From Pseudomonadota bacterium (lineage in GTDB: Bacteria > Pseudomonadota > Gammaproteobacteria > Steroidobacterales > Steroidobacteraceae): a stretch of 64,000 nucleotides of DNA. The DNA is taken from positions 373,417-437,416 of the forward strand of contig JAFEDS010000013.1 in the NCBI GenBank assembly GCA_018241505.1. Direction: 5' to 3'. Made by a program: the position numbers and the translations under genes. Below the pieces are notes generated by a model. It did not search any database, was not told the DNA's origin, and was given only the letters and a program-made list of their open reading frames with translations. Shown here piece after piece: positions 1-64,000 of this stretch; position 1 is the first letter of the stretch; every line of letters starts with the position of its first letter.

Positions 1-1
1 G

Positions 2-667
2 CCCGACGATGCAAGTGTTCCCGACTTTGCGCTGGATCGCTTCACGCTGCCGACGGAGTTGCCTGTGAGTGTGCCGGCGAAGCTGATCCGGCAGCGCCCG
101 GATGTTCAGGCTGCGGAGGCCCAGTTGCATCAGGCGACGGCCGCGGTTGGAATCGCCACCGCGAACCTTTACCCGCAGCTCAACCTGACGGGATCGATCG
201 CCTCGGAATCCATTACGAGTGGCGGACTGTTCGGGGCGGGCACGGGGGCGTGGAGCGCCGGTGCGTCATTGCTGCAGCCTCTGTTCCATGGCGGTGAGCT
301 GCGCTACAAGCGGCGGGCGGCGGTGGCAGCCCTGGAGCAGGCCGATGCCAACTATCGCCAAACGGTGTTGGCCGCAATGGAGGAAGTCGCTAACACGCTG
401 CGCGCGCTCGAGACGGATGCGCGGGCTCTGCGTGCCCAGGTCGATGCCGAGAAGGCGGCCGCGGATGCGTTCGACATTTCCAAGAAACAGTTCCGGGTCG
501 GGGGTGTGAGTTACGTGACGGTATTGAACGCGCAGCGTTTGTTTCTCGAGGCACGCCAGAGCCGCGTCCAGGCCCAGGCGGCCCGGTATTCGGACTCCGC
601 GGCCTTGTTCCAGGCGCTGGGGGGCGGCTGGTGGAATCGAAAGGATCAAGAGGTGGCCGGCAAATGA
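2..667 (+). CDS. Outer-membrane efflux factor (NodT/OprM family), 3' part
   Basis: The reading frame is open from the first complete codon, so the 5' end lies outside the window; 221 C-terminal residues are visible. The segment contains the second TolC-type repeat: a KLIRQRPDVQAAEAQL motif, the TANLYPQLNLTGS strand, a PLFHGGELR turn and a long helical stretch ending GGGW. Known proteins of this family are trimeric outer-membrane channels that dock onto an inner-membrane pump through a periplasmic adaptor. The stop overlaps the ATG of the adaptor gene (ATGA), so this is the outer-membrane partner of the following RND pump. It resembles the outer-membrane factor starting at 62675, which has the same TANLYP strand. 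Confidence 0.9.
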   Translation, partial: PDDASVPDFALDRFTLPTELPVSVPAKLIRQRPDVQAAEAQLHQATAAVGIATANLYPQLNLTGSIASESITSGGLFGAGTGAWSAGASLLQPLFHGGELRYKRRAAVAALEQADANYRQTVLAAMEEVANTLRALETDARALRAQVDAEKAAADAFDISKKQFRVGGVSYVTVLNAQRLFLEARQSRVQAQAARYSDSAALFQALGGGWWNRKDQEVAGK

Positions 668-1833
668 GCAGCATCGTCTCGGATGACAGGGTCTACGATC
701 GCGCCGCCTTGCGCCGCCGTATGATCTTCGTGGTACTCGGCGCCCTGCTGCTGCTGGCGTTGATTGTCGGATTCAACATCTGGAAGGCCAACCTGGTCGC
801 CGGAATCCGCAAGAAGAACGCAGCGCCGCCGCAGACAGTCAGTGCCGCCGCCGTCGAGTACACCGACTGGCAGCCTGAGATCAGTGCGGTCGGCAGCATG
901 CGTGCCGTGCGCGGTGTCGATGTGACGACGGAAGTCGCGGGACTGGTGCGTTCGCTGCGCTTCAAGTCCGGTGATGAGGTCAAGGCCGGCCAGGTGCTGG
1001 TTGAGTTGAATGCGGACGCGGAGCTCGCCCAGCAGCATGCGCTGGAGGCGGCCGCTGACCTGTCGGCAACGGTCTACGCACGCGACAAGGAACAGTACGA
1101 TGCCCAGGCAATCAGCCAGGCACAGTTGGATGCGGATGCCGCGGATCTGAAAAACAAGCGGGCGCAGGCGGCCGCGCAGGCCGCGCTGGTGGCGAAGAAG
1201 TTCATTCGCGCGCCCTTCGATGGCCGTCTGGGCATCACGACCGTGAATCCCGGGCAGTATCTCAACACCGGCGACAAGGTGGTGACGTTGCAGGAAGTGA
1301 ATCCCATCTACGTGGACTTCAAGCTGCCGCAACAGCAGTTGGCGGCGATTGCCAATGGCCAGTCGGTCAACCTGACCACCGACTCGTTCCCGGGTGTCAC
1401 GTTTGTCGGCAAGATCAACGCCATCGATCCGCGAGTCGATGCGAGCACCCGCAACTTCCAGGCGGAAGCGACGATTCCCAATCCTGACCGCAAGCTGCTG
1501 CCGGGCATGTTCACGCGGGTCGCGGTCATTGCCGGCGACAAGAAGCAGTACCTGACGCTGCCGCAGACCGCCATTACCTACAACCCGTACGGCGCCACCG
1601 TGTTCGTGGCACAGAAGAAACCGGGCGGTTCCGACAAGGACCTGGTTGCACAACAGAGCTTCGTGACGCTCGGTCCCACGCGCGGCGACCAGGTCGCGGT
1701 GTTGAAGGGCGTGCAGGAGGGCGAGCTCGTGGTGACCAGCGGCCAGATGAAGCTGATCAACGGCGTGCAGTTGATTATCGACAATTCGGTACTGCCGGCC
1801 AACAACCCGAATCCCAGCCCGCAAGAGCAGTGA
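664..1833 (+). CDS. RND efflux periplasmic adaptor (MFP/HlyD-like)
   Basis: A 389-residue membrane fusion protein linking the RND permease to the outer-membrane channel. The chosen ATG overlaps the upstream stop; a start 33 bases further upstream is possible but would run into the outer-membrane factor gene. Residues about 20-40 form an N-terminal membrane anchor (VVLGALLLLALIVGF), with no lipobox. Next come a lipoyl-like hairpin half (EVAGLVRSLRFKSGDEVKAGQVLVEL), a short alpha-helical hairpin, the second lipoyl half (RAPFDGRLGITTVNPGQY) and the beta-barrel and membrane-proximal domains (LLPGMFTRVAV). The short hairpin and GQYL motif are typical of adaptors for HAE1-type RND pumps. The permease gene follows after 10 bases. 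Confidence 0.93.
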   Translation: MSSIVSDDRVYDRAALRRRMIFVVLGALLLLALIVGFNIWKANLVAGIRKKNAAPPQTVSAAAVEYTDWQPEISAVGSMRAVRGVDVTTEVAGLVRSLRFKSGDEVKAGQVLVELNADAELAQQHALEAAADLSATVYARDKEQYDAQAISQAQLDADAADLKNKRAQAAAQAALVAKKFIRAPFDGRLGITTVNPGQYLNTGDKVVTLQEVNPIYVDFKLPQQQLAAIANGQSVNLTTDSFPGVTFVGKINAIDPRVDASTRNFQAEATIPNPDRKLLPGMFTRVAVIAGDKKQYLTLPQTAITYNPYGATVFVAQKKPGGSDKDLVAQQSFVTLGPTRGDQVAVLKGVQEGELVVTSGQMKLINGVQLIIDNSVLPANNPNPSPQEQ

Positions 1834-1843
1834 GGCTGCCGTC

Positions 1844-4800
1844 ATGAAGTTCACGGATATCTTTGTCCAGCGGCCGGTGTTGTCACTGGTGCTCAGCATG
1901 CTGATCCTGGTGCTGGGCACGCGGGCCATTTTCCAGCTACCCGTGAGCCAATACCCCGAGACCGAGAACGCGGTCGTCACCATCTCCACCACCTACTACG
2001 GGGCGGATGCGGCGACGGTGGCAGGATTCATTACGCAGCCGCTCGAGGCGGCGATTTCGCAGGCCCAGGGTATCGACTACCTGTCCTCATCGAGCAGCAC
2101 CGGTGTGTCGGTCATCCAGGCAACCCTGCGCCTCAACTATGACTCCAACCGCGCGCTGACTGAAATCAACACCAAGGTTGCCTCGGTGCGCAATCAGCTA
2201 CCGCCGCAGGCGCAGCAGCCGGTCCTGACCGTGCAGGTCGGGCAAACGGTCGATGCCATGTATATCGGCTATTTCAGCGACACCCTGCCGGTGAACGGCT
2301 TGAGCGATTACCTCGTGCGTGTCATCAAGCCGAAGCTCGATGCCGTGGAGGGTGTGCAGACCGCTGAAGTCATCGGCACCCGCCTGTACGCCCTGCGTGC
2401 CTGGCTCGATCCGGACCGCATGGCAGCCCATGGAGTTGCGGCCAGCGATGTCTACAACGCGCTGGCAGCCAACAACTACCTGACGGCTGTCGGTACTACG
2501 AAGGGTGATGCGATCACGGTGGATCTCACCGCGTCCACGGATCTGCACTCCCTGGAGGAATTCAGGAAATTGGTGGTGCGGCAGCAGGATGGCGCCATCA
2601 TCCGCCTGGAAGATGTGGCGAATGTGGTGCTGGGCGCTGAAAATTACGACTTCAGTGTCGCCTTCACCGGCCAGCGCTCCGTGTTCATAGGCATCAAGGT
2701 CGCGCCGACTGCGAACGTGCTGCAGGTTGCGGACCGCGTGAAGGCGACGATGCCGGGCATCGAAGCGCAGCTTCCCGTCGGCATGAAGCAAAAGCTGGCA
2801 TACGACGCAACGGAGTTTATTGACACGTCGATCAAGGAGGTCATCAAGACCCTGGTCGAGGCGTTGCTGATTGTGACGGTGGTCATTTACCTGTTCCTGG
2901 GTACGCTGCGGGCCGTGGTCATCCCAGTCGTCGCCATGCCGTTGTCGCTGGTAGGCGCTTTCTTCCTGATGTCGGCGCTGGGCTACTCCATCAATTTGCT
3001 GACTCTGCTGGCGCTCGTTCTGGCGATCGGCCTGGTCGTGGACGATGCGATCATCGTCGTGGAGAACGTCGATCGCCACTTGAAGGCGGGACGCTCGCCG
3101 TTCAACGCGGCCTTGCAGGGCGCGCGCGAGCTCGGTGGGCCGATCATTGCAATGACAGCCGTGTTGGTCGCTGCCTATCTGCCCATCGGATTCCAGGGTG
3201 GTCTCACCGGCGCGCTGTTTACGCAGTTTGCCTTTACTTTGGCCGGCGCCGTGACGGTGTCGGCGATCATTGCGCTGTCCCTGTCACCGATGATGTGCGC
3301 GACCGTGTTCCGTGCCGAGCAGGAAGAGGGCCGTTTCGTCCATCTCATCGACAACGTCTTCGGTGCCGTGCGCGCCCGCTACCAGCGGGTCCTGACCAGT
3401 TGGTTGAGGACGTGGCAGGTGCTCGTCGTGTTGGGTCTGTTGTTGCTGGCGGGCGTGGTCTACCTGTTCATGACTTCGGACTCGGAGCTCGCGCCCCAGG
3501 AAGATCAGGGCATCGTATTGTCGCAGGTGATCGGGCCGCCGAACGCCACCTATGCGCAGATGCAGAAGTACACCGATCTCATATTCGATGCCGCGAAGGA
3601 GCTGCCGGAGTTCAACTCGTCGTTCCAGATCACCGGTACCCCGGCCGTCAACCAGGGCTTCGGGGGCTACCTCATGGCGCCCTGGGACAAGCGCAAGCGC
3701 TCGGCCGATCAACTGCAGCAGGTGCTGCAGGAAAAGTGGAACCGCATTGCCGGCGTGCGGGTGGCCGCCTTCCAGTTTCCGTCACTGCCGGGAGCGCAGG
3801 GTCTGCCGTTGCAGTTCGTGATCACCACCACCGAGCCGGTCGAGCAGCTCAATGAGGTGGCCAACAAGGTGTTGGAGAAGGCGAAAGCGAGCGGCATGTT
3901 CTGGTTTGTGGATTCCGACCTGAAGCTGGACAAGCCGCAGGCCACTTTGAAGATCGACCGGGACATGGTGGCCGACCTCGGGCTGACTCAGCAGGATGTG
4001 GGTAACTCGCTCGGCGCGGCCCTCGGCGGCGGCTATGTCAACTACTTCTCGCTGTCCGGCCGATCCTACAAGGTCATTCCGCAGGTGCTGCAAAAGGACC
4101 GGCTGAATCCGCACCAGGTACTGGACTACTACATCAAGTCCGGTGACGGCTCGCTGATTCCGGCCAGCACGGTCGCCAGTATCGAAACCAGCACAGTTCC
4201 TGAAGCTATCAACCACTTCCAGCAGTTGAATTCCGCCACCATCGCCGGCGCGCCCGGCGTCTCCGACGGAGTTGCCCTGCAGATGTTGCGCGATGCCCTG
4301 AAGGAGGTTGCACCAACCGGCTACAACGTGGACTACTCGGGCCAGTCCCGCCAGTTTGTCCGCGGTTCCAGCGGGTTCGTTACCACGATGTTGTTTGCGC
4401 TCGTGATTGTGTACCTGGCGCTGGCGGCGCAGTTTGAAAGCTTCCGCGATCCGGTGGTGATCCTGGTCTCAGTGCCCATGGCCTTGTTCGGCGCGCTGCT
4501 GTTTATCAACCTCGGGGTGTCGAAGCTCAATATCTACACCCAGGTCGGGCTGGTCACGTTGCTGGGTCTGATCAGCAAGCACGGCATCCTGATCGTGCAG
4601 TTCGCCAATGAGCTGCAGCGCGAAGGGCGCAGCAAGATCGAGGCGATTGAGGAGGCGGCTTCCGTCCGGTTGCGCCCGATCCTGATGACGACAGCCGCGA
4701 TGGTATTGGGCGTGCTGCCGCTGGTCGTGGCTTCGGGGGCCGGGGCAGCCGGCCGCAAGGCGATGGGCTGGGTACTGTTCACGGGCCTGTCCATCGGTAC

Positions 4801-4933
4801 GCTGTTCACTCTGTTCATTGTGCCGGCGGTCTATATCCTGCTGGGTGCCGATCACGCCAAGGACAGGGCCAAGGCTGAGGCGAAGGGCGATCGGGGCGAA
4901 AGTGAGCCTATACTGCGGGACGTGCCTGGGTAG
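1844..4933 (+). CDS. RND multidrug efflux permease (HAE1/AcrB-like)
   Basis: A 1029-residue proton-driven inner-membrane transporter of normal AcrB/MexF length. It opens with MKFTDIFVQRPVLSLVLSMLI, a typical first transmembrane segment, followed by the large porter loop (about residues 35-330). Transmembrane helix 4 carries the Asp pair of the proton relay in GLVVDDAIIVVEN, and helix 10 carries the Lys in LLGLISKHGILIVQFANE, so the relay looks intact. The duplicated second half has the expected porter domain and a closing set of helices. The N-terminus suggests an HAE1 pump of the MexF/MdtBC-like side of the family. Substrates cannot be read from sequence. It forms one operon with the adaptor and outer-membrane factor upstream. 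Confidence 0.95.
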   Translation: MKFTDIFVQRPVLSLVLSMLILVLGTRAIFQLPVSQYPETENAVVTISTTYYGADAATVAGFITQPLEAAISQAQGIDYLSSSSSTGVSVIQATLRLNYDSNRALTEINTKVASVRNQLPPQAQQPVLTVQVGQTVDAMYIGYFSDTLPVNGLSDYLVRVIKPKLDAVEGVQTAEVIGTRLYALRAWLDPDRMAAHGVAASDVYNALAANNYLTAVGTTKGDAITVDLTASTDLHSLEEFRKLVVRQQDGAIIRLEDVANVVLGAENYDFSVAFTGQRSVFIGIKVAPTANVLQVADRVKATMPGIEAQLPVGMKQKLAYDATEFIDTSIKEVIKTLVEALLIVTVVIYLFLGTLRAVVIPVVAMPLSLVGAFFLMSALGYSINLLTLLALVLAIGLVVDDAIIVVENVDRHLKAGRSPFNAALQGARELGGPIIAMTAVLVAAYLPIGFQGGLTGALFTQFAFTLAGAVTVSAIIALSLSPMMCATVFRAEQEEGRFVHLIDNVFGAVRARYQRVLTSWLRTWQVLVVLGLLLLAGVVYLFMTSDSELAPQEDQGIVLSQVIGPPNATYAQMQKYTDLIFDAAKELPEFNSSFQITGTPAVNQGFGGYLMAPWDKRKRSADQLQQVLQEKWNRIAGVRVAAFQFPSLPGAQGLPLQFVITTTEPVEQLNEVANKVLEKAKASGMFWFVDSDLKLDKPQATLKIDRDMVADLGLTQQDVGNSLGAALGGGYVNYFSLSGRSYKVIPQVLQKDRLNPHQVLDYYIKSGDGSLIPASTVASIETSTVPEAINHFQQLNSATIAGAPGVSDGVALQMLRDALKEVAPTGYNVDYSGQSRQFVRGSSGFVTTMLFALVIVYLALAAQFESFRDPVVILVSVPMALFGALLFINLGVSKLNIYTQVGLVTLLGLISKHGILIVQFANELQREGRSKIEAIEEAASVRLRPILMTTAAMVLGVLPLVVASGAGAAGRKAMGWVLFTGLSIGTLFTLFIVPAVYILLGADHAKDRAKAEAKGDRGESEPILRDVPG

Positions 4934-4938
4934 TGAGA

Positions 4939-4952
4939 GGCGCCGCGGCGCC
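4939..4952. other. 14-bp GC palindrome after the RND operon
   Basis: GGCGCCGCGGCGCC is a perfect self-complementary palindrome just past the permease stop. It could form a hairpin in the transcript end, but no U-run follows on either strand, so a terminator is not established. Confidence 0.3.
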
Positions 4953-4967
4953 CGGCAGATCGATGCC

Positions 4968-4996
4968 TTGACAAATACAGCCTAGGCAACTATCTT
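4968..4996 (+). promoter_or_regulatory. Predicted sigma-70 promoter of the marR gene
   Basis: TTGACA (4968-4973) matches the -35 consensus exactly. After a 17-bp spacer follows TATCTT (4991-4996), matching 4 of 6 -10 positions. Transcription would begin about 7 bases later, at or near the ATG at 5003, which would make a leaderless or nearly leaderless mRNA. The CCTAGG operator candidate lies inside the spacer, where a bound repressor would block RNA polymerase. Confidence 0.6.
4980..4992 (+). promoter_or_regulatory. Candidate MarR operator, copy 1
   Basis: GCCTAGGCAACTA lies between the -35 and -10 elements of marR. The same 13 bases occur in inverted orientation at 5492-5504 on the other side of marR. 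Each copy is centred on the self-complementary GCCTAGGC core, as expected for a dimeric winged-helix repressor. Autoregulation is inferred. Confidence 0.6.
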
Positions 4997-5002
4997 GTTG
5001 CC

Positions 5003-5476
5003 ATGGCTGATATCTACGACGAAGAGAACTACGCTCCCAAGAAGGGAGTCGGCTACTTGCTGCATCGCGTCAGATCGGAGCTGCTGGCGGCCATGGACCG
5101 CGAGTTTTCGGCCGATGCACAGCTCGCCGAATTGCAGGCCACCTCGGCGCAATTCATTGTGCTCGCCACCCTGAGCACACAGGAAGTGAAGTCGGCGTCC
5201 GATCTGTGCAAGGGCATGACCTACGACGCCGGCGCCATGACCCGGATGATCGACCGGCTGGAAGAGAAGGGGCTGCTGAAGCGCAGCCGCTGCCCCGATG
5301 ATCGCCGGCTGGTCAATCTGGAGCTCACCGAAAAAGGCCAGCTTGCTCTGCCTCGAATGCGCAATACCGCTCGACGGGTTTTGAACCGATTCTTGGAGGG
5401 GTTCACCAAGGCGGAAGCGCGGCAACTGGAAGGTTTTTTGACCCGGATGCTGGAGAACGCCCCCCGGGGCAGTTGA
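5003..5476 (+). CDS. MarR-family transcriptional regulator
   Basis: A 157-residue MarR-type winged-helix protein. Recognition elements include the helix-turn-helix region around SASDLCKGMTYDAGAMTRMIDRLEEKGLLKR and the wing SRCPDDRRLVNLELTEKGQ, followed by a C-terminal dimerisation helix. Such proteins usually repress a neighbouring efflux operon until a drug or phenolic ligand binds. It sits between the RND operon and an EmrAB-type operon, with matching palindromic sites before and after it, so it likely represses itself and the downstream efflux genes. The ATG at 5003 is the only convincing start; no Shine-Dalgarno sequence precedes it, which fits the leaderless promoter geometry. Confidence 0.92.
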   Translation: MADIYDEENYAPKKGVGYLLHRVRSELLAAMDREFSADAQLAELQATSAQFIVLATLSTQEVKSASDLCKGMTYDAGAMTRMIDRLEEKGLLKRSRCPDDRRLVNLELTEKGQLALPRMRNTARRVLNRFLEGFTKAEARQLEGFLTRMLENAPRGS

Positions 5477-5491
5477 GTTTTTTTAACCAAT

Positions 5492-5504
5492 TAGTTGCCT
5501 AGGC
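5492..5504 (-). promoter_or_regulatory. Candidate MarR operator, copy 2
   Basis: TAGTTGCCTAGGC is the exact reverse complement of the site at 4980-4992. It lies 30-42 bases before the start of the downstream outer-membrane factor gene. The core TGCCTAGGCA is a perfect 10-bp palindrome. Placement suggests the same MarR protein controls the EmrAB-type operon. Confidence 0.6.
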
Positions 5505-5533
5505 ATTTTTAGCCACGGCAGGAAGAAGGGCTC

Positions 5534-6979
5534 ATGAAAACAATAGTGATCGGCGTTGCGGTGGCAGCCATCCTGTCGGCCTGCGCCAGCACTCATGGGC
5601 TCAAACCCGAAGGAACGGTCCAGAGAGCCGACTCGTTGCAAGCGGGGGCGACGTTGTCGAGCGCTGCGGTGGATCCGGCTGCGTGGCCCGATTCGGACTG
5701 GTGGACCCGGTTCCAGGACCCACAACTGAATCAGTTGATAGCCGAGGGCCTCGCGGGGAGCCCGACGTTGAAGGTAGCGGAAGCGCGCACGCGCGCAGCC
5801 CTCGCGCAGGCGCAGGTAGCCAATTCAACACGGTTTCCGCAAGTTGATGCCAAAGGCGACATCACTCGTGAGCGCTTCCCGAATCAGTCGCTGGTTCCAC
5901 CGCCATACGCCGGCTCGTGGGACAACTTCAGCGAGCTGTCAGCAACATTGAATTGGGAAGTCGACCTGTGGGGTAAGAATCGTGCGGCCTATGAGGCGGC
6001 GGTAGGTCAGGCTCGCGCGAGCGCTTTGGATGCGCGTGCGGCGCGGTTGGCGCTGTCGGCAAGCATCGCTCATGCGTACGTTCAGCTCGAACGGGCCTAC
6101 CTGCAGTTGGATGTCGCGAAGGCGACTCTTGCTCAACGTGAGCAGATCTTCAAGCTGACCCAGGATCGCAATGAAGCCGGTGTCGATTCGCGGCTCGAGC
6201 TGCGTCAGGCGCAATCTGCACTCCCCGCAGCCCGCGAACAAATCACGCAGTGGCAGGAGGCGATTGACCTTACACGGAACCAACTCGCCGCCCTGCTCGG
6301 AAAAGGCCCCGACCGCGGGCAGGCTATCCAACGCCCTGCAGCCAGTGCGTTGGCGACAGTGTCAATTCCGAGTCGCGTGCCCTCTGAGCTGCTTGGACGC
6401 CGCCCCGATATCCTGGCCCAGCGGTGGAGAGTTGAGGCTGCCCGTCACGGCATCGACAACGCGAAGGCGCAGTTTTATCCGGACGTCAATTTGTCCGCAT
6501 TCGTGGGCTTCCAGATCCTGGGCGCTGGTAGTTTGATTACGGCCGGTAACCGCGAGATCGGGGTGGGTCCGGCGGTAACGCTGCCGATTTTCGATGCCGG
6601 CAAGCGGCGCGGCAACCTTGCGGCTCGCGACTCCGAATACGACGTGGCGGTTGAGCAATACAACCAGGCCGTGGCCGACGGTTTACGCGAGGTCGTAGAT
6701 CAGCTCACGTCGTTCCGTAGCGTTGGGGAACAGCAGGTGCAGCAGCGTGAAGGCCTGGCGACTGCCCAGGATGCCTACGATCTCGCTACGCTTCGGTATC
6801 GCGAGGGCGTCGGTAACTACCTGCAGGTGCTGACGACTGAAACGCAACTTCTTTCACAGCGCAGCCTCGATGCGGATCTGCGAGCGCGCGCACTCGACAC
6901 TTCAATCAATTTAGCCCGCGCCCTCGGCGGGGGTTTTGACAATCCCGCGCTCGTGCAGGGATTGCCGTCGGAGCATTAA
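5534..6979 (+). CDS. Outer-membrane efflux lipoprotein (NodT family)
   Basis: A 481-residue TolC-like channel subunit. The N-terminus has a signal peptide with lipobox LSAC (Cys at about residue 17), so the mature protein should be lipidated. Two outer-membrane-efflux-protein repeats follow; landmarks are WWTRFQDPQLNQLI, the first-repeat WEVDLWGKNR, the linker PSELLGRRPDILAQRWRVEAAR and the second-repeat PIFDAGKRRGNL. The gene ends with an ALGGGF motif common in the family. It is the first gene of a three-gene unit with an EmrA-like adaptor two bases downstream and an EmrB-like pump, and lies just behind a candidate MarR operator. Confidence 0.94.
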   Translation: MKTIVIGVAVAAILSACASTHGLKPEGTVQRADSLQAGATLSSAAVDPAAWPDSDWWTRFQDPQLNQLIAEGLAGSPTLKVAEARTRAALAQAQVANSTRFPQVDAKGDITRERFPNQSLVPPPYAGSWDNFSELSATLNWEVDLWGKNRAAYEAAVGQARASALDARAARLALSASIAHAYVQLERAYLQLDVAKATLAQREQIFKLTQDRNEAGVDSRLELRQAQSALPAAREQITQWQEAIDLTRNQLAALLGKGPDRGQAIQRPAASALATVSIPSRVPSELLGRRPDILAQRWRVEAARHGIDNAKAQFYPDVNLSAFVGFQILGAGSLITAGNREIGVGPAVTLPIFDAGKRRGNLAARDSEYDVAVEQYNQAVADGLREVVDQLTSFRSVGEQQVQQREGLATAQDAYDLATLRYREGVGNYLQVLTTETQLLSQRSLDADLRARALDTSINLARALGGGFDNPALVQGLPSEH

Positions 6980-6981
6980 TC

Positions 6982-8193
6982 ATGAGCACAGAGAAAAAGA
7001 GTAATTTTCGTAGTAAACGGGTGTTGTGGCTGTCGATTTTCGGTGGCGCATTCCTGTTGGTCGGCGCGGCGTACACAGTTTACTGGAGTTCCGTGCTGCG
7101 ATACCGGCAGGGGACCGACGACGCCTACGTAAACGGCAATGTCGTCCAAATAACCCCACAGATATCGGGAACGGTCGTATCAATCGGCGCTGATGACACG
7201 CAATTCGTGAAGGCCGGGCAGCCGTTGGTGCGGCTGGACCAGGCTGATGCGAAGGTTGCGTTGGATCAGGCTGAAGCCCAGTTGGCCAAGACGGTGCGCG
7301 AAGTGCGCAACATGTTCGCCACTTCAGGTCAGTTGCGCGCGGCCGTTGCCGTACGCCAGAGCGACCTGGCAATGGCCCAGAAGGATCTGGCCCGGCGCGA
7401 GCGACTCGGTAACTCGGGCGCGATTTCTTCGGAAGAACTTCAGCATGCTCGCGATACCGTCCGTGGTGCTGAGGCAGCGCTGATGTCCGCTCAACAGCAG
7501 TTGAATGCTAACCAGGCGCGTGTCGATGGCACGACGTTGGAGAACCATCCGGACGTTCGAAATGCTTCGGCTGCGGTCCGGAATGCGTATCTCAACTACA
7601 GCCGCACGACGCTTCCTGCTCCTGTGTCCGGGTTTGTGGCACGCCGCGCCGTGCAGCTTGGCCAGCGCGTAGGACCTGGCGCTTCATTGATGTCAGTCGT
7701 TCCGCTCGACCAGGTCTGGGTGGACGCGAACTTCAAGGAGCCGCAATTGGCCAACATGAGAGTGGGGCAGCCCGTGACGCTTACCGCGGACCTGTACGGC
7801 AACGGCTTCCGCTATCATGGCAAGGTGGCCGGCTTCGGCGCTGGCACGGGCTCGGCGTTCGCGCTGCTCCCGGCGCAAAACGCAACCGGCAACTGGATCA
7901 AGATCGTGCAGCGCGTTCCCGTGCGTGTTGCGCTCGATCCAGCCGAGCTCGCCGAACATCCATTGCAGATCGGCTTGTCCATGAAAGCCGAGGTGTCGGT
8001 GCGGGACGGCAGTGGCGAGCGGTTGCCGCAGATGGCACATAACGCGCCAGCCTATTCGACGGATGTGTTTCACTCGGTCGATGACGCTGCCGATACGCGA
8101 GTTCAGCAGATCATTGCTGCCAACGATTCCATCGACGCCCGGGCATATGGGTCGGTGAAACAGGTGGCTGGGAAAGTGGCGAGCCTGAATTGA
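6982..8193 (+). CDS. EmrA/HlyD-family efflux adaptor
   Basis: A 403-residue membrane fusion protein. One N-terminal transmembrane segment (about residues 14-33, VLWLSIFGGAFLLVGAAYTVYW) precedes the EmrA hallmark GTDDAYVNGNVVQITPQISGTV. A long coiled-coil hairpin (about residues 95-190) and the second lipoyl half LPAPVSGFVARRAVQLGQRV follow, then VWVDANFKEPQLANMRVGQ, which is typical of EmrA. It would connect the inner-membrane MFS pump to the outer-membrane lipoprotein. The start is two bases after the upstream stop. The last 60 residues, after VSVRDGSGERLP, are a non-conserved tail. Confidence 0.93.
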   Translation: MSTEKKSNFRSKRVLWLSIFGGAFLLVGAAYTVYWSSVLRYRQGTDDAYVNGNVVQITPQISGTVVSIGADDTQFVKAGQPLVRLDQADAKVALDQAEAQLAKTVREVRNMFATSGQLRAAVAVRQSDLAMAQKDLARRERLGNSGAISSEELQHARDTVRGAEAALMSAQQQLNANQARVDGTTLENHPDVRNASAAVRNAYLNYSRTTLPAPVSGFVARRAVQLGQRVGPGASLMSVVPLDQVWVDANFKEPQLANMRVGQPVTLTADLYGNGFRYHGKVAGFGAGTGSAFALLPAQNATGNWIKIVQRVPVRVALDPAELAEHPLQIGLSMKAEVSVRDGSGERLPQMAHNAPAYSTDVFHSVDDAADTRVQQIIAANDSIDARAYGSVKQVAGKVASLN

Positions 8194-8217
8194 TTCAGGG
8201 TCGTTGGGAATACCAAC

Positions 8218-9903
8218 ATGGCTGAAGAAAAGAAACCAGGAATGGGGGTGAGCAGCGCCGGTGATGCGGGCGCAGTAACTTCCGCCGATACGGCTGGCGG
8301 CGCTGCGGGCAAGTCCCCGGCGGCGGCCGGTGGTCCCGGGGCCGGGCGCCCGGGTGGGCCGCCGCAACTGCAGCCCCTCACGGGCAGCGCGCTGACGATT
8401 GGCACCATCGCGCTCTCGCTCGCGACGTTCATGAACGTGCTCGATACGTCCATCGCGAACGTGTCGATTCCCGCGATCTCGGGTGACCTCGGTGTCTCGC
8501 CCGATCAAGGAACGTGGGTGATCACGTCATTCGGTGTTGCCAACGCCATCTCCTTGCCCCTGACCGGCTGGCTCACGCGAACCTTCGGCCAGGTAAAGCT
8601 GTTCATCTGGTCGGTCGGCCTTTTCACGCTCGCGTCATTCCTTTGTGCGCTTGCTCCCTCGCTGGAGTTGTTAATTCTGTTCCGCGTACTGCAGGGCGCC
8701 GTCGCGGGTCCGATGATGCCCATTTCACAAGCGCTCCTGCTGTCGAGCTATCCAAAGGCGAAAGCGGGTGCTGCATTGGGCATGTGGTCGATTACCACGC
8801 TGGTTGCACCGGTGGTTGGCCCCGTGTTGGGCGGATGGATTACCGACAACATTTCCTGGCCTTGGATCTTCTACATCAATGTCCCAGTTGGCATAGTCGC
8901 CGGCGCCGCCACGTGGGTCATTTACAAGTCGCGTGAGACCCCGACCGTGAAGCTCCCGATTGACAAGATCGGCTTGTTCCTGCTCGTGCTGTGGGTCGGC
9001 GCCATGCAGATCATGCTCGACAAGGGCAAGGACCTCGACTGGTTCAACTCGGGGCAGATCATTACCCTGGCGACAGTCGCCCTGGTGGGATTCACCCTGT
9101 TTCTCATCTGGGAGTTGACTGAAGAACATCCCATCGTCGATTTGTCCCTGTTCAGCCGGCGCAACTTCCTCATCAGCACTGTCGCCATGCTGCTGGCCTA
9201 CGGCCTGTTCTTCGGCAACGTGGTACTGCTGCCGCTGTGGTTGCAGCAATACATGGGATACACCGCAACGCTCGCCGGCCTCGTGCTGGCGCCGGTCGGA
9301 CTGTTCGCGATCTTCATGACTCCCATTGTTGCCCGCTTGACCGACCGGGTCGATCCTCGCATCTTCGTAACGATCGCTTTCAGTGTGTTCGCAATCGTGT
9401 TGTTCATGAGACAGCACTTCAACACTAACGCCACTATCGGTGTATTGCTCGTGCCGACGCTGGTCCAGGGTATCGCAATGGCGTTCTTCTTTATTCCCCT
9501 GATTGCCATGGCGCTGTCCGGCTTGGCGCCAGAGCGAATTCCCGCTGCCTCGGGCTTGTTCAACTTCGCACGTATCACCGCCGGTTCGTTCGGCACGTCA
9601 ATCACCACCACTCTGTGGGATCGCCGTGCGACTCTCCACCACTCGCAGTTGGTGGAGCATATGACCGGCAGCGACCCCGCCTCGGCGCAGGCTCTGGCTA
9701 CATTGCAGGCCGGCGGTCTCGGCCAACAGCAGAGTTACGGAGTGCTGAACCGGTTGGTGGACCAGCAGGCGTTCATGCTGTCCGCGGACGACATCTTTTA
9801 CGTGTCGGGGCTGTTGTTTCTGGCGTTGATATTGGTTATCTGGCTGGCGAAGCCGGAGAAGGGTGGGCCGCAGTCGAAGGAGGCTGCGAGCGGGGCGCAC
9901 TGA
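8218..9903 (+). CDS. DHA2-family MFS drug exporter (EmrB-like)
   Basis: A 561-residue, 14-helix major facilitator transporter that exports drugs by proton antiport. Family landmarks are the helix-1 motif LATFMNVLDTSIANVSIPAISGDL, the GWLTRTFGQVKLF loop (motif A region), the motif C-like helix 5 stretch VAPVVGPVLGGWITDNISWPWIFYINVPVG, and a C-terminal set of helices. It is unusual in having about 55 Gly/Ala/Pro-rich residues before the first helix, whereas EmrB starts almost directly with it. This cytoplasmic tail looks disordered. The gene ends the OMF-EmrA-EmrB operon. Confidence 0.94.
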   Translation: MAEEKKPGMGVSSAGDAGAVTSADTAGGAAGKSPAAAGGPGAGRPGGPPQLQPLTGSALTIGTIALSLATFMNVLDTSIANVSIPAISGDLGVSPDQGTWVITSFGVANAISLPLTGWLTRTFGQVKLFIWSVGLFTLASFLCALAPSLELLILFRVLQGAVAGPMMPISQALLLSSYPKAKAGAALGMWSITTLVAPVVGPVLGGWITDNISWPWIFYINVPVGIVAGAATWVIYKSRETPTVKLPIDKIGLFLLVLWVGAMQIMLDKGKDLDWFNSGQIITLATVALVGFTLFLIWELTEEHPIVDLSLFSRRNFLISTVAMLLAYGLFFGNVVLLPLWLQQYMGYTATLAGLVLAPVGLFAIFMTPIVARLTDRVDPRIFVTIAFSVFAIVLFMRQHFNTNATIGVLLVPTLVQGIAMAFFFIPLIAMALSGLAPERIPAASGLFNFARITAGSFGTSITTTLWDRRATLHHSQLVEHMTGSDPASAQALATLQAGGLGQQQSYGVLNRLVDQQAFMLSADDIFYVSGLLFLALILVIWLAKPEKGGPQSKEAASGAH

Positions 9904-9909
9904 CGCAAG

Positions 9910-9933
9910 CTTCGCGGCGTGGTCGCCACGAAG
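9910..9933 (+). terminator. Hairpin after the EmrB-like gene
   Basis: Arms CTTCGCGGCG (9910-9919) and CGCCACGAAG (9924-9933) pair with one G-T mismatch around a four-base loop, seven bases after the stop. No clear U-run follows, so termination is only possible. The right arm belongs to the direct repeat that starts at 9926. Confidence 0.35.
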
Positions 9934-9966
9934 TGAGGGCCCCGTCAACCGCTGATTCGGCGGAAT
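9926..9966. repeat. 41-bp direct repeat, left copy
   Basis: Matches 10905-10945 at 38 of 41 positions. On the minus strand this copy still encodes FRRISG followed by TGA, the exact C-terminus of the HTH antitoxin gene at 10924-11406. It is therefore a relic of that gene's 3' end now lying on the other side of the NYN gene. Confidence 0.8.
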
Positions 9967-9997
9967 GTTTCGCGACAATCCGACTCCTGATGTGCAA

Positions 9998-10795
9998 TCA
10001 GAGTCCAAACTCCAGGGCATAGGCCTCCATGTATATTCTGAGCTCTCGGGCAGAGTCGTCTCGCTCGCACATTGCGATTGGAATTCGGTTGTCCAGGTGT
10101 CTACAAGGCTGATGCATCCACTTGTGCGCAGCACCTACGCTGCCCCGCACTCGTTTCGCCTCATTGAAGATCGGAACAAGAAGATCGGGTCGCGGGTACC
10201 ACGAGAGAGGCTTACGCACCACGCTGTTATGTCGGCGCACGAGGGGCGGAAGTTGACTGCATGCGAGTTCGTCGTCGAGGATATCCCTGCGTACCCAGTC
10301 GGCGTGCTTTTCGAGTTGCGCATTGACATTCCCGGCTAGAATCGCATCGCTATAAGCATGCAAGGCGAGCGCCACATCTGACTGCTTTTCTTCCAGCTTC
10401 CAGATTTCCACTCGGTCGCAGTCACGTGCGGCTTTGCCTTCTTCGCATTTGTAGGCACGCGCCGGTCGCGCGTGGTAATAGCCGCTCACCATCTCAAAAT
10501 CATCGCTCGAGTGCCCGGCCAGTGCGTCGTAATAGTAAAGTTGTCGGGAGCTCGAATTGTCTGATTTCGCGAAGGACTCGAGAATGGGTGCGCTGAAATA
10601 CTTGATTGCGGGGGTAACGAACCGATAGCGAATCGGCTCGGCGCTTGGCTCATGAATAGTATCGGTCAAAATTCGACCGGCAAAAGCGCGAAGATCCAGC
10701 CACTTGTGCGAGGAATTCTTCAGGCGACCGAAATATAGGTTGTAACCGTCAACATACACACGGGTTCGAAGCGCGTGAGAGTGTCGCGGTTGCAT
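9998..10795 (-). CDS. NYN-domain (PIN-like) protein with internal deletion and an Xre/MbcA-like C-terminus
   Basis: 265 residues. The N-terminus has the NYN signature VYVDGYNLYFG (first acidic residue of a PIN-like nuclease), then IKYFSAPIL and an EKQSDVALALHAYSDAI helix. In homologues I recall, this helix is followed by a strand with a VTNDTD acidic motif and about 40 further residues before AHWVR...ELAASQLP. Here DAILAG runs straight into NVNAQLEKHADWVRR, so that part appears deleted in frame and the predicted active site is incomplete. The C-terminus (KWMHQPCRHLDNRIPIAM and following) resembles the DUF2384/MbcA-ParS domain of Xre-type antitoxins. The gene stands alone between two 41-bp direct repeats. 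It may be an inactive relic. Confidence 0.75.
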   Translation of the reverse strand: MQPRHSHALRTRVYVDGYNLYFGRLKNSSHKWLDLRAFAGRILTDTIHEPSAEPIRYRFVTPAIKYFSAPILESFAKSDNSSSRQLYYYDALAGHSSDDFEMVSGYYHARPARAYKCEEGKAARDCDRVEIWKLEEKQSDVALALHAYSDAILAGNVNAQLEKHADWVRRDILDDELACSQLPPLVRRHNSVVRKPLSWYPRPDLLVPIFNEAKRVRGSVGAAHKWMHQPCRHLDNRIPIAMCERDDSARELRIYMEAYALEFGL

Positions 10796-10817
10796 GGTAA
10801 CTACAAAGACCAGAAAT

Positions 10818-10845
10818 GCAAAGACCGCCTTGCGGCGGCCTTTGC
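10818..10845 (-). terminator. Hairpin between the toxin-antitoxin unit and the NYN gene
   Basis: Arms GCAAAGACCGCC (10818-10829) and GGCGGCCTTTGC (10834-10845) pair at 11 of 12 positions around a four-base loop. Read leftward it lies about 80 bases after the HTH antitoxin stop and is followed by a weak T-rich stretch (ATTTCTGG), so it probably ends the toxin-antitoxin transcript. Confidence 0.5.
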
Positions 10846-10904
10846 GCCCGGGCGCCTATCCGTACTTGTCGGATAAATCAGCCAGGGAGGTTGTGTACAT
10901 GTCA

Positions 10905-10945
10905 CCACGAAGCGAGGGCCGCGTCAACCGCTAATTCGGCGGAAT
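10905..10945. repeat. 41-bp direct repeat, right copy
   Basis: This copy covers the last codons (FRRISG and stop) of the HTH antitoxin gene and about 20 bases beyond. The left copy at 9926-9966 differs at only three positions. The two copies bracket the NYN gene with 979 bases between their starts. Confidence 0.8.
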
Positions 10946-11406
10946 TTGCCCTTTAAATCGGGCCGCCACGGCGGGCTCGAAGTTGGATTGTGGTGGTAGC
11001 GGATGGTCCGGGGCTCGCGGACGCCCAGGGTGCCGATTTGTCGGACGATGTCGGCCAGCGGTTTGGTTGATTGGCCAGTAAGATCCCGAAACACCAGCCG
11101 GATGGCGTGGTCTGCCTGTTTGGGCACGTGCTCCAACTTCTCCCAGCGGCGAACTGACTGATCGTCTATGCCAAGTAACTCGGCGAGCTGCGCCTGAGTC
11201 AGCTCGAGTAGTTTGCGGATAAAACGAGCTTCGGGACCGGTGAGGGAGGGCTTTTCTTCCACCAGTGACAGCGCGAGCGTTGTGTGCAAATCTTCCACCG
11301 CCTCAATGGAAAACCCTTTGCCGTAGGGCGTTGCAACTTCGCGATAGCCGTTGGTCAAATGGACGTTGGGCAGGCCGCATTCACGGTAGTGGTACGTTGC
11401 ATTCAT
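10924..11406 (-). CDS. HTH antitoxin/regulator of a DUF4258 toxin pair
   Basis: 160 residues from the ATG at 11406, which overlaps the upstream stop (ATGA); a longer frame exists but would lie inside the toxin gene. Residues about 1-25 (YHYRECGLPNVHLTNGYRE) begin a small N-terminal domain. A helix-turn-helix of the Xre type follows at about residues 55-95: FIRKLLELTQAQLAELLGIDDQSVRRWEK. A Leu/Arg-rich C-terminal part may mediate dimerisation. By analogy with MqsR/MqsA- and HigBA-like modules it should neutralise the upstream gene product and repress the operon. The N-terminal domain retains a single Cys, so it is not a zinc-binding MqsA domain. Confidence 0.8.
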   Translation of the reverse strand: MNATYHYRECGLPNVHLTNGYREVATPYGKGFSIEAVEDLHTTLALSLVEEKPSLTGPEARFIRKLLELTQAQLAELLGIDDQSVRRWEKLEHVPKQADHAIRLVFRDLTGQSTKPLADIVRQIGTLGVREPRTIRYHHNPTSSPPWRPDLKGKFRRISG

Positions 11407-11702
11407 AGGATGACTGAAACAGTGACAACGACCATGTCCGGTGATTTGTCGGGCAGCTCCACAACAAGACGCAGCCATTCGCCGTTGACAATCGCCTCCA
11501 CGTCGTAGCGGCACTCGTTGCTTTCCGAATCGGATGGCGCATAGGGTCCGCGGGCTGCTTTACCACGGCTCAAGCAACGATGTACGTCCAGGAAGTCGAT
11601 ACCGAACTCCCGCATTTGCAAGAGGGCATTGGGTGCGAGGACGGTCAGCTCAGACCGGGCTGCCCGCTCGCGAATGACTTGCTGAGCGTCAGACCGTTTC
11701 AT
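11403..11702 (-). CDS. DUF4258-type putative toxin
   Basis: A 99-residue protein with the DUF4258 arrangement: an N-terminal helix, LQMREFGIDFLDVHRCLSRG, the strand CRYDVEAIVNGEWLRLVVEL and a closing VVVTVSVIL strand. DUF4258 proteins resemble RelE/MqsR-fold mRNA interferases and are usually encoded directly before an HTH antitoxin, as here. Toxicity is inferred from family and context; no catalytic residues can be named with confidence. The start is ATG with GCAGAT before it and no strong ribosome binding site. Confidence 0.75.
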   Translation of the reverse strand: MKRSDAQQVIRERAARSELTVLAPNALLQMREFGIDFLDVHRCLSRGKAARGPYAPSDSESNECRYDVEAIVNGEWLRLVVELPDKSPDMVVVTVSVIL

Positions 11703-11781
11703 CTGCGAGCTCCTGCGTTGCTGTTACCTGTGAGGCAGGTTAACGCGGGGTAGGCACAGAATATTTGCCAATTTACGGAGG

Positions 11782-12396
11782 CTATTGGGGCAGTGAGCCG
11801 CGGCGCCAGACGATATAGGAGTAGCCGATCGGACAGAGGCAGGTGGCGAGAAGTAGAGCAAGCATAATCGTCGTTGAGGCGTGCGCGATGCCGGCGCAAA
11901 AGACCGCGATTCCACCCAACACATACACCGGCCCAGCGACTCGATGCGTCCGCTCCCACACGCGAGGGTCGTCCATGGTCCAATACGTGCGAATGCCGAC
12001 GAAGTAGTTCCACGTCAGCTTGCCGAGGATGTTACCCACGACAATCAGGAAGATACCGAGGCCCATAAACACATAGGTGAATGGTGGATCCGTCGGATGC
12101 ATCGCGGCAAACAGACTCACGCCGCTGAAGTAACACATGAGGCCCGCCACGGCGTTGATGATGATGGTGGTGGTGCGCTTTGGGCTCAACACCCACACTA
12201 AGGTGGCAGTAACGATGGCGGTTAGGATGGGTACGATCCACGCCGCCCACCATTTAGGGAAGTAGCCGTCGGGCTGTCCGTGTGAGTCCCAATGAAGAGG
12301 CATCAGATCGGGAAGACGGGTATAGCTGAGCGCGGTGGCTGCAAAGGTGATCAGAACGAACCAGGCCGCGGCTGGGTAGCGAGCGTTTGAGGTCAC
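11782..12396 (-). CDS. SdpI-family membrane protein
   Basis: 204 residues with about six hydrophobic segments. The N-terminal half matches the DUF1648 region: YTRLPDLMPLHWDSHGQPDGYFPKWW. The C-terminal half matches SdpI: GNILGKLTWNYFVGIRTYWTMDDPRVWERTHRVAG. In Bacillus subtilis, SdpI confers immunity to the cannibalism toxin SdpC and sequesters the repressor SdpR at the membrane. The start is the GTG overlapping the stop of the upstream ArsR-type gene (GTGA). No sdpABC toxin genes are present here, so the role could be immunity to foreign toxins or an unrelated envelope function. Confidence 0.88.
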   Translation of the reverse strand: MTSNARYPAAAWFVLITFAATALSYTRLPDLMPLHWDSHGQPDGYFPKWWAAWIVPILTAIVTATLVWVLSPKRTTTIIINAVAGLMCYFSGVSLFAAMHPTDPPFTYVFMGLGIFLIVVGNILGKLTWNYFVGIRTYWTMDDPRVWERTHRVAGPVYVLGGIAVFCAGIAHASTTIMLALLLATCLCPIGYSYIVWRRGSLPQ

Positions 12397-12677
12397 ACGG
12401 ATTTCCTTCGCGGCACAGGAGACCGCACCAGATCGAGCACCAACACCGCGAGGTCTTCGAGAACCGAGGTATTGAGGGAATAGACCTGTTCCTGCCCGCG
12501 CCGCTCGCTGCGGATGAGATCGGCTTCCTTCAGGATATTGAAGTGGTAGGAAAGGGATCCCTTGGTGATATCGAATTCAGCGGCGATCTCGCCGGCCGTG
12601 CGCGAGCCGGCCTGCAGCACCTGCAATATCTTGCGGCGCTGGGGATCGGCAATGGCTTTGAAGACCGAGTCACGCAT
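12393..12677 (-). CDS. ArsR/SdpR-type autorepressor
   Basis: A 94-residue winged-helix protein: VFKAIADPQRRKILQVLQAGSRTAGEIAAEFDITKGSLSYHFNILKEADLIRSERRG is the ArsR fold with recognition helix KGSLSYHFN, typical of the SdpR branch. It lacks the metal-binding CVC motif of metal sensors. In the known system SdpR represses sdpRI until SdpI captures it. The gene is translationally coupled to the SdpI-like gene, and a perfect dyad covers its start codon. Confidence 0.9.
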   Translation of the reverse strand: MRDSVFKAIADPQRRKILQVLQAGSRTAGEIAAEFDITKGSLSYHFNILKEADLIRSERRGQEQVYSLNTSVLEDLAVLVLDLVRSPVPRRKSV

Positions 12678-12703
12678 ATATTTTGATAACCATCAAAATA
12701 TAT
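12676..12703. promoter_or_regulatory. Perfect 12-bp dyad operator of sdpRI
   Basis: ATATATTTTGAT (12676-12687), AACC, then ATCAAAATATAT (12692-12703) form a perfect inverted repeat. It begins within the start codon of the SdpR-like gene and extends upstream, where it would cover the promoter. A further ATTATCAAA half-site follows immediately. The geometry fits a dimeric ArsR-family repressor. Confidence 0.7.
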
Positions 12704-12752
12704 ATTATCAAAGGACTGATGGCAATGGACTCGAAAAAGTGGCGGTGGGTCG

Positions 12753-13474
12753 TCAGCGTGCCTGGTCTACGTGCGCGCGTTGGGCGATTTGCTGCTCTGC
12801 TCGGCGCGCGGCCAGCGCCAACCGCTCTAGAAGAACGGGGCGGGGTGGCAACGTTGTCAGGTACTCAGCGACATGAATGCCTGATTTGTCGAGTTCCAGC
12901 AACTCAATCTGTTCGGCCTTCTTGCCGGTGCAAAGAATAATCCCGAGCGGAGGCGCTTCTTTCGGTTCGCGCTCATACTTATCCAGCCACCGAAGATACA
13001 ATTCCATCTGACCTTTGTATGCAGCCTTGAAGTCCCCAACTTTGAGCTCCATGGCAACGAGTCGGTGCAACTTTCGATTGTAGAGCAACAGGTCGAGGTA
13101 GAAGTCGTCCCCATCCAGTTGAATGCGCTTCTGTCGGGCGACGAAGCTAGGTTCTTCTCAGTGAAGCTTCTCCCATACCCGCGAACCAACTGAATAGATA
13201 GACGTGCAATGATTTTGTCCCCGTATTCAGCTCGTTCCCCGACCAGAACTTCCTTGTGGATACGTCGGCCGATGCGCCAAAACAGCAGGGTTAACTCGCT
13301 GTTCACTCTCGTCGCTGCACTTTGTCGCGCAGTCTCGATCAGCGCTTTGACGTCTTCCAGCAGTGTGTGCGGGGAGCTTGAAGATCGGACCAACATTTCG
13401 GCCTGCGCGAGATTTCCGTTGACGGGATCGTACTCGTGCTTGCGAAAATTGCTGCCGACAGAAGTCGGCGGCAT
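12753..13474 (-). pseudogene. Broken DUF1016/YhcG-like PDDEXK nuclease gene
   Basis: Two frames carry the two ends of one DUF1016 protein. The 5' part (down to about 13150) encodes LLEDVKALIETARQ...NSELTLLFWRIGRRI and LVRGYGRSFTEKNL. The sequence then jumps to another frame encoding SFVARQKRIQLDGDDFYLDLLLYNRKLHRLVAMELKVGDFK (in pieces), which is the nuclease domain, ending at 12753. Roughly 130 residues expected between these parts are absent, so a deletion at about 13150 both removed the middle and shifted the frame. Intact relatives are restriction-like nucleases in defence or DNA-repair islands. It is very unlikely to be functional. Confidence 0.85.
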
Positions 13475-13596
13475 TGGGAAGAAGGACGCTAAGACAGGCG
13501 TTGATTCGTGCTGCTGGGTGGCGCGTCGTTTTAAGCGTTGAGGAGGGTACGGGGGGAGGGCACGAGTGCACCACGTGGGTAGGTGGTAAGCGAAAT

Positions 13597-13632
13597 CGCG
13601 CGCTGCCGGAGGCGATCCCCCGGCAGCGCGCG
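13597..13632 (-). terminator. Strong hairpin downstream of aceA
   Basis: CGCGCGCTGCCGG (13597-13609) and CCGGCAGCGCGCG (13620-13632) are perfect 13-bp arms around a ten-base loop. It lies about 100 bases beyond the aceA stop in the direction of transcription and is followed by ATTTCGCTT. It is a likely terminator or 3'-stabilising structure. Confidence 0.55.
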
Positions 13633-13732
13633 TCCAAGACCCCCTTGGTCGATTTGGCGCGGCACTGTCCGCGCGGAGCCCGGCTGCGTGTCAACCGTGT
13701 CCGGTTACGCGCCGCGGGCTACGCACCCCGGC

Positions 13733-15037
13733 CTACGCGCCCCGCTTGAACTGTTCTTCTTCGGTGCTGCCGGTCAGGGCAGTCACGGACGAATTACCAC
13801 CCGTGACAGCCTGGGTCACTTCATCGAAGTATCCGGCACCCACCTCGCGCTGGTGCTTCGTCGCCGTATAGCCGTTGGCCTCCGCGGCAAACTCCGACTG
13901 TTGGAGCGCGACATACGCCGTCATCTGCTGCGATTTGTAACCCCGGGCCAGCTCGAACATGGAGTAGTTGAGCGCGTGGAAGCCGGCGAGGGTGATGAAC
14001 TGGAACTTGTAGCCCATGGCTCCCAGCTCGCGCTGGAATTTGGCAATGGTCGCGTCATCGAGCTTGCGCTTCCAGTTGAAGGACGGCGAGCAGTTGTAGG
14101 CCAGCAGCTTGCCCGGGAATTTCTTCTGGATGGCTTCGGCGAAGTGTTTCGCCTCCTCGAGATCCGGCTTGCCCGTCTCGCACCACAACAGGTCCGCGTA
14201 CGGCGCATAGGCGAGACCGCGTGCAATTGCCTGCTCCATGCCGGCCTTCACCTGGAAGAAGCCTTCCGAAGTACGGCCCTTGGCGGTGTCAATAAACGGC
14301 CGGTCGCGCTCGTCAACATCGGAGGTCAGCAGATTGGCTGACTCAGCATCCGTGCGGGCGAGCAACACCGTGGGTACGTTGGAGACGTCGGCGGCGAGCC
14401 GCGCCGCGGCCAACTTGTTGATGGCTTCCTGGGTTGGAACGAGGACCTTGCCACCCATGTGACCGCACTTCTTGGCGGACGAGAGCTGATCCTCGAAGTG
14501 CACGCCGGCGGCGCCTGCGTCGATCATCTGTTTCATCAGCTCGAAGGCGTTCAACACGCCGCCGAAACCGGCCTCGGCGTCCGCCACAATCGGTTTGAAC
14601 CAGTCGATGGAGTCATCGCCTTCGGCATGATGCAGCTCGTCAGCGCGCTTGAGGGTCGCGTTGATACGGCGCACGACCGCCGGAACAGAGTCCGCCGGAT
14701 ACAGCGACTGGTCAGGATACATCTCACCGGCGAGGTTGGCATCGCCTGCGACCTGCCAGCCGGACAGATAGATGGCATCGAGCCCGGCCTTGACCTGTTG
14801 CATGGCTTGATTGCCGGTCAGCGCCCCGAGCGAGTTCACGAACGGCTTTTCGTTCACATACCGCCACAGCTTCTCGGATGTGAGCCGCGCGATCGAATGC
14901 TCTACAGCAATGGTTCCACGCAGCCGTACGACATCCTCCGCGCTGTAGGGGCGCTCGATTCCGCGCCAGCGGGGGCTGTCGCGCCAGGTTTTGCGTAGCT
15001 CGTCGGCGGTGGGCAGTTGCGATCGCTGCAAACTCAT
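13733..15037 (-). CDS. aceA: Isocitrate lyase
   Basis: 434 residues, the usual length for the short bacterial form. It splits isocitrate into glyoxylate and succinate as the first step of the glyoxylate shunt, in the cytoplasm. The catalytic loop KKCGHMGGK is present at about residues 190-198, with the DAEAGFGG metal/phosphate region before it and the substrate segment [10 protein letters not shown] after it. The ATG at 15037 follows malate synthase by 15 bases, giving an aceB-aceA operon. Products: glyoxylate feeds the upstream-encoded malate synthase. Presence of this operon, a regulator of the ScfR type and nearby beta-oxidation genes fits growth on fatty acids or acetate. Confidence 0.97.
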
Positions 15038-15052
15038 TGTGTCAGTTCTCCG

Positions 15053-16705
15053 TCAGGTCAAATGCTCGTAAGCAGGTAGGGTCAGGAACTCGTCGAAGCT
15101 TTCCTGTTGGATCATTTCGGCAAACAGGCGCGCTGCCGTGGGGAATACCCCGCCGGCCAGACGCGCGGCGCCCACTTCGCGATGGATCCGGTCCAACTCG
15201 TCGGTCAGCAGGCGGTCGAAGCGGCCCTCGGTGATCAGGCGACCATCATTCGTCCGCGCCCCGTGGCGAATCCACTGCCAAAGCTGGGCACGACATATTT
15301 CGGCGGTCGCGGCGTCTTCCATCAGGTTATAGAGGGGCACGCAGCCATTGCCGCGCAACCAGGACTCGATGTACTGCACACCGACCCGGATGTTGCCGCG
15401 CAGGCCGGCCTCGGTTATGTCACCAGAATGCGCCTGCAACAGATCGGCAACGGACACTTTGACATCCGCCCGCTTCACATCGATCTGGTTGGGCCCGCGC
15501 ATCACGGAATCAAATGCCGCGAGCGCTGTTGGAGCCAGTCCCGGATGCGCAATCCAGGTGCCGTCGTGTCCGGCATCAGCCTCGCGAAGCTTGTCAGCGC
15601 GTACGCGCGCCAGGGCGAGCTCGTTTGCGGCGTGGTCATGACGGATGGGAATCTGCGCCGCCATACCGCCCATAGCGTGAGCACCTCGGCGGTGACAGGT
15701 CTGGATGAGAAGGTCGACATAGGATTTCAGGAAGTGCCGGTCCATGGAGACCGCCGACCGATCGGGCAGCAGGAATTCCGGCCGGTTACGGAATTTCTTG
15801 ATGTAGCTGAATATGTAATCCCAACGTCCACAGTTGAGTCCGGCGCAATGCTCGCGCAGCTCAAACAGGATGGCGTCCATCTCGAAGGCCGCCAGCACAG
15901 TCTCAATCAGCACGGTCGCGCGGATTGTGCCGCGCTTCATGCCCAACGCATCCTGCGTTGCCACAAACACATCGTTCCACAACCGGGCTTCGAGATGGTT
16001 TTCCAGCTTGGGCAGGTAGAAGTAGGGTGCCGTGCCCTTGCGCGCCAGCGCTTCATGGTTGTTGGCCATGTACAAGGCAAAATCGAACAGCGCACCCGAC
16101 ACCACCTCACCGCCGATGCGCACGTGTTTCTCGGGCATGTGCCAGCCGCGCGGCCGCACAATCAAGGTGGCGGTTTTCTCCGCCAGCCGATAGACACGGC
16201 CGTTTTCCCGATCCGCGAAGCTGATGGTGCCGCGGATGGCGTCGCGCAGATTGACCTGGCCGCGGACCAGGTTGCCCCAGGTGGGCGAACAGGAGTCCTC
16301 AAAGTCCGCCATGAATGCTTTCACCGGTGCATTCAGGGCGTTGATGATCATCTTGCGATCGACCGGACCTGTGATTTCAACACGTCGGTCACGCAGATCG
16401 TCGGGAATGGGTGCCACGGTCCAATCACCGGGCGCGGCTTCAGCAGCGGCCAGAGGCGGGTAGGCGTGCACAAATTCCGGCAGGGCACCGGCGTCGAGCT
16501 CAGCCTGGCGCTGCGCGCGCGCGGCCAACAACTCCAACCGCCGTGGATTGAAGCGGCGGTGCAGGCTGGCCAACAACTGCATTGACAACGGTGTCAGGAC
16601 TTCTTCCGAGCGCTCCACCCAGGGGCCGGAGATCTCGATGCGAGGTCCTGACTGCTCGCGGGAATAACTGGCTAGCTCGGGTTCGGCGTTCATCTGCGGG
16701 AGCAT
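15053..16705 (-). CDS. aceB: Malate synthase A
   Basis: 550 residues, the size of the A isoform (isoform G is over 700). It condenses glyoxylate with acetyl-CoA to malate. The family signature is seen as LNCGRWDYIFSYIKKF; other landmarks are MADFEDSCSPTWGNLV with the acidic metal-binding residues, RPRGWHMPEKHV, and the C-terminal GVQYIESWLRGNGCVPLYNLMEDAATAEI. The start ATG (16705) leaves a 79-base divergent promoter region shared with the ScfR-like regulator. It is the first gene of the aceBA operon. Confidence 0.97.
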   Translation of the reverse strand: MLPQMNAEPELASYSREQSGPRIEISGPWVERSEEVLTPLSMQLLASLHRRFNPRRLELLAARAQRQAELDAGALPEFVHAYPPLAAAEAAPGDWTVAPIPDDLRDRRVEITGPVDRKMIINALNAPVKAFMADFEDSCSPTWGNLVRGQVNLRDAIRGTISFADRENGRVYRLAEKTATLIVRPRGWHMPEKHVRIGGEVVSGALFDFALYMANNHEALARKGTAPYFYLPKLENHLEARLWNDVFVATQDALGMKRGTIRATVLIETVLAAFEMDAILFELREHCAGLNCGRWDYIFSYIKKFRNRPEFLLPDRSAVSMDRHFLKSYVDLLIQTCHRRGAHAMGGMAAQIPIRHDHAANELALARVRADKLREADAGHDGTWIAHPGLAPTALAAFDSVMRGPNQIDVKRADVKVSVADLLQAHSGDITEAGLRGNIRVGVQYIESWLRGNGCVPLYNLMEDAATAEICRAQLWQWIRHGARTNDGRLITEGRFDRLLTDELDRIHREVGAARLAGGVFPTAARLFAEMIQQESFDEFLTLPAYEHLT

Positions 16706-16751
16706 AAACGCACGCCGGTAAAGAATTTGACTGCAGAAACTTCACACTGTT

Positions 16752-16768
16752 AATTTCACAGTGAAATT
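16752..16768. promoter_or_regulatory. Palindrome in the aceB/regulator divergent region
   Basis: AATTTCAC, A, GTGAAATT is a perfect 8-bp inverted repeat around one base. Two more TTCAC half-sites flank it (at 16741 and 16768). It is a good candidate binding site for the XRE-type regulator encoded immediately to the right, controlling both directions. Confidence 0.6.
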
Positions 16769-16784
16769 TCACAGGATTATTGTC

Positions 16785-18332
16785 ATGCCCACGCTTCTTC
16801 GTAAGGGTCACTTCCTGGGGGCCAAGCTGCGCTCCATCCGCAAACGCAACAAGCTGACCCTGGAAGAGCTGTCGGCGCGGTGTATCCACCGCGATGTCAG
16901 CAATGCACCTTCTGTTTCGTACTTGAGCATGATCGAGAGCGGCAAACGGGCCCCCTCGCCCGAGTTGCTGGAGCTGCTAGCGTCCGTATTCCAACGCGAT
17001 CCGGCCTGGTTTCTGGATGAAACTCCCGATACCGAGCTGCAGATGGCCGAGGCGCCGCAGGGGGGCGCCGCGCGAATTCCCCTCGAGCCCGCATTCCTGT
17101 TCTCAAAGAATGTATTGCAGGCCGCGATCCCGGAGCTGCTGGCGCAGACCGGTACCACCGGGCGGCAGTTCGCGCACCTGTTGATCCGGTCGCACCAGGA
17201 GATGTCGCGCAATGACTTTCCCGATCTCGAGAGGGCGGCGGACAGCGTCGGTGAGCGCCGCTTTCCGCTGTCGGTCGAGGATCTACTGCAGCTCTGCAAG
17301 CGCCACGGGTTGGAGATCCGTTGGTTTGAGCGCAAACCCGTGCTCGTGCGCGACAAGGACCGCGATGTGCGCAGCATGGTCCGCTCGTTTTTCGAGCCTC
17401 CGGGGGTCGTATACGCCAACAAGGCGCTGCAAGCCGATCCGGCCCGGCTGAAATTCGATCTTGCGGCCCACATTGCCCACAAGGTGCTGCATGGGGGCGA
17501 CGGCCTGAAATCCGCGCATGCCACCGGCGGTGAAATGGGTGGCAGTCCTGAAGGTGGCTCCAGTGCGGCGGGCATGGACGCCCAGGATGTACTGCATGCG
17601 TGGCGCGACTTTGAGTGCAGCTTCTTTGCGGGCTCGCTGCTGGCGCCGCGCGTGCCGTTTCGGAAGTTCCTGACGAGTGAGCGCTACCGGGTCGAGGCCG
17701 GGGTCAAACTCGAGCTGACACCGGCGGTCATCATGCGCCGGATGACGAAAGTCTCACCGTATCCGTACTGGCATTTCTTCGATGCCTATCCGCCGGGTTA
17801 CCTGCGGGCGGTGTATCGGGGCAACGGTATTCCCTTGCCGTGGGGCAATCTGGCGCAAGTGAGCGATCCCTGTCCCAACTGGGCGGTGTTTCGCATGATC
17901 GAAGGCACGCGCGGCGAGGCGTCCGGATCGCAAATCTCCGTCTTGCGGGACGGCGATCGGTCGCTTTTGTACTGCTGCAACTCCCAGCGGGTGCGCGACA
18001 TGGCCGGCAATCCCCATGTGCTGTCGGTGGGAGTCGACCTGGCCCCGGCGCTCGATTCGAACGGTGCCGGCACGGCGGATCTGGTGGATTCCATTTTCAA
18101 GGAATGCCTGCACCGTCGCGGTGAGGGGAAAATCCCCAAGGCGGCTTCGCAAGTGCTCCGGGCCGTGGCCAATGTGCTCAACATTGCCTGGATTGAGGAC
18201 GCACTTTCTCAGCCCGCGCGGATTATTTGTCCGCGCAGTACACGGTGTCCGCGTCCCGAGCGCTGTGAGGGAGCTCGTCCCTCACGAGCGCGTGAAATCG
18301 CGGACGTCCGGGATGAGATCCTGGGCCGCTAG
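16785..18332 (+). CDS. ScfR/RamB-like regulator (XRE HTH plus IrrE-like region)
   Basis: 515 residues from the ATG at 16785; an in-frame GTG at 16761 lies inside the palindrome and lacks a ribosome binding site, whereas AGGA precedes 16785 by 8 bases. Domain order: Xre helix-turn-helix (about residues 10-75, LGAKLRSIRKRNKLTLEELS and SVSYLSMIESGKRAPSPELL), an ImmA/IrrE-like region (about 150-260) and a C-terminal cysteine-rich region (CPRSTRCPRPERCEG) of the DUF2083 type. Relatives such as RamB and ScfR sense short-chain acyl metabolites and control glyoxylate-cycle and acyl-CoA genes. Position next to aceBA supports that target. The last 25 residues are variable. Confidence 0.88.
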   Translation: MPTLLRKGHFLGAKLRSIRKRNKLTLEELSARCIHRDVSNAPSVSYLSMIESGKRAPSPELLELLASVFQRDPAWFLDETPDTELQMAEAPQGGAARIPLEPAFLFSKNVLQAAIPELLAQTGTTGRQFAHLLIRSHQEMSRNDFPDLERAADSVGERRFPLSVEDLLQLCKRHGLEIRWFERKPVLVRDKDRDVRSMVRSFFEPPGVVYANKALQADPARLKFDLAAHIAHKVLHGGDGLKSAHATGGEMGGSPEGGSSAAGMDAQDVLHAWRDFECSFFAGSLLAPRVPFRKFLTSERYRVEAGVKLELTPAVIMRRMTKVSPYPYWHFFDAYPPGYLRAVYRGNGIPLPWGNLAQVSDPCPNWAVFRMIEGTRGEASGSQISVLRDGDRSLLYCCNSQRVRDMAGNPHVLSVGVDLAPALDSNGAGTADLVDSIFKECLHRRGEGKIPKAASQVLRAVANVLNIAWIEDALSQPARIICPRSTRCPRPERCEGARPSRAREIADVRDEILGR

Positions 18333-18348
18333 CTGGAATTGCGCTGAA

Positions 18349-18588
18349 TCACCGTCGATTCATCTCTTCGACTGTTTTGTTCACCAGGGTGGCGGGACTC
18401 ATGCCCAGCACCTTGGCGAGCTGGAATACAACCGTGAGTGTAGGAGTACGCAGACCGCGCTCAAGCAGCGAGGGATATGTCCGATCGAACTCAGCCTCAC
18501 CGGCCAGCTCTTCCTGTGACAGACCCTTCTGCTTGCGCACTTCACGCAGCATCCTTCCGAACGCAATAGCTACTTTTTGGCGACGCAT
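18349..18588 (-). CDS. Small XRE-family HTH protein
   Basis: 79 residues, almost entirely one Cro/CI-type helix-turn-helix: FGRMLREVRKQKGLSQEELAGEAEFDRTYPSLLERGLRTPTLTVVFQLAKVLGMSP. There is no sensor or protease domain. It is convergent with the ScfR-like gene, 16 bases away, and has no operon partner. Such single-domain regulators occur as orphan repressors or restriction-modification controllers; no restriction genes are nearby, so the target is unknown. Confidence 0.8.
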   Translation of the reverse strand: MRRQKVAIAFGRMLREVRKQKGLSQEELAGEAEFDRTYPSLLERGLRTPTLTVVFQLAKVLGMSPATLVNKTVEEMNRR

Positions 18589-18766
18589 GAGGCGGGATCA
18601 TGAATGAGTACAAACCAACACCCCACGGACAAATGTCGAGAAGAGGGGATGTTAGATCAACATTCAAGAGCGATTTTGAGCCTTGCGCGACGCCGGGTTA
18701 TAGCGTAGGAGGCAGCGCCCGGCCCCAGTGTGCCATCCGGACGGGGGAGACCGGATGAGGGGCCGG

Positions 18767-18782
18767 ACGCCGTTAACGGCGT
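18767..18782. other. 16-bp perfect palindrome at the end of the haem-c barrel gene
   Basis: ACGCCGTTAACGGCGT is self-complementary and directly abuts the stop codon of the leftward gene at 18784. A second small inverted repeat (CATCCGG at 18734, CCGGATG at 18751) lies just beyond. Both could act as 3' hairpins, but there is no U-run. Confidence 0.35.
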
Positions 18783-18783
18783 G

Positions 18784-19869
18784 TCAAAAGAACCCGTGGA
18801 GCTCCACGAAGCCGATTTTCAGGTGCTGCAGCGGAGCCTGGGGGATGCCGTCCGAATAGCGGAATCCGCTGCGAATCTGCACGTATTGGATCGGCGTCAG
18901 CTCGTAAACGACGCTGTAGCGCGTTTGCGCATCGTTGTGGACGCTACGATTGGGATCCACGTACTCGTGGGTCAATTTGAGGTTATGTCCTTGTGCAATG
19001 CGCCAATTTGCTTCCAGCAAAGTGGCGAGCTGGCGGCCGGCCAGGGGCGCCTGGCTCTTGTCATCGGTGATGTCGACCTGGCCCAACCACGAGACCGGTC
19101 CGGTACGCAGGCCTGCGAACAATCCGCCGGCGGTTTTGTTCCCCGCGGCCGCGTTGTTGAAATTGGCGGCCAGGCCCACCCGCCAGAAGCTTTCGACGTA
19201 GCTCAGTTGGCCGCTGTACTGCTTGCCATGATCCACCTCGGGTCCCGCGGCGGTTCCGTTGGATATGGCGAGCTGGGCATCCCAGTGGCCGCGTTCCACG
19301 CCAAATTCGACTCCCTGGTCAGGCGCGGTCATGTTGATGCCCGTGATCTGCTGTACAAGGGCGCTCTGGTCCTGCAGCCGGAAGCCGAAAGGCAGGTACA
19401 TCTGGCCGCCTTTTACGTACCAGTCGTGATCCTTCGACCAGTACACGGCATAAGCCTCCCGGTTGATGCTCGTGGGAGCGACCTGTTCGTCCAGGTAGAC
19501 GTAGAGGCGGCCGGGAATGACGTTGGCGCTGGCATAGATGCGGCCTTGCTCGACGTCGAAGTCATCGGTCGATGACTTGCCGGGCTGCTTGGTGAACTGT
19601 GCCTGGGCGCGTAGATCGCCGCCGACCGACAGGAACCGGCTGATTTCTCCCGTCCAGACCGCATCGCCGGTATCGATGTGATGAGCCGCAAGCTGGGTCT
19701 GGGCAAAGATATTTCCGAATACGGTCCTTTCGCCGCCCCCGGTAGGGTTCACGTGGCACTGCCCGCATTTGAAGCCGGTCTGAACGGCAAGGTAGGGCTC
19801 GGCATGAGCCGCCAACGTCAGCAGTAACAGCAAAGGCAGCGACAGGTAAGCCAGGGCACGAGTTCTCAT
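18784..19869 (-). CDS. Haem-c motif outer-membrane beta-barrel candidate
   Basis: 361 residues with a signal peptide (MRTRALAYLSLPLLLLLTLAAHA). Directly after cleavage comes one haem c motif, CGQCH (about residues 35-39), inside a short GFKCGQCHVNPTGGG segment. The remainder (about 55-361) alternates polar and aromatic residues in strand-like stretches and ends in Phe-Phe, typical of an outer-membrane barrel. A porin-like protein with one N-terminal haem could pass electrons through or across the outer membrane. It overlaps the upstream haem-c lipoprotein gene (ATGA), so the two products are probably partners. The function is not known to me; a DUF-type porin is also possible. Confidence 0.7.
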   Translation of the reverse strand: MRTRALAYLSLPLLLLLTLAAHAEPYLAVQTGFKCGQCHVNPTGGGERTVFGNIFAQTQLAAHHIDTGDAVWTGEISRFLSVGGDLRAQAQFTKQPGKSSTDDFDVEQGRIYASANVIPGRLYVYLDEQVAPTSINREAYAVYWSKDHDWYVKGGQMYLPFGFRLQDQSALVQQITGINMTAPDQGVEFGVERGHWDAQLAISNGTAAGPEVDHGKQYSGQLSYVESFWRVGLAANFNNAAAGNKTAGGLFAGLRTGPVSWLGQVDITDDKSQAPLAGRQLATLLEANWRIAQGHNLKLTHEYVDPNRSVHNDAQTRYSVVYELTPIQYVQIRSGFRYSDGIPQAPLQHLKIGFVELHGFF

Positions 19870-20723
19870 TGGAGCGCATCCACCGTGAATGTGAAGGAGA
19901 TGTCGGAACCCAGCGCCTGTGCGTTCATGTTGGCGAGCGCGCCGTGCAGCGTGACGCGATAGGTGCCATTGCCGAGCGGCGCCTTGGGTTTGATCACCAG
20001 GGCGGCGGGATTTCCCGTGGCCACCGACAGGGCGACCGGCACCGGCTGCTGCGAACCCGGGTTGGCCGCCGAGTCGCCGCCCGGGTGGCCGGCCGAATCG
20101 ACACTGATTGTGGTGTTGTTGATCAAAGTTGAGTCGATATCGCCATTGAAGGCGATCACGATCTGCGGCACGGGGGTGCTGACAATCGAACCGTCATCCG
20201 GAGAGGTCATGGCGACAGCAAACTGCTGCACACTCTTCACCGCGGCTTCGATGCTTTGGGCGGTGGCGGATTGTTGGGCGCCGTTGGTGATCCACTGCCG
20301 GATCACATCGATAGTGGACTGGGGCAGGTAGGGGCCGCCGAAGGGCATCTGCTGGCCGCTGATGCCGGGACTGCCCTGCAGCTTGCGGATGATATAGCTC
20401 GAGTCGGGATCACCGGGTTCGACACGCTTTACCAACGGCTGCTCGGTGCTCGCCACGCCGACCAGCAGTGAGTAGCTGTGGGTGGCATCCAATTGCAGCC
20501 CTTCCGGAGCGCTTGCACCGATGTGGCACTTCGTGCAGATCGGCGTGAATATGTTCTCCTGGATGGACTTGAAGTCTGCTGTCAGCGGACCCCCGCTGCT
20601 GCCACCCCCGGGTGTAATTGGACTGCCGTTGGCGTCGAGTCCGTTACCGTTTCCGGCGCACCCACACAGTGCGGCCGCGGCGGCCATTGCAGCGAGGATT
20701 GTCTTGTATCCCACAGACGACAT
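19866..20723 (-). CDS. Haem-c lipoprotein with Ig-like C-terminal domain
   Basis: 285 residues. The signal peptide ends in a lipobox (ALCGC, Cys at about residue 22), followed by a Gly/Ser/Pro linker. A c-type cytochrome segment carries CTKCH (about residues 63-67) in IFTPICTKCHIGASAPEGL, with a distal MPFGGPYL methionine candidate and IIRQWI-like ending (VIRQWITNGA), as in single-haem domains of planctomycete-type cytochromes. The C-terminal 100 residues (MTSPDDGSIVSTPVPQIVIAF ... GTYRVTLHGALANMNAQAL) look like a bacterial Ig/CopC-type beta sandwich. It is coupled to the haem-c barrel gene and probably sits at the outer membrane as an electron-transfer or ligand-binding protein. Confidence 0.75.
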   Translation of the reverse strand: MSSVGYKTILAAMAAAAALCGCAGNGNGLDANGSPITPGGGSSGGPLTADFKSIQENIFTPICTKCHIGASAPEGLQLDATHSYSLLVGVASTEQPLVKRVEPGDPDSSYIIRKLQGSPGISGQQMPFGGPYLPQSTIDVIRQWITNGAQQSATAQSIEAAVKSVQQFAVAMTSPDDGSIVSTPVPQIVIAFNGDIDSTLINNTTISVDSAGHPGGDSAANPGSQQPVPVALSVATGNPAALVIKPKAPLGNGTYRVTLHGALANMNAQALGSDISFTFTVDALQ

Positions 20724-20885
20724 TTCGAGTGCTCACGAGAGGTTACCCAGCCCGTAGGTGCGGCCACGGCGGCCTGAGGTTTCCTGCCGCAAGAGCTTTT
20801 TTCAGCTTTGAACCCGGGGTCGGGAACGCGGTACTCACACTCTGAAGCAAATGCGTCCTGTGTATTTCCGAGGTGCCGTTTCCGG

Positions 20886-21896
20886 ATGTCGAGTGTCCTT
20901 TCCACTTCGCGGCTACGGCGTCTGCCGCTGGTTACGCTCTATCTGACCGAGCGCTGCAATTCCCGATGCGTGACGTGCGACTACTGGCGTCACGGGCGGC
21001 TCGATGCGAGCCTCGATTTCATCCAACGCCTCATTCCCAGCCTCTCGAGCTTGAGCACGCGCGTGGCCCTCATTTCGGGCGGCGAGCCGCTGCTCAATGC
21101 TCAGTGGCACGAGATTGCGAGCCTGCTGAAAGGCGCGGGCATCAAACCCTGGTTGCTGACGTCGGGATTGTCGCTCGCAAAACACGCCGAGCGCGCATCG
21201 CAGTTGTTCGATGCAATCACCGTATCGCTGGATGGAACCAATGCCCGCACCTATCAGGCGATCAGGGGCCTCGATGCTTTCGATAAGGTCTGCGAGGGCA
21301 TTCGAGCGGCGGTCTCGGCCGGATCAAAGGTGGGTGTGCGTGTGACCCTGCAGCGCGCCAACTACAAGGAGTTGCCGCTGTTTGTGGACCTGGCGCGGCG
21401 GCTCGGGGTCAATCACATTTCGTTTCTGGCTGTGGATGTCGCCAATCCGCACGCGTTCGGGCGCACGGACGATTTTTCCTCCGACCTGGCGTTGAGTACC
21501 GAGGACCTGCCGGTCTTCGGGGACTCGATTGCGAAGTTGGAAGCGGACCGCGCGGCTGACTTCGAGTCCCGCTTCATTGCCGAGAGCCCCGCGAAGCTGC
21601 GGCGCCTGCAACAGTATTTTGCCGCCGTACAGGGGCGGGCACCGTACCCCGCGGTACGTTGCAACGCCCCTGAATTTTCCGCTGTGGTGGGTGTGAAGGG
21701 CGCGGTCCAACCGTGCTTTTTCATCGCCGGGCAGGGGGCGGCCGCCAACGAGGGCGACCTGGAGAGCGTGCTGAATCTACCGGCCATGATGGAGTTGCGG
21801 GACACTATTCGCGCGGGCCGACGTCCGGAGTGCGTCAGTTGTGTGTGCTCGTTGTACCGCGACCCTGACAACGTCGATGAGCTTCTCCTGCCATGA
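20886..21896 (+). CDS. Radical SAM enzyme with SPASM-like C-terminus
   Basis: 336 residues from the ATG at 20886 (GAGG 14-17 bases upstream); a longer frame to 20808 lacks support. The CX3CX2C motif binding the SAM [4Fe-4S] cluster is TERCNSRCVTC (Cys 24, 28, 31), followed by the GGE motif SGGEPLL. Late cysteines (VRCNAPEFSAVV, QPCFF, ECVSCVCSLYR) suggest a SPASM or twitch auxiliary-cluster domain, common in peptide- and sugar-modifying enzymes. It is the first gene of a rightward, coupled run of about ten genes. The substrate is unknown; enzymes of this type modify peptides, sugars or cyclitols. Confidence 0.88.
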   Translation: MSSVLSTSRLRRLPLVTLYLTERCNSRCVTCDYWRHGRLDASLDFIQRLIPSLSSLSTRVALISGGEPLLNAQWHEIASLLKGAGIKPWLLTSGLSLAKHAERASQLFDAITVSLDGTNARTYQAIRGLDAFDKVCEGIRAAVSAGSKVGVRVTLQRANYKELPLFVDLARRLGVNHISFLAVDVANPHAFGRTDDFSSDLALSTEDLPVFGDSIAKLEADRAADFESRFIAESPAKLRRLQQYFAAVQGRAPYPAVRCNAPEFSAVVGVKGAVQPCFFIAGQGAAANEGDLESVLNLPAMMELRDTIRAGRRPECVSCVCSLYRDPDNVDELLLP

Positions 21897-22558
21897 ACGC
21901 AGCACAGGAAACCCTGCAGGTCTATGAGCGCTGGGCGCCCCTCTATCCGCCCGTTGCCCACAATCCGCTGATGCGGATCGAGCAGCGCGCGATGCTCGAG
22001 GCTTGGCCGCATGTAGCGGGGCGCCGGGTACTCGATCTCGCGTGCGGTAGCGGCCGATATTCGCGCGCCCTGTTGGAGTCGAAAGCCGCGCAGGTCGTGT
22101 CGCTCGATTTCTGCATGCCGATGTTGCAACGGGTCGAGGGTTCGCGGCGAGTTTGTGCGAGCATGATGCAACTGCCGTTTCTCGCGGAATGCTTCGATGT
22201 TGTCGTATCCGGTCTCGCCCTGGCACATGCGTCGGCAGTGCGGCCCTGGGCGGCGGAAGTTTCGCGCGTGCTGTGCCCGGGCGGGACTCTTCTATATTCC
22301 GATTTCCATCCGGAAGCCGCTCGGGCCGGGCTCACCCGTTCGTTCAAGGACGCCGAGAATGTAACGCTGACGGTGCCTCACCAGCTCTACAGCGTCGATG
22401 AGCAGGTCGGCGCCGCGGTCGCCGCTGGGTTGCGGCTGCAGATGGTTCGCGAGTTGCGTGTGGGTTATGAGCTGCAGGAGCCTTTCCCCGGATCAGAATC
22501 CTTCTACAGCCAGTGGCACGGCCTGCCGCTCGTGTTGGTTGTGCGAGCCGGAAAATGA
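21893..22558 (+). CDS. Class I SAM-dependent methyltransferase (UbiE/BioC-like)
   Basis: 221 residues. Motif I is VLDLACGSGRYSRALL (about residues 44-59), the acidic residue after strand 2 is in VVSLDFCMPML, and the later strand is FDVVVSGLALAH, all in the order of a Rossmann methyltransferase. AEVSRVLCPGGTLLYSDFHP is the post-motif region typical of BioC/UbiE-like proteins. It overlaps the radical SAM gene (ATGA) and the amidohydrolase gene (ATGA), so all three should be translated together. It likely methylates an intermediate of the cluster product. Confidence 0.88.
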   Translation: MNAAQETLQVYERWAPLYPPVAHNPLMRIEQRAMLEAWPHVAGRRVLDLACGSGRYSRALLESKAAQVVSLDFCMPMLQRVEGSRRVCASMMQLPFLAECFDVVVSGLALAHASAVRPWAAEVSRVLCPGGTLLYSDFHPEAARAGLTRSFKDAENVTLTVPHQLYSVDEQVGAAVAAGLRLQMVRELRVGYELQEPFPGSESFYSQWHGLPLVLVVRAGK

Positions 22559-23727
22559 TGTCGGCTAACCGGTGTGTGACTTTCATGAACTGCAGTGGCG
22601 TGAGGACGCTGCGCACGGTCGGCGCACACATTTCGTCGGTCGACACACCGCCCGTGGCCGGCGACACGGTGATCGATTTGGGCGGGGCGCGCCTTCTGCC
22701 AGGGTTGATCAATGCGCACGACCACCTGCAACTCAATACGCTGCCGCCGCTCGAAACCGCGCGTCGCTACAACCGCGCGCATGAATGGATACTCGATGTC
22801 GATGGCCGCCGGCGCAGCGACCCCGATTTTGAAGCGCTGATCGCCGTATCGCGCAATGACCGGTCACTGATTGGCGGAGTCAAGAATCTGCTGAGCGGCG
22901 TGACCACGGTGGCTCACCACGACAAGCTGTATCCGATCCTGTCGGACCCGGGTTTTCCGACCCGCGTTGTCACTCGCAGCGGTTGGTCGCATTCGTTGTA
23001 TATCGACGGCGGGGACGCAGTGCGCGACTCCTATCGATGCACGCCTCCTGACCAACCATGGGCCATCCATGCGGCTGAAGGGATAGATAGCGAGTCAGCG
23101 CAGGAATTTGACCGGCTCGAAGAGCTCGGCTGCCTGGGCTCGAATACGCTGCTGGTTCACGGAATCGCCCTGGATGCCGAGCGGCGCCAACGCCTCGACC
23201 ATGCCGGCGCGGGTCTCATCTGGTGTCCCTCATCCAACCTGACCCTGTTCGGTCGGACAGCCGAAGTCCAATGGCTCGCCGAGCGGGGACGGGTCGCACT
23301 CGGTACCGACTCCCGGCTGAGCGGCAGCCGCGACCTGTTGGAAGAGCTGCGAGTGGCGCGACAGTGCTCCGGGCTCAGCGAGATCCTGCTCGAGTCGCTA
23401 GTGACCTCGGCCGGCGCCAGGCTGTTGCGATTGGCCGATCGGGGTGCGCTCGAGGCCGGGCTGTTGGCCGACCTCCTGGTTGTGCCCGGGGACCGGCCCT
23501 TGTCGCAGCTTGCGCGAACGGATGTCAGGCTCGTGGTGCTGGATGGGATTCCCCGTTTTGCGGATGAAGCCCACGCGGCCAGGATGGCGCCGCCGGAGTT
23601 CTGGTCCCGAATCGAAGTCGATGGCTGTCCCCGAATGCTCGAGAGCACGCTGGCCCGGGCGTTGTCCGCGGCCGGATGCCGCGAGCCGGGCGTCGACATT
23701 GTTGATTTGACGTGGAGGGCGGCATGA
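22555..23727 (+). CDS. Amidohydrolase-superfamily hydrolase
   Basis: 390 residues from the ATG overlapping the methyltransferase stop. Metal-ligand motifs of the amidohydrolase barrel are present: HDH in GLINAHDHLQLN, His in WAIHAAEG, His in LLVHGIALD, and Asp in VALGTDSRLSG. The spacing resembles the TrzN/AtzA/SsnA-like branch, which removes amino or chloro groups from N-heterocycles or hydrolyses cyclic amides. A small beta-sandwich from both ends completes the fold (DTVIDLGGARLLPGL and DVRLVVLDGIPRF). In this cluster it may process an intermediate. It overlaps the next gene by four bases. Confidence 0.85.
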   Translation: MMSANRCVTFMNCSGVRTLRTVGAHISSVDTPPVAGDTVIDLGGARLLPGLINAHDHLQLNTLPPLETARRYNRAHEWILDVDGRRRSDPDFEALIAVSRNDRSLIGGVKNLLSGVTTVAHHDKLYPILSDPGFPTRVVTRSGWSHSLYIDGGDAVRDSYRCTPPDQPWAIHAAEGIDSESAQEFDRLEELGCLGSNTLLVHGIALDAERRQRLDHAGAGLIWCPSSNLTLFGRTAEVQWLAERGRVALGTDSRLSGSRDLLEELRVARQCSGLSEILLESLVTSAGARLLRLADRGALEAGLLADLLVVPGDRPLSQLARTDVRLVVLDGIPRFADEAHAARMAPPEFWSRIEVDGCPRMLESTLARALSAAGCREPGVDIVDLTWRAA

Positions 23728-25181
23728 CCGCATCGGTTTCAAATCCTGCCTGCGTCCGGGTCGGTACGCGACCCAAGGTTGTGCTCTACAACCCGCAGGC
23801 GGTGTTCTTTACTTTTCCGCTCGCCTTGTTGGCCATTGGCTCGGAGCTCGATCCCGAACGGTACGAGGTGGTCATCATTGATGCGCGGCTGGAGACAGAC
23901 GCGCCGAGTGTCGTGCTGTCACATCTGGAAGGAGCGTTGTGCGTCGGAGTCACAGTTCTGACGGGCGCGCCGATTTCCGACGCGTTGCAGGTATCTCGGG
24001 CGGTCAAACGTGCTCGTCCGGACCTGCCGGTGGTTTGGGGAGGATGGCATCCCTCCATGTTCGCCAGTGAGTGCCTCGCTGAGCCGTCTGTCGACATTAC
24101 GGTGCGTGGGCAGGGCGAGGAGACTTTTGTTGAGATTGTGCAGCGCCTGGCGGAGGGGCGGTCTCTCGAAGGCTGCGCGGGCTGCACGGTTCGCTTGCCC
24201 GATGGGCGGATCCATGAGAATCCGGCGCGTGCGCTGGCTCCTGTCGATAAGTTCCGCGCCCACGATTACGACCTGATTCCCGTGGAGCGCTATTTTCAAC
24301 TGAAGGGCAAACGCCAGCTCGACTACATTTCATCGCAGGGCTGCAACTTCCGCTGTGCGTTCTGCTCCGATCCGTTTGTGTACGGGCGCAAGTGGGTGGG
24401 TCTCGAGCCCAATCGCATGGCCCTGCGCCTGAAGGAGCTGTGGGATCGCTATCAGTTCGATGATGTCAACTTCCAGGACGAAACGTTCTTCACCAAGCGC
24501 GAGCGGGTGCGCGAGATGGCGGAGCGCATCATCGAGTCGGGCATGAAGATCACCTGGGCGGCGACGATGCGCGCGGACCAGGGAGTGCGCTTGCCCGATG
24601 ACGTGTGGGCCAAATGCAAGCAGTCGGGCCTGCGCCGCCTGCTCGTTGGCGTGGAGTCGGGCTCCAACGAGATGCTGAAGCGCATCCGCAAGGACATCAA
24701 GATCGAACAGGTGTTCGCGACCGCGGAAAAAATGGTCCAACACGGCATTGCCGGTCATTTTCCATTCATTGTCGGCTTTCCGGATGAGAGCGGCGCGTCC
24801 ATCCAGGAGAGCCTGGATGTGGCCAAGCGGCTGCGTTCCATGAGCCCCGACTTTCTCACGCCCATCTACTACTTCAAGCCATATCCGGGCAGCGAGCTGG
24901 TCATCGAGGCCGTGGCCAAGGGGTTCCGGCTCCCGGACACCCTGGAGGAGTGGGCGCGCTTCGATTACGTCGCCGGGTTGCCGGGGCCGTGGGTCACGCC
25001 GGAAAAATTCGAGTTGATTGAGCGTTTCAAATTCTTTCACGAGCTGGCTTGGAAGCGGGTGTCGCCGGGGAAACGCCTCATCCAGAGGCTCGCCCGGTAT
25101 CGCTGCACGCGTGACTTCTACCGCTGGCCGGTCGAAATGCTGTTCACCCGGTGGCTGGTTCCGGCGCAGAAGCTGTCATGA
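23724..25181 (+). CDS. B12-binding-type radical SAM enzyme 1
   Basis: 485 residues from the ATG overlapping the upstream stop. Residues about 15-150 form a cobalamin-binding-like Rossmann domain (KVVLYNPQAVFFTFPLALLAIGSEL, VVWGGWHPSM, VRGQGEETF); no DxHxxG cobalamin ligand is seen, as is common in this family. The radical SAM motif is SSQGCNFRCAFC (Cys 207, 211, 214), followed by a TIM-barrel with VNFQDETFF and GVESGSNEMLKRI. Members methylate or rearrange unreactive carbons (for example HpnP, fosfomycin and thiostrepton enzymes). It is immediately followed by a second, distinct enzyme of the same class. Confidence 0.9.
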   Translation: MTASVSNPACVRVGTRPKVVLYNPQAVFFTFPLALLAIGSELDPERYEVVIIDARLETDAPSVVLSHLEGALCVGVTVLTGAPISDALQVSRAVKRARPDLPVVWGGWHPSMFASECLAEPSVDITVRGQGEETFVEIVQRLAEGRSLEGCAGCTVRLPDGRIHENPARALAPVDKFRAHDYDLIPVERYFQLKGKRQLDYISSQGCNFRCAFCSDPFVYGRKWVGLEPNRMALRLKELWDRYQFDDVNFQDETFFTKRERVREMAERIIESGMKITWAATMRADQGVRLPDDVWAKCKQSGLRRLLVGVESGSNEMLKRIRKDIKIEQVFATAEKMVQHGIAGHFPFIVGFPDESGASIQESLDVAKRLRSMSPDFLTPIYYFKPYPGSELVIEAVAKGFRLPDTLEEWARFDYVAGLPGPWVTPEKFELIERFKFFHELAWKRVSPGKRLIQRLARYRCTRDFYRWPVEMLFTRWLVPAQKLS

Positions 25182-26692
25182 CTATGCTCAAACACGTTCT
25201 GTTGATCAATCCGACCATCACCTCGCGGCGCAGCGCCCGGTTTCCCCTGGCGGTGCTGAATCTGTCCGCGGCGCTCGCGGGCCGCTATGCCTCGAGCATC
25301 ATTGACGGCAACATCGATCGCGATTTTGTCACCACGGCGCTGCGGACATTGGCGGGCGGGCACGTCGATGCCGTTGGCTTGAGCGTCATGGGCGGTCCGC
25401 AGTTGCGCAGTGCCATCCTGGTTTCAAAAGCCATTCGGGCCCGTTTTCCTGGGGTTCCGATCATCTGGGGAGGCCACTTTCCCAGCATCTGCGCGGAACC
25501 GGCGCTCAACGAGCCGTATGTCGACTATGCCATCCGCGGACAAGGCGAGGAGACTCTCGTTGCCCTGTTGGATGTGTTGTTCGGGGTCAGCAGCGAGCGG
25601 CTGGATAACATTGCAGGATTGTCGTGGCGCTCGCAGGAGCGTGTCGTGCACAACCCCGGTCGCGCCTTCTCGACGGCCGGCCTGGGTCGCAGTCTGCCCT
25701 ACGATCGCCTCACCAATCCGCGCGCCTACCTGGGCAGGACATTTCTCGGCAACCGGACCACGGGATTCCAGGCGGCACTGGGATGCCGCTTCCGGTGTAC
25801 TTTCTGTGGCGTTGCTTCCATGTTTCGGGGCAAGACGGCGTTGCCACCGGCCGAGCGGCTCGAACACGAATTGCGGCATCTGCAGAGGCATTTCGGCGCT
25901 GACTCGGTGCAGTTCTTCGATCACAACTTCTTTGACCGTGAAGAAGACACGGTGCCACTGCTCGAGGTCCTGTCACGCCTGCAGCTTCCGTGGTGGTGCT
26001 TTGCACGCGCCGATGCCTTGTTGAATTTGTCGGAGAGCTCGTGGGCGCTGGTCAGAAAGAGCCGGCTGCGGATGGCCTACATCGGTGCGGAGTCACCCAG
26101 TGACTGGTTGCTGCACGATGTACGCAAAGGCACACGAACGGATCAGACGCTGGAGGCAGTTGAAATCTGCCGTCGCAACGACGTCATTCCCGAGCTGTCG
26201 TTCATGTTGGCGCCGCCGCAGGATCCGGAAGGGGAGACCGAGCGCACGTTCGACTTCATCAGGCAGGTCAAGCGACTGCATCCGAAGACGGAGATCATGC
26301 TTTATATCTATGCTCCATTGCCGCCTGCCCCGGGGAAGCCGAATCCGCAGGTGCAGAAGGCGGTGAGCGCTCTGTCCGATACGGATGGGAAGCCGCTCGT
26401 ATTTCCAACTACTGCCGACGGCTGGGCGCAGCAGAAGTGGCTGAGCTACTGGTGCCATACCGACGCTCCCTGGCTCACGCCGGCGTTGCGCGAGCGAATT
26501 CGTGACTTCACCACGGTGCTGGGTTGCCGGTTCCCGACCATCACCGATGTGCGCTCACCATCGTGGGGAAAGGCGGCGCTTCAGGCGCTGGCTTCGTGGC
26601 GCTATCGCTTCGAGCGTTATGGACGTCCCTGGGAGCTCAATGCTTCACGGAAGTTCATCCGATTGTGGGATCCGCGGGTATCCGGCCTGTGA
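25178..26692 (+). CDS. B12-binding-type radical SAM enzyme 2
   Basis: 504 residues from the ATG that overlaps the stop of the preceding paralogue. The N-terminal B12-like domain has HVLLINPTITSRRSARFPLAVL, PIIWGGHFPSI and IRGQGEETL. The radical SAM motif is ALGCRFRCTFC (Cys 203, 207, 210). Later landmarks are VQFFDHNFFDREEDT and YIGAESPSDWLL. It is related to enzyme 1 but far from identical, so the two likely perform successive steps rather than being a recent duplication. Eleven bases separate it from the glycosyltransferase. Confidence 0.9.
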   Translation: MTMLKHVLLINPTITSRRSARFPLAVLNLSAALAGRYASSIIDGNIDRDFVTTALRTLAGGHVDAVGLSVMGGPQLRSAILVSKAIRARFPGVPIIWGGHFPSICAEPALNEPYVDYAIRGQGEETLVALLDVLFGVSSERLDNIAGLSWRSQERVVHNPGRAFSTAGLGRSLPYDRLTNPRAYLGRTFLGNRTTGFQAALGCRFRCTFCGVASMFRGKTALPPAERLEHELRHLQRHFGADSVQFFDHNFFDREEDTVPLLEVLSRLQLPWWCFARADALLNLSESSWALVRKSRLRMAYIGAESPSDWLLHDVRKGTRTDQTLEAVEICRRNDVIPELSFMLAPPQDPEGETERTFDFIRQVKRLHPKTEIMLYIYAPLPPAPGKPNPQVQKAVSALSDTDGKPLVFPTTADGWAQQKWLSYWCHTDAPWLTPALRERIRDFTTVLGCRFPTITDVRSPSWGKAALQALASWRYRFERYGRPWELNASRKFIRLWDPRVSGL

Positions 26693-26703
26693 GAGAGTAG
26701 GTT

Positions 26704-27630
26704 GTGCAGCAACCGTTGGTCTCAGTCATTCTTCCGACTTACAACCGCTTGCGGTTTCTGCCGGCTGCAGTTGACTCCGTCCTGGCGCAGACACTGACAA
26801 GCTGGGAGCTGCTCATTGCAGATGACGGTTCTGACCGCGAAACACTGGACTATCTGCAGTCGCTGGAGGAGCTTTCCCAGGTCCGGGTGCTCCGCTTGCC
26901 ACACACGGGAAATCCGGGCGCGGCGCGTAACGCCGCATTACGGGTGGCACGCGGCGAGTACGTCGCGTTTCTGGATTCGGATGACTCGTGGATGCCGACC
27001 AAGCTTGCTGTCCAGGTTCGTGCCTTGCGTGCGTCAGCCGACTGTCGCTGGAGCTATACAGATCATGTGCGTATCGACGCGGCGGGAAACTCCATTGATT
27101 GGCAGCGCAATCCAAGCAGGACGCTGCCCGAAGGAAACATTGTAGAAGCGCTGCTTCAATTGCGGGCCGGTACGCCGACGCCCACGATTGTGGCCGAGAG
27201 GGCACTGATCGAAGCGGCGGGAGGATTCGATGAGCGGCAGGAACTGCACGAGGATTACGACCTGTGGCTGCGATTGGCGTTGCTGTCCAAAGTGTTGGTG
27301 GTTGCGCAGCCGCTGTCCTGCGTTCGCCGCCACGATGAGCACTTCAGTGGCGGTACGGTGCGCAACTTCCAGGCGAGGTTGCAAATATTCGCCAAAATAC
27401 AGGGCCGCGTCCCGGCCTCTCTCCTGAGGCGCGAGCGTGCGCGGCAGGCCGGTGGTCTCGCCTGCGCGTATGCATCGGCACGGGATGGCGCGGGAGTCCG
27501 GCGGACAATCGCAACGAGTTGGTCGTATTCGTGGCGTAGCTGGCACTGGCATGTGGCCTGCTCACGGGCCCTGCTGCGCGCTTGCGTGCCCCCACGCCTC
27601 GTGTCCCTGGTTCGTCAGGTGAGACATTGA
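26704..27630 (+). CDS. GT2-family glycosyltransferase
   Basis: 308 residues, GTG start. The GT-A nucleotide-sugar domain is clear: VSVILPTYNRLRFLPAAVDSVLAQ at the N-terminus, GNPGAARNAALRVARGEYVAFLDSDD with the metal-binding acidic cluster (about residues 90-97), and ELHEDYDLWLRLAL as the acceptor/catalytic region. There are no transmembrane helices, so it should work in the cytoplasm or at the inner face of the membrane. It belongs to the coupled biosynthetic run and probably glycosylates the cluster product or its lipid carrier. Confidence 0.9.
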   Translation: MQQPLVSVILPTYNRLRFLPAAVDSVLAQTLTSWELLIADDGSDRETLDYLQSLEELSQVRVLRLPHTGNPGAARNAALRVARGEYVAFLDSDDSWMPTKLAVQVRALRASADCRWSYTDHVRIDAAGNSIDWQRNPSRTLPEGNIVEALLQLRAGTPTPTIVAERALIEAAGGFDERQELHEDYDLWLRLALLSKVLVVAQPLSCVRRHDEHFSGGTVRNFQARLQIFAKIQGRVPASLLRRERARQAGGLACAYASARDGAGVRRTIATSWSYSWRSWHWHVACSRALLRACVPPRLVSLVRQVRH

Positions 27631-29381
27631 ATATCTTCTCGCGAATCTGGCGGTTGCTCGCGCCGTCACAGCGGCGGCAGTTGGTTCGCTTGCAGTTGGT
27701 TGCGGTGGCAATGGCCTCGTCGACCGTTGGTGGCCTGGCGGCGGTGGTGCCCTTCTTTACCGTGCTCACCGACCCCGCCGCCATCCATCGAAGTCCGTTT
27801 CTGCAGGCGTTATATCTGCATCTGGGATCCGGCGGTGCGGGGGCCTTCACCGTGGCGCTGGGAATTGCCTTCGCGGTGTTTGTGTTGCTGGCGAACGCTA
27901 TCAATCTGCTGGGAACGCTCGCCATCAACCGGTTCGCCCATCGGGTGGGCGATAGCTTCTATGTGCGCCTGTTCGATGAGTATCTGCGGCGCGATTGCGC
28001 ATTTCATGCCCGGCACAACAGCGCGCTGCTGTCGGCCAGGGTGCTGCACGAGACCGGCCGCGTGGTCACCGGCATTCTCAACCAAGGGCTCATTCTGGTT
28101 GCCAATCTCATCACGATTGCCTTTGTGGTGATGGCCATCCTTCTGTTGAATCCGCTGCTGGCCGGCATAGCCATGTTTGCACTGGCTGCCAGTTATGTCC
28201 TCATCTACGGATTGATGCGCCAGCGACTGCTGAACAATGGCCGCAATGAGAGCCGCCACGTAGCGGTCCGCAGCCAGGTGGTGAATGAGACATTCGGCGC
28301 AATCAAGGAGGTCACCCTGGCGGATGCCCGGGGTTCGTTCGTGCACCGGTTTGCGCAGCAGTGTCACGCCATGACCCGGGTGGAACTGAGCACGCTGGCA
28401 ATTTCGCTCAGTCCGCGCAATCTGTTGGAATGTCTTACCGTGCTCTGTCTCGTGGCCGTCGCTCTGTATCTGCATGCCGGCGGCAACGGGGCCGGCTCGT
28501 GGATGGCCGAGCTCAGCTTTGTTGCCCTGGCCGCGTATCGGCTGCTGCCAGCTCTGCAATTGACGTTCATTGCCGTGGTGCGCATCCGCGCGAATCTTTC
28601 AGCTCTGGACAACATTGAGGCCGATCTGTTGGCCGCAGGGCCGGCGCGCAGCGCGGCAGCAGCCTTCACGGACCAGAACCGGCAGGAGACTTTGGCGGGT
28701 GGTATCGAATTGCAGGATGTCTGCTTCCGCTATGCTGCCGATCGACCGCCCGCTCTCAACAACCTCTCGGTGGTCATTCAGGCCGGTTCCTGTGTCGGTA
28801 TCATCGGTGCCAATGGATCGGGCAAGACCACCCTGGTGGATGTACTGGCGGGGCTGTTGGTGCCGCAGTCGGGGCGCGTGATCATAGATGGAACGGTATT
28901 GGATGAGTCGCGACGCGGTGCCTGGCACGCGGCTGTCGCCTATGTGCCACAACAAGTCCTCGTGTTTGACGCTACGTTTGCAGAGAACGTGGCCTTGGGC
29001 GTGCAACGGGCGCATATCGATATCGAGCGAGTGGAGCGTGCCATCCACATGGCGCGCTTGAGCGAGTGTGTTGCCTCTTTCCCCAGGGGAATCGACGAGG
29101 TGTTGGGTGAGCGCGGTTGTCGGTTGAGCGGCGGCCAGCGGCAACGATTGGGAATCGCACGGGCCTTGTATCGCGATGCATCGATCCTGATCCTGGATGA
29201 GGCGACCAGTTCCCTCGACAGCACCGCAGAGGAGCAAATCGTCGACATGTTGGAGAAGCTGCGCCCCCGCTGTACGATCGTGATGATCGCTCATCGGATG
29301 AGCGCGTTGCGTCACTGTGAGATCATTCACGAGCTCTGGGAAGGGCGTATCGTGCGAAGTTTACATGAACGCGCGGCCTGA
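27627..29381 (+). CDS. ABC exporter, fused membrane and ATPase domains
   Basis: 584 residues if started at the TTG overlapping the upstream TGA; a GTG at 27582 is the alternative. The N-terminal half has about six transmembrane helices in exporter arrangement. The ATPase has Walker A GANGSGKTT (about residues 395-403), signature LSGGQRQRLG (about 500), Walker B ILILDEATSSLD (about 522) and the H-loop IVMIAHRMS. The layout is that of MsbA/PglK/lasso-peptide-type half-transporters, which act as homodimers moving lipids, lipid-linked sugars or peptides outward. In this cluster it is the obvious exporter or flippase. No peptidase C39 domain is present. Confidence 0.92.
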   Translation: MNIFSRIWRLLAPSQRRQLVRLQLVAVAMASSTVGGLAAVVPFFTVLTDPAAIHRSPFLQALYLHLGSGGAGAFTVALGIAFAVFVLLANAINLLGTLAINRFAHRVGDSFYVRLFDEYLRRDCAFHARHNSALLSARVLHETGRVVTGILNQGLILVANLITIAFVVMAILLLNPLLAGIAMFALAASYVLIYGLMRQRLLNNGRNESRHVAVRSQVVNETFGAIKEVTLADARGSFVHRFAQQCHAMTRVELSTLAISLSPRNLLECLTVLCLVAVALYLHAGGNGAGSWMAELSFVALAAYRLLPALQLTFIAVVRIRANLSALDNIEADLLAAGPARSAAAAFTDQNRQETLAGGIELQDVCFRYAADRPPALNNLSVVIQAGSCVGIIGANGSGKTTLVDVLAGLLVPQSGRVIIDGTVLDESRRGAWHAAVAYVPQQVLVFDATFAENVALGVQRAHIDIERVERAIHMARLSECVASFPRGIDEVLGERGCRLSGGQRQRLGIARALYRDASILILDEATSSLDSTAEEQIVDMLEKLRPRCTIVMIAHRMSALRHCEIIHELWEGRIVRSLHERAA

Positions 29382-30258
29382 CTTCGTGATTGCGGGCGCG
29401 CCGAAGTGTGGCACCACTGCGTTGTTTGAGTATCTGCGCCGCCAGCCGCGAATTTTCATTCCGCACCTGAAGGAGCCCAAGTTTTTCTGCTCCGACTTGA
29501 AGACCACCGGTGGCGTTTATACGTTGGATGGCTATCGGGCGCTGTTTGCCGGAGCGCACGCGAACATCGTAACAGGTGAAGCGAGCACGTTCTACCTGTA
29601 CTCCCGGGTCGCCATTGAAAAGATCATGGCACACAATCCGAGAACCAAGGTGATTGCGATTCTGCGCAATCCGGTCGAGGCCGCCCATTCCTTGCACGCG
29701 GCGCGCTGGAGTCACCGACACGAGAATGTACGTAGCTTCGAACAGGCCTGGCGCATCCAGTCCGCACGTCTCGCCGGAGAGCAGATGCCAACTGGTTGGC
29801 CCGACCCGGCCACTTTGCAATACGGACCGATGTATTGCTATGCCGGACAAATCCGCCGGATGTTTGAGCACGTGCCACCTGGGCAGCGGTACATCATCGT
29901 CTATGAGGAGTTCTTCGCGGATCCAGTCCGGCACTTTGCGAAGCTGTTGCAATTCCTCGAGGTACCCGCGGATACACACTCAGATTTCACGGTGGTCAAT
30001 CCTGCGTTGGGTCATCGCTCTGCGGGGCTCGATCGACTGCTGCGTCAGCCGCCGAGATGGGTCAGAAAGCTGTATGGATCGATGCGGCCCTTATTCACAG
30101 CCGCCCGCATGAGCCCCGCGCGACTTGCCTGGCACCTGAACACGGTTCCCCGGCGGAAGCCGGTGCTCGATGCGGCGTTTCGCGCGCAGATGGAGCGCTA
30201 CTTCGCCCCGGACATCGCCGAGCTCGAGAGCTTGCTCGGCCGTCTGTTGTGGCGATGA
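29365..30258 (+). CDS. Sulfotransferase
   Basis: 297 residues from the ATG at 29365, 17 bases inside the end of the ABC gene. The PAPS 5'-phosphosulfate loop is AGAPKCGTTALFEYLRRQP near the N-terminus, and the 3'-phosphate motif is VIAILRNPVEAAHSLH. HLKEPKFFCSD and the YSRVAIEKIMAHNP segment match bacterial carbohydrate and heparan-sulfate-like sulfotransferases. It should move sulfate from PAPS to a hydroxyl on the cluster product. No PAPS synthesis genes are in the window. It overlaps the following fusion gene by four bases. Confidence 0.92.
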   Translation: MNARPDFVIAGAPKCGTTALFEYLRRQPRIFIPHLKEPKFFCSDLKTTGGVYTLDGYRALFAGAHANIVTGEASTFYLYSRVAIEKIMAHNPRTKVIAILRNPVEAAHSLHAARWSHRHENVRSFEQAWRIQSARLAGEQMPTGWPDPATLQYGPMYCYAGQIRRMFEHVPPGQRYIIVYEEFFADPVRHFAKLLQFLEVPADTHSDFTVVNPALGHRSAGLDRLLRQPPRWVRKLYGSMRPLFTAARMSPARLAWHLNTVPRRKPVLDAAFRAQMERYFAPDIAELESLLGRLLWR

Positions 30259-32360
30259 TGGCCAATTCGGGCTCGCGGGCGTTGCGCGCGCTGGTCATTG
30301 GCGCGGGTCCCGCTGCCGTGGACATGCATTTCCCAGTGCTTGCGGCTCTGCGTGACAAACGTGCAATCGTGCTGTCCGTGGTGTGTGATTTGGAACGTGA
30401 ACGCGCCCGCCAGGCCCGGGCCCGGTTCGGATTTCTTCAGGATAGCGGCGATGCACTGACTGAGATTGCCCGAGCGGACATTGACGTTGTCTACGCGTTC
30501 GGCAGTGCCCAGATGCACTATGAGCTGGGGTTGGGCGCGCTTCTCGGCGGCAAACACCTCTTTGTGGAGAAGCCGGTCGCCCCTTCGCATGCGCAGGCTG
30601 CCAAATTGGCGCAGGCCGCTCGTCAGGGGAGGCTCATTGCGGTGGGTGGGCACAATCGGCGGTTCTACAAGTCGCTCGGTGCGGTGCAGGAGCACGCGGG
30701 AAAGGCCGGATGGGACTTTGCTGAGGCCGTGTTTCACAAACCGGAATACGGCAAGCCGGCGCCGTTCGGTGCGCGCACCTGGCTGACCGCCAACGGCATT
30801 CACGCACTGGATGCACTCGTGTTCATGATGGGTGAATTGCCGGAGCACCTGACGGCGTTTGCAGATGACGGGATTCAGCCGGCCGTCTTCAGCGCCATGA
30901 TGCGATGGCGCCAGGGCGCGCAAGGTGTGTTCCTCTGTAACAATGCAGCGGGCGCAAGGCGTGAAGAGTATGTTTTTCACAGGGTCGGTACCACGTGTAC
31001 TGTGACCGACCACAGTGTTGTTACGTTCCGGCAGAACACGCCCTCGCCGGAGACTCTCGCTGTTAGTTCCGTTGGAGATGGTATCGAAGCGGAGCACGAG
31101 TCGTTTCTGCACGCCATTGTTACGGGAACGCAACCGCGGCACGCCATTGAAGCGCTCGCCCCATCCTTGTTTCTGGCCGAATTGATAGAAACCGGATTCC
31201 AGGGCAAGGTGCAGTTGCCGGCGCCTGACTCAATGCAGGTCAGGCAAACGCCGCAGACCGGCGGCCACGCTGTGTTGATTGCCCGGCCGCTCGGATTGCA
31301 ATCGGCACTCGCTCGTTGGCTGCCGCGTCATGCGCTCCTGAGTTTGGAGGATGTCCGTGATTCCCCCGGCCCGCTACCGCAGGTCCGCGCGGCAATCCTC
31401 GGGCGGGGCTCGCCCGCCTTGAGCAGCGAAATCCTCAACAAATTGCCCGCGCTCGAGGTGGTGGGCATTTCCGGATTGTCCTGGAGTCATTTCGCGCCCG
31501 AACTGCTGTTGGCGCGCGGCGTCCGATTGATCAATGCAAGCAGCGCACACGCCGAGTCGGTGGCGGAGTTTGCATTGGGTCTGGCGATACTGGGCCGGCG
31601 ACGCGCATTTGCCTCCCATGCCCTGATGCGGATGGGGGAGTGGGGCACGCACGGCCGGACTCTTGGTTTGCGCGGCGCAATCGAGCGCAGCGCGCGGGCA
31701 GTTCGTCCGTTCGTGGCCGCAATTGGATTGGAGGCTCCGTTGCTGCGGATGTGGAGGGCAGCACGGCGAAGGTCTACGAGCGCAGTTGCACCATCGATGA
31801 CACGGGATCTTCGTGAGGCGACAGTGGGATTGCTTGGTTGGGGTGACAATGCGCGCGCATTGGCCAGTCGCCTGTTGGCTGCAGGCGCGCGCGTGCTCGT
31901 GTATACAGAGCACGCTACCGAGGCTGATATCTGCGAGGCAGGAGTTGGCATCGCGCGTGCTTCACTCAATCAGGTGCTGGCGGCTGACATTGTGTCGTTG
32001 CACCGTGGGCTGACTACGGAAACGAGGCATTTTCTGGGCGCCCGCGAGCTGGCGCAGTTGCGGCCGGGCTCAGTTCTCATCAACGTGGCGCGCGCGGAGC
32101 TGATAGAGCCGGCAGCGCTGCGCGAGCGCTTACGGCGTGGCGATGTGTTCGCATGCCTGGACGTGTTTGAAGAAGAGCCGCTACCGAAAAATGACCCACT
32201 ACGCCGGCTGTCCAATGTCTTTCTGACTTCGCATATTGCCGGTGGTTCCGTGGATATGCAGTCGGCGGCTGCTGATGAGGTCGTGCGCAAAGTGGCCGCA
32301 CATCTCGAGGGTGACACCCGTTACTCTGTGTCAATGCAGCGGCTGCGGACCATGACATGA
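30255..32360 (+). CDS. Fusion of a MocA/Gfo-type oxidoreductase and a D-2-hydroxyacid dehydrogenase
   Basis: 701 residues from the ATG overlapping the sulfotransferase stop; a longer frame would lie entirely inside that gene. Residues about 10-325 are Gfo/Idh/MocA-like: LVIGAGPAAVDMHFPVL, the signature EKPVAP (about 105-110), GGHNRRF and AEHESFLHAI. Residues about 375-690 are a D-isomer 2-hydroxyacid dehydrogenase: a catalytic half, then the NAD fold GLLGWGDNARALASRL, with the expected triad at Arg 613 (NVARAEL), Glu 641 (VFEEEP) and His 660 (TSHIAGG). The NAD loop GWGDNA is atypical. The EKP lysine region and the triad are both intact, so a two-step oxidoreduction on one substrate is plausible. 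Confidence 0.85.
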   Translation: MMANSGSRALRALVIGAGPAAVDMHFPVLAALRDKRAIVLSVVCDLERERARQARARFGFLQDSGDALTEIARADIDVVYAFGSAQMHYELGLGALLGGKHLFVEKPVAPSHAQAAKLAQAARQGRLIAVGGHNRRFYKSLGAVQEHAGKAGWDFAEAVFHKPEYGKPAPFGARTWLTANGIHALDALVFMMGELPEHLTAFADDGIQPAVFSAMMRWRQGAQGVFLCNNAAGARREEYVFHRVGTTCTVTDHSVVTFRQNTPSPETLAVSSVGDGIEAEHESFLHAIVTGTQPRHAIEALAPSLFLAELIETGFQGKVQLPAPDSMQVRQTPQTGGHAVLIARPLGLQSALARWLPRHALLSLEDVRDSPGPLPQVRAAILGRGSPALSSEILNKLPALEVVGISGLSWSHFAPELLLARGVRLINASSAHAESVAEFALGLAILGRRRAFASHALMRMGEWGTHGRTLGLRGAIERSARAVRPFVAAIGLEAPLLRMWRAARRRSTSAVAPSMTRDLREATVGLLGWGDNARALASRLLAAGARVLVYTEHATEADICEAGVGIARASLNQVLAADIVSLHRGLTTETRHFLGARELAQLRPGSVLINVARAELIEPAALRERLRRGDVFACLDVFEEEPLPKNDPLRRLSNVFLTSHIAGGSVDMQSAAADEVVRKVAAHLEGDTRYSVSMQRLRTMT

Positions 32361-32425
32361 TCGGCCGCGTACAGTATCATTGAGGATCCCGTCTCGAGTC
32401 GTCGCGCAACTACGGACCGCGCTCA

Positions 32426-34447
32426 TTGGATCATCGTCACGATGTGTCACACTATCGTGCAGACATTGATGTCCTGAGAGCGATCGCGGTCCTTGCTGTC
32501 ACGTTCCTGCATTACAAGGTTCCCGGCTTCGGCGGCGGCTTTGTGGGTGTCGATGTTTTCTTTGTCATTTCCGGTTACCTGATTGCGGCGGGAATCGGCA
32601 GTGACCTGGCGGTGGGCCGTTTCTCGTTGCTGTCGTTCTACGAGCGTCGCATCCGGCGGATCATCCCGGCTCTGTTTGTCATGTATGGCCTGGTGCTCGT
32701 CGCGTCCGCGACAATCCTCTTTCCGCCTGAATCGCATACGCAGAGCCGGATGGCGCTGCTCGTCGTCCCGTTTCTAGCCAACTATGCGTTCTTCGAGAAC
32801 GCGGGCGCCTACGGCGGTGAATTCGCAAATCAGATCGCCCTTCTGCACACGTGGTCGTTGGCTGTCGAAGAACAGTTCTACCTGCTGTTTCCGCTGTTGA
32901 TGGTGGCAATCGCCCGCTTCGGTGCCAAACGGTATGTGACCGTTCTGGGCTGCCTGGCGTTGTGCTCACTTGTGTTATGTGTCATTGCGGTGCGCGTCAT
33001 TCCGCGGGCGGCCTTCTATTTGCCGCCGTTTCGCGCGTGGGAACTGCTGACAGGAGCGCTGCTGGCCGTGGGAAGGATTCCTCCACTGCGCGACCCGCAC
33101 GTACGCGGGGCTGTCGCACTGCTGGGACTTGCTCTCATTATCGGCTCGAGTGTCTTTTTGAGTCTCGATCGGCCCTATCCGAGTGAGTTGACACTCTTGC
33201 CCTGCGTGGGTGCGGCTGCAATCATTTATGCGAACTGCGGTGTGTCCACACCGATGGGCCGCTTGCTCGGCAATCCGGTCATGCGGCGCATAGGCTCGTG
33301 CTCATATTCGATCTATCTGTATCACTGGCCGCTGTTGGTTTTGGCGCAGTATTACGCGTTTGAGCCGCTTGCTCCGCTGGCGCGTGCAGCACTACTGGTG
33401 GTCAGCATCCTGCTTGCAGCGCTCTCATGGCGCTACGTCGAGCAGCCGTTTCGCGGACCCAACGCCTGGTTGCAGCGTCCCGCCGTTTTCGGATTGGCAG
33501 CCGCGACGGGGGCTGCCTTGATGGTCGTTGCTGCCGGCATATATCTGCAGACGCGGGTGAGTCAATATACTCATCAGCAGTCAAGAAGCTTCCCCAGCGA
33601 TACTGCGGCCCAACTGCGCTGCCGGAACACATCACCTGAGCAGGTGCAAAAGCCGCCGTGCATACTGGGTGAGGCAACCGCGCCAGTTGCTGCAGTCCTG
33701 TGGGGCGATTCCCATGCGCTCGCTGTTCTACCGGCTGTTGATGCAGCCTATGCAAGACATCACGAGGCCGTGATGTTGGCACAACACGGCGGTTGCCCGC
33801 CGCTGCTGGGCGTGCGCATCCGGATTTTCCAACCAGCGCAGTCGCAGTTGTTGCATTCCTGGCTCGAGGCGGCTGGATATGGCAAAAGTGAAGCCTGCAA
33901 ACGCCACACCGATGCCGTTCTCGACTGGATCATCTCCCATCACATACGCACCGTGATCCTGGCAGGTCACTGGATCGCTTACACGGAATCCGCCAATCGG
34001 CAGTGGCTGTCCGATTCCGAGAGCCCGGGTGATGGGTCCGCGCGCGACAATACTGCGATTTTTGCGCGTGGCTTGGAGCGGCTTCTCGCCGTCTTGCAAC
34101 GTGAGCACGTCAGGGTTTTTGTTTTCGAGGATGTGCCACAAAGCCCAGTGTATGTTCCCTATGCTTTGGCTGCAGCGCGGCGCCGCGGGCTGGAATTGGA
34201 TTTCAGGATTACCCGGGCTCAGTACGATTCCCAACAGAGCAGTCCCACGGAGGTCTTCGAGCGCTTGCGCAAGCAGTACACGTTTCACATCCTCGAGCCG
34301 CAAGAGTTGCTGTGCGCGGGCGGCAAGTGTGCTGTCGCCAACAATGCCGACTCGTTGTACGTCGATGATGAGCATTTATCGGCGCTGGGGGCCATGGTTA
34401 CCGAACCGGCGTTTGAGATGATATGGCGTGCCGGACCGGCCGGTTGA
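32426..34447 (+). CDS. OafA-type acyltransferase with SGNH domain
   Basis: 673 residues, TTG start (no better start seen; upstream spacing 65 bases). The N-terminal 370 residues are the acyltransferase-3 domain: YRADIDVLRAIAVLAVTFLHY, FVGVDVFFVISGYLI, ERRIRRIIPALF and HTWSLAVEEQFYLLFPLL, with about ten transmembrane helices. The C-terminal SGNH hydrolase-like domain has VLWGDSHA (about residue 427) and DDEHLS near the end, the nucleophile and catalytic Asp/His. Such proteins O-acetylate polysaccharides on the outer side of the inner membrane. Its stop directly abuts the stop of the opposing PIG-L gene. Confidence 0.92.
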   Translation: MDHRHDVSHYRADIDVLRAIAVLAVTFLHYKVPGFGGGFVGVDVFFVISGYLIAAGIGSDLAVGRFSLLSFYERRIRRIIPALFVMYGLVLVASATILFPPESHTQSRMALLVVPFLANYAFFENAGAYGGEFANQIALLHTWSLAVEEQFYLLFPLLMVAIARFGAKRYVTVLGCLALCSLVLCVIAVRVIPRAAFYLPPFRAWELLTGALLAVGRIPPLRDPHVRGAVALLGLALIIGSSVFLSLDRPYPSELTLLPCVGAAAIIYANCGVSTPMGRLLGNPVMRRIGSCSYSIYLYHWPLLVLAQYYAFEPLAPLARAALLVVSILLAALSWRYVEQPFRGPNAWLQRPAVFGLAAATGAALMVVAAGIYLQTRVSQYTHQQSRSFPSDTAAQLRCRNTSPEQVQKPPCILGEATAPVAAVLWGDSHALAVLPAVDAAYARHHEAVMLAQHGGCPPLLGVRIRIFQPAQSQLLHSWLEAAGYGKSEACKRHTDAVLDWIISHHIRTVILAGHWIAYTESANRQWLSDSESPGDGSARDNTAIFARGLERLLAVLQREHVRVFVFEDVPQSPVYVPYALAAARRRGLELDFRITRAQYDSQQSSPTEVFERLRKQYTFHILEPQELLCAGGKCAVANNADSLYVDDEHLSALGAMVTEPAFEMIWRAGPAG

Positions 34448-35200
34448 TCAGTTTTTGTTGTCGGTAAATACCGCGTAGAGCTGCTTATATTCCTCGAGTG
34501 GAGCCGCGTGGAATGCTTCCGCGAACCGCACGCCCTGGCCGAATCCCATGGCGCGCCAGGCATTGAGACCGAAGCTCGAGTGCAGGTAGTCCGTCAGCGC
34601 GAGCTGGCTCGGGTAGCAGGCCACCGCCTGGCGCTTCAGTTCCAGGGTTGCATCAATGGCGACCAGGCAGTTGGCCAGTGTCGTGCTCCACACCTCATAG
34701 CCGCGACATTCGAATTGCATGTGGCTGTGGCGCGTTGCGGACAGCAACACATCATTGGCGGCGCGATGATCGGGGTGCCGCTCCAGAAAGAACGGCAGGT
34801 ACACAATCTCCGGGCGCTCGCGCTCGAGGATTTCAGACAGGCGCCCGGCCACTCCTGTATCCGAGCCCAGCCGGCCGTCCGCGGCATCGAGAAAGAACAG
34901 TTGGTTGATGCCCAGAACCCGTGCGGCGCGCTCCGCCTCTGCCTTGCGAATCGTCACGATTTGGGCCGGGTCTTCGCCGGCAGCACGGCCGAGACGGCCG
35001 TCGGTCAGGAAGACCACCTTGACGTCGGCTCCTGCTGCGACGTGCCGTGCGATAGTGCCTCCGCAGCCAAGCACTTCGTCGTCCATGTGAGGCGCCAGCA
35101 CGATGATACGGGCCTTCTGCGGCTCGCAGCGCCTGACAGGCTGCTCGGTGTTTGAAGCGGACCTGAACAACCGCAAGGCCTTGCGCAGCAGCCCGTTCAC
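34448..35200 (-). CDS. PIG-L/LmbE-family deacetylase
   Basis: 250 residues. The zinc-binding motif is IVLAPHMDDEVLGCGGTIARH (about residues 32-52) in parts, and the third ligand is in LERHPDHRAAN. This family removes N-acetyl groups from amino-sugars (GlcNAc-PI, mycothiol and bacillithiol precursors, teicoplanin). A role on an N-acetylated sugar fits the glycosyltransferase and acyltransferase nearby. It follows the methyltransferase gene with a one-base gap, so the two are co-transcribed leftward. Confidence 0.9.
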   Translation of the reverse strand: MNGLLRKALRLFRSASNTEQPVRRCEPQKARIIVLAPHMDDEVLGCGGTIARHVAAGADVKVVFLTDGRLGRAAGEDPAQIVTIRKAEAERAARVLGINQLFFLDAADGRLGSDTGVAGRLSEILERERPEIVYLPFFLERHPDHRAANDVLLSATRHSHMQFECRGYEVWSTTLANCLVAIDATLELKRQAVACYPSQLALTDYLHSSFGLNAWRAMGFGQGVRFAEAFHAAPLEEYKQLYAVFTDNKN

Positions 35201-35201
35201 A

Positions 35202-36062
35202 TCAACGCTTCCTCATGACAATCAGAAAATGATCGCCCATTCCACGCAGGAAGGGTAGGCCTGCGACGCGCCGGTCGACGCGCCACAGCCGCTCATACAG
35301 GCGCGGGTGTCGTTCCCGGACCCCGGTAAGGTAGGGCGGTGGCGCGAACACACACAGGCCACGGTAGTGAGTGAGGGTGAAATCTTTCTCAAAGGCGCGG
35401 TAGAACTCACGTGGCCCATAGTAGCGAGTCCAGATGGTGCGTTTGTTCATGCCAACAGGGACGAGGTTGGCCGCGAAGCGCACCTTGATGCGCGACCAGC
35501 GCCGTTGGCTCGCGTAGTGTGCGATTTCCCAGGGGCAGATCCGACCTATGACTGTAAATACCAGGGAGCCGCCCGGTTCCAGCAGGCGCGCGCATTCCCG
35601 CGACACCGCGCTCAGGTCAGGTACGCAGTTGAGGGGGCCCAGGTTGGAATAGGCACCCGCATAAATTCCGCTGCCCGGGAGACGCGCGAGATCGTGCGCC
35701 CCCACGTTGACCGTGTGAACGCGCTCCGTCAGCTTTGCCCGTTCGGCCCGGTCCCGCGTGCGGGCCACCATCTGCGCCGACCAGTCAGTTGCGGTGATCT
35801 CAAACCCCGACTGTGCCATTCGCACGGCATCGAGGCCTGTACCGCAGCCGAGGTCAATGAGGCGGCGGCCCGGGGCAAAGGTGGCGTCCAGCCAGCGCCA
35901 CATCTCCTTGCGCATGTCCTGGATGAGGTCATTGTTGCCTCGGGCGCCATCGTAGTCTGCCGCGACACTATCGAATGCATCCTGGGTTTCGCGCAGCCGC
36001 TCGTTCGTGGTGTCAGCCTCGTTCACAATATTCACAGCATCCGACTCCCTAAGTGTCGCCAC
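35202..36062 (-). CDS. Class I SAM-dependent methyltransferase
   Basis: 286 residues, GTG start at 36062. Motif I is LIDLGCGTGLDAVRMAQ, then ITATDWSAQMV for the ribose-binding acidic residue, and SNLGPLNCVPDLSAVSRECARLLEPGGSLVFTVIG for motifs II-III. The N-terminal AFDSVAADYDGARGNNDLI resembles methyltransferases found next to sugar and natural-product genes. The C-terminal 90 residues may contact the acceptor. It is divergent from the HprK-like gene with only 15 bases between starts, so their promoters must overlap each other's coding regions. Confidence 0.87.
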   Translation of the reverse strand: MATLRESDAVNIVNEADTTNERLRETQDAFDSVAADYDGARGNNDLIQDMRKEMWRWLDATFAPGRRLIDLGCGTGLDAVRMAQSGFEITATDWSAQMVARTRDRAERAKLTERVHTVNVGAHDLARLPGSGIYAGAYSNLGPLNCVPDLSAVSRECARLLEPGGSLVFTVIGRICPWEIAHYASQRRWSRIKVRFAANLVPVGMNKRTIWTRYYGPREFYRAFEKDFTLTHYRGLCVFAPPPYLTGVRERHPRLYERLWRVDRRVAGLPFLRGMGDHFLIVMRKR

Positions 36063-36077
36063 GGCGTTGCGCAGGGT

Positions 36078-37157
36078 ATGCTGTCTGCCGGACAGTCACA
36101 GGGTCTCCCGCGCTTGAAGACCAACGTACCCGAGCTCTATTCCGACCCGTTTGGCGAGCGCAGCGCGGTGCGCGTTCGCCGGGATTTGCACCTGCTGGGC
36201 GCGCAGTTCCTGTTTGAGAGCAACAGCCCGAAGTTGATGCGGTTGGTGGACACTGCCTATGCCGGTCTGCCACCTCATCGGCTCACCCGCAGTACTCCGC
36301 GCCTGCGCGTCAGATTGGAGCTGACAGCCGAAGAGCGCCGGAGCCCACGCACGCAACCGCCGCCGCTGCAGATGTTGTCGGGTGCGGGTTTGCTCTGTGG
36401 TGCGACCCAAGCGTCGAATTTCGTCGTTGTGTCGCCGCAGGATGGCGCCGCGCTCGTTGCCGTGACTCCGAGGATGTTGCGGTTCCCTTATCACACACGC
36501 TATGAGCTCATCGAGTTTGCCGTATTCACACTCGCGGCACGAGCCCAGGGTCTCGTATCGATGCACGGTGCTTGTGTAGGACTTGCGGATCGTGGCGTGT
36601 TGCTCATGGGGCCTAGCGGCGCAGGCAAGTCCACCGTGACTCTCCACGGCCTGTTGGACGGCATGTCTTTTCTCAGCGAGGACGCCGTGTTCGTCACTCC
36701 CGACACGTTGCTTGCCACGGGTGTACCGAATTTTCTGCACGTGCGGGCCGACTCCCTGAAGTGGGTCGGTGCTACCGCTGGCGCCGCGATCCGCAGGTCG
36801 CCCGTAATTCAACGCCGCAGTGGCGTCCGAAAGTATGAAGTTGATTTGCGCACCGGCGCCCACGCATTGGCCCAACAGCCGCTGCGGGTCCGATCCGTGG
36901 TGTTCCTGTCGGCCCGCAAGGCCTCGGGGGCCCAGCGGCTGCTGGTGCGGCTGTCGCGTGCGGAGGCAATGCGACGGCTCACCGCGGAGCAGGCGTATGC
37001 CGCCGGCCAGCCCACCTGGCCGCAGTTCGCACGCAACGTCGGCAAACTGCCATCCTTCGAGTTGCTTCGAGGTCAGCATCCGGGCGAGTCCGTTGCGGCG
37101 CTACGCGAGATCGTCAGCAGCTCGTCGATGGCCGCAGGACGCAGAGCGCACGAGTAG
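36078..37157 (+). CDS. HprK-related kinase
   Basis: 359 residues from the ATG at 36078; the frame is open far upstream but there it is antisense to the methyltransferase. The C-terminal half has the HPr-kinase-type P-loop: VSMHGACVGLADRGVLLMGPSGAGKSTVTLHGL in parts, with GPSGAGKST at about residues 178-186, then FLSEDAVFV. HprK-related proteins without the true HPr-binding region occur beside PqqD-like and nucleotidyltransferase genes in exopolysaccharide and lasso-peptide clusters; one group phosphorylates peptides. A nucleotidyltransferase is indeed nearby, but no PqqD-like gene was found. Its last 85 bases overlap the opposing gene. Confidence 0.82.
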   Translation: MLSAGQSQGLPRLKTNVPELYSDPFGERSAVRVRRDLHLLGAQFLFESNSPKLMRLVDTAYAGLPPHRLTRSTPRLRVRLELTAEERRSPRTQPPPLQMLSGAGLLCGATQASNFVVVSPQDGAALVAVTPRMLRFPYHTRYELIEFAVFTLAARAQGLVSMHGACVGLADRGVLLMGPSGAGKSTVTLHGLLDGMSFLSEDAVFVTPDTLLATGVPNFLHVRADSLKWVGATAGAAIRRSPVIQRRSGVRKYEVDLRTGAHALAQQPLRVRSVVFLSARKASGAQRLLVRLSRAEAMRRLTAEQAYAAGQPTWPQFARNVGKLPSFELLRGQHPGESVAALREIVSSSSMAAGRRAHE

Positions 37158-38551
37158 TCACTATAAAGCGCTGAGGCTTGGGCGGCGGCTTCCCGGTCCG
37201 GCACGTCATCCGCGGCACCGATGCGTGAATTCAACTCCTCCGCCGAAGTGACGGTCTCGCGCCAGCTCGTCAGCTCGAAGAGGGGGTCGATGGGCAGCTC
37301 ACCGGCTCGCGCCAGGTAGAACGGCTTGATGCCGGCCTGAACCGCCAGCAGGGCGGCCGACGAGCTGCGATACAGGCAATAGCGCGCTCGCGACAGGTCT
37401 TCCGCCAACGGAGTGCGTGCCGATAGCGTCACGTTGTTGGGGAGCGATCGCAGTGTTGCATGGCGGCTGCGCAGCGCTACCGCGTCAACTATCGGATGGG
37501 GGCGCAGCACAAAGCGGAAATCAGCTCGCTGATGGGCCGCGGCCACCGCTAAATTAAATAACAACGCGCATTCCCGGTCGTCGGCGTCCGGGAGTACCAC
37601 GCACTGGCGCGGCCGGTCTTCCGGCTTGGGCAGGTCGGTCGCGGGCGCAAGCGAGCTGCGATGCGATCCATACTCAATCAGTTGCGTGGGACCGAATTCC
37701 GGGCTGTCTGCCAGCCTGCGCTGAGTCATTTTACCGAGTGTCAGCACCACATCCGGGTCGCAATCGAGCCCCGGAGCCCCGATCCTGCGGCGGACGGCGT
37801 GGGCATGTTTGAGGAGGCGCGCGTGTTGGTATCCTACGCACAGCGGACGGCGCTTGGCGGTTCGCGCGGCGTGCCAGATGAGCCTTTCGCCGGCTTCGCC
37901 CTCATAGGTGGTGATAACTATTCCGGGATTCAGCGCGCGGCACAGATTGCTCAAAGCTGCGTGGATTCGCAAGTTGATGGCTGTCGACGCTGACAGCGCC
38001 TGGCGGCTGGCGAAGTGGGCGATCTCGACGTCCGCAGTCTCTTTGCGAAGCTGCTTGGCAGCACCGATACACTCGCCCCATATTTTCAGCTCGGCGGCGG
38101 GCGCCACCGCGCGTGGCAGTATGATGCGCGATCGGGGGCTGGCGTTGGCGGGCTCATAGGGCAGATGGTTGATCAACACCAGCACGGAGCTGACGCCACG
38201 CTCCTCCAGCAGGCTCTGCAGGGGGCCGAAATAGAAGTCATCCTGTTGGTCCAACTGAGTTGGGTTGGACAGGTGGGAGACTATGATTGCGTCGGCTTGG
38301 TGAAGGGCCGGGGGCGCCGCGGCTGTCACGGACCGGCCCAATCCGCGTGCAATCCGCAGCGCAGCCCTGGGTGTGTGTGTCAGGTTGCCGCCGGCACCTT
38401 TCTGCAGCAAAGGCGCGTATTGCGCCAGCGAGCCAGGATGTTCATTGATCACGTGCAGAGCGGGGATGGCGAGGCGGGCGACACTCGTGCCGCGTCCGCG
38501 CAGCAGACGGTCACACGCCGCGGCGAGCTGCGCATATTCCTGTTCGTTCAC
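37073..38551 (-). CDS. Putative GT-B-like surface-carbohydrate protein
   Basis: 492 residues from the GTG at 38551, which overlaps the nucleotidyltransferase stop (GTGA); a frame extending to 38746 lies inside that gene. I do not recognise a named family. Features: AIIVSHLSNPTQLDQQDDFYFGPLQSLLEERG, PGIVITTYEGEAGERLIWHAARTAKRRPLCVGYQHARL, and a C-terminal half CVVLPDADDRECALLFNLAVAAA, FVLRPHPIVD, SRARYCLYRSSSAALLAVQAGIKPFYL. The tandem Rossmann-like pattern and the HP(x) and SSSAALLA loops are like GT-B capsule glycosyltransferases. No signal peptide or membrane helix. It may also be a related non-catalytic protein. Confidence 0.65.
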   Translation of the reverse strand: MNEQEYAQLAAACDRLLRGRGTSVARLAIPALHVINEHPGSLAQYAPLLQKGAGGNLTHTPRAALRIARGLGRSVTAAAPPALHQADAIIVSHLSNPTQLDQQDDFYFGPLQSLLEERGVSSVLVLINHLPYEPANASPRSRIILPRAVAPAAELKIWGECIGAAKQLRKETADVEIAHFASRQALSASTAINLRIHAALSNLCRALNPGIVITTYEGEAGERLIWHAARTAKRRPLCVGYQHARLLKHAHAVRRRIGAPGLDCDPDVVLTLGKMTQRRLADSPEFGPTQLIEYGSHRSSLAPATDLPKPEDRPRQCVVLPDADDRECALLFNLAVAAAHQRADFRFVLRPHPIVDAVALRSRHATLRSLPNNVTLSARTPLAEDLSRARYCLYRSSSAALLAVQAGIKPFYLARAGELPIDPLFELTSWRETVTSAEELNSRIGAADDVPDREAAAQASALYSDYSCALRPAAIDELLTISRSAATDSPGC

Positions 38552-39771
38552 CGCAGCTCTGCCAGGATCGTCCGGACCGCATGCAGCGTGTCGGGCCGGG
38601 GTTGTTTGGAAACGACCCAGCGGAGGATCCTCTGCCTCTGCGACAACCGGGACCAATCGCTGTGGGAGGCGGCGACCTCGGTCTGAGTTTGCGATTGGCG
38701 CAGGCGGCGCGTATCCGCATTGGGTCGAACGCGGCTGCGCACACACTCGAGCATTTCAGACAGAGAGCGCGACCAACCTATGCCGGGGAAGGCCTCGATC
38801 CACAGGTACGACATCGATACATCGGACAGGGTTTGTCGGCGCGCGAGGCGGCGCAGATTCCATTGGCAATAATCCTGCACGCCGGGCAGCACCACCGCAG
38901 GAATGGCCTTCGGGTAGTAACGTGCAGTCAACAGGAGCGGTGGCAGGGCCCACCAGGGACCGCCTGTGTCCGGTCCGTGAGCCAGCAACTCTTGCCAGTC
39001 GGCTGGCGCCATTCGCCCGGCCACCAGCGCAATGTCGTGCAGATGCAGCAGGCGCAGCGCCCGATAGGCCATGCAGCTCGATGCATGGATCAGCAGATGA
39101 ATCAACAGCGCCACCCGGGATGGATATGCGTTCAACCCGGGATGGGGCCGGCGCGGATAGATGGAGGCCGTTACATCCAACGGACGCAATGGAAGTATCT
39201 CGGCGATCCGTTCATGCAACTCGAACTTGAGATAGTTTTGCCCATGCTCGCCCAATTGCGCCGGGACGTCGCGTACCTTGGGCATGAAAACTTTGTGCTT
39301 CCAGTTTGCCGACGCCGGCGCGTCGCTGAAGCCGAGTGACTCGAGCACTTCACAGGCGCGGGCGGCCTCATCAGGGTGTACCAGGAGATCAATGTCGGCC
39401 ATGGGCCGATCACCCGCGCGATAGAGCCCCAGGCCGTGCAGGGCGGTGCCCTTCAGGCCGACGAGGGCTACCTGTTCCTCTCGCGCGCGAGCGTCCAACA
39501 GTGTCAGGAGCGCTTCAATCCGGTGCTGCCGGACGGTGACGTGGGCTCGCTGTGAGTCGAGAAATGGTTTCCAGTCCGGCGGCCCTTCCCATTTGAGGTG
39601 AGTTGCCAGCAGCGGCGAGACGCCGTGCATGGCCGCGACGGCTCGCGCCAACTGCCACTCGAACCCGGACCAATCGGGCGCCACCGCGGAAGGTTGTGCC
39701 AGCTCGCTTGCGAAGCGCTCCGTGATCGTGCGCAGCTTGCCGTGCAAGACCGGAAGGGGCGGCAGTTTCAT
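38548..39771 (-). CDS. Nucleotidyltransferase-fold protein (NTP_transf_5-like)
   Basis: 407 residues. The polymerase-beta-type nucleotidyltransferase motif is present: VGLKGTALHGLGLYRAGDRPMADIDLLVHPDEAARACEVLESLGF in parts, with DIDLLV at about residues 126-131 giving the two metal-binding Asp. Members of this family (PF14907-like) accompany HprK-related kinases in exopolysaccharide and some lasso-peptide clusters; their substrates are mostly unknown. The start ATG overlaps the stop of the radical SAM gene at 39768, so it is the second gene of a three-gene leftward unit. Confidence 0.85.
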   Translation of the reverse strand: MKLPPLPVLHGKLRTITERFASELAQPSAVAPDWSGFEWQLARAVAAMHGVSPLLATHLKWEGPPDWKPFLDSQRAHVTVRQHRIEALLTLLDARAREEQVALVGLKGTALHGLGLYRAGDRPMADIDLLVHPDEAARACEVLESLGFSDAPASANWKHKVFMPKVRDVPAQLGEHGQNYLKFELHERIAEILPLRPLDVTASIYPRRPHPGLNAYPSRVALLIHLLIHASSCMAYRALRLLHLHDIALVAGRMAPADWQELLAHGPDTGGPWWALPPLLLTARYYPKAIPAVVLPGVQDYCQWNLRRLARRQTLSDVSMSYLWIEAFPGIGWSRSLSEMLECVRSRVRPNADTRRLRQSQTQTEVAASHSDWSRLSQRQRILRWVVSKQPRPDTLHAVRTILAELR

Positions 39772-41225
39772 CCCGTTTGCGCAGCTCCACCGATCGGCTG
39801 CGTCCGATGCAATCTTTCACGTGCGATGAGGTCGTGCCACCGGCGTTCGAGCGCCCGTTTCGCAGGCGAATTCTGCGCCGCCGGTTCGACTGTCTGCAGT
39901 GTCACCTGATCGTGGATCAGGTTGCGGACGGCGCGATAGAACTCCGAGGTGTAGGTGCCCTGAAACATCATGGCGAGATCGTCGCTGTCACGCCAGTGCG
40001 TTTTGCCATTGAGCTGAGCTTTGACCAACTCGTAGAAGCGGGTACCGGGAAGCGGATACGACACGCTGACACCCACATCATCGGGCCGTGCCAGCTCCAG
40101 CAGGGCGCGCGTGGCCAGGATGTCGGATAGCTGCTCGTCCAGGTAACCGAGCTGAATGAAGAAACCGACGCGGATTCCAACGCCTTTGAGGCGTTCGCGA
40201 CCCGTGACAATCTCCGTGACGGTCGTGCCCTTGTTCATGGCATCCAGAACCCGCTGGCTGCCGCTTTCCGCGCCAATCCAGGCTTCCCGGCAACCGGCCG
40301 CGGCCAATGCCGCCGCCATGCGCTCACTCAACAGGTCGGCACGGGTTTGGATGGTGAAGGGGATCCCGCCGCCCGCCGCTTGCAGGGTAGCGGCGAAGTC
40401 GTTCAACCAGTCCACCCGGAATCCAAAGATGTCATCGGCAAACCAGATGTGATCCGGTTTGAAGGTGCGCTTCAGATACAACATCTCGTTGGCGACGGCG
40501 ACGGCGGCGCGTTGCAGGTACTGGTTGCCCCAGATCGGCTTGGCGCACCAGCTACAGCGGAAGGAACAGCCACGGGAGGCAGCCATGTTGAGACTGAAGT
40601 ACCCGTGTGCTTGCAGCCACATCGAGCGGTAACGCTCAATGTCCAAAAGGTCCCAGGCGGCAGCCTCGCCGGTGTGCGCCTGGTTCGCCAGGACCCGCGC
40701 GCCGTTGATTTTCACCACCGCGCCATTGACCAGGGTCATGGTTCCCGATAGCCCCTCAATCAGCTCACCGGCCGGCTGCCGGGCGTTGCCATCGAGCTTT
40801 GGAATGAGGTCCAGCAGGGTGGCGAGTCCTTCACCCATGAGTGCCACTTCGGCGCCGGCTCTCAGGTAGGGCTCGGGCGCGTCGCTGACGTCCGGCCCGC
40901 AGGCAATGACCCGCGCGCCCGCCCGGTGCGCGGTGCCGATCATCTGACAGGCCGCCTCGCGCATCTTGCCGAGACACATCTTGCTCAGAAAATTGAAGGT
41001 GTCCTCATAGAAAAGGACCACCTGCGGTTGGACCTCCGCCAGCTTCCGGTCATATTCCTCGATGCCCGTGGCGAGCATGGCATCGAACAGCGCGACGTGA
41101 TGCCCCGCCTGGCGCAGGAGACCTGCGACCTGCAGGGTCGCCAGCGGCGGGTAGGGCTTGGCCCGCTCCACCTGCTTGGGATCGAAGCGCAGAAAGTAGG
41201 AGTGGCAAACCAGAATTGAAAGCAT
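39768..41225 (-). CDS. B12-binding-type radical SAM enzyme 3
   Basis: 485 residues from the ATG at 41225, chosen because the next 28 upstream residues are not family-like. The N-terminal B12-like domain has PPLATLQVAGLLRQAGHHVALFDAM and VALMGEGLATLLDLI. The radical SAM motif is AASRGCSFRCSWC (Cys 220, 224, 227), with HIWFADDIFGFRVDW, EAWIGAESGSQRVLDAM and VGFFIQLGYLDEQ further on. This layout resembles enzymes of the BchE/HpnR side of the class. It heads a leftward operon with the nucleotidyltransferase and the GT-B-like gene. Confidence 0.9.
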   Translation of the reverse strand: MLSILVCHSYFLRFDPKQVERAKPYPPLATLQVAGLLRQAGHHVALFDAMLATGIEEYDRKLAEVQPQVVLFYEDTFNFLSKMCLGKMREAACQMIGTAHRAGARVIACGPDVSDAPEPYLRAGAEVALMGEGLATLLDLIPKLDGNARQPAGELIEGLSGTMTLVNGAVVKINGARVLANQAHTGEAAAWDLLDIERYRSMWLQAHGYFSLNMAASRGCSFRCSWCAKPIWGNQYLQRAAVAVANEMLYLKRTFKPDHIWFADDIFGFRVDWLNDFAATLQAAGGGIPFTIQTRADLLSERMAAALAAAGCREAWIGAESGSQRVLDAMNKGTTVTEIVTGRERLKGVGIRVGFFIQLGYLDEQLSDILATRALLELARPDDVGVSVSYPLPGTRFYELVKAQLNGKTHWRDSDDLAMMFQGTYTSEFYRAVRNLIHDQVTLQTVEPAAQNSPAKRALERRWHDLIARERLHRTQPIGGAAQTG

Positions 41226-41271
41226 TGTCCGGGGGCACTCCTGTCGCTGGGCGCGTGGCCGTGTGTCTCGC

Positions 41272-41283
41272 CTCACATGTGAG
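41272..41283. promoter_or_regulatory. 12-bp palindrome between divergent genes
   Basis: CTCACATGTGAG is a perfect palindrome in the 171-base region between the radical SAM gene (leftward) and the ferritin-CDGSH gene (rightward). It could bind a regulator; no protein partner can be named. Confidence 0.35.
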
Positions 41284-41396
41284 TGCAGCCGGAACGGCCT
41301 TGGGTTCAAGAGGTGTCACAGTGAACTGGCTGGATGGGGGGTGGCAGCGACCCCGGCATTGATGCGAAATTCCAGGGCGACCCGCTGGAGAAAGCA

Positions 41397-43496
41397 ATGA
41401 ACGACGCCGCAGCCCCATCCACCCCGAAAGCTCCCATTACTCGCGAGCGTGCCCTGCACGCGTTGTACGAAGCCGCGGAGCTCGAGCACAATCTCATGTG
41501 TACGTACCTGTACGCGGCTTTCAGCCTGAAGGACGGGGAGGCTGAAGGGCTCGCGGCCGATGAGGCCGCGGCCGTTGGCCGCTGGCGAAAGGTACTGATC
41601 CGGGTCGCGGTCGAGGAAATGCAGCACCTGGCGGCCGTCTGGAACATCACGTCGGCCCTGGGCGGCGCGCCGCGGATCGGCCGCACCAACTTTCCCCTCG
41701 ACCCGGGCATGTTGCCGGCCGGTATCGTCGTCAAGCTCGCACCCTTTTCGCCCGAGACCCTGCAGCACTTTGTATTTCTGGAGCGTCCCAAGGGATCGAC
41801 GGAAGTCGATGGCGAAGGCTTCGTGTATGAACGCAACTATGTTCGGGGCAGCGACTATCCGTACCTGACGCCGATGGGAATCAACTACGACACCGTCGGC
41901 GATTTCTACGCCGCGCTGTCGAACGGTTTGAGGTCGATGGTGGCGCAGTACGGCGAAGCAGTTATTTTCGCGGGGGACCCGGCGCTGCAGTTGTCGCAGA
42001 ATGAGATCAACATGGCCGGCTGTAAGCCGGTGATTTGCGTCAAGACGGCCCTGGCCGCTTTCGATGCGATTGTCGTTCAGGGGGAAGGCGCGCCAGCGGA
42101 TTCGGCCGACTCTCACTACCAGAAGTTTCTCGGTGTGCGGGAGGAGTACCGCGCATTGAAGGCGAAAAACCCCAACTTTTCGCCAGCCTTTCCGGCGGCC
42201 ACCAACCCCGTACTGCGCCGGCCGCCGCGACCCGAGGGACGGGTGTGGCTCGAAAATCCCGACGCCATTGCGGTGGTGGACCTGGCCAATGCCTCGTATG
42301 GGTTGATGCTGCGACTACTAGCCTATGCCTACGCACTGCCGGCGCCCTGCGCGGAGAAGTCGTTGTCAGCCGACCTGGCGATTGGATTGATGCAGGCCAT
42401 GGTGCCGCTGGCCGAGCGGGCCGCCCGGCTTCCAGCGGGACCTTCCAATCCACACTGTCATGGGGGTGTGTCGTTTACGGCCTTGCGCGACGCCGCCGCA
42501 TTGCCTCCGGGACGCGCCGCTCGGCGGTTCTTTGTTGAGCGCTTTACGCAGCTATCCGAGGCAGCCGATGCATTGCGCGCCAGCGGCGATCAGCGGGTAC
42601 TGACGGCGGCGGACCTGCTGGGGAAGTTGGCCAAGCGGGCAGCGCGAGGGTTTGATCTGGCGGCGGCAGCCCCGACGGCCACAGCGGCCGTTGGCGCGGG
42701 CACTGTAGCAGGGGCTGCGGCGCCAGCGGGCACAGCGGCGCCCCCGGCGTCGGCGGGCATAGCGGCGCCCCCGGCGTCGGCGGGCATCGCACGCGCGTCA
42801 AACGGCGGCCAACCGGCGGCGGCGTCTGCTGGCGCAGCGGCCCCGGCCTACACCAACATCAACGGCATGGAAACCGCCCGCGGCGAAAAACTCGACCTCT
42901 TGTTTGAAACCAAACGCTGCATTCATGCGCGTTTCTGTGTGACCGGCGCTCCCGATGTGTTTCTCGCCAACACTCCGGGCGAATGGCTCCACCCGGACGC
43001 AATGGAAGTCGAGCGCGTCGTGGAAATCGCTCACGCGTGCCCCTCCGGCGCGGTTCAGTATCGCCGCAGGGACGGCGTACACAACGAAACCGCGCCTCCG
43101 GTCAACCTCGCGAGCATTCGCGAATCCGGACCCTATGCCGTACGGGGGCAGCTCGAGCTGGATGGCGAACCCATCGGCTTCCGCGCCACGTTGTGTCGCT
43201 GCGGTGCATCCAAAAACAAACCGTTCTGCGATGGCTCGCACCATGAGGTCAAATTCAGCGCCACGGGTGAGCCTGATACCGTCAAGGCCGATCCGCTCGC
43301 GGTCCGCAATGGCGTGCTGGCAATCGATCCGCAGCTCAACGGACCGTTATCGGTCCGAGGTAACCTGGAGATCACCAGCGGCACGGGCAGGATCGTTTCG
43401 CGCGTCACGGCCGCGAAGTTGTGTCGGTGTGGAGGCAGTGCCACCAAGCCGTTTTGTGATGGCACCCATGCGCGGATAGGGTTCAAGTCGACCTGA
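41397..43496 (+). CDS. Ferritin-like / ferredoxin-like / double CDGSH iron-sulfur fusion
   Basis: 699 residues from the ATG at 41397. Domain order: ferritin-like diiron domain (about residues 15-240; ALYEAAELEHNLMCTYLYAAF and VAVEEMQHLAAVWNI hold candidate Glu/His ligands), an Ala/Pro/Gly-rich linker (about 420-490), a Fer4_19-like [Fe-S] domain (RCIHARFCVTGAPDVFL ... AHACPSGAVQY), and two CDGSH domains (LCRCGASKNKPFCDGSH and LCRCGGSATKPFCDGTH), each with the Cys3-His ligand set for a [2Fe-2S] cluster. It could oxidise a substrate with electrons relayed from the clusters, or sense iron or oxidative state. It has no signal peptide. It is convergent with the Ldh-family gene, overlapping by 14 bases. 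Confidence 0.9.
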   Translation: MNDAAAPSTPKAPITRERALHALYEAAELEHNLMCTYLYAAFSLKDGEAEGLAADEAAAVGRWRKVLIRVAVEEMQHLAAVWNITSALGGAPRIGRTNFPLDPGMLPAGIVVKLAPFSPETLQHFVFLERPKGSTEVDGEGFVYERNYVRGSDYPYLTPMGINYDTVGDFYAALSNGLRSMVAQYGEAVIFAGDPALQLSQNEINMAGCKPVICVKTALAAFDAIVVQGEGAPADSADSHYQKFLGVREEYRALKAKNPNFSPAFPAATNPVLRRPPRPEGRVWLENPDAIAVVDLANASYGLMLRLLAYAYALPAPCAEKSLSADLAIGLMQAMVPLAERAARLPAGPSNPHCHGGVSFTALRDAAALPPGRAARRFFVERFTQLSEAADALRASGDQRVLTAADLLGKLAKRAARGFDLAAAAPTATAAVGAGTVAGAAAPAGTAAPPASAGIAAPPASAGIARASNGGQPAAASAGAAAPAYTNINGMETARGEKLDLLFETKRCIHARFCVTGAPDVFLANTPGEWLHPDAMEVERVVEIAHACPSGAVQYRRRDGVHNETAPPVNLASIRESGPYAVRGQLELDGEPIGFRATLCRCGASKNKPFCDGSHHEVKFSATGEPDTVKADPLAVRNGVLAIDPQLNGPLSVRGNLEITSGTGRIVSRVTAAKLCRCGGSATKPFCDGTHARIGFKST
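42734..42787 (+). repeat. Two exact 27-bp tandem repeats in the linker
   Basis: Positions 42734-42760 and 42761-42787 are identical. Each unit is nine codons, giving AAPPASAGI twice, so the reading frame is kept. The duplication lengthens the Ala/Pro linker between the ferritin-like and iron-sulfur domains. Confidence 0.9.
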
Positions 43497-44499
43497 GAGA
43501 CATCAGCATGGCGTGGGTCGGGCCGTCCAACACGAGCCCGTCGGTGCGTGCCCGGTCCCGACCGGCGAGCCGCCGCTCGCCGGGCAGCCGCACCCCTGAC
43601 TCCGCGGCGAGCTCGTTGCACAGCTCGGTCATTCGCGACCCGAATTCGGGGCCGCTGAAGGCATCCACGGCGAACGCAACCAACATCTGACCCACCCCCG
43701 GTGAAGGGCCCTGGTCATCCAGGAAGGAAGTAGCCTGCCAGCCGAAATGGCCGCCAGCGAGCGCCCCGCAAAGAATCTCGAGCATCAATGCCAGCGCGGA
43801 ACCCTTTGCGCCACCCGCGGGCAACAAGGCGCCGCCCAATGCGGCTGTCGCATCAGTAGCGGGATTGCCTTCCGAATCGATCGCCCAGTCAGGCGGGATT
43901 GGCTTGCCGGCCTTTTGGGCTGCAACAATTTTCGCGCGGGCAACGAGCGAGAGGGCGAGGTCGATGACCAGCGGTGCTCTTCCCGGAATGGGGGCAGCGA
44001 ACGCCAGCGGATTGGTTCCGAGCTTCGGCTGAACTCCGCCATGGATGGCCATGGCGCGCGGCGTGTTGGATACGACCATTGCGACCAGTCCGTGCTCGGC
44101 CAGTCGCTCAACCGTCCGGCCCGCCTGGCCGATGTGATGTGAGTTGAAAATGCCGGCGGCCGCAACACCCGTGTCACGCGTGAGCGTTGTGAGTGTGGCG
44201 ATCGCGAGATCGAGGGCGGGATAGGCAAATCCCCCGTGCGCATCGATCCTGAGCGATGCGGTCCGGGTAAACCTCAGCTCGGGCTGTGCCTGCCCGTTGA
44301 TCTTGCCGCTCCTGACTTGCGCCGCATAGCTGGCGACCCGTGACAACCCGTGGCCAGCCTGGCCGTCAACTTGCGCCGCGACCAGGGCCGCGGCGGTGGC
44401 CGCGGCGTTGGGTTTTGATGCCCCGCTCGTCACGAGTATCTGAGTGACGAGATCCTCCACCGCGGCCAGCGGCAGCGTGATCTTCCGGAATGCGTTCAC
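43483..44499 (-). CDS. Ldh-family NAD(P)-dependent oxidoreductase
   Basis: 338 residues of the malate/L-sulfolactate/ureidoglycolate dehydrogenase family (non-Rossmann). Landmarks: GQAGHGLSRVASYAAQVRSG near the N-terminus, FNSHHIGQAGRTVERLAEHGLVAMVVSNT with the catalytic His, and KLGTNPLAFAAPIPGRAPLVIDLALS. The family reduces or oxidises 2-oxo/2-hydroxy acids; ComC, an (R)-sulfolactate dehydrogenase, belongs to it. It precedes nothing but follows the UxaA-type lyase genes on the same strand, eight bases after the large subunit, so it is in their operon. The substrate is unknown. Confidence 0.9.
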   Translation of the reverse strand: MNAFRKITLPLAAVEDLVTQILVTSGASKPNAAATAAALVAAQVDGQAGHGLSRVASYAAQVRSGKINGQAQPELRFTRTASLRIDAHGGFAYPALDLAIATLTTLTRDTGVAAAGIFNSHHIGQAGRTVERLAEHGLVAMVVSNTPRAMAIHGGVQPKLGTNPLAFAAPIPGRAPLVIDLALSLVARAKIVAAQKAGKPIPPDWAIDSEGNPATDATAALGGALLPAGGAKGSALALMLEILCGALAGGHFGWQATSFLDDQGPSPGVGQMLVAFAVDAFSGPEFGSRMTELCNELAAESGVRLPGERRLAGRDRARTDGLVLDGPTHAMLMSLRST

Positions 44500-44506
44500 T
44501 CGCGCC

Positions 44507-45682
44507 TCAGGCGCTTCGATACAGCTTGGTCATGACAAACTCAACATGACCCAGCGCCTCCGCGGCCGTGTAGCGGCCGTTGGAGGTACGAACGATGCAG
44601 TCAATCAACGCGTCTCCTGCCTGATCGATGGTCATCTCGCGCCGGATGATTCCTGACACATCGACATCGATGTGCTCGCTCATCACGCGCACCGTCCGCG
44701 GATTTCCGCTCACCTTGATGACCGGCATGATGGGATTGCCGATGACATTGCCTTGCCCGGTCGGGAAGATGTGCAACGCATAGCCTGCGGCGGCCTGAAG
44801 GGTGCAGCACTCGGCCGCGGCCGAAGAAGTGTCCATGAAGTACAGTCCCTTGCCGCGCGCCGGTGCTTCGGCCGGTGCCAGCACATCAATGAACTTCACT
44901 TTCTTGCCGATCTTCTCGAGATTGCCCAGTGCCTTCTCTTCGATAGTGGTCAACCCGCCGGCAATGTTGCCTTTGGTGGGCTGGCTGTCGGACAGGTCGG
45001 ATGTCTTGTGCGCTTCAATGACATCCTTCTGGTAGGCCGACCAGGTCGTCATGAATTTCTGGGAGATTTCCGGCGACACGGCCCGGGCAGCGGCCAGGTG
45101 TTCCGCACCCGTCAGCTCCGAGGTTTCGCCGAAGCAGCCATAGAGTCCCAGCGGCACCAATTTGTCGTACATGTTGCCGACGGTCGGACAGGAAGCCAGA
45201 CCGGTCGTGGTGTCACTTTCACCGCACTTCGCGGCAATCCACACGTCAGTCAGCGGGCATTCGACACGCACTTGTTCCGAAGCGAGATGCACGAATTCCT
45301 TGGCCTTGCGGGAGGCGGCCGCCACGGTCGCGATGTCGCCGTTGCCCTCGATCCAGAATCCGGCCACGGGCTTGCCAGTCTGGGCGATGCCATCGACCAC
45401 CTTCTGAGTCCAGAGCGGCTCGATTCCAATGACAATGCAGGCGGCCACGTTCGGATTGGCGCCTGTTCCAATCATGGTCCGGAAGTGCAGCTCCAGGTCT
45501 TCTCCAAACTGCAGCCGTCCATACGCGTGCGGCAGGGCAATGGTCCCGCGGATATGCGCAGCCACCGCTTCGCAGGCGGCGTTGGAAATGTCATCGAGCG
45601 GTAGGATCGCCACGTAGTTGCGGATTCCGACGCGGCCGTTTTCGCGGCGATAGCCCCAGATGGTCTGATTTGAGTACGACAT
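44507..45682 (-). CDS. UxaA-family lyase, large subunit
   Basis: 391 residues from the ATG at 45682. It has the altronate/galactarate dehydratase C-terminal pattern: [46 protein letters not shown] (with conserved Cys), [26 protein letters not shown], and [23 protein letters not shown]. The family binds an iron or [Fe-S] centre and eliminates a group from C2/C3 of a hydroxy acid. Closest by eye are split enzymes such as (2R)-sulfolactate sulfo-lyase SuyB and altronate dehydratase. The small SAF subunit is encoded directly upstream. Confidence 0.85.
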
Positions 45683-45687
45683 GAGCG

Positions 45688-45978
45688 TTACCACCGCTTG
45701 GTCTTGAGGTTGTGGGTATGCACATGGTCACCCTTGCGCACGGCGGCGACGATTCGGCCGATGTCCTCGCCGTACTTGATCACGGTGTCCCCGACCGCGA
45801 GGTCCTGAAGCGCGACCTTGTGCCCGATGGGGACGTTCTGATTGCTGGTAGCGTGAAATTCGCTGTTATCCTCGGTCACCACACAGAACATGTCGGTGCC
45901 CGCCGCGAGATTCTCGACGACGACCACGCCGACGTTGTCGCGGCGGTTGTGCACGAGCAGGTGAGGTATCTTGGCCAT
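45688..45978 (-). CDS. UxaA-family lyase, small SAF-domain subunit
   Basis: 96 residues forming one SAF domain (beta-clip): [21 protein letters not shown], then [27 protein letters not shown] and [12 protein letters not shown]. It matches the N-terminal portion of fused altronate dehydratases and the separate small subunit SuyA of sulfolactate sulfo-lyase. It is translated just before the large subunit (five-base gap). Its promoter lies in the 100-base divergent region with the SMP-30 gene, which holds a perfect operator-like palindrome. Confidence 0.87.
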
Positions 45979-45999
45979 GGCGATCCATCTATTAACGAA

Positions 46000-46013
46000 G
46001 TCTTATATAAGAC
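46000..46013. promoter_or_regulatory. 14-bp operator candidate for the GntR regulator
   Basis: GTCTTATATAAGAC is a perfect palindrome in the divergent promoter region of the lyase and lactonase genes. GntR/UTRA regulators bind short GT...AC dyads of this kind. A partial repeat, ATAAGAC followed by ATAAGAT, overlaps it. Confidence 0.6.
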
Positions 46014-46078
46014 ATAAGATTGCAGATTGAAATGACGAAGACAAGTGTCCCGATTACCCTTGACGTGAGCACATCGAT

Positions 46079-46966
46079 ATGAGCACACAGGGCGCCGCTT
46101 TCACTCTCGCTCTGGACGTGGATTGCACGCTCGGCGAGTCGCCGGTGTGGGTTCCCGAGCGCGGTGTGTTGATTTTTGTCGACATCAGCGGCCGCAAGCT
46201 CTACCGCTTCGATCCGCTCTCGCGGCAGCTTGCGCAGGCCGGTGTCGATGAGGACATCGGCTGCGTGGCCGTGGCTCGCGGTGGCGGCTATGTCGCCGGC
46301 ATGCGCTCCGGAGTCTGGCTGTTGAACGAGTCTGGCAGCAAGCGCCGGAAGTTGGTTTCCAACCCGGAAGACCTCGCCAGCAGCCGCTTCAATGACGGCC
46401 GCGTCGACCCCGCGGGCCGCTATTTGAGCGCCACGCTCGATGAGTCGAAGAAGATCGGCAACGCGGGATTGTACCGGTGTGACGCGCGCGGTCTGGCGAA
46501 GTTGGATCAGGGCTTCATGACCGGCAATGGGCTGGCATTCGCGCCGGATGGCCGCACGCTGTATTTTTCCGACACGCCGCGCTTTGTCATCTACCGGTTT
46601 GATTACGATCCTGCCACGGGGGAGGCCGCCAACCGCCGCGAGTTCGTACGCCTCGAGCCGACCGCAACCGATCGGGGTCGACCGGATGGCGCCGCCGTGG
46701 ATGCCGAAGGTTGCTATTGGTCCTCGTTGTACGAGGGAAGCCGGGTTGCCCGGTTCGATCCGTCGGGCAAGCTCCTGTCAACACATGCCTTGCCGGTGCG
46801 CTGTCCGACGATGCCGGCATTTGGTGGCGCGGATTTGAAAACGTTGTTTGTGACAACGGCTCGCGACAAGAATCCGCCGCCTGGCGTGGGTGCGGGCGGC
46901 GGTCTTTACTCTCTTCGCGTCGCTGTGCCGGGTCTGCCCAATCCCTTGTTCAATCCACAGCTATGA
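46079..46966 (+). CDS. SMP-30/gluconolactonase-family lactonase
   Basis: 295 residues, a six-bladed propeller. Landmarks: CTLGESPVWVPERGVLIFVDI with the first metal-binding Glu, SSRFNDGRVDPAGRY with the conserved Asn-Asp, TGNGLAFAPDGRTLYFSDTPRFVIY with the Asn ligand, and DGAAVDAEGCYW with the Asp ligand. All four metal ligands of the family are visible. Such enzymes open sugar-acid 1,4- or 1,5-lactones. It is divergent from the UxaA-type lyase genes and probably supplies their hydroxy-acid substrate. The substrate cannot be read from sequence. Confidence 0.9.
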   Translation: MSTQGAAFTLALDVDCTLGESPVWVPERGVLIFVDISGRKLYRFDPLSRQLAQAGVDEDIGCVAVARGGGYVAGMRSGVWLLNESGSKRRKLVSNPEDLASSRFNDGRVDPAGRYLSATLDESKKIGNAGLYRCDARGLAKLDQGFMTGNGLAFAPDGRTLYFSDTPRFVIYRFDYDPATGEAANRREFVRLEPTATDRGRPDGAAVDAEGCYWSSLYEGSRVARFDPSGKLLSTHALPVRCPTMPAFGGADLKTLFVTTARDKNPPPGVGAGGGLYSLRVAVPGLPNPLFNPQL

Positions 46967-46973
46967 GGCAGCC

Positions 46974-47711
46974 CTAGGTCAGTTTCACCGCATACACCAG
47001 GTCGTCCGATCTCACTCGGCTGGTGCGCCACTCAACCTTCTGCTCACGCAACGAGACGGCAACGCGATCGATTACCAGGATCGGGCTGCCCGCGGCGATC
47101 TGCAGCGCCTTCGCGTCCGCCGCTGTTGCCAACTCGGCCCTGAGCTCTTCGTGGGCGGCTGTGATGTTGATGCCGTACTCGGTCTGATACAACGAGTACA
47201 AGGTATTCGGCAGCGACGCGCGCTTCTCGATTTCGGGAAACAGAGCCGATGGAATCACAATCAACTCATGTACGGCAGGGCGTCCATCAATGCAGCGCGT
47301 GCGCGTAATCTCGACCACCCGGTCGGTCCGCGCCAGATCGAGCTTCACCCGTTCAGGCGCACGTGAGACTCGAACCCGCACCGATTCGCGGGCGCGCTCA
47401 GGGACCGCGCGCTGGCCGCCAGGGTGCGCCATCCGGAAGAAGCGGAAGAGGGCACGCTCCTGGGTGTTCTCGGCAATGAAGGTTCCCTTACCCTGGCGGC
47501 GCTCGAGCAGCTTCTCTGCGGTGAGGGAATCGAGCACCTTGCGCATCGTCCCCTGGCTGACGCCCATTTCGCGAGCGAGGGTCTGTTCGCTGGGGAGCGC
47601 CTCACCCGGACGCCATTTCCCCTCCGCAACCTGGCGTACGACAATGTCGTAAACCTGCCGATACAAGGGCCTGTAGCCCGGCGTCTCAGTCACGGATTCA
47701 ATCTCTCCCAT
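46974..47711 (-). CDS. GntR/HutC-family regulator with UTRA domain
   Basis: 245 residues from the ATG at 47711. The N-terminal winged helix is PLYRQVYDIVVRQVAEGKWRPGEALPSEQTLAREMGVSQGTMRKVLDSLTAEKLLERRQGKGTFI (about residues 13-78, in parts), followed by a UTRA effector domain ending DRVAVSLREQKVEWRTSRVRSDDLVYAV. HutC-type proteins repress catabolic genes until a sugar-acid or amino-acid-like ligand binds. It lies seven bases from the lactonase stop on the opposite strand. The palindrome at 46000 is a likely binding site. Confidence 0.93.
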   Translation of the reverse strand: MGEIESVTETPGYRPLYRQVYDIVVRQVAEGKWRPGEALPSEQTLAREMGVSQGTMRKVLDSLTAEKLLERRQGKGTFIAENTQERALFRFFRMAHPGGQRAVPERARESVRVRVSRAPERVKLDLARTDRVVEITRTRCIDGRPAVHELIVIPSALFPEIEKRASLPNTLYSLYQTEYGINITAAHEELRAELATAADAKALQIAAGSPILVIDRVAVSLREQKVEWRTSRVRSDDLVYAVKLT

Positions 47712-47856
47712 GGGTCCCCCCTGGGCCGGAAACCTACGCTGGGGCCGATCCACCTGTCCAGCACCGGCAGCGACGGGACTGGCTTTACCGGGGCGTTGAC
47801 GATCGCAGATCCAGCCAGCAGTATTGTTCCGCGCGACGGTAGCCTAGCGAGAAGCA

Positions 47857-49368
47857 TTGGTGACATTCGACGAGCCGCCCTATGATCTGCTGGTCGTCGG
47901 TGGTGGCATAAATGGTGTTGGGATTGCCCGCGATGCAGCGGGACGAGGATTGTCGGTACTGCTCGTTGAGCGCGACGATCTGGCGGCCGCGACGTCGTCC
48001 GCCTCTTCCAAGCTCGTGCACGGCGGGTTGCGTTACCTCGAGCAATATGAATTCCGGCTGGTACGCGAGAGCCTGGCGGAGCGTGAAGTGCTGCTGGCGG
48101 CCGCGCCGCACATCATCTGGCCGCTGCGTTTTGTTTTGCCGATTCACAGCGGTTTGCGTCCCCCCTGGGTTTTGCGGGCCGGCCTGTTTCTCTACGACCA
48201 CATTGGCGGCCGCAAGGTGCTGCCACCCACGCGAACTGTGCGAAGAGGGCGTGACAACGCGCTGACGCCGCTTGCGGAAAAGTACGTTCAGGGCTTCGAG
48301 TATTCCGACTGTTGGGCCGACGATGCACGTCTCGTGGCCATCAATGCGGTTGATGCCGCAGCCCGGGGTGCCTGTATAGAGCCCGGTTGGAATGTCACCG
48401 GCGCCCGCCGGGAAGGCGCGCTCTGGCACGTCGACATGGTTTCCAACAACGGTAAGCAGCGGACCGTTCGCGCAAGCGGACTCGTGAATGCGGCGGGGCC
48501 GTGGGTGCAGGAGGTATTGCGCTCGACTGGAAGCGTCCGGCGCAGCTCGCTTCGACTGGTGAAGGGAAGTCATGTTGTTGTCCCGCGGCTGTACGAAGGG
48601 CCGCAGGCATTTACCCTTCAGACCAGTGACCGGCGCATTGTTTTTATCATTCCGTACCAGGATGATTTCACGCTCATCGGGACCACCGATATTCCATTCA
48701 CGGGGGATCCTTCGAAAGTCACGGCCAGTAGCGCGGAGCTGCATTATCTTTGCGACCTTGCGTCGGAATACTTGCAGGCGCCGGTTACTGGGACGCAGGC
48801 GGTGTGGAGCTATTCGGGCGTCAGGCCCTTGTATGATGATGGCGATGTCAGTGCATCGACCGTGACGCGTGATTATGTGTTTGACCTGGACACGGCGGAA
48901 GGGCGCACGCCCTTGTTGTCTGTGTATGGTGGGAAGCTGACGACGTATCGCAGGCTTGCCGAACATGCGATGTCAGAGCTTCGCTCGTCATTGCGGTTTG
49001 ATGCGCGGGAGTGGACGCGCGGGTCGATTCTGCCGGGCGGGGATATTCCCAACGGCGATTTCGAGACATTTGCAAACGCGCAGGCGGCCCGGTATGCCTG
49101 GTTGCCGGCGAAGCTGGCGCGCCGGCTGTGTCGGGCGTATGGGACGCGCATCGAGTTGGTGTTAGGCAATGCGCAGGGGGTGAAGGACCTGGGTGAGGAG
49201 CTGGGGCCTGGGTTGTATGAGGCCGAGTTGCAGTTCATGCGGGATAAGGAGTGGGCTCGAACGGGAGCTGATGCGCTTTGGCGGCGGTCCAAGATGGGGT
49301 TGCGGTTGAGTGAGGCCCAGCGGGAGCAGGTGGCGGCGTGGTTTGGGAAACAAGTCGCCGTTGGGTGA
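47857..49368 (+). CDS. glpD: FAD-dependent glycerol-3-phosphate dehydrogenase
   Basis: 503 residues, the normal size for the aerobic enzyme. The FAD-binding fold is at the N-terminus: YDLLVVGGGINGVGIARDAAGRGLSVLLVE, then TSSASSKLVHGGLRYLEQYEFRLVRESLAERE, a GlpD signature. PYQDDFTLIGTTDIPFTGDP and WSYSGVRPLYDD also match. It oxidises glycerol-3-phosphate to dihydroxyacetone phosphate and passes electrons to quinone at the inner membrane. The start is TTG at 47857 or GTG at 47860. It is convergent with glpK, 55 bases apart; the inverted repeat GCGCG/CGCGC at 49399-49413 may be a weak shared terminator. Confidence 0.96.
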   Translation: MVTFDEPPYDLLVVGGGINGVGIARDAAGRGLSVLLVERDDLAAATSSASSKLVHGGLRYLEQYEFRLVRESLAEREVLLAAAPHIIWPLRFVLPIHSGLRPPWVLRAGLFLYDHIGGRKVLPPTRTVRRGRDNALTPLAEKYVQGFEYSDCWADDARLVAINAVDAAARGACIEPGWNVTGARREGALWHVDMVSNNGKQRTVRASGLVNAAGPWVQEVLRSTGSVRRSSLRLVKGSHVVVPRLYEGPQAFTLQTSDRRIVFIIPYQDDFTLIGTTDIPFTGDPSKVTASSAELHYLCDLASEYLQAPVTGTQAVWSYSGVRPLYDDGDVSASTVTRDYVFDLDTAEGRTPLLSVYGGKLTTYRRLAEHAMSELRSSLRFDAREWTRGSILPGGDIPNGDFETFANAQAARYAWLPAKLARRLCRAYGTRIELVLGNAQGVKDLGEELGPGLYEAELQFMRDKEWARTGADALWRRSKMGLRLSEAQREQVAAWFGKQVAVG

Positions 49369-49423
49369 GCATGGTGACCGATGCCTTCTCGGTGGTCCGC
49401 GCGTAGTTCGCGCCTACAGCGAC

Positions 49424-50914
49424 CTACCGCGACCTGACGCGCCGCAGTGCCTCCCGCCAGCCCCGAATTTCGCGTTCACGAGCGCCGGCTTCCAACTTCG
49501 GCTCGCACCGCACATCGCCCTCCCAAAGGCTCGCGATGTCCTGCAGCGAGCTGAACACCCCGTGGCCCAGGCCTGCCAGGCAGGCCGCCCCGAAGGCTGT
49601 TGATTCAGCCATCTTCGGCCGCAAAATAGGTACACCGAGGACGTCCGCAAGGCGTTGCAAAAAGAACCCGTTCTGCGCCATCCCGCCGTCCACCTTCAAC
49701 TGCGACGGCCCGATGCCGTCCGCTGTCATGGCATCCAACAAATCTCGTGTTTGATACACGACGCTGTCCAAGCCCGCTCGTGCAAGCTCGCCGCGGCCGG
49801 TGGCGCGTGTCAGGCCGACGATTCCACCCCGGGCGTCCGGATCCCAGTAGGGCGCGCCCAGTCCGGTGAAGGCGGGCAGCAGATAAACTCCCCCGGTGTC
49901 GGTTACCGACTGGGCCAACAGCTCGATTTCCGGGGCGCGTGCAATGATTCCCAAGCCGTCGCGCAGCCACTGGATCGTGGATCCCGCCGACAGGATCGAG
50001 CCTTCCAGGGCGTATGTGGTTGCGCCCTCGAGCCGCCAGGCGACGGTGCTCAGCAGGCGATTCCGCGACCGGACCAGTTGGTGCCCGGTGTTGAGTACGA
50101 GAAACGCGCCCGTCCCGTAGGTGCTTTTGACATCACCCGCGGCGAAGCAGGCCTGGCCAATCAACGCCGCCTGTTGATCGCCCGCCACGCCACGAATCGG
50201 CAGGGCTTCGCCAAACAGGCCGGCATCCGTATTGCCGAAGTCAGCCGCGCTGTCGCGAACCTCCGGCAGACACTTCGCAGGCACTCTGAACAACTCACAC
50301 AGAGCCTCATCCCAGCAGCAGGTGCGGATGTCGAACAGGGCAGTGCGGCTGGCGTTGCTGACATCTGTCGCGTGCACGCGGCCGCCGGTGAGTCGCCAGA
50401 TCAGATAGGTGTCAACAGTACCGAATGCAAGGTGGCCTGCCTCGGCCGCCTCACGGGTACCAGGCACGTTGTCGAGGATCCAGGTGAGCTTGGTGGCCGA
50501 AAAATAGGGATCGAGGCGCAACCCGGTCTTTTCGATGACCTCGTTCTCGTGGCCGGCGTCCTGCAGTGTCCTGCACTGCTCGGCGGTGCGGCGGTCCTGC
50601 CAGACAATGGCGTTGTAAACAGGAATCCCGCTGCGCCGATCCCACAGCAGGGTCGTTTCCCGCTGGTTGGTGATGCCGATCGCGGCGACCCGCTGTTGCC
50701 TGGCCCGGAGCTGTTTCAGGACCTCGCGCGTGGTGGAAATCGTCGTCGCCCAGATGACTTCCGGATCGTGCTCCACCCAGCCTGAGGCGGGGTAGATCTG
50801 CTCGAATGGATGCTGGTCCTGTGCGACGAGGGTGCCGCGCGCCGTGAACGCGATAGACCGGCTGGAGCTGGTCCCTTGGTCGATAGCCAGGAGAATCGGA
50901 TCGGGGTCGCTCAT
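49424..50914 (-). CDS. glpK: Glycerol kinase
   Basis: 496 residues from the ATG at 50914 (upstream in-frame starts give non-conserved sequence). It phosphorylates glycerol with ATP to glycerol-3-phosphate, the substrate of the convergent glpD product. FGGY-family landmarks: LLAIDQGTSSSRSIAF at the N-terminus, WVEHDPEVIW, GITNQRETTLLWDRRSG, DVSNASRTALFDI and the ATP-binding KSTYGTGAFLVLNTG. DGGMAQNGFFLQRLADVLG is the C-terminal signature. No glycerol facilitator gene is nearby. Confidence 0.97.
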   Translation of the reverse strand: MSDPDPILLAIDQGTSSSRSIAFTARGTLVAQDQHPFEQIYPASGWVEHDPEVIWATTISTTREVLKQLRARQQRVAAIGITNQRETTLLWDRRSGIPVYNAIVWQDRRTAEQCRTLQDAGHENEVIEKTGLRLDPYFSATKLTWILDNVPGTREAAEAGHLAFGTVDTYLIWRLTGGRVHATDVSNASRTALFDIRTCCWDEALCELFRVPAKCLPEVRDSAADFGNTDAGLFGEALPIRGVAGDQQAALIGQACFAAGDVKSTYGTGAFLVLNTGHQLVRSRNRLLSTVAWRLEGATTYALEGSILSAGSTIQWLRDGLGIIARAPEIELLAQSVTDTGGVYLLPAFTGLGAPYWDPDARGGIVGLTRATGRGELARAGLDSVVYQTRDLLDAMTADGIGPSQLKVDGGMAQNGFFLQRLADVLGVPILRPKMAESTAFGAACLAGLGHGVFSSLQDIASLWEGDVRCEPKLEAGAREREIRGWREALRRVRSR

Positions 50915-50992
50915 GCGATGCGACGATAGCACGTGCATATGACGGGGTCGCGCCATGATGGCTCGCGGCACCGCTGCGTTGTCCGCCTCGCA

Positions 50993-52396
50993 CTATTCGG
51001 TCAGCAACCGCTTGGCCCGCCGCAGATCATCTTCCAGCGCTTGCATGAGCTCGGCCTTCCTGTCCCCTTCGCCGCGCAAAATTGAAGAGGGGTGATAAGT
51101 GCAAATCACGAGCGCACCTCGTTGATGCCGGAGTATTGTCTGCCGCGCTTCTTCAATCTTTGCGGACGATCCGGTCACGGCACGGATAGCTGTGGCCCCC
51201 AACGCTACAATCACCCGCGGCGCGACGTTTGATATCTCGCGATCCAACCATGTGCTGCAGGCTCGAACCTCCTGCGCGTCCGGCCGCTTGTGCAAACGCC
51301 GTTTGCCGCGCGGTTCCCATTTGAAGTGTTTCACCGAGTTCGTGACAAACAACTCGCCCCGATTGAGCCCGGCTCGCAGCAGGATTGTGTCGAGCATCTG
51401 GCCGGCGGGGCCCACGAAAGGGCGACCTTCGAGGTCTTCTTCATTCCCAGGCTGTTCACCGACGAGCATGATTGCAGCGTCCGCGGGTCCCTCACCCACG
51501 ACGGCCTGCGTGGCGTGACGCCACAAATCGCAGAGCTTGCATGTCAGAGGCGAGTCGGCCCGTGGCGCGATCCGGTCCAGGCTGCGCGCAATCGCCTGCG
51601 GAATGCGCAAGTCATCAGGCGTTGCCGGGGTGGTCAACCTCCTGTGAGTCTTTACACCGCCTTCGTGGATCAATGATTTGATTTCGCCGGCTTCCGGCAG
51701 GTGTTGCCAGTACCGCTTGGGCATGTCACGTTGCATCACCGCCGGATTGATTCGGGCGACATTGCAGATGTTGCGATAGTAGGTGCGCCACAATGAATGG
51801 GTCGTGTCCGCGCGTGGCACGCTCGATTTCGGCGAATCAATGAACTCAACATGATCGCCATCCCAGTGGGCGGCGCCATCGGGTGTCGCGATCATCCAGC
51901 GCATGTTGGGAAAGCGCTTCAGGAAAAACGGGACGGCGCTGCGCAGGATTTCATGCGCGGGCTCGAACCAGGCGACGTAACGTTTGCCGCCGTCTCCAGT
52001 GTCCGTTTCATGAAACCGAACAAAGGCATGCATCTTGTGAACGTCGCGCTGAATCGCCTTTTCCCAGCTACGCGCGGTCCGCACATCCGGGTCGGCGTCG
52101 TTGTCCAATAGATCGTGGTTTTGGTTCAGTACCCGCCAGGTGAGGCGATACATGAATTCCCAGCGGTGCGGATCGCGGTAGCAGGCCAGGTCTTCCAGGA
52201 GATGCAACAGCCGTCGCGAAATCACCGGCGTGCGCGGCGAATTATCCGGTGGTCGAGAGTCGCCGCCCGACGTATCCGCCAGTCTCCGCTCCCGCCAATC
52301 CGACCACTCCACATCCTCCGGTCGCACAGCCCCCGCCAGCAAAGGCCGGGCCGCGGCCCGCCATCCCTCAAAATCTCGCACCTCGTGCCGGTACAT
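50993..52396 (-). CDS. DUF4130-UdgX fusion, uracil-DNA glycosylase family
   Basis: 467 residues. The N-terminal part (about 1-260) is the DUF4130 region found with radical SAM proteins: FMYRLTWRVLNQNHDLLDNDADPDV, RDVHKMHAFVRFHET and RYVAWFEPAHEILRSAVPFFLKRF. The C-terminal part is a UdgX-type family-4/5-like glycosylase: MLVGEQPGNEEDLEGRPFVGPAG (in parts), the loop GKRRLHKRP, and YHPSSILR. UdgX binds uracil in DNA covalently through the His of its KRRIH loop; here the loop reads KRRLH and keeps that His. It is the second gene of a two-gene operon, eight bases after the radical SAM gene, and so probably SOS-controlled. Confidence 0.92.
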   Translation of the reverse strand: MYRHEVRDFEGWRAAARPLLAGAVRPEDVEWSDWRERRLADTSGGDSRPPDNSPRTPVISRRLLHLLEDLACYRDPHRWEFMYRLTWRVLNQNHDLLDNDADPDVRTARSWEKAIQRDVHKMHAFVRFHETDTGDGGKRYVAWFEPAHEILRSAVPFFLKRFPNMRWMIATPDGAAHWDGDHVEFIDSPKSSVPRADTTHSLWRTYYRNICNVARINPAVMQRDMPKRYWQHLPEAGEIKSLIHEGGVKTHRRLTTPATPDDLRIPQAIARSLDRIAPRADSPLTCKLCDLWRHATQAVVGEGPADAAIMLVGEQPGNEEDLEGRPFVGPAGQMLDTILLRAGLNRGELFVTNSVKHFKWEPRGKRRLHKRPDAQEVRACSTWLDREISNVAPRVIVALGATAIRAVTGSSAKIEEARQTILRHQRGALVICTYHPSSILRGEGDRKAELMQALEDDLRRAKRLLTE

Positions 52397-52404
52397 GACG
52401 CGCG

Positions 52405-53625
52405 TCAGAACAGCGATTGCTGGGGGCTGGGCGTCACTCCGATAGCCGCCCGCAGATGTTGGCTCGATTGATCCCGCGGCGGGTGATAGTCCGCAGTGGT
52501 AATGAAATGGCGTGCCTTGCGCAACACCGCGCCCAATCGCTTCAGGTCTGCATAGCGCAGACGTCCATGGCGGCGCGAGCGCACGATGCGATCGACCACC
52601 TTCACTCCAAACCCGGGGACTCGTAACAACTCCTGGCGCTCGGCCGTGTTGACATTGAGCGGGAATCGCTCGCGATTCAACAACGCCCAGCTCGTCTTGG
52701 GGTCCATCTCCAGGTCCAGGTTGCCCGCGGGCATGGAAGCGACAATCTCCGGGGTGGAAAAGCCGTAGTACCGCATGAGCCAGTCGGCCTGATACAACCG
52801 GTGCTCGCGCATCAGCGGTGGCGACTTGTTCGGCAGTCGCGAGGATGAATGCGAGATTGGACTGAAGGCCGAATAGTAGATCCGCCGCAACTTGTAGGAT
52901 CGATACAACGTGTCCGCGGACTGAATGATCTTCGCATCGGAGCTCTCATCCGCGCCTACGATCACCTGCGTGCTCTGCCCGGCTGGCGCAAACTTCGGCG
53001 CCCGAACCCCATCCTCACGCGACTCATCCACTCGGACGCAAATCGTCCCCATAGCCCGTTTGATGGAGGTTTCGTTCTTTTCCGGTGCCAGAGCGCCCAG
53101 CGCTTCGCCGGTCGGCAGCTCGATATTGACGCTCAGGCGATCGGCGTAGCGGCCCGCCGCGGCAATCAGGTCCTGGCTGGCTTCGGGAATGGTTTTCAGG
53201 TGAATGTAGCCGCCGAACTCATGGTCGCAACGCAGGCGGCGTGCCACTTCCACGAGTTGCTCCATGGTGTAGTCGGCGGATCGAATGATCCCCGAGCTCA
53301 GGAATAATCCCTCAATATAATTACGGCGATAAAAGGAGAGGGTGAGATCGACAACCTCCGCAACGGAGAATCGTGCCCGGGGAACATCGCTCGAGCGGCG
53401 ATTGATGCAATAGAGACAGTCGTAGAGGCAGAAATTGGTGAGTAGGATCTTGAGCAGCGAGACACAGCGGCCGTCGGGGGTATAGCTGTGACAAATGCCC
53501 ATGCCGGTCGTCGACCCCATGCCGCGCCCCTGCGCGGACGAGCGTTTCGGCGCGCCACTGCTGGCGCAGGACGCGTCGTACTTGGCGGCGTCGGCGAGGA
53601 CGGCTAATTTGGCCTCCAGGTCCAT
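52405..53625 (-). CDS. Putative DNA modification/repair radical SAM protein
   Basis: 406 residues of the TIGR03916-like family. It begins MDLEAKLAVLADAAKYDASCASSG and contains GICHSYTPDGRCVSLLKILLTNFCLYDCLYCINR, where Cys-X3-Cys-X2-Cys (CLYDCLYC) binds the SAM cluster, then FYRRNYIEGLFLSSGIIRS. The C-terminal region NVNTAERQELLRVPGFGVKVVDRIVRSRR is a helix-hairpin-helix that should contact DNA. Its activity is unknown; the constant pairing with UdgX/DUF4130 points to DNA repair. A near-consensus LexA box lies directly upstream of its start codon. Confidence 0.93.
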   Translation of the reverse strand: MDLEAKLAVLADAAKYDASCASSGAPKRSSAQGRGMGSTTGMGICHSYTPDGRCVSLLKILLTNFCLYDCLYCINRRSSDVPRARFSVAEVVDLTLSFYRRNYIEGLFLSSGIIRSADYTMEQLVEVARRLRCDHEFGGYIHLKTIPEASQDLIAAAGRYADRLSVNIELPTGEALGALAPEKNETSIKRAMGTICVRVDESREDGVRAPKFAPAGQSTQVIVGADESSDAKIIQSADTLYRSYKLRRIYYSAFSPISHSSSRLPNKSPPLMREHRLYQADWLMRYYGFSTPEIVASMPAGNLDLEMDPKTSWALLNRERFPLNVNTAERQELLRVPGFGVKVVDRIVRSRRHGRLRYADLKRLGAVLRKARHFITTADYHPPRDQSSQHLRAAIGVTPSPQQSLF

Positions 53626-53626
53626 G

Positions 53627-53642
53627 CTGTATATTTATACAG
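53627..53642. promoter_or_regulatory. LexA (SOS) box
   Basis: CTGTATATTTATACAG matches the gammaproteobacterial LexA consensus CTGT-N8-ACAG with an AT-rich centre and full dyad symmetry in the outer six bases of each arm. It starts two bases upstream of the ATG of the radical SAM gene, where bound LexA would block transcription of the radical SAM-UdgX operon. The dehydratase gene on the other side starts 33 bases away and could also be affected. Confidence 0.85.
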
Positions 53643-53674
53643 ATCACGCGCGGTGTGCAAGCGAATAGAGAGCC

Positions 53675-54634
53675 ATGACTAAATTAATCAATGCGATAAC
53701 AGCGGCCCACGCGGCCATCCGTCCCCAGGTTCCAGTGTCTCCCCTGCAGTTGAGCGGTACGTTGTCGCGCACCTTGGGCTGTACGGTGCTGCTCAAGAAC
53801 GAGCATTTGATGCCCACGGGCTCGTTCAAAATCCGCGGTGCCACGAACAAGATGCGCCTCCTTGGCGATGAGGCTCGGCGTAAGGGCGTTAACACGGCTT
53901 CGTCGGGGAATCATGGGCAAGCCGCTGCGCTCGCCGGATCGAAAACCGGCGTGAAGGTCACCGTCTACGTGGCTGCGTCCGCGGCGAAACCGAAAATCGA
54001 TGCCATCCGGGCATTGGGCGCCGAGTTGATACTCGTCGATGGGCCGCCCATCGAGGCAGAGCTGCTGGCGCGCCGCCACGCCGAAGAGCAGGGCAAGATA
54101 TACATCTCACCCTACAACGATCTCGATGTGGTCGCGGGCCAGGGAACCCTGGGCATGGAGTTGGTGGAGCAGGCGCCCGATCTCGATGCCGTGTTCATTT
54201 CCGTGGGCGGTGGCGGGTTGATCGGTGGTGTGGGTACGGCCCTGAAGAATTTGAGCCCGCGTACCCGGGTTGTTGGAGTCTGGCCCGAGAACTCACCGTG
54301 CATGTTGCGGGCAATGGAGGCGGGTGGGATTGTTGATGTGGAAGAGCAAGACACCTTGTCCGATGGCACCGCGGGCGCCGTGGAGCGCGGATCGGTGACT
54401 TTTCCGTTGTGTCAGGAAGTGATCGATGAGCCGGTCACGGTGGCGGAGCCCGAAATCGGCCGCGCGATGCGGATGATTGCGCAAGGCGAGCATTGGATCG
54501 TGGAAGGGTCGGCCGGGGTAGCATTGGCAGGGTTGGTCAAACGCGCCGAGGCGTATCGGGGTAAGAAGGTGGCCGTTGTGGTGTGTGGGCGAAACATCGC
54601 ACTGGAGAAGTTTCTCCAGGCGATTGAGCTATAG
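53675..54634 (+). CDS. PLP-dependent serine/threonine dehydratase-like enzyme
   Basis: 319 residues of fold-type II. The PLP lysine is Lys 52 in TGSFKIRGA, the substrate Ser/Asn loop is SSGNHGQAAA, and the phosphate-binding loop is GGGGLIGG (about residues 176-183). It is shorter than biosynthetic IlvA and lacks its regulatory domain, so it belongs to the catabolic TdcB/serine racemase/hydroxyectoine-utilisation EutB group. Reaction: removal of ammonia from Ser or Thr to a 2-oxo acid, or a related elimination. It is a single gene between the SOS operon and the thiolase. Confidence 0.88.
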   Translation: MTKLINAITAAHAAIRPQVPVSPLQLSGTLSRTLGCTVLLKNEHLMPTGSFKIRGATNKMRLLGDEARRKGVNTASSGNHGQAAALAGSKTGVKVTVYVAASAAKPKIDAIRALGAELILVDGPPIEAELLARRHAEEQGKIYISPYNDLDVVAGQGTLGMELVEQAPDLDAVFISVGGGGLIGGVGTALKNLSPRTRVVGVWPENSPCMLRAMEAGGIVDVEEQDTLSDGTAGAVERGSVTFPLCQEVIDEPVTVAEPEIGRAMRMIAQGEHWIVEGSAGVALAGLVKRAEAYRGKKVAVVVCGRNIALEKFLQAIEL

Positions 54635-54639
54635 CGTTC

Positions 54640-55821
54640 TCACTTGCAGACTTCGAACAGGCCGGCAGCCCCTTGGCCGCCGCCAATGCACATCGTCACT
54701 ACAACGTATTGGACGCCACGCCGCCGGCCCTCAATGAGAGCGTGTCCCAGCATTCGCGCGCCTGAGGCGCCGTATGGGTGCCCCACCGCAATCGCACCGC
54801 CGTCCACATTCAACCGCTCGTCCGGGATCCCAAGCTTGTCACGGCAGTACAACACCTGAACGGCAAAAGCCTCGTTCAACTCCCAGAGCCCGACATCCTG
54901 CAAATTGACGCCCGTACGTTCCAACAGCCGCGGGATCGCGAACACCGGCCCAATACCCATCTCATCCGGTTCACAACCGGCAATGGCGAAGCCACGGAAG
55001 ATTCCCAACGGCTCGATGTTCCGTCGCTCCGCCAGCTTGGCATCCATCACAACGCACGCGCCCGCACCGTCGGAGAACTGACTCGCGTTGCCGGCGGTGA
55101 TGACGCCACCCGGTAGCGCGGTGCGGATTTTGGAAACCCCCTCGAGGGTCGTATCGGGCCGGATGCCTTCATCGCGGCTGAGGAGCACTTCGCGGGTGCC
55201 AATGCGGGAGCTCTTTTCATCCACCACGCCCATGGTGACTTTCATAGGCGCGATTTCCGCTTCGAACCGGCCTTCGGACTGCGCCTGGGCGGCACGGACC
55301 TGGCTGCGAACACCATACTCATCCTGGCGCTCGCGCGAGATGTTGTAACGCTTTGCCACCTGTTCAGCCGTCTGCAGCATGGGCCAGTAGACTTCCGGCT
55401 TGTGCTCAACGAGCCAGGGGTCGGCACGCATGTGCGGGTTCAGCTCGTTCTGCACACACGAAATTGACTCGAGGCCGCCGGCTACAATCACCGGTATCTT
55501 CTCCGTCATGACTCGCTGGGCCGCCATGGCCACAGTCTGCAGTCCCGACGAACAGAAGCGGTTAACCGTGACGCCCGCGGTTGTCACTGGCAGGCCCGCG
55601 CGCAGCGCGATCTGGCGCGCGACATTGCCGCCAGTCGTGCCTTCACCCAGCGCGACGCCCATCATGACGTCTTCCACTTCAGCCGGATCGATTTTGGCGC
55701 GTTCGACCGCGTGTTGAACCGCATGCGCGCCCAGAGTCGCGCCATAGGTCATGTTGAGAGCGCCGCGCCACGATTTGGCAAACGCAGTGCGGGCTGTGGA
55801 GACAATGACGGCGTCGGTCAT
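54640..55821 (-). CDS. Acetyl-CoA acyltransferase (thiolase, FadA-like)
   Basis: 393 residues. The nucleophile Cys 90 is in [16 protein letters not shown], the catalytic His is in [17 protein letters not shown] and the second Cys in [10 protein letters not shown], so all three catalytic positions are present. It cleaves 3-ketoacyl-CoA with CoA to acetyl-CoA and a shortened acyl-CoA. The start ATG overlaps the stop of the FadB/J-like gene (ATGA), making an alpha/beta fatty-oxidation pair. Acetyl-CoA produced would enter the glyoxylate shunt encoded at 13733-16705. Confidence 0.95.
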
Positions 55822-57929
55822 GAGGCGGATCCCGAGTTCGAACGGTCAAGGGAGGAGAAGCTTTCGCCCGCTTCCGCGAGGCGCACCAGCAGCGGCGCCG
55901 GCGGAAACTGCTTGTAACGCGTGATGGCATCCACCACTTCGCCCAAACCCATACTGTCGGCATAAAACATCGGCCCGCCGCGCCAGATCGGAAAGCCGTA
56001 GCCATTCAGATAAACGAGGTCGATATCGGATGCCCGCTGAGCGATGCGCTCATCGAGAATTGTAGCGCCCTCGTTGACGAGGGAGTACACGAGGCGTTCG
56101 ACGATCTCCGCATCGGCAACCTTGCGCCGCGTGACGCCCAACTCCTGCGAGTGTTTGACAATGAGGGCATCGACCTCGGCATTCGGCTGCGGATTGCGGT
56201 CCCCCGGACGGTAGTCATACCAGCCCGCCCCGGTCTTCTGGCCGAAGCGCCCCTTTTCGCACAGGCGGTCGGCGATAGCCGGGTGTGCCGGCTGTCCGTG
56301 TTCGGCGTAATGCCGCTTGCGAATGGCCCAACTGATGTCGTTGCCCGCCAGATCGCTCATCCGGAACGGCCCCATGGCGAAACCGAACTTTTCAATCGCC
56401 TTGTCCACCTGCGCCGGCAGGCAGCCTTCCTCGAGCAGGGCGGAGGCTTGCGCGAAATATTGATGGATCATGCGATTGCCAATGAAACCGTCGCACACCC
56501 CGGAGACCACGGCCAGCTTGCGGATTTTCTTGGCGAGCTGCATTACGGTTGCAAGCACATCGTTGGCAGTGGCGTCGCCGCGAACAACCTCCAACAGGCG
56601 CATGACATTCGCGGGGCTGAAGAAGTGCAAGCCCACGACGTCGGCTGGGCGGCGTGTGAACTGCGCGATTCGGTTTACGTCGAGTGTCGAGGTGTTGGTT
56701 GCCAATATGGCCCCGGCCTTGGCTACGGAGTCAATCTCCTTGAAGACCTTTTCCTTGACACTCATGTCCTCGAACACGGCCTCGATGATGAGATCCGCAT
56801 TGCGCAGATCGCTGTAGGCGACCGTCGTTTTCAACAAACCCATGCGCTTTTCGAGATCGTCGACGGACAGCTTGCCCTTCTTGGCGGAGCTTTCGTAATT
56901 GCGGCGGATGGTCGCCACTCCCTTCTCCAGGGCAGCGGCATTCATTTCCAACAGCGTGACGGGGATGCCGGCGTTGAGGAAATTCATGGTAATGCCACCC
57001 CCCATGGTGCCGGCGCCGATCACGGCGACGGACGCCATCTTGCGGGTGGGAGTGTTGCCGGGGACGCCGGTTACTTTGCCGGCCGCGCGCTCGGCAAAGA
57101 AAATGTGGCGCAACGCCTTCGACTCGGGCGCCTCCAGCAGGCCGATGAAGATTTCCCGCTCCTTGCGCTTGCCGGTGTCGAAGTCGGGCGCGGTGACGCT
57201 GTGCTCAATGGCGTCGAGACAGGCGAGCGGGGCAGGGAAGGGGCCGGCCTTCGCTTTCACCATGTTGCGCGCAAAACCCATGAAGGCCTCATGGTTGGGA
57301 TACTTCACCCGCATTTCACTGATGCGCCTGGCTGGCACATTTTGCGCCACGACTTCGGCGGCAAACGCTTGGGCCGCCGCCAACAGCTCGCTATCCGGTA
57401 CGACGCGATCGAAGAGTGGAGTTGACGCAAGATCCGCGGCGCGCACCGGTTCGCCACCGGCAATCATGTTGACCGCAATTTCCAACCCGACCACCCGGGG
57501 CAGACGTTGAGTGCCGCCGGCGCCCGGTATCAATCCAATCTTGACCTCAGGCAGGCCGACGCGCGCCGATTCCTTCGCAACCCTGAACTGGCAGCCGAGC
57601 GCGAGCTCGAAGCCGCCACCGAGGCAGGTGCCCGAGATGGCCGCGATGGTCGGTTTGCTGCTGCGCTCGAAGCGCCGGATCATATTGTCCAGCGAGGGTT
57701 CGGCGCTTGCCTGCGGTGTGTTGAATTCCTTGACGTCGGCACCGCCGGAAAAGAATTCGTCCGAACCAATGAGGACTACCGCGGTGACGGCGGGATCCGC
57801 TTCGGCTTTTGCGAGCTCATTGACCAGATGTTGTCGAACGGCGTGGGACAACGCATTGACGGGCGGATTGTCGAGCTTGATGACGGCCACTGCGTTGGCA
57901 GGGCCGGAGGAAGATTTGGGGGTCGCCAT
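55818..57929 (-). CDS. Bifunctional enoyl-CoA hydratase/3-hydroxyacyl-CoA dehydrogenase (FadB/FadJ-like)
   Basis: 703 residues. The N-terminal hydratase/isomerase domain has [47 protein letters not shown] in parts, giving the oxyanion hole and catalytic Glu regions. The NAD-binding domain begins near residue 300 ([24 protein letters not shown]), and the dehydrogenase His is in [18 protein letters not shown]. The C-terminal duplicated helical domain ends in a variable tail. Together with the coupled thiolase it would perform steps 2-4 of beta-oxidation. It follows the SDR gene with 69 bases between, probably one operon. Confidence 0.95.
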
Positions 57930-57998
57930 TGGGTGGGGGCTCGTTTCAACAGTCGAACCATTATCGCCTGCGGCGCCTGCTTGTCAAAAGACGTTGCT

Positions 57999-58796
57999 TC
58001 AGTCGCCGAGCGAGGGCGTCGAGGACAGCGTGCCACCGTCGATTACGATCTTCTGACCCGTGATATACCGCCCGGCGGGCGAACCCAGAAATACGATAGC
58101 GCCCGCGACGTCGTCGGCCTCACCGAGGCGCCGCAGCGGCGTGCCGGCTTCCGCGGCAGCGGCAATTTTCGGATTGGCCCACAGCGCCTTGGCAAAATCC
58201 GTTCTGATGATGCCCGGCGCCACACAGTTGACGCGCACATTGTGCGGCCCGTACTCCACCGCGAGATTGCGGGCGAGCTGGAAATCCGCCGCCTTGGAGA
58301 TGTTGTAGGCACCGATCAGAGGGCTGCCGCGCAAACCGCCGATCGACGACACGATGATAATCGCGCCGTCGCGGCGCTCGATCATTTCCGGTGCCACCAT
58401 CTGGATCAGCCAGTGATTCGACAGGATGTTGTTATCGAGGATCTTGCGGAACTGCTCGTCCTTGATGCTGGCGAGAGGGCCGAAGTGCACGTTGGTCGCG
58501 GCGTTGCAAACGAGAATATCGATCCTGCCAAATTCGCCACGGGCGCGTTCCACGAGCTGCGCGAGCGCTTCCTTGGCCGAAATGTTGGCTTCAACGGCAA
58601 TGGCTCGGCCCACGCGTGGATCGGACTTGCGCCGCTCATTGATGGCATTGGCCACTGCCTGGCAGGCGTCGAGCTTGCGCGAGGATACGACGACGTGCGC
58701 GCCTTGCTCGGCGAAGCGCTCCGCCGCGGCGCGCCCGATGCCCCGGGAGGATCCGGTGATGACAGCGACTCGGCCGGTGAGATCGAAGAGAGACAT
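57999..58796 (-). CDS. Short-chain dehydrogenase/reductase
   Basis: 265 residues of the classical SDR type. The NAD(P) motif is VAVITGSSRGIGRAAAERFAEQGA, then CNAATNVHFGPL (NNAG-like), the catalytic Ser in IVSSIGGLRG and YxxxK in GAYNISKAADF. The C-terminus is VFLGSPAGRYITGQKIVIDGGT. It is upstream of FadB/J- and thiolase-type genes, so it may act on a hydroxyacyl or alcohol intermediate; 3-oxoacyl reductases and DHRS4-like enzymes look very similar. It is divergent from the ComB-like gene by 73 bases. Confidence 0.9.
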   Translation of the reverse strand: MSLFDLTGRVAVITGSSRGIGRAAAERFAEQGAHVVVSSRKLDACQAVANAINERRKSDPRVGRAIAVEANISAKEALAQLVERARGEFGRIDILVCNAATNVHFGPLASIKDEQFRKILDNNILSNHWLIQMVAPEMIERRDGAIIIVSSIGGLRGSPLIGAYNISKAADFQLARNLAVEYGPHNVRVNCVAPGIIRTDFAKALWANPKIAAAAEAGTPLRRLGEADDVAGAIVFLGSPAGRYITGQKIVIDGGTLSSTPSLGD

Positions 58797-58869
58797 GGGG
58801 AGGCTCCTGCCTGTGCGTCGCTATATACTGCAGGCTTCCCTCACTCACTCGCAAGTCACCGCCGCCACC

Positions 58870-59589
58870 ATGCCCCATCTGCAAGTCCTGTTGAAAAAGG
58901 AAGATCTGCTGCCGGTCCATCTCGAGGATCGCGTCGTCATTGTGTTGGATATTCTGTTCGCCACCTCGACCATGGTCCACGCCTTCGCGCACGGCGTTGC
59001 CGGAATCTGGCCGGCACTCAATACTGACGATGCCAATGTCGTGGCCGCCGGAGTCGGGGACTGCATCAAATCGGGCGAGTACCTGGCGGAACACCTGCCC
59101 GGATTCTCGCCAGCCTTCCCGTTGCTGTTGGGTCGGGAGCCGTTGCACGGCAGGAAGTTGGTTTACTGCACGACGAACGGGACCGTGGCATTGCGTGCGT
59201 CGATCGGCGCGCAGGATGTGTACGTCGGTTGCCTGTTGAACGGTGCGGCACTGGCGTCTCATATCAGGAAGGTACATCCGGACTCATCGGTGTTGATTGT
59301 CTGTTCCGGGTCGATCGGCATGTTCAACCTGGAGGACTTCTATGGCGCCGGCCACTTTGTGGAGCTGCTCGAGGGGGAGGGCAGTTATCAATTGAACGAC
59401 GGTGCCCGCGGGGCGCGGCTGCTGCGGCGCGCGTATGACCCGAAGACGGTACTGACGGGCAGCCGCGTCGGTTTGATGATGCGGGATAAGGACCTGGTGG
59501 ATGAGGTCGAGTACTGCGCTCAATTTGACATATTGGACGTCGTGGGCCGCCTCGACTCCGAGGGAGTGCTGCGGCAGGTCAAAAGCTGA
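58870..59589 (+). CDS. ComB-like 2-phosphosulfolactate phosphatase
   Basis: 239 residues from the ATG at 58870; the frame is open further upstream but there runs antisense to the SDR gene. ComB-family landmarks: VVIVLDILFATSTMVHAFAHG (compare VDVLRATST), REPLHGRKLVYCTTNGTVALR, and VLIVCSGSIGMFNLEDFYGAGHFVELL. The family removes phosphate from 2-phospho-3-sulfolactate, a step in coenzyme M synthesis in archaea, but bacterial members are widespread and mostly untested. No ComA gene is in the window. An Ldh-family (ComC-type) gene and split lyase genes of SuyAB type lie about 13-15 kb to the left. Confidence 0.85.
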   Translation: MPHLQVLLKKEDLLPVHLEDRVVIVLDILFATSTMVHAFAHGVAGIWPALNTDDANVVAAGVGDCIKSGEYLAEHLPGFSPAFPLLLGREPLHGRKLVYCTTNGTVALRASIGAQDVYVGCLLNGAALASHIRKVHPDSSVLIVCSGSIGMFNLEDFYGAGHFVELLEGEGSYQLNDGARGARLLRRAYDPKTVLTGSRVGLMMRDKDLVDEVEYCAQFDILDVVGRLDSEGVLRQVKS

Positions 59590-59608
59590 GGGGCTATCGG
59601 CTGATATG

Positions 59609-59650
59609 ATCACATATGTTACTATATAGATCGATAGTATCCATTGTGAT
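59609..59650. promoter_or_regulatory. 42-bp nested dyad upstream of the second marR gene
   Basis: Reading inward, ATCACA (59609-59614) pairs with TGTGAT (59645-59650), and TACTAT (59620-59625) pairs with ATAGTA (59634-59639) around an eight-base centre. Outer and inner arms are spaced equally on both sides. It lies 13 bases before the marR start, so it is a probable binding region of that MarR protein, possibly as two dimers. Confidence 0.6.
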
Positions 59651-59662
59651 TACCCCGTTCCC

Positions 59663-60103
59663 ATGGAAGATCGCCTGCGCAACTGCGGATTCCTCCTGAA
59701 GGAGGTCAGCCGCCGCTACGTCCAGCGCTTCGAGGTCCGCGCGCGCGAGATTTCCCTGAATCTCGCTCAAGCCAAGGCGTTGGTGCGCCTGGAAAAAAAC
59801 CAAGGCGTAAGCCAGGCGCGGCTGGCCGAGCTGGCCGAGGTCGATCCCATGACCATGGTGCGCATTCTCGACCGCATGGAGGCGGAGGGGCTGCTGGAGC
59901 GCCGGCCCGACCCGGCCGACCGCCGCGCCCGCTGCCTTTACCTCACACCCAAGGCCAGGCCGATTCTCAGCGAAATCTGGCGTCTCAGCGATGAGATTCG
60001 CGCCGAGCTGTTCGCGGGGGTGAGCAAGGCCGAGCGCGACCAGTTCATGACCGTGCTCGAGCGCCTTTACGACAACATTCTTTCATTGAGCGAGCGATCA
60101 TGA
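59663..60103 (+). CDS. MarR-family regulator of the second Emr operon
   Basis: 146 residues. The winged helix is clear: ISLNLAQAKALVRLEKNQGVSQARLAELAEVDPMTMVRILDRMEAEGLLERRPDPADRRARCLYLTPKA in parts, with flanking dimerisation helices. MarR/EmrR-type proteins repress emrAB-like operons and release DNA upon drug binding. Here it is the first gene of the operon it probably controls: its stop overlaps the adaptor start (ATGA), and the nested dyad lies just upstream. It is not closely similar to the MarR protein at 5003. Confidence 0.93.
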   Translation: MEDRLRNCGFLLKEVSRRYVQRFEVRAREISLNLAQAKALVRLEKNQGVSQARLAELAEVDPMTMVRILDRMEAEGLLERRPDPADRRARCLYLTPKARPILSEIWRLSDEIRAELFAGVSKAERDQFMTVLERLYDNILSLSERS

Positions 60104-61176
60104 GTGAGCCGGGCAGGCGCCGCTGGTTGCGATTATTCCTGATGATCGGCGTGCCGGCGCTCGCTCTCATCGGGGCGGCCTATTTTTATTGGACGGGCGG
60201 TCGGTATGAGAGCACCGACGATGCCTACGTACAGGTTGCCAGCGTCGCTGTCAGCTCCAACGTCGCCGGCCGGGTGTTGGAAGTCGATGTCCACGACAAT
60301 CAAGCGGTGCGCAAAGGCGATGCGCTGTTCAGTCTCGACGGCGAGCCGTTCCGGATTGCGGTGGAAGAGGCCGCCGCGCAACTCGCAAGCGCACGACTGC
60401 AGGTCGATTCGCTCAAGGCCGGCTATCGGCAGCACCAGGCACAACTGGCCGCAGCGCGCGAGACCCTGGCGTACCAGGCGCGCGAAACAGATCGGCAAAA
60501 GCGGCTGCTCGCCGCGGGCATTTCTTCGCAATTGCAGGTAGACCGCGCTGTTCACGCCTTGGAAGGTGCGCGCAGCGAGTTGGCCGCCGCGCAGCAGGCG
60601 TCGAACGCCGTTGTTGCCAACCTGGGTGGCGATCCGAACGTCGATGTTGACCGGCATCCGACCGTTCAGCACGCTCAGGCGTTGTTGGATCGAGCCCGGT
60701 TGAATCTGACGTATACCGTTATCAAGGCACCGGCCGACGGCATCGTTACGCGCGTCGAGCAACTGCAGGCTGGCACTTATATCAGCGCGTCAACTCCCGT
60801 ATTTGCCTTGGTCGTGGCCAATGACACCTGGGTAGAGGCCAACTTCAAGGAGAACCAGCTCGCCCACATGCGGGTAGGGCAGCAGGTTGAAGTGCGGGTC
60901 GACAGTTACCCGGGGAAGAAGTTCGCGGCTACGGTGGCCAGCGTCAGCCCCGGCACGGGTTCGCAGTTTTCGTTGTTGCCGGCGGAAAACGCCACCGGCA
61001 ACTGGGTGAAGGTGGTGCAGCGGCTGCCGGTGCGGATTGAGCTGAAGAACCTGGATCCGGATTTTCCGTTGCACGGCGGCCTGAGTGCCACCGTGAGTGT
61101 CGATACGCGATACCAGCGGCACTTGTTTGGCTCGGGCGAAGCGCCGCGCCGCAGAGAGCTCGCGGCGGCTGAGTGA
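60100..61176 (+). CDS. EmrA/HlyD-family efflux adaptor
   Basis: 358 residues. The N-terminal membrane anchor (LRLFLMIGVPALALIGAAYFYW, about residues 6-28) precedes the EmrA motif STDDAYVQVASVAVSSNVAGRVLEV. A coiled-coil hairpin (about 90-175) and the second lipoyl half IKAPADGIVTRVEQLQAGTYI follow, then TWVEANFKENQLAHMRVGQ. It should bridge the MFS pump and the outer-membrane factor encoded downstream. GTGA overlap with the MFS gene couples their translation. It is about 45 residues shorter than the paralogue at 6982. Confidence 0.93.
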   Translation: MSEPGRRRWLRLFLMIGVPALALIGAAYFYWTGGRYESTDDAYVQVASVAVSSNVAGRVLEVDVHDNQAVRKGDALFSLDGEPFRIAVEEAAAQLASARLQVDSLKAGYRQHQAQLAAARETLAYQARETDRQKRLLAAGISSQLQVDRAVHALEGARSELAAAQQASNAVVANLGGDPNVDVDRHPTVQHAQALLDRARLNLTYTVIKAPADGIVTRVEQLQAGTYISASTPVFALVVANDTWVEANFKENQLAHMRVGQQVEVRVDSYPGKKFAATVASVSPGTGSQFSLLPAENATGNWVKVVQRLPVRIELKNLDPDFPLHGGLSATVSVDTRYQRHLFGSGEAPRRRELAAAE

Positions 61177-62678
61177 ACGCACGCGCCCCCCACCGCATCC
61201 TCATCACCATCACGGTGATGCTGGCCTCGATCATGCAATCCCTGGACAACACCATCGCCAACGTGGCGCTGCCGCGCATCCAGGGCTCGCTGTCGGCCAG
61301 CCAGGACCAGATGAGTTGGGTGCTCACCTCCTACATCATCGCCGCGGCGATCATGACCCCGTTGAGTGGCTGGCTTGCGGGCCGGATGGGCCGCCGCCGC
61401 GTATTTCTGACCTCCATCATCGGCTTCACCATTACGTCCGCCCTGTGTGGAATGGCGCAAACGCTGCCGGAAATAGTGATTGCGCGGCTGCTGCAAGGCC
61501 TGTGCGGGGCGGCGCTGGTCCCGATGTCACAGGCCATCCTGCTCGACATCAATCCGCCGGAAAAGCACGGCCGCGCCATGGCGATCTGGGTGATGGCGGT
61601 GACCGTCGGCCCCATCCTGGGGCCGGCGCTCGGCGGCTGGCTCACTGAAAACTACAACTGGCGCTGGGTCTTCTACATCAACGTCCCGTTCGGCCTGCTG
61701 TCGGCCTTCGGCACCCTGGCCTTCATTGCCGAGACGCCGCCGCGCCAGTCGCGCTTTGACTTCTTCGGCTTCGCCACCCTGAGCCTCGCCATTGGCGCAT
61801 TTCAGCTCATGCTCGACCGGGGACAGTTGCAGGACTGGTTCAATTCCACCGAGATCTGTATTACCGCGGCCATCGCGGCCTCGTCCATCTACCTGTTCGT
61901 GGTGCACATGCTGACCACGAAGCAAACACCGTTTGTGAGCGCTGCCCTGTTCAAGGATCGCAACTTCCTGACCGGCAGTGTCTTCATATTCATAGTCGGC
62001 GCGGTGCTGTTTGCTGTGCTGGCCTTGTTGCCACCGCTGTTGCAGGACCTGATGAACTATCCCGTGGTGTTGACGGGTCTGGTGACTGCTCCCCGTGGGG
62101 CTGGCACGTTCGGCGCCATGTTCCTCGTGCAATGGTTGATGCGCCACAAAGTGGATGTGCGCATCGTCATCGCCGCGGGCTTTCTCGTTACCGCGGTGTC
62201 GTTGTACATGATGACGGGCTTCTACCTGCAGATGGATGCAAGCCGGGTCGTCTGGTCCGGTCTTCTGCAAGGCCTGGGAGCGGGTATGGTCTATGTGCCG
62301 CTTGCGGCCGCCACCTTTACAACGCTGGCTCCGATCCTGCGCAACGAGGGCACAGCCATGTTCAGTCTCATCCGCAACATCGGCAGCAGCATTGGAATCT
62401 CCATCGTCACGGCGCTGCTGACCCGAAACACACAGATCATGCACGCGCGGTTGGCTGAGAATGTCACTCCTTACTTCAACCCGTGGCATGCGGCGCCGCC
62501 GTCGACTGCAACGGCGGCTGCAATGGTGAATCACACGGTCACCAGTCAGGCGGCCATGATCGCGTACAACAACGATTTCAAGATGATGTTGATTCTGACT
62601 CTGTTTGCGGTGCCGGCGGTGCTGCTGTTGCGAACAGCAAAGCAGGCCGCTCCCGAGCCGGCGGTGGTGGTCGAATGA
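61173..62678 (+). CDS. DHA2-family MFS drug exporter (EmrB-like)
   Basis: 501 residues, GTG start overlapping the adaptor stop. Fourteen-helix DHA2 landmarks: MLASIMQSLDNTIANVALPRIQGSLSASQDQMSWVLTSYI in parts, GWLAGRMGRRRVF (motif A), and VGPILGPALGGWLTENYNWRWVFYINVPFG (motif C region). Unlike the paralogue at 8218 it has no N-terminal extension and begins nearly at helix 1, as in EmrB. The following outer-membrane factor overlaps it (ATGA), giving a complete MarR-EmrA-EmrB-OMF operon. Confidence 0.95.
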   Translation: MNARAPHRILITITVMLASIMQSLDNTIANVALPRIQGSLSASQDQMSWVLTSYIIAAAIMTPLSGWLAGRMGRRRVFLTSIIGFTITSALCGMAQTLPEIVIARLLQGLCGAALVPMSQAILLDINPPEKHGRAMAIWVMAVTVGPILGPALGGWLTENYNWRWVFYINVPFGLLSAFGTLAFIAETPPRQSRFDFFGFATLSLAIGAFQLMLDRGQLQDWFNSTEICITAAIAASSIYLFVVHMLTTKQTPFVSAALFKDRNFLTGSVFIFIVGAVLFAVLALLPPLLQDLMNYPVVLTGLVTAPRGAGTFGAMFLVQWLMRHKVDVRIVIAAGFLVTAVSLYMMTGFYLQMDASRVVWSGLLQGLGAGMVYVPLAAATFTTLAPILRNEGTAMFSLIRNIGSSIGISIVTALLTRNTQIMHARLAENVTPYFNPWHAAPPSTATAAAMVNHTVTSQAAMIAYNNDFKMMLILTLFAVPAVLLLRTAKQAAPEPAVVVE

Positions 62679-64000
62679 TGGCAAGGCAAGCTGCATGGGT
62701 GGCGCTGCTGGGCCTGACAGCAGTGGTCACGGGTTGCAAGGTGGGCCCTGACTTCAAGCGCCCGGACCCACCCGCCGCCGAGCGATATACCTCACGGAAG
62801 CTGCCGGTGGAGTCGTCGAGCCTCGATCAGCAGATCACGCTGGGAGCGGCCCTGGACCGGGAATGGTGGCATCTGTTCCAGTCCGATGAGATTGACGGCG
62901 TGGTTGAGCGGGCCCTGCAAGGCAATCGCTCACTCAGGGCAGCCAATGCAACGCTGGCGCAGGCGAACGAGCTGGCCAATGCGCAGGCGGGCTCGTTGTA
63001 TCCCCAGCTCAACATGACGGCGGGCCTGGGCAGGCAGAAGTACGGCGCGCAGTTTTTCGGCACCTTCCAGAAGCTGCCGCCATTCACTTACTACGCGCTC
63101 GGTCCAACAGTCAGTTATGCACTGGATTATACCGGCGGGGCGGCTCGATCCGTTGAGCAGGAGTTTGCACAGGCGGAATATCAGAAGCAGCGACTCAACG
63201 CCGCGTACCTGATGGTGAGCGGCAACGCGGTCATGCAATGTCTGCGGATTGCCTTGCTGCAGGGAGAGATCGCCACTGCCGAGGCTATTCTCGATGAGGA
63301 CCGTCAGAATCGGAAGCTCGTGCAGGTTGCTTTCGAGGCGGGGTCCGTCTCCCGCACCGATGTTGTCAGTGCCGAGAGCCAGTTGGCGAGTGATGCGACC
63401 TTGTTGCCCCCTCTGCGCCAGCAGTTGAGCGAGGCCCGGCATGCCCTGGCCGTCATCATGGGACAGTTACCGGGCAATGAGGCGCCGGCCGGGTTTGATC
63501 TGTCGCGTGTAACACTGCCCCACAACCTTCCCGTGAGCCTGCCGTCCGAGCTGGTGCACAACCGCCCGGATATCCTGGCCAGCGAGGCTCAATTGCACGC
63601 TGCGACGGCAGCGGTAGGTGTTGCGACCGCGAATCTCTACCCGCACATTGTTGTGTCAGGCTCTCTCACCCTGCAGTCGACCATCCTGCGCCGCCTGTTC
63701 GAGGGCCAGAACAATGCCTATAACGGCATTGGCTCGCTTACGGCGCCCCTGTTCGATGGCGGAACGCTGCGCGCCGAGAAGCGGGCGGCCGTGGATGCCC
63801 TGCAGGCCAGCACTGCCAAGTATGAACAGACCGTTCTTGCGGCATTTGGCCAGGTCGCCGATGCACTGGATGCGTTGGACCACGATGCCGAGCAGCTCGA
63901 TGCACAGGCGCATTCTCAGAGCGCAGCTCGCGAAAACGTGGATCTGACCCGCAGGAGTTACAACGAGGGCAATGTCGGGGTGCTCCAGGTGCTGGACGCC
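62675..64000 (+). CDS. Outer-membrane efflux lipoprotein (NodT family), 5' part
   Basis: The gene runs off the right edge; 442 codons are visible with no stop. The ATG overlaps the MFS stop. A signal peptide ends in a lipobox (VVTGC, Cys at about residue 21) followed by KVGPDFKRP, the usual NodT start. Repeats are marked by EWWHLFQSDEIDGVVERAL, NRSLRAANATLAQANELANAQAGSLYPQLN, and PSELVHNRPDILASEAQLHAATAAVG. The last residues (NVGVLQVLDA) are near the end of the second repeat, so only roughly 30-40 residues are probably missing. It should form the outer-membrane channel for the adjacent Emr-type pump. Confidence 0.93.
   Translation, partial: MMARQAAWVALLGLTAVVTGCKVGPDFKRPDPPAAERYTSRKLPVESSSLDQQITLGAALDREWWHLFQSDEIDGVVERALQGNRSLRAANATLAQANELANAQAGSLYPQLNMTAGLGRQKYGAQFFGTFQKLPPFTYYALGPTVSYALDYTGGAARSVEQEFAQAEYQKQRLNAAYLMVSGNAVMQCLRIALLQGEIATAEAILDEDRQNRKLVQVAFEAGSVSRTDVVSAESQLASDATLLPPLRQQLSEARHALAVIMGQLPGNEAPAGFDLSRVTLPHNLPVSLPSELVHNRPDILASEAQLHAATAAVGVATANLYPHIVVSGSLTLQSTILRRLFEGQNNAYNGIGSLTAPLFDGGTLRAEKRAAVDALQASTAKYEQTVLAAFGQVADALDALDHDAEQLDAQAHSQSAARENVDLTRRSYNEGNVGVLQVLDA

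Follow-up and report, generated by a model that had tools for sequence, protein, structure and literature searches.

A coupled, radical SAM-rich gene cluster whose core recurs across phyla and whose product is probably an exported, sugar-decorated molecule

We analysed a 64,000-nucleotide stretch of a Steroidobacteraceae genome (hereafter, the window) and found that 16 genes at 20.8-41.3 kb form a real gene cluster, many of them translationally coupled. Its core, consisting of the radical SAM enzymes A, E and P, a methyltransferase set and a nucleotidyltransferase, often together with the radical SAM enzyme D and a paralogue of P (P2), is found again in other phyla, amid glycan genes that change. 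With a probability of about one half, we read the locus as the proteobacterial version of a widely scattered, uncharacterised biosynthetic cluster, in which the radical core would make a sugar-like unit that is then coupled, decorated and exported. The cluster has probably spread horizontally.

Gene content and organisation

The cluster genes (A to P) and a neighbouring pair are listed below with coordinates in the window, strand, assignment and supporting matches or motifs.

20886..21896, +, A: core radical SAM enzyme, its C-terminal cysteines SPASM-like (PF04055, 54 bits; CxxxCxxC); start uncertain, the ORF opening at 20808
21893..22558, +, B: class I SAM methyltransferase (PF08241, 63 bits)
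22555..23727, +, C: amidohydrolase of the nucleobase/chlorohydrolase deaminase type (PF01979, 62 bits; metal-site motifs HDH and GTDS)
23724..25181, +, D: B12-type radical SAM enzyme (PF04055, PF02310)
25178..26692, +, E: B12-type radical SAM enzyme, core (PF02310, PF04055)
26704..27630, +, F: GT2 glycosyltransferase, accessory (PF00535, 103.8 bits)
27582..29381, +, G: MsbA/PglK-like ABC exporter (PF00005/PF00664; TIGR02203, 259 bits, cut-off 602)
29317..30258, +, H: PAPS-type sulfotransferase, accessory (PF00685/PF13469)
30255..32360, +, I: fusion of a Gfo/Idh/MocA oxidoreductase and a D-2-hydroxyacid dehydrogenase, accessory (PF02826, 129 bits; PF01408, 50 bits)
32426..34447, +, J: AT3 O-acyltransferase with SGNH domain, accessory (PF01757, PF19040)
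34448..35200, -, K: PIG-L deacetylase, accessory (PF02585, 109.8 bits; PHMDDE and HPDH)
35202..36062, -, L: class I SAM methyltransferase, core family (PF13649, 52 bits)
36078..37157, +, M: HprK-related kinase (PF07475, 27.8 bits, under the cut-off of 33.3)
37073..38551, -, N: class open, perhaps a glycosyltransferase (DUF6716, 17.5 bits, cut-off 27)
38548..39771, -, O: NTP_transf_5 nucleotidyltransferase, core slot (PF14907, 99.5 bits)
39768..41309, -, P: B12-type radical SAM enzyme, core (PF04055, 53 bits; PF02310, 31.6 bits vs cut-off 32.1); start likely near 41225
18784..20723, -: mono-haem c-type cytochrome with an Ig-like domain and an outer-membrane-like CxxCH protein (CxxCH in both)

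The coupling described in the first-pass annotation is confirmed by ATGA overlaps at the A/B, B/C, C/D, D/E, H/I and P/O junctions and by a GTGA overlap at O/N; the cluster is almost devoid of intergenic space. The four radical SAM genes it had named (one SPASM-like, three B12-type) hold up by Pfam and by the CxxxCxxC motif present in 4/4 proteins (A, D, E, P). Pfam likewise recovered its two methyltransferases (B and L), amidohydrolase, sulfotransferase, O-acyltransferase, deacetylase, nucleotidyltransferase and ABC exporter, and catalytic motifs were detected in kinase M, PIG-L protein K, amidohydrolase C, sulfotransferase H and ABC protein G. Its HprK-like kinase has a Pfam match, but a weak one below the cut-off. 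One of its two probable glycosyltransferases is the GT2 enzyme F, but the other, N, is unproven, its class being open because the match to DUF6716 ("putative glycosyltransferase") is sub-threshold and no relative in the PDB is better than E 0.23. Its gene list had overlooked the two-domain oxidoreductase I.

The best NCBIfam match of C is 8-oxoguanine deaminase (64.8 bits vs a cut-off of 532), and among the matches listed no NCBIfam model attained its own cut-off for any cluster protein. As annotated, matches to polyketide synthases, peptide synthetases, YcaO proteins and lasso cyclases are absent from the scanned cluster proteins (Pfam and NCBIfam). The cluster holds no sugar-nucleotide synthesis gene, and Rfam at gathering thresholds found no cobalamin or SAM riboswitch in the window. 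The 7.9-Mb genome has nine matches to the B12-binding domain, seven of them above the cut-off; three fall inside 18 kb, a concentration that, together with conservation elsewhere, is beyond chance.

The cytochrome, which matches PF13205, and its CxxCH partner, which has no Pfam match, are encoded divergently from A and lie close to the cluster in several relatives; the pair is a possible accessory. A ferritin-like gene on the right and a DUF3612 regulator on the left were rejected as members, each lying on a different contig from the cluster in several relatives.

A conserved core with changing glycan genes

Among 148 related genomes, our own included, P occurs in 18 and E in at least 18 (a lower bound, since E was counted from paralogue matches of the D search), and 16 carry both (Fisher p 2e-17). 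D is found in nine, eight of which also carry P (p 8e-8), and E adjoins D in all nine. The kinase M is present in seven of these nine, our own included, and is frequent in the proteobacterial version of the cluster. Seven relatives align with D at 70-85% identity (alignment A1), and E was found in 1/369 class genomes, namely our own; D is conserved across phyla and optional within the genus. Copies of I at 57-58% identity occur in G068, L037 and L106; in G068 the copy is full-length, as is a copy of N in that cluster (50% identity), and a match to J spanning 37 residues was dropped from the count. Our own genome lacks P2, holding P (36% identity to P2) and weaker matches.

We then compared 80 named D loci (81 with the window), each cut at 10 kb or at contig ends and together spanning many phyla at 43-85% identity to D. 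In 46 of the 80, from eight named phyla or divisions, three or more of the seven other core families are present; families were assigned with profiles built from these same 80 loci at self-set cut-offs without a control set, overlaps between ORF picks removed some genes, among them the window's own L, phyla were read from organism names in the records, and the majority of the loci are from metagenome bins, in which contigs may be misplaced. The common core comprises A, E, P, P2, one or more methyltransferases and a nucleotidyltransferase. Gaps between consecutive core genes are mostly below 150 nt (D-E 22/26, N8-P 14/15, A-D 10/11, L-P2 12/14, D-P 9/12). Over the 81 loci, window included, family A occurs in 34, P2 in 31, L in 28, B in 12, H in seven, J in five and another methyltransferase, T, in 25.

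In many relatives T replaces B and C. In other phyla a flippase-like protein stands in place of exporter G, and an NTP_transf_2-type protein (N8) occupies the place of O, homology between O and N8 not being shown by profile comparison (probability 1.5%). The kinase was assigned in Proteobacteria loci only. Glycosyltransferases, the exporter and sulfo-, acyl- and carbamoyltransferases vary between loci, and the glycan genes around the core include GT2, GT4, GT87, PMT, flippase-like, deacetylase, sulfotransferase and carbamoyltransferase genes. Named strains carry the core too: the locus of Flavobacterium terrae DSM 18829 reads T, E, A, D, P2, L, P, N8, and that of Polaribacter porphyrae NBRC 108759 reads P, L, P2, D, E, T.

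The same set with a fixed core, which the first-pass annotation had proposed to look for in other genomes, is thus identified as A, E, P, methyltransferases and nucleotidyltransferase, and its co-occurrence and adjacency support one biosynthetic unit. The annotation had named as a refuting outcome that relatives show the genes to be independent, brought together by chance, and some observations lean that way: accessory genes differ among relatives, and 34/80 D loci have fewer than three other core families. For the core, however, the co-occurrence of E and P and the short, repeated gaps across phyla argue strongly against it, and we rejected chance neighbourhood as having a negligible likelihood. 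Nineteen of 22 D-only loci were followed up (18 showed no core family, and one, L090, showed one); P-family genes are present in 17 of these 19 genomes, in 16 at P strength, and P was not found in the other two. All 14 gene pairs in a distance-correlation test correlate (0.57-0.85, with no permutation equally high), a result that cannot separate core from accessory genes because every pair, including glycosyltransferase and ABC, does so.

In plasmid records, D relatives all fall below 60% identity (41 records), the eight best-ranked at 29-33%; O and P have no copies there and M one weak match. Actinobacterial and cyanobacterial loci behind three D matches have a radical SAM and B12 radical SAM pair in common, and tblastn of these loci found no further core gene; they look like another pathway and were rejected as the same cluster.

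Enzyme likenesses

Profile comparison with the PDB gave BlsE, the cytosylglucuronate decarboxylase of blasticidin S, as the best match of A (85 bits), and the AlphaFold model of A (pLDDT 82.6) agreed (BlsE 7vob, E 5e-15, 24% identity); the C-terminal region of A matches BtrN. D and E are each closest in the PDB to the paromamine dehydratase AprD4, the radical SAM diol dehydratase of apramycin, which is second best for P; the model of P, of modest confidence (pLDDT 69), is nearest to MgmA, followed by AprD4, TsrM and OxsB. These matches to BlsE, BtrN and AprD4 suggest sugar-type chemistry, a specificity inferred from remote likeness (Foldseek identities, where measured, of 16-24%). Against it, the fold of A also matches SkfB, MoaA, SuiB and PqqE (E 4e-12 to 8e-10), several of which are peptide enzymes, and MgmA, the nearest structure of P, is a peptide methylase. 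The known pathways differ from ours: A scores 46 on TIGR04466 (cut-off 400), D, E and P score 61, 31 and 58 bits on the AprD4 NCBIfam model (cut-off 500), and no cytosylglucuronate pathway or deoxystreptamine gene was recognised in the cluster, 2-deoxystreptamine and aminocyclitol synthases being absent among the Pfam and NCBIfam matches listed for its proteins. The annotation knew no described pathway with this gene set; in keeping with that, we found none in the literature searched.

AprD4, BchE, OxsB and HpnJ are non-methylating enzymes, and TokK, CysS, MgmA and TsrM are methylases. Because the B12-type enzymes of the cluster resemble the former about as much as the latter, carbon methylation, part of the product guessed in the annotation, is only one possibility. 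The two best NCBIfam families of P, both with cut-offs missed, are TIGR04072 (ladderane-associated B12 radical SAM; 90 bits, cut-off 360) and TIGR04295 (82 bits, cut-off 400); we take the latter to be "rhizo-twelve", an oligosaccharide-linked family, a name not found in the literature searched. The ladderane match, and that of D to HpnJ (124 bits), would suit a pathway that modifies hopanoid, tetraether or ladderane-like lipids, with a sugar head group. We regard this as unlikely, since the HpnJ score is also far under its cut-off (578), D, E and P all fall far below the equivalog cut-offs of HpnJ, HpnR and TIGR04072, and Pfam found no lipid-synthesis gene in the cluster.

Kinase M and nucleotidyltransferase O recall the tailoring of lasso peptides. 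Two papers (PMC9266682, PMC8498205) give a precedent for a kinase and nucleotidyltransferase pair, which acts on pseudomycoidin, and sulfotransferase genes are reported in some lasso clusters. The likeness to pseudomycoidin and paeninodin, which lies in the presence of an HprK-like kinase and a nucleotidyltransferase, is offset by the precursor, B and C genes of such systems, none of which was found in ours. Similarly, TIGR04352 (HprK-related kinase A) is the best NCBIfam match of M, but at 41.1 bits it does not reach the equivalog cut-off of 200, and the PqqD partner of TIGR04352 systems was not found in the cluster.

A RiPP cluster whose precursor peptide had escaped notice would fit this pair and the sulfotransferase. 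It would also fit the best NCBIfam match of D, the RiPP enzyme ApyD (125 bits, cut-off 750). The intergenic regions of 45 loci yielded 646 small ORFs (20-110 aa), however, and no family among these occurred in at least three loci at E 1e-4, in a search that would miss very short, diverged or longer-ORF-overlapping precursors. RRE/PqqD, lasso protease and cyclase are absent among the Pfam and NCBIfam matches listed, and the window cluster leaves little intergenic room. A precursor is disfavoured at the sensitivity used, and we consider a RiPP origin very unlikely.

Proposed pathway and product

We propose that the radical SAM enzymes would act in sequence on one sugar-like unit of the aminoglycoside, nucleoside or cyclitol type. 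A may act like BlsE, on a glycosyl acid or nucleoside, and D, E and P might carry out C-methylation, deoxygenation or rearrangement; methyltransferases, plus the deaminase in the B/C version, would complete the unit. Coupling through phosphate could follow, by the nucleotidyltransferase and, in loci that have one, the HprK-like kinase, as such a pair does on the lasso peptide pseudomycoidin. Enzymes particular to each clade would then attach sugar, acyl or sulfate groups or remove acetyl groups, and the ABC exporter or flippase would carry the product out.

The same genes would also be at home in a surface-polysaccharide locus of the capsule or O-antigen type. There the radical SAM core would supply a single rare sugar of a polymer, and no small glycoconjugate would be formed. 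The variable glycosyltransferases, AT3 acyltransferase, PglK-like ABC exporter, flippase-like protein and GT-C enzymes are consistent with this, as are the sugar dehydrogenase, transaldolase and GHMP-kinase genes of one relative (G005). Pfam, however, matched no polymerase, initiating phosphoglycosyl transferase, ligase or capsule export gene in the window cluster, nor a polymerase, initiating transferase or capsule export gene in the part of the relatives' genes that was scanned, and carbamoyl- and aryl-sulfotransferases suit a small molecule equally. We judge the polysaccharide reading possible but rather doubtful.

Because distant phyla have the radical enzyme set in common but differ in the genes for adding sugars and other decorations, the cluster, on our preferred reading of a coupled and exported sugar-like unit, probably makes a so far undescribed family of exported, sugar-decorated molecules. 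The annotation's guess of a sulfated, acylated, carbon-methylated glycoconjugate is sensible, though unproven: the relatives fit a glycoconjugate whose sulfation, acylation and export vary, but the sulfo- and acyltransferases lie outside the conserved core.

More tentatively, and somewhat short of even odds, the cluster may represent a new natural-product class spread through at least eight phyla by horizontal transfer. Its sugar-like scaffold would be assembled by methyltransferases and four or five radical SAM enzymes, with no PKS, NRPS, RiPP or known sugar pathway involved, and would be dressed anew in every lineage with that lineage's sugars, sulfate, acyl or carbamoyl groups. Gammaproteobacteria, Acidobacteria, Chloroflexi and Flavobacteria have a conserved radical SAM set of four to five enzymes in common, and a described product was not found. 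The reading is testable, since core loci occur in named strains such as the Flavobacterium and Polaribacter isolates above, and the core points to an unseen metabolite class and to new radical chemistry, probably on sugars.

Gene layout of the cluster and its flanks

ORF and domain searches place 16 genes at 20.8–41.3 kb in the window, within a host genome of 7.88 Mb (46 contigs, 93.9% complete, 5.67% contamination). The cluster and two adjoining features are arranged as follows:

A–J, plus strand: a run comprising a BlsE-like radical SAM enzyme (A), a methyltransferase (B), an amidohydrolase (C), two B12-type radical SAM enzymes (D, E), a GT2 (F), an ABC exporter (G), a sulfotransferase (H), an oxidoreductase fusion (I) and an AT3-SGNH acyltransferase (J)
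P–O–N, minus strand: a set comprising a B12-type radical SAM enzyme (P), an NTP_transf_5 nucleotidyltransferase (O) and a protein of uncertain class (N)
L–K, minus strand: a methyltransferase (L) and PIG-L deacetylase (K) pair
M, plus strand: an HprK-related kinase
18784–20723, divergent from the cluster and adjoining it: a c-type cytochrome with a single haem, and a protein with a CxxCH motif that resembles outer-membrane proteins
41334–43496: a ferritin-like (VioB-like) + CDGSH + Fer4_19 protein

ATGA overlaps occur at A/B, B/C, C/D, D/E, H/I and P/O, and a GTGA overlap at O/N. The first-pass annotation had overlooked the oxidoreductase fusion, and its second glycosyltransferase (N) is unproven; the rest of its gene list was correct. 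The flanking genes are mostly of ordinary metabolism, with a DUF3612 regulator, malate synthase and isocitrate lyase beyond the cytochrome and CxxCH protein on the left, and Ldh_2, an altronate-dehydratase-type protein and SMP-30 besides the ferritin-like/CDGSH protein on the right. Because cytochrome/CxxCH-like genes also lie close to the cluster in G005, G038, G062, G031, G050, G068, L044 and L045, the pair at 18784–20723 may be part of it. The ferritin-like gene lies close to P in G005, as in the window, and on a different contig from the cluster in G001 and G031. In several relatives the DUF3612 regulator and the ferritin-like gene are on contigs lacking the cluster, which therefore has differing genomic positions.

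Distribution among relatives and across phyla

Among 148 related genomes, own included, orthologues of D (identity of at least 70%) were found in nine; the nearest named relatives of D come from metagenome records, which bear the label Gammaproteobacteria, Proteobacteria or Steroidobacteraceae. E adjoins D in 9/9 of these genomes, and A is present in eight, namely all whose contig extends that far (that of G062 stops inside D). E also occurs without a D orthologue in nine further genomes (59–75% identity), giving at least 18/148, a lower bound since the D query picked E up through paralogy. P, likewise in 18/148, accompanies E in 16 genomes (Fisher p = 2e-17) and D in 8/9 (p = 8e-8). E without P was seen in G018 and G047 (83% and 81% complete), and P without E in G009 and G122 (63% and 99% complete). 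Only the own genome carried E among 369 sampled from the class, so E is rare outside the relatives. Relatives lacking D retain much of the remaining cluster: G031 encodes A, B, C, E, F, G, M, L, O and P, and G068 encodes P, M, O, L, N, I, G, E, C, B and A, with I and N full-length at 57% and 50% and a J match covering only 37 residues.

Scanning 84,980 species genomes with a D alignment and two exact peptide patterns yielded 94 stretches encoding a D relative, of which the best 80 formed the loci set. Family clustering and profile assignment identified the fixed core that had been sought in other genomes: D is accompanied by A, E, P, its paralogue P2, methyltransferase L, either methyltransferase T or its alternative, the B + C pair, and a nucleotidyltransferase, O or, in other phyla, the NTP_transf_2-type N8 (PF01909, 23.8 bits vs a cut-off of 21; MNT antitoxin is a weak PDB match). 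At least three of seven core families (A, E, P, P2, L, T/B, nucleotidyltransferase) stand beside D in 46 of these best 80 loci, many of which end early at contig ends: 16/18 in Pseudomonadota, 8/16 in Acidobacteriota, 1/4 in Gemmatimonadota, 8/9 in Chloroflexota with Thermomicrobia, 9/25 in Bacteroidota, 1/1 each in Armatimonadota and Latescibacterota, 1/2 in KSB1, 0/2 in Ignavibacteriota and 1/2 without a phylum name.

Nineteen genomes have a D locus showing none (18) or only P2 (L090) of the core families. P-family genes were found in 17 of them and not in the other two; in 16 the match has an E-value no higher than 5e-174, and in one it is of P2-like strength only. In an Ignavibacterium genome a separate site holds N8, P, L, P2, E, T and A; a Dokdonia genome has P2, L, P and N8. 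On the D tree the label 'core' changes 12 times over 81 rows, compared with 19.5 in shuffles; core and bare loci are thus intermixed, yet core loci are clustered. P2 was not found in the own genome. Relatives with P and P2 back to back include G043 (L030) and G001 (L028), where the two lie several kb from D and E; the core halves can therefore be separated.

Streptomyces, Nocardia and Calothrix plasmids (L118 13856–16341, L119 825–3250, L120 8668–11060) carry another radical SAM + B12 radical SAM pair, accompanied by SDR and LD-carboxypeptidase genes and, in two of the three, an aminoacyl-tRNA-ligase-like gene. These loci appear to be a different cluster from the one in the window.

Proposed chemistry and the variable shell

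The A profile matched BlsE best in the PDB (85 bits), followed by MoaA, PqqE and others, and its C-terminal part matched BtrN. BlsE was also the closest structure to the AlphaFold model of A (pLDDT 82.6), with SkfB, MoaA, SuiB and PqqE next. Both D and E matched the paromamine diol dehydratase AprD4 best, and P (model pLDDT 69) matched MgmA, AprD4, TsrM and OxsB. Among the matches listed, no cluster protein reached any NCBIfam cut-off, with ApyD, HpnJ, BchE, ladderane and TIGR04295 all far below theirs. From the BlsE, BtrN, AprD4 and other matches of A, D, E and P, we infer that the radical SAM enzymes would act on a sugar-like unit, as we infer the product class, substrate and step order of the pathway.

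Three sources (PMC9266682, PMC8498205, PMC7533575) describe, for lasso clusters, phosphorylation of a serine hydroxyl by an HprK-like kinase and addition of a hexose to that phosphate by a nucleotidyltransferase. By analogy, kinase M and nucleotidyltransferase O may perform such tailoring here, M phosphorylating and O adding to the phosphate. Across 45 loci, 646 small ORFs yielded no RiPP precursor candidate; none belonged to a family shared by three loci.

Genes near the core encode glycosyltransferases (GT2, GT4, GT87, PMT-type), deacetylases (PIG-L, polysaccharide deacetylases), acyltransferases (GNAT, AT3), PAPS sulfotransferases, aryl-sulfotransferases and a carbamoyltransferase. Transport is represented by an MsbA/PglK-like ABC protein or a multi-pass protein (family 17) that has no Pfam match and, judged by sequence, reads as a putative flippase. 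G005 additionally encodes a UDP-sugar dehydrogenase, a GHMP kinase, an HAD phosphatase and a transaldolase. The flavobacterial versions include the carbamoyltransferase (L080 503–2248), an aryl-sulfotransferase (L085 3001–4452) and a member of the latter's family whose N-terminus has a lipoprotein-like signal (L074 2102–3547).

No such cluster was described in the titles and abstract openings of the open-access literature searched, which covered lasso-type tailoring as well; the pathway may be published elsewhere. The cluster combines fixed chemistry with glycan dressing particular to each lineage. Its general kind, the radical-SAM-rich biosynthetic cluster, is already known; this type is new and conserved.
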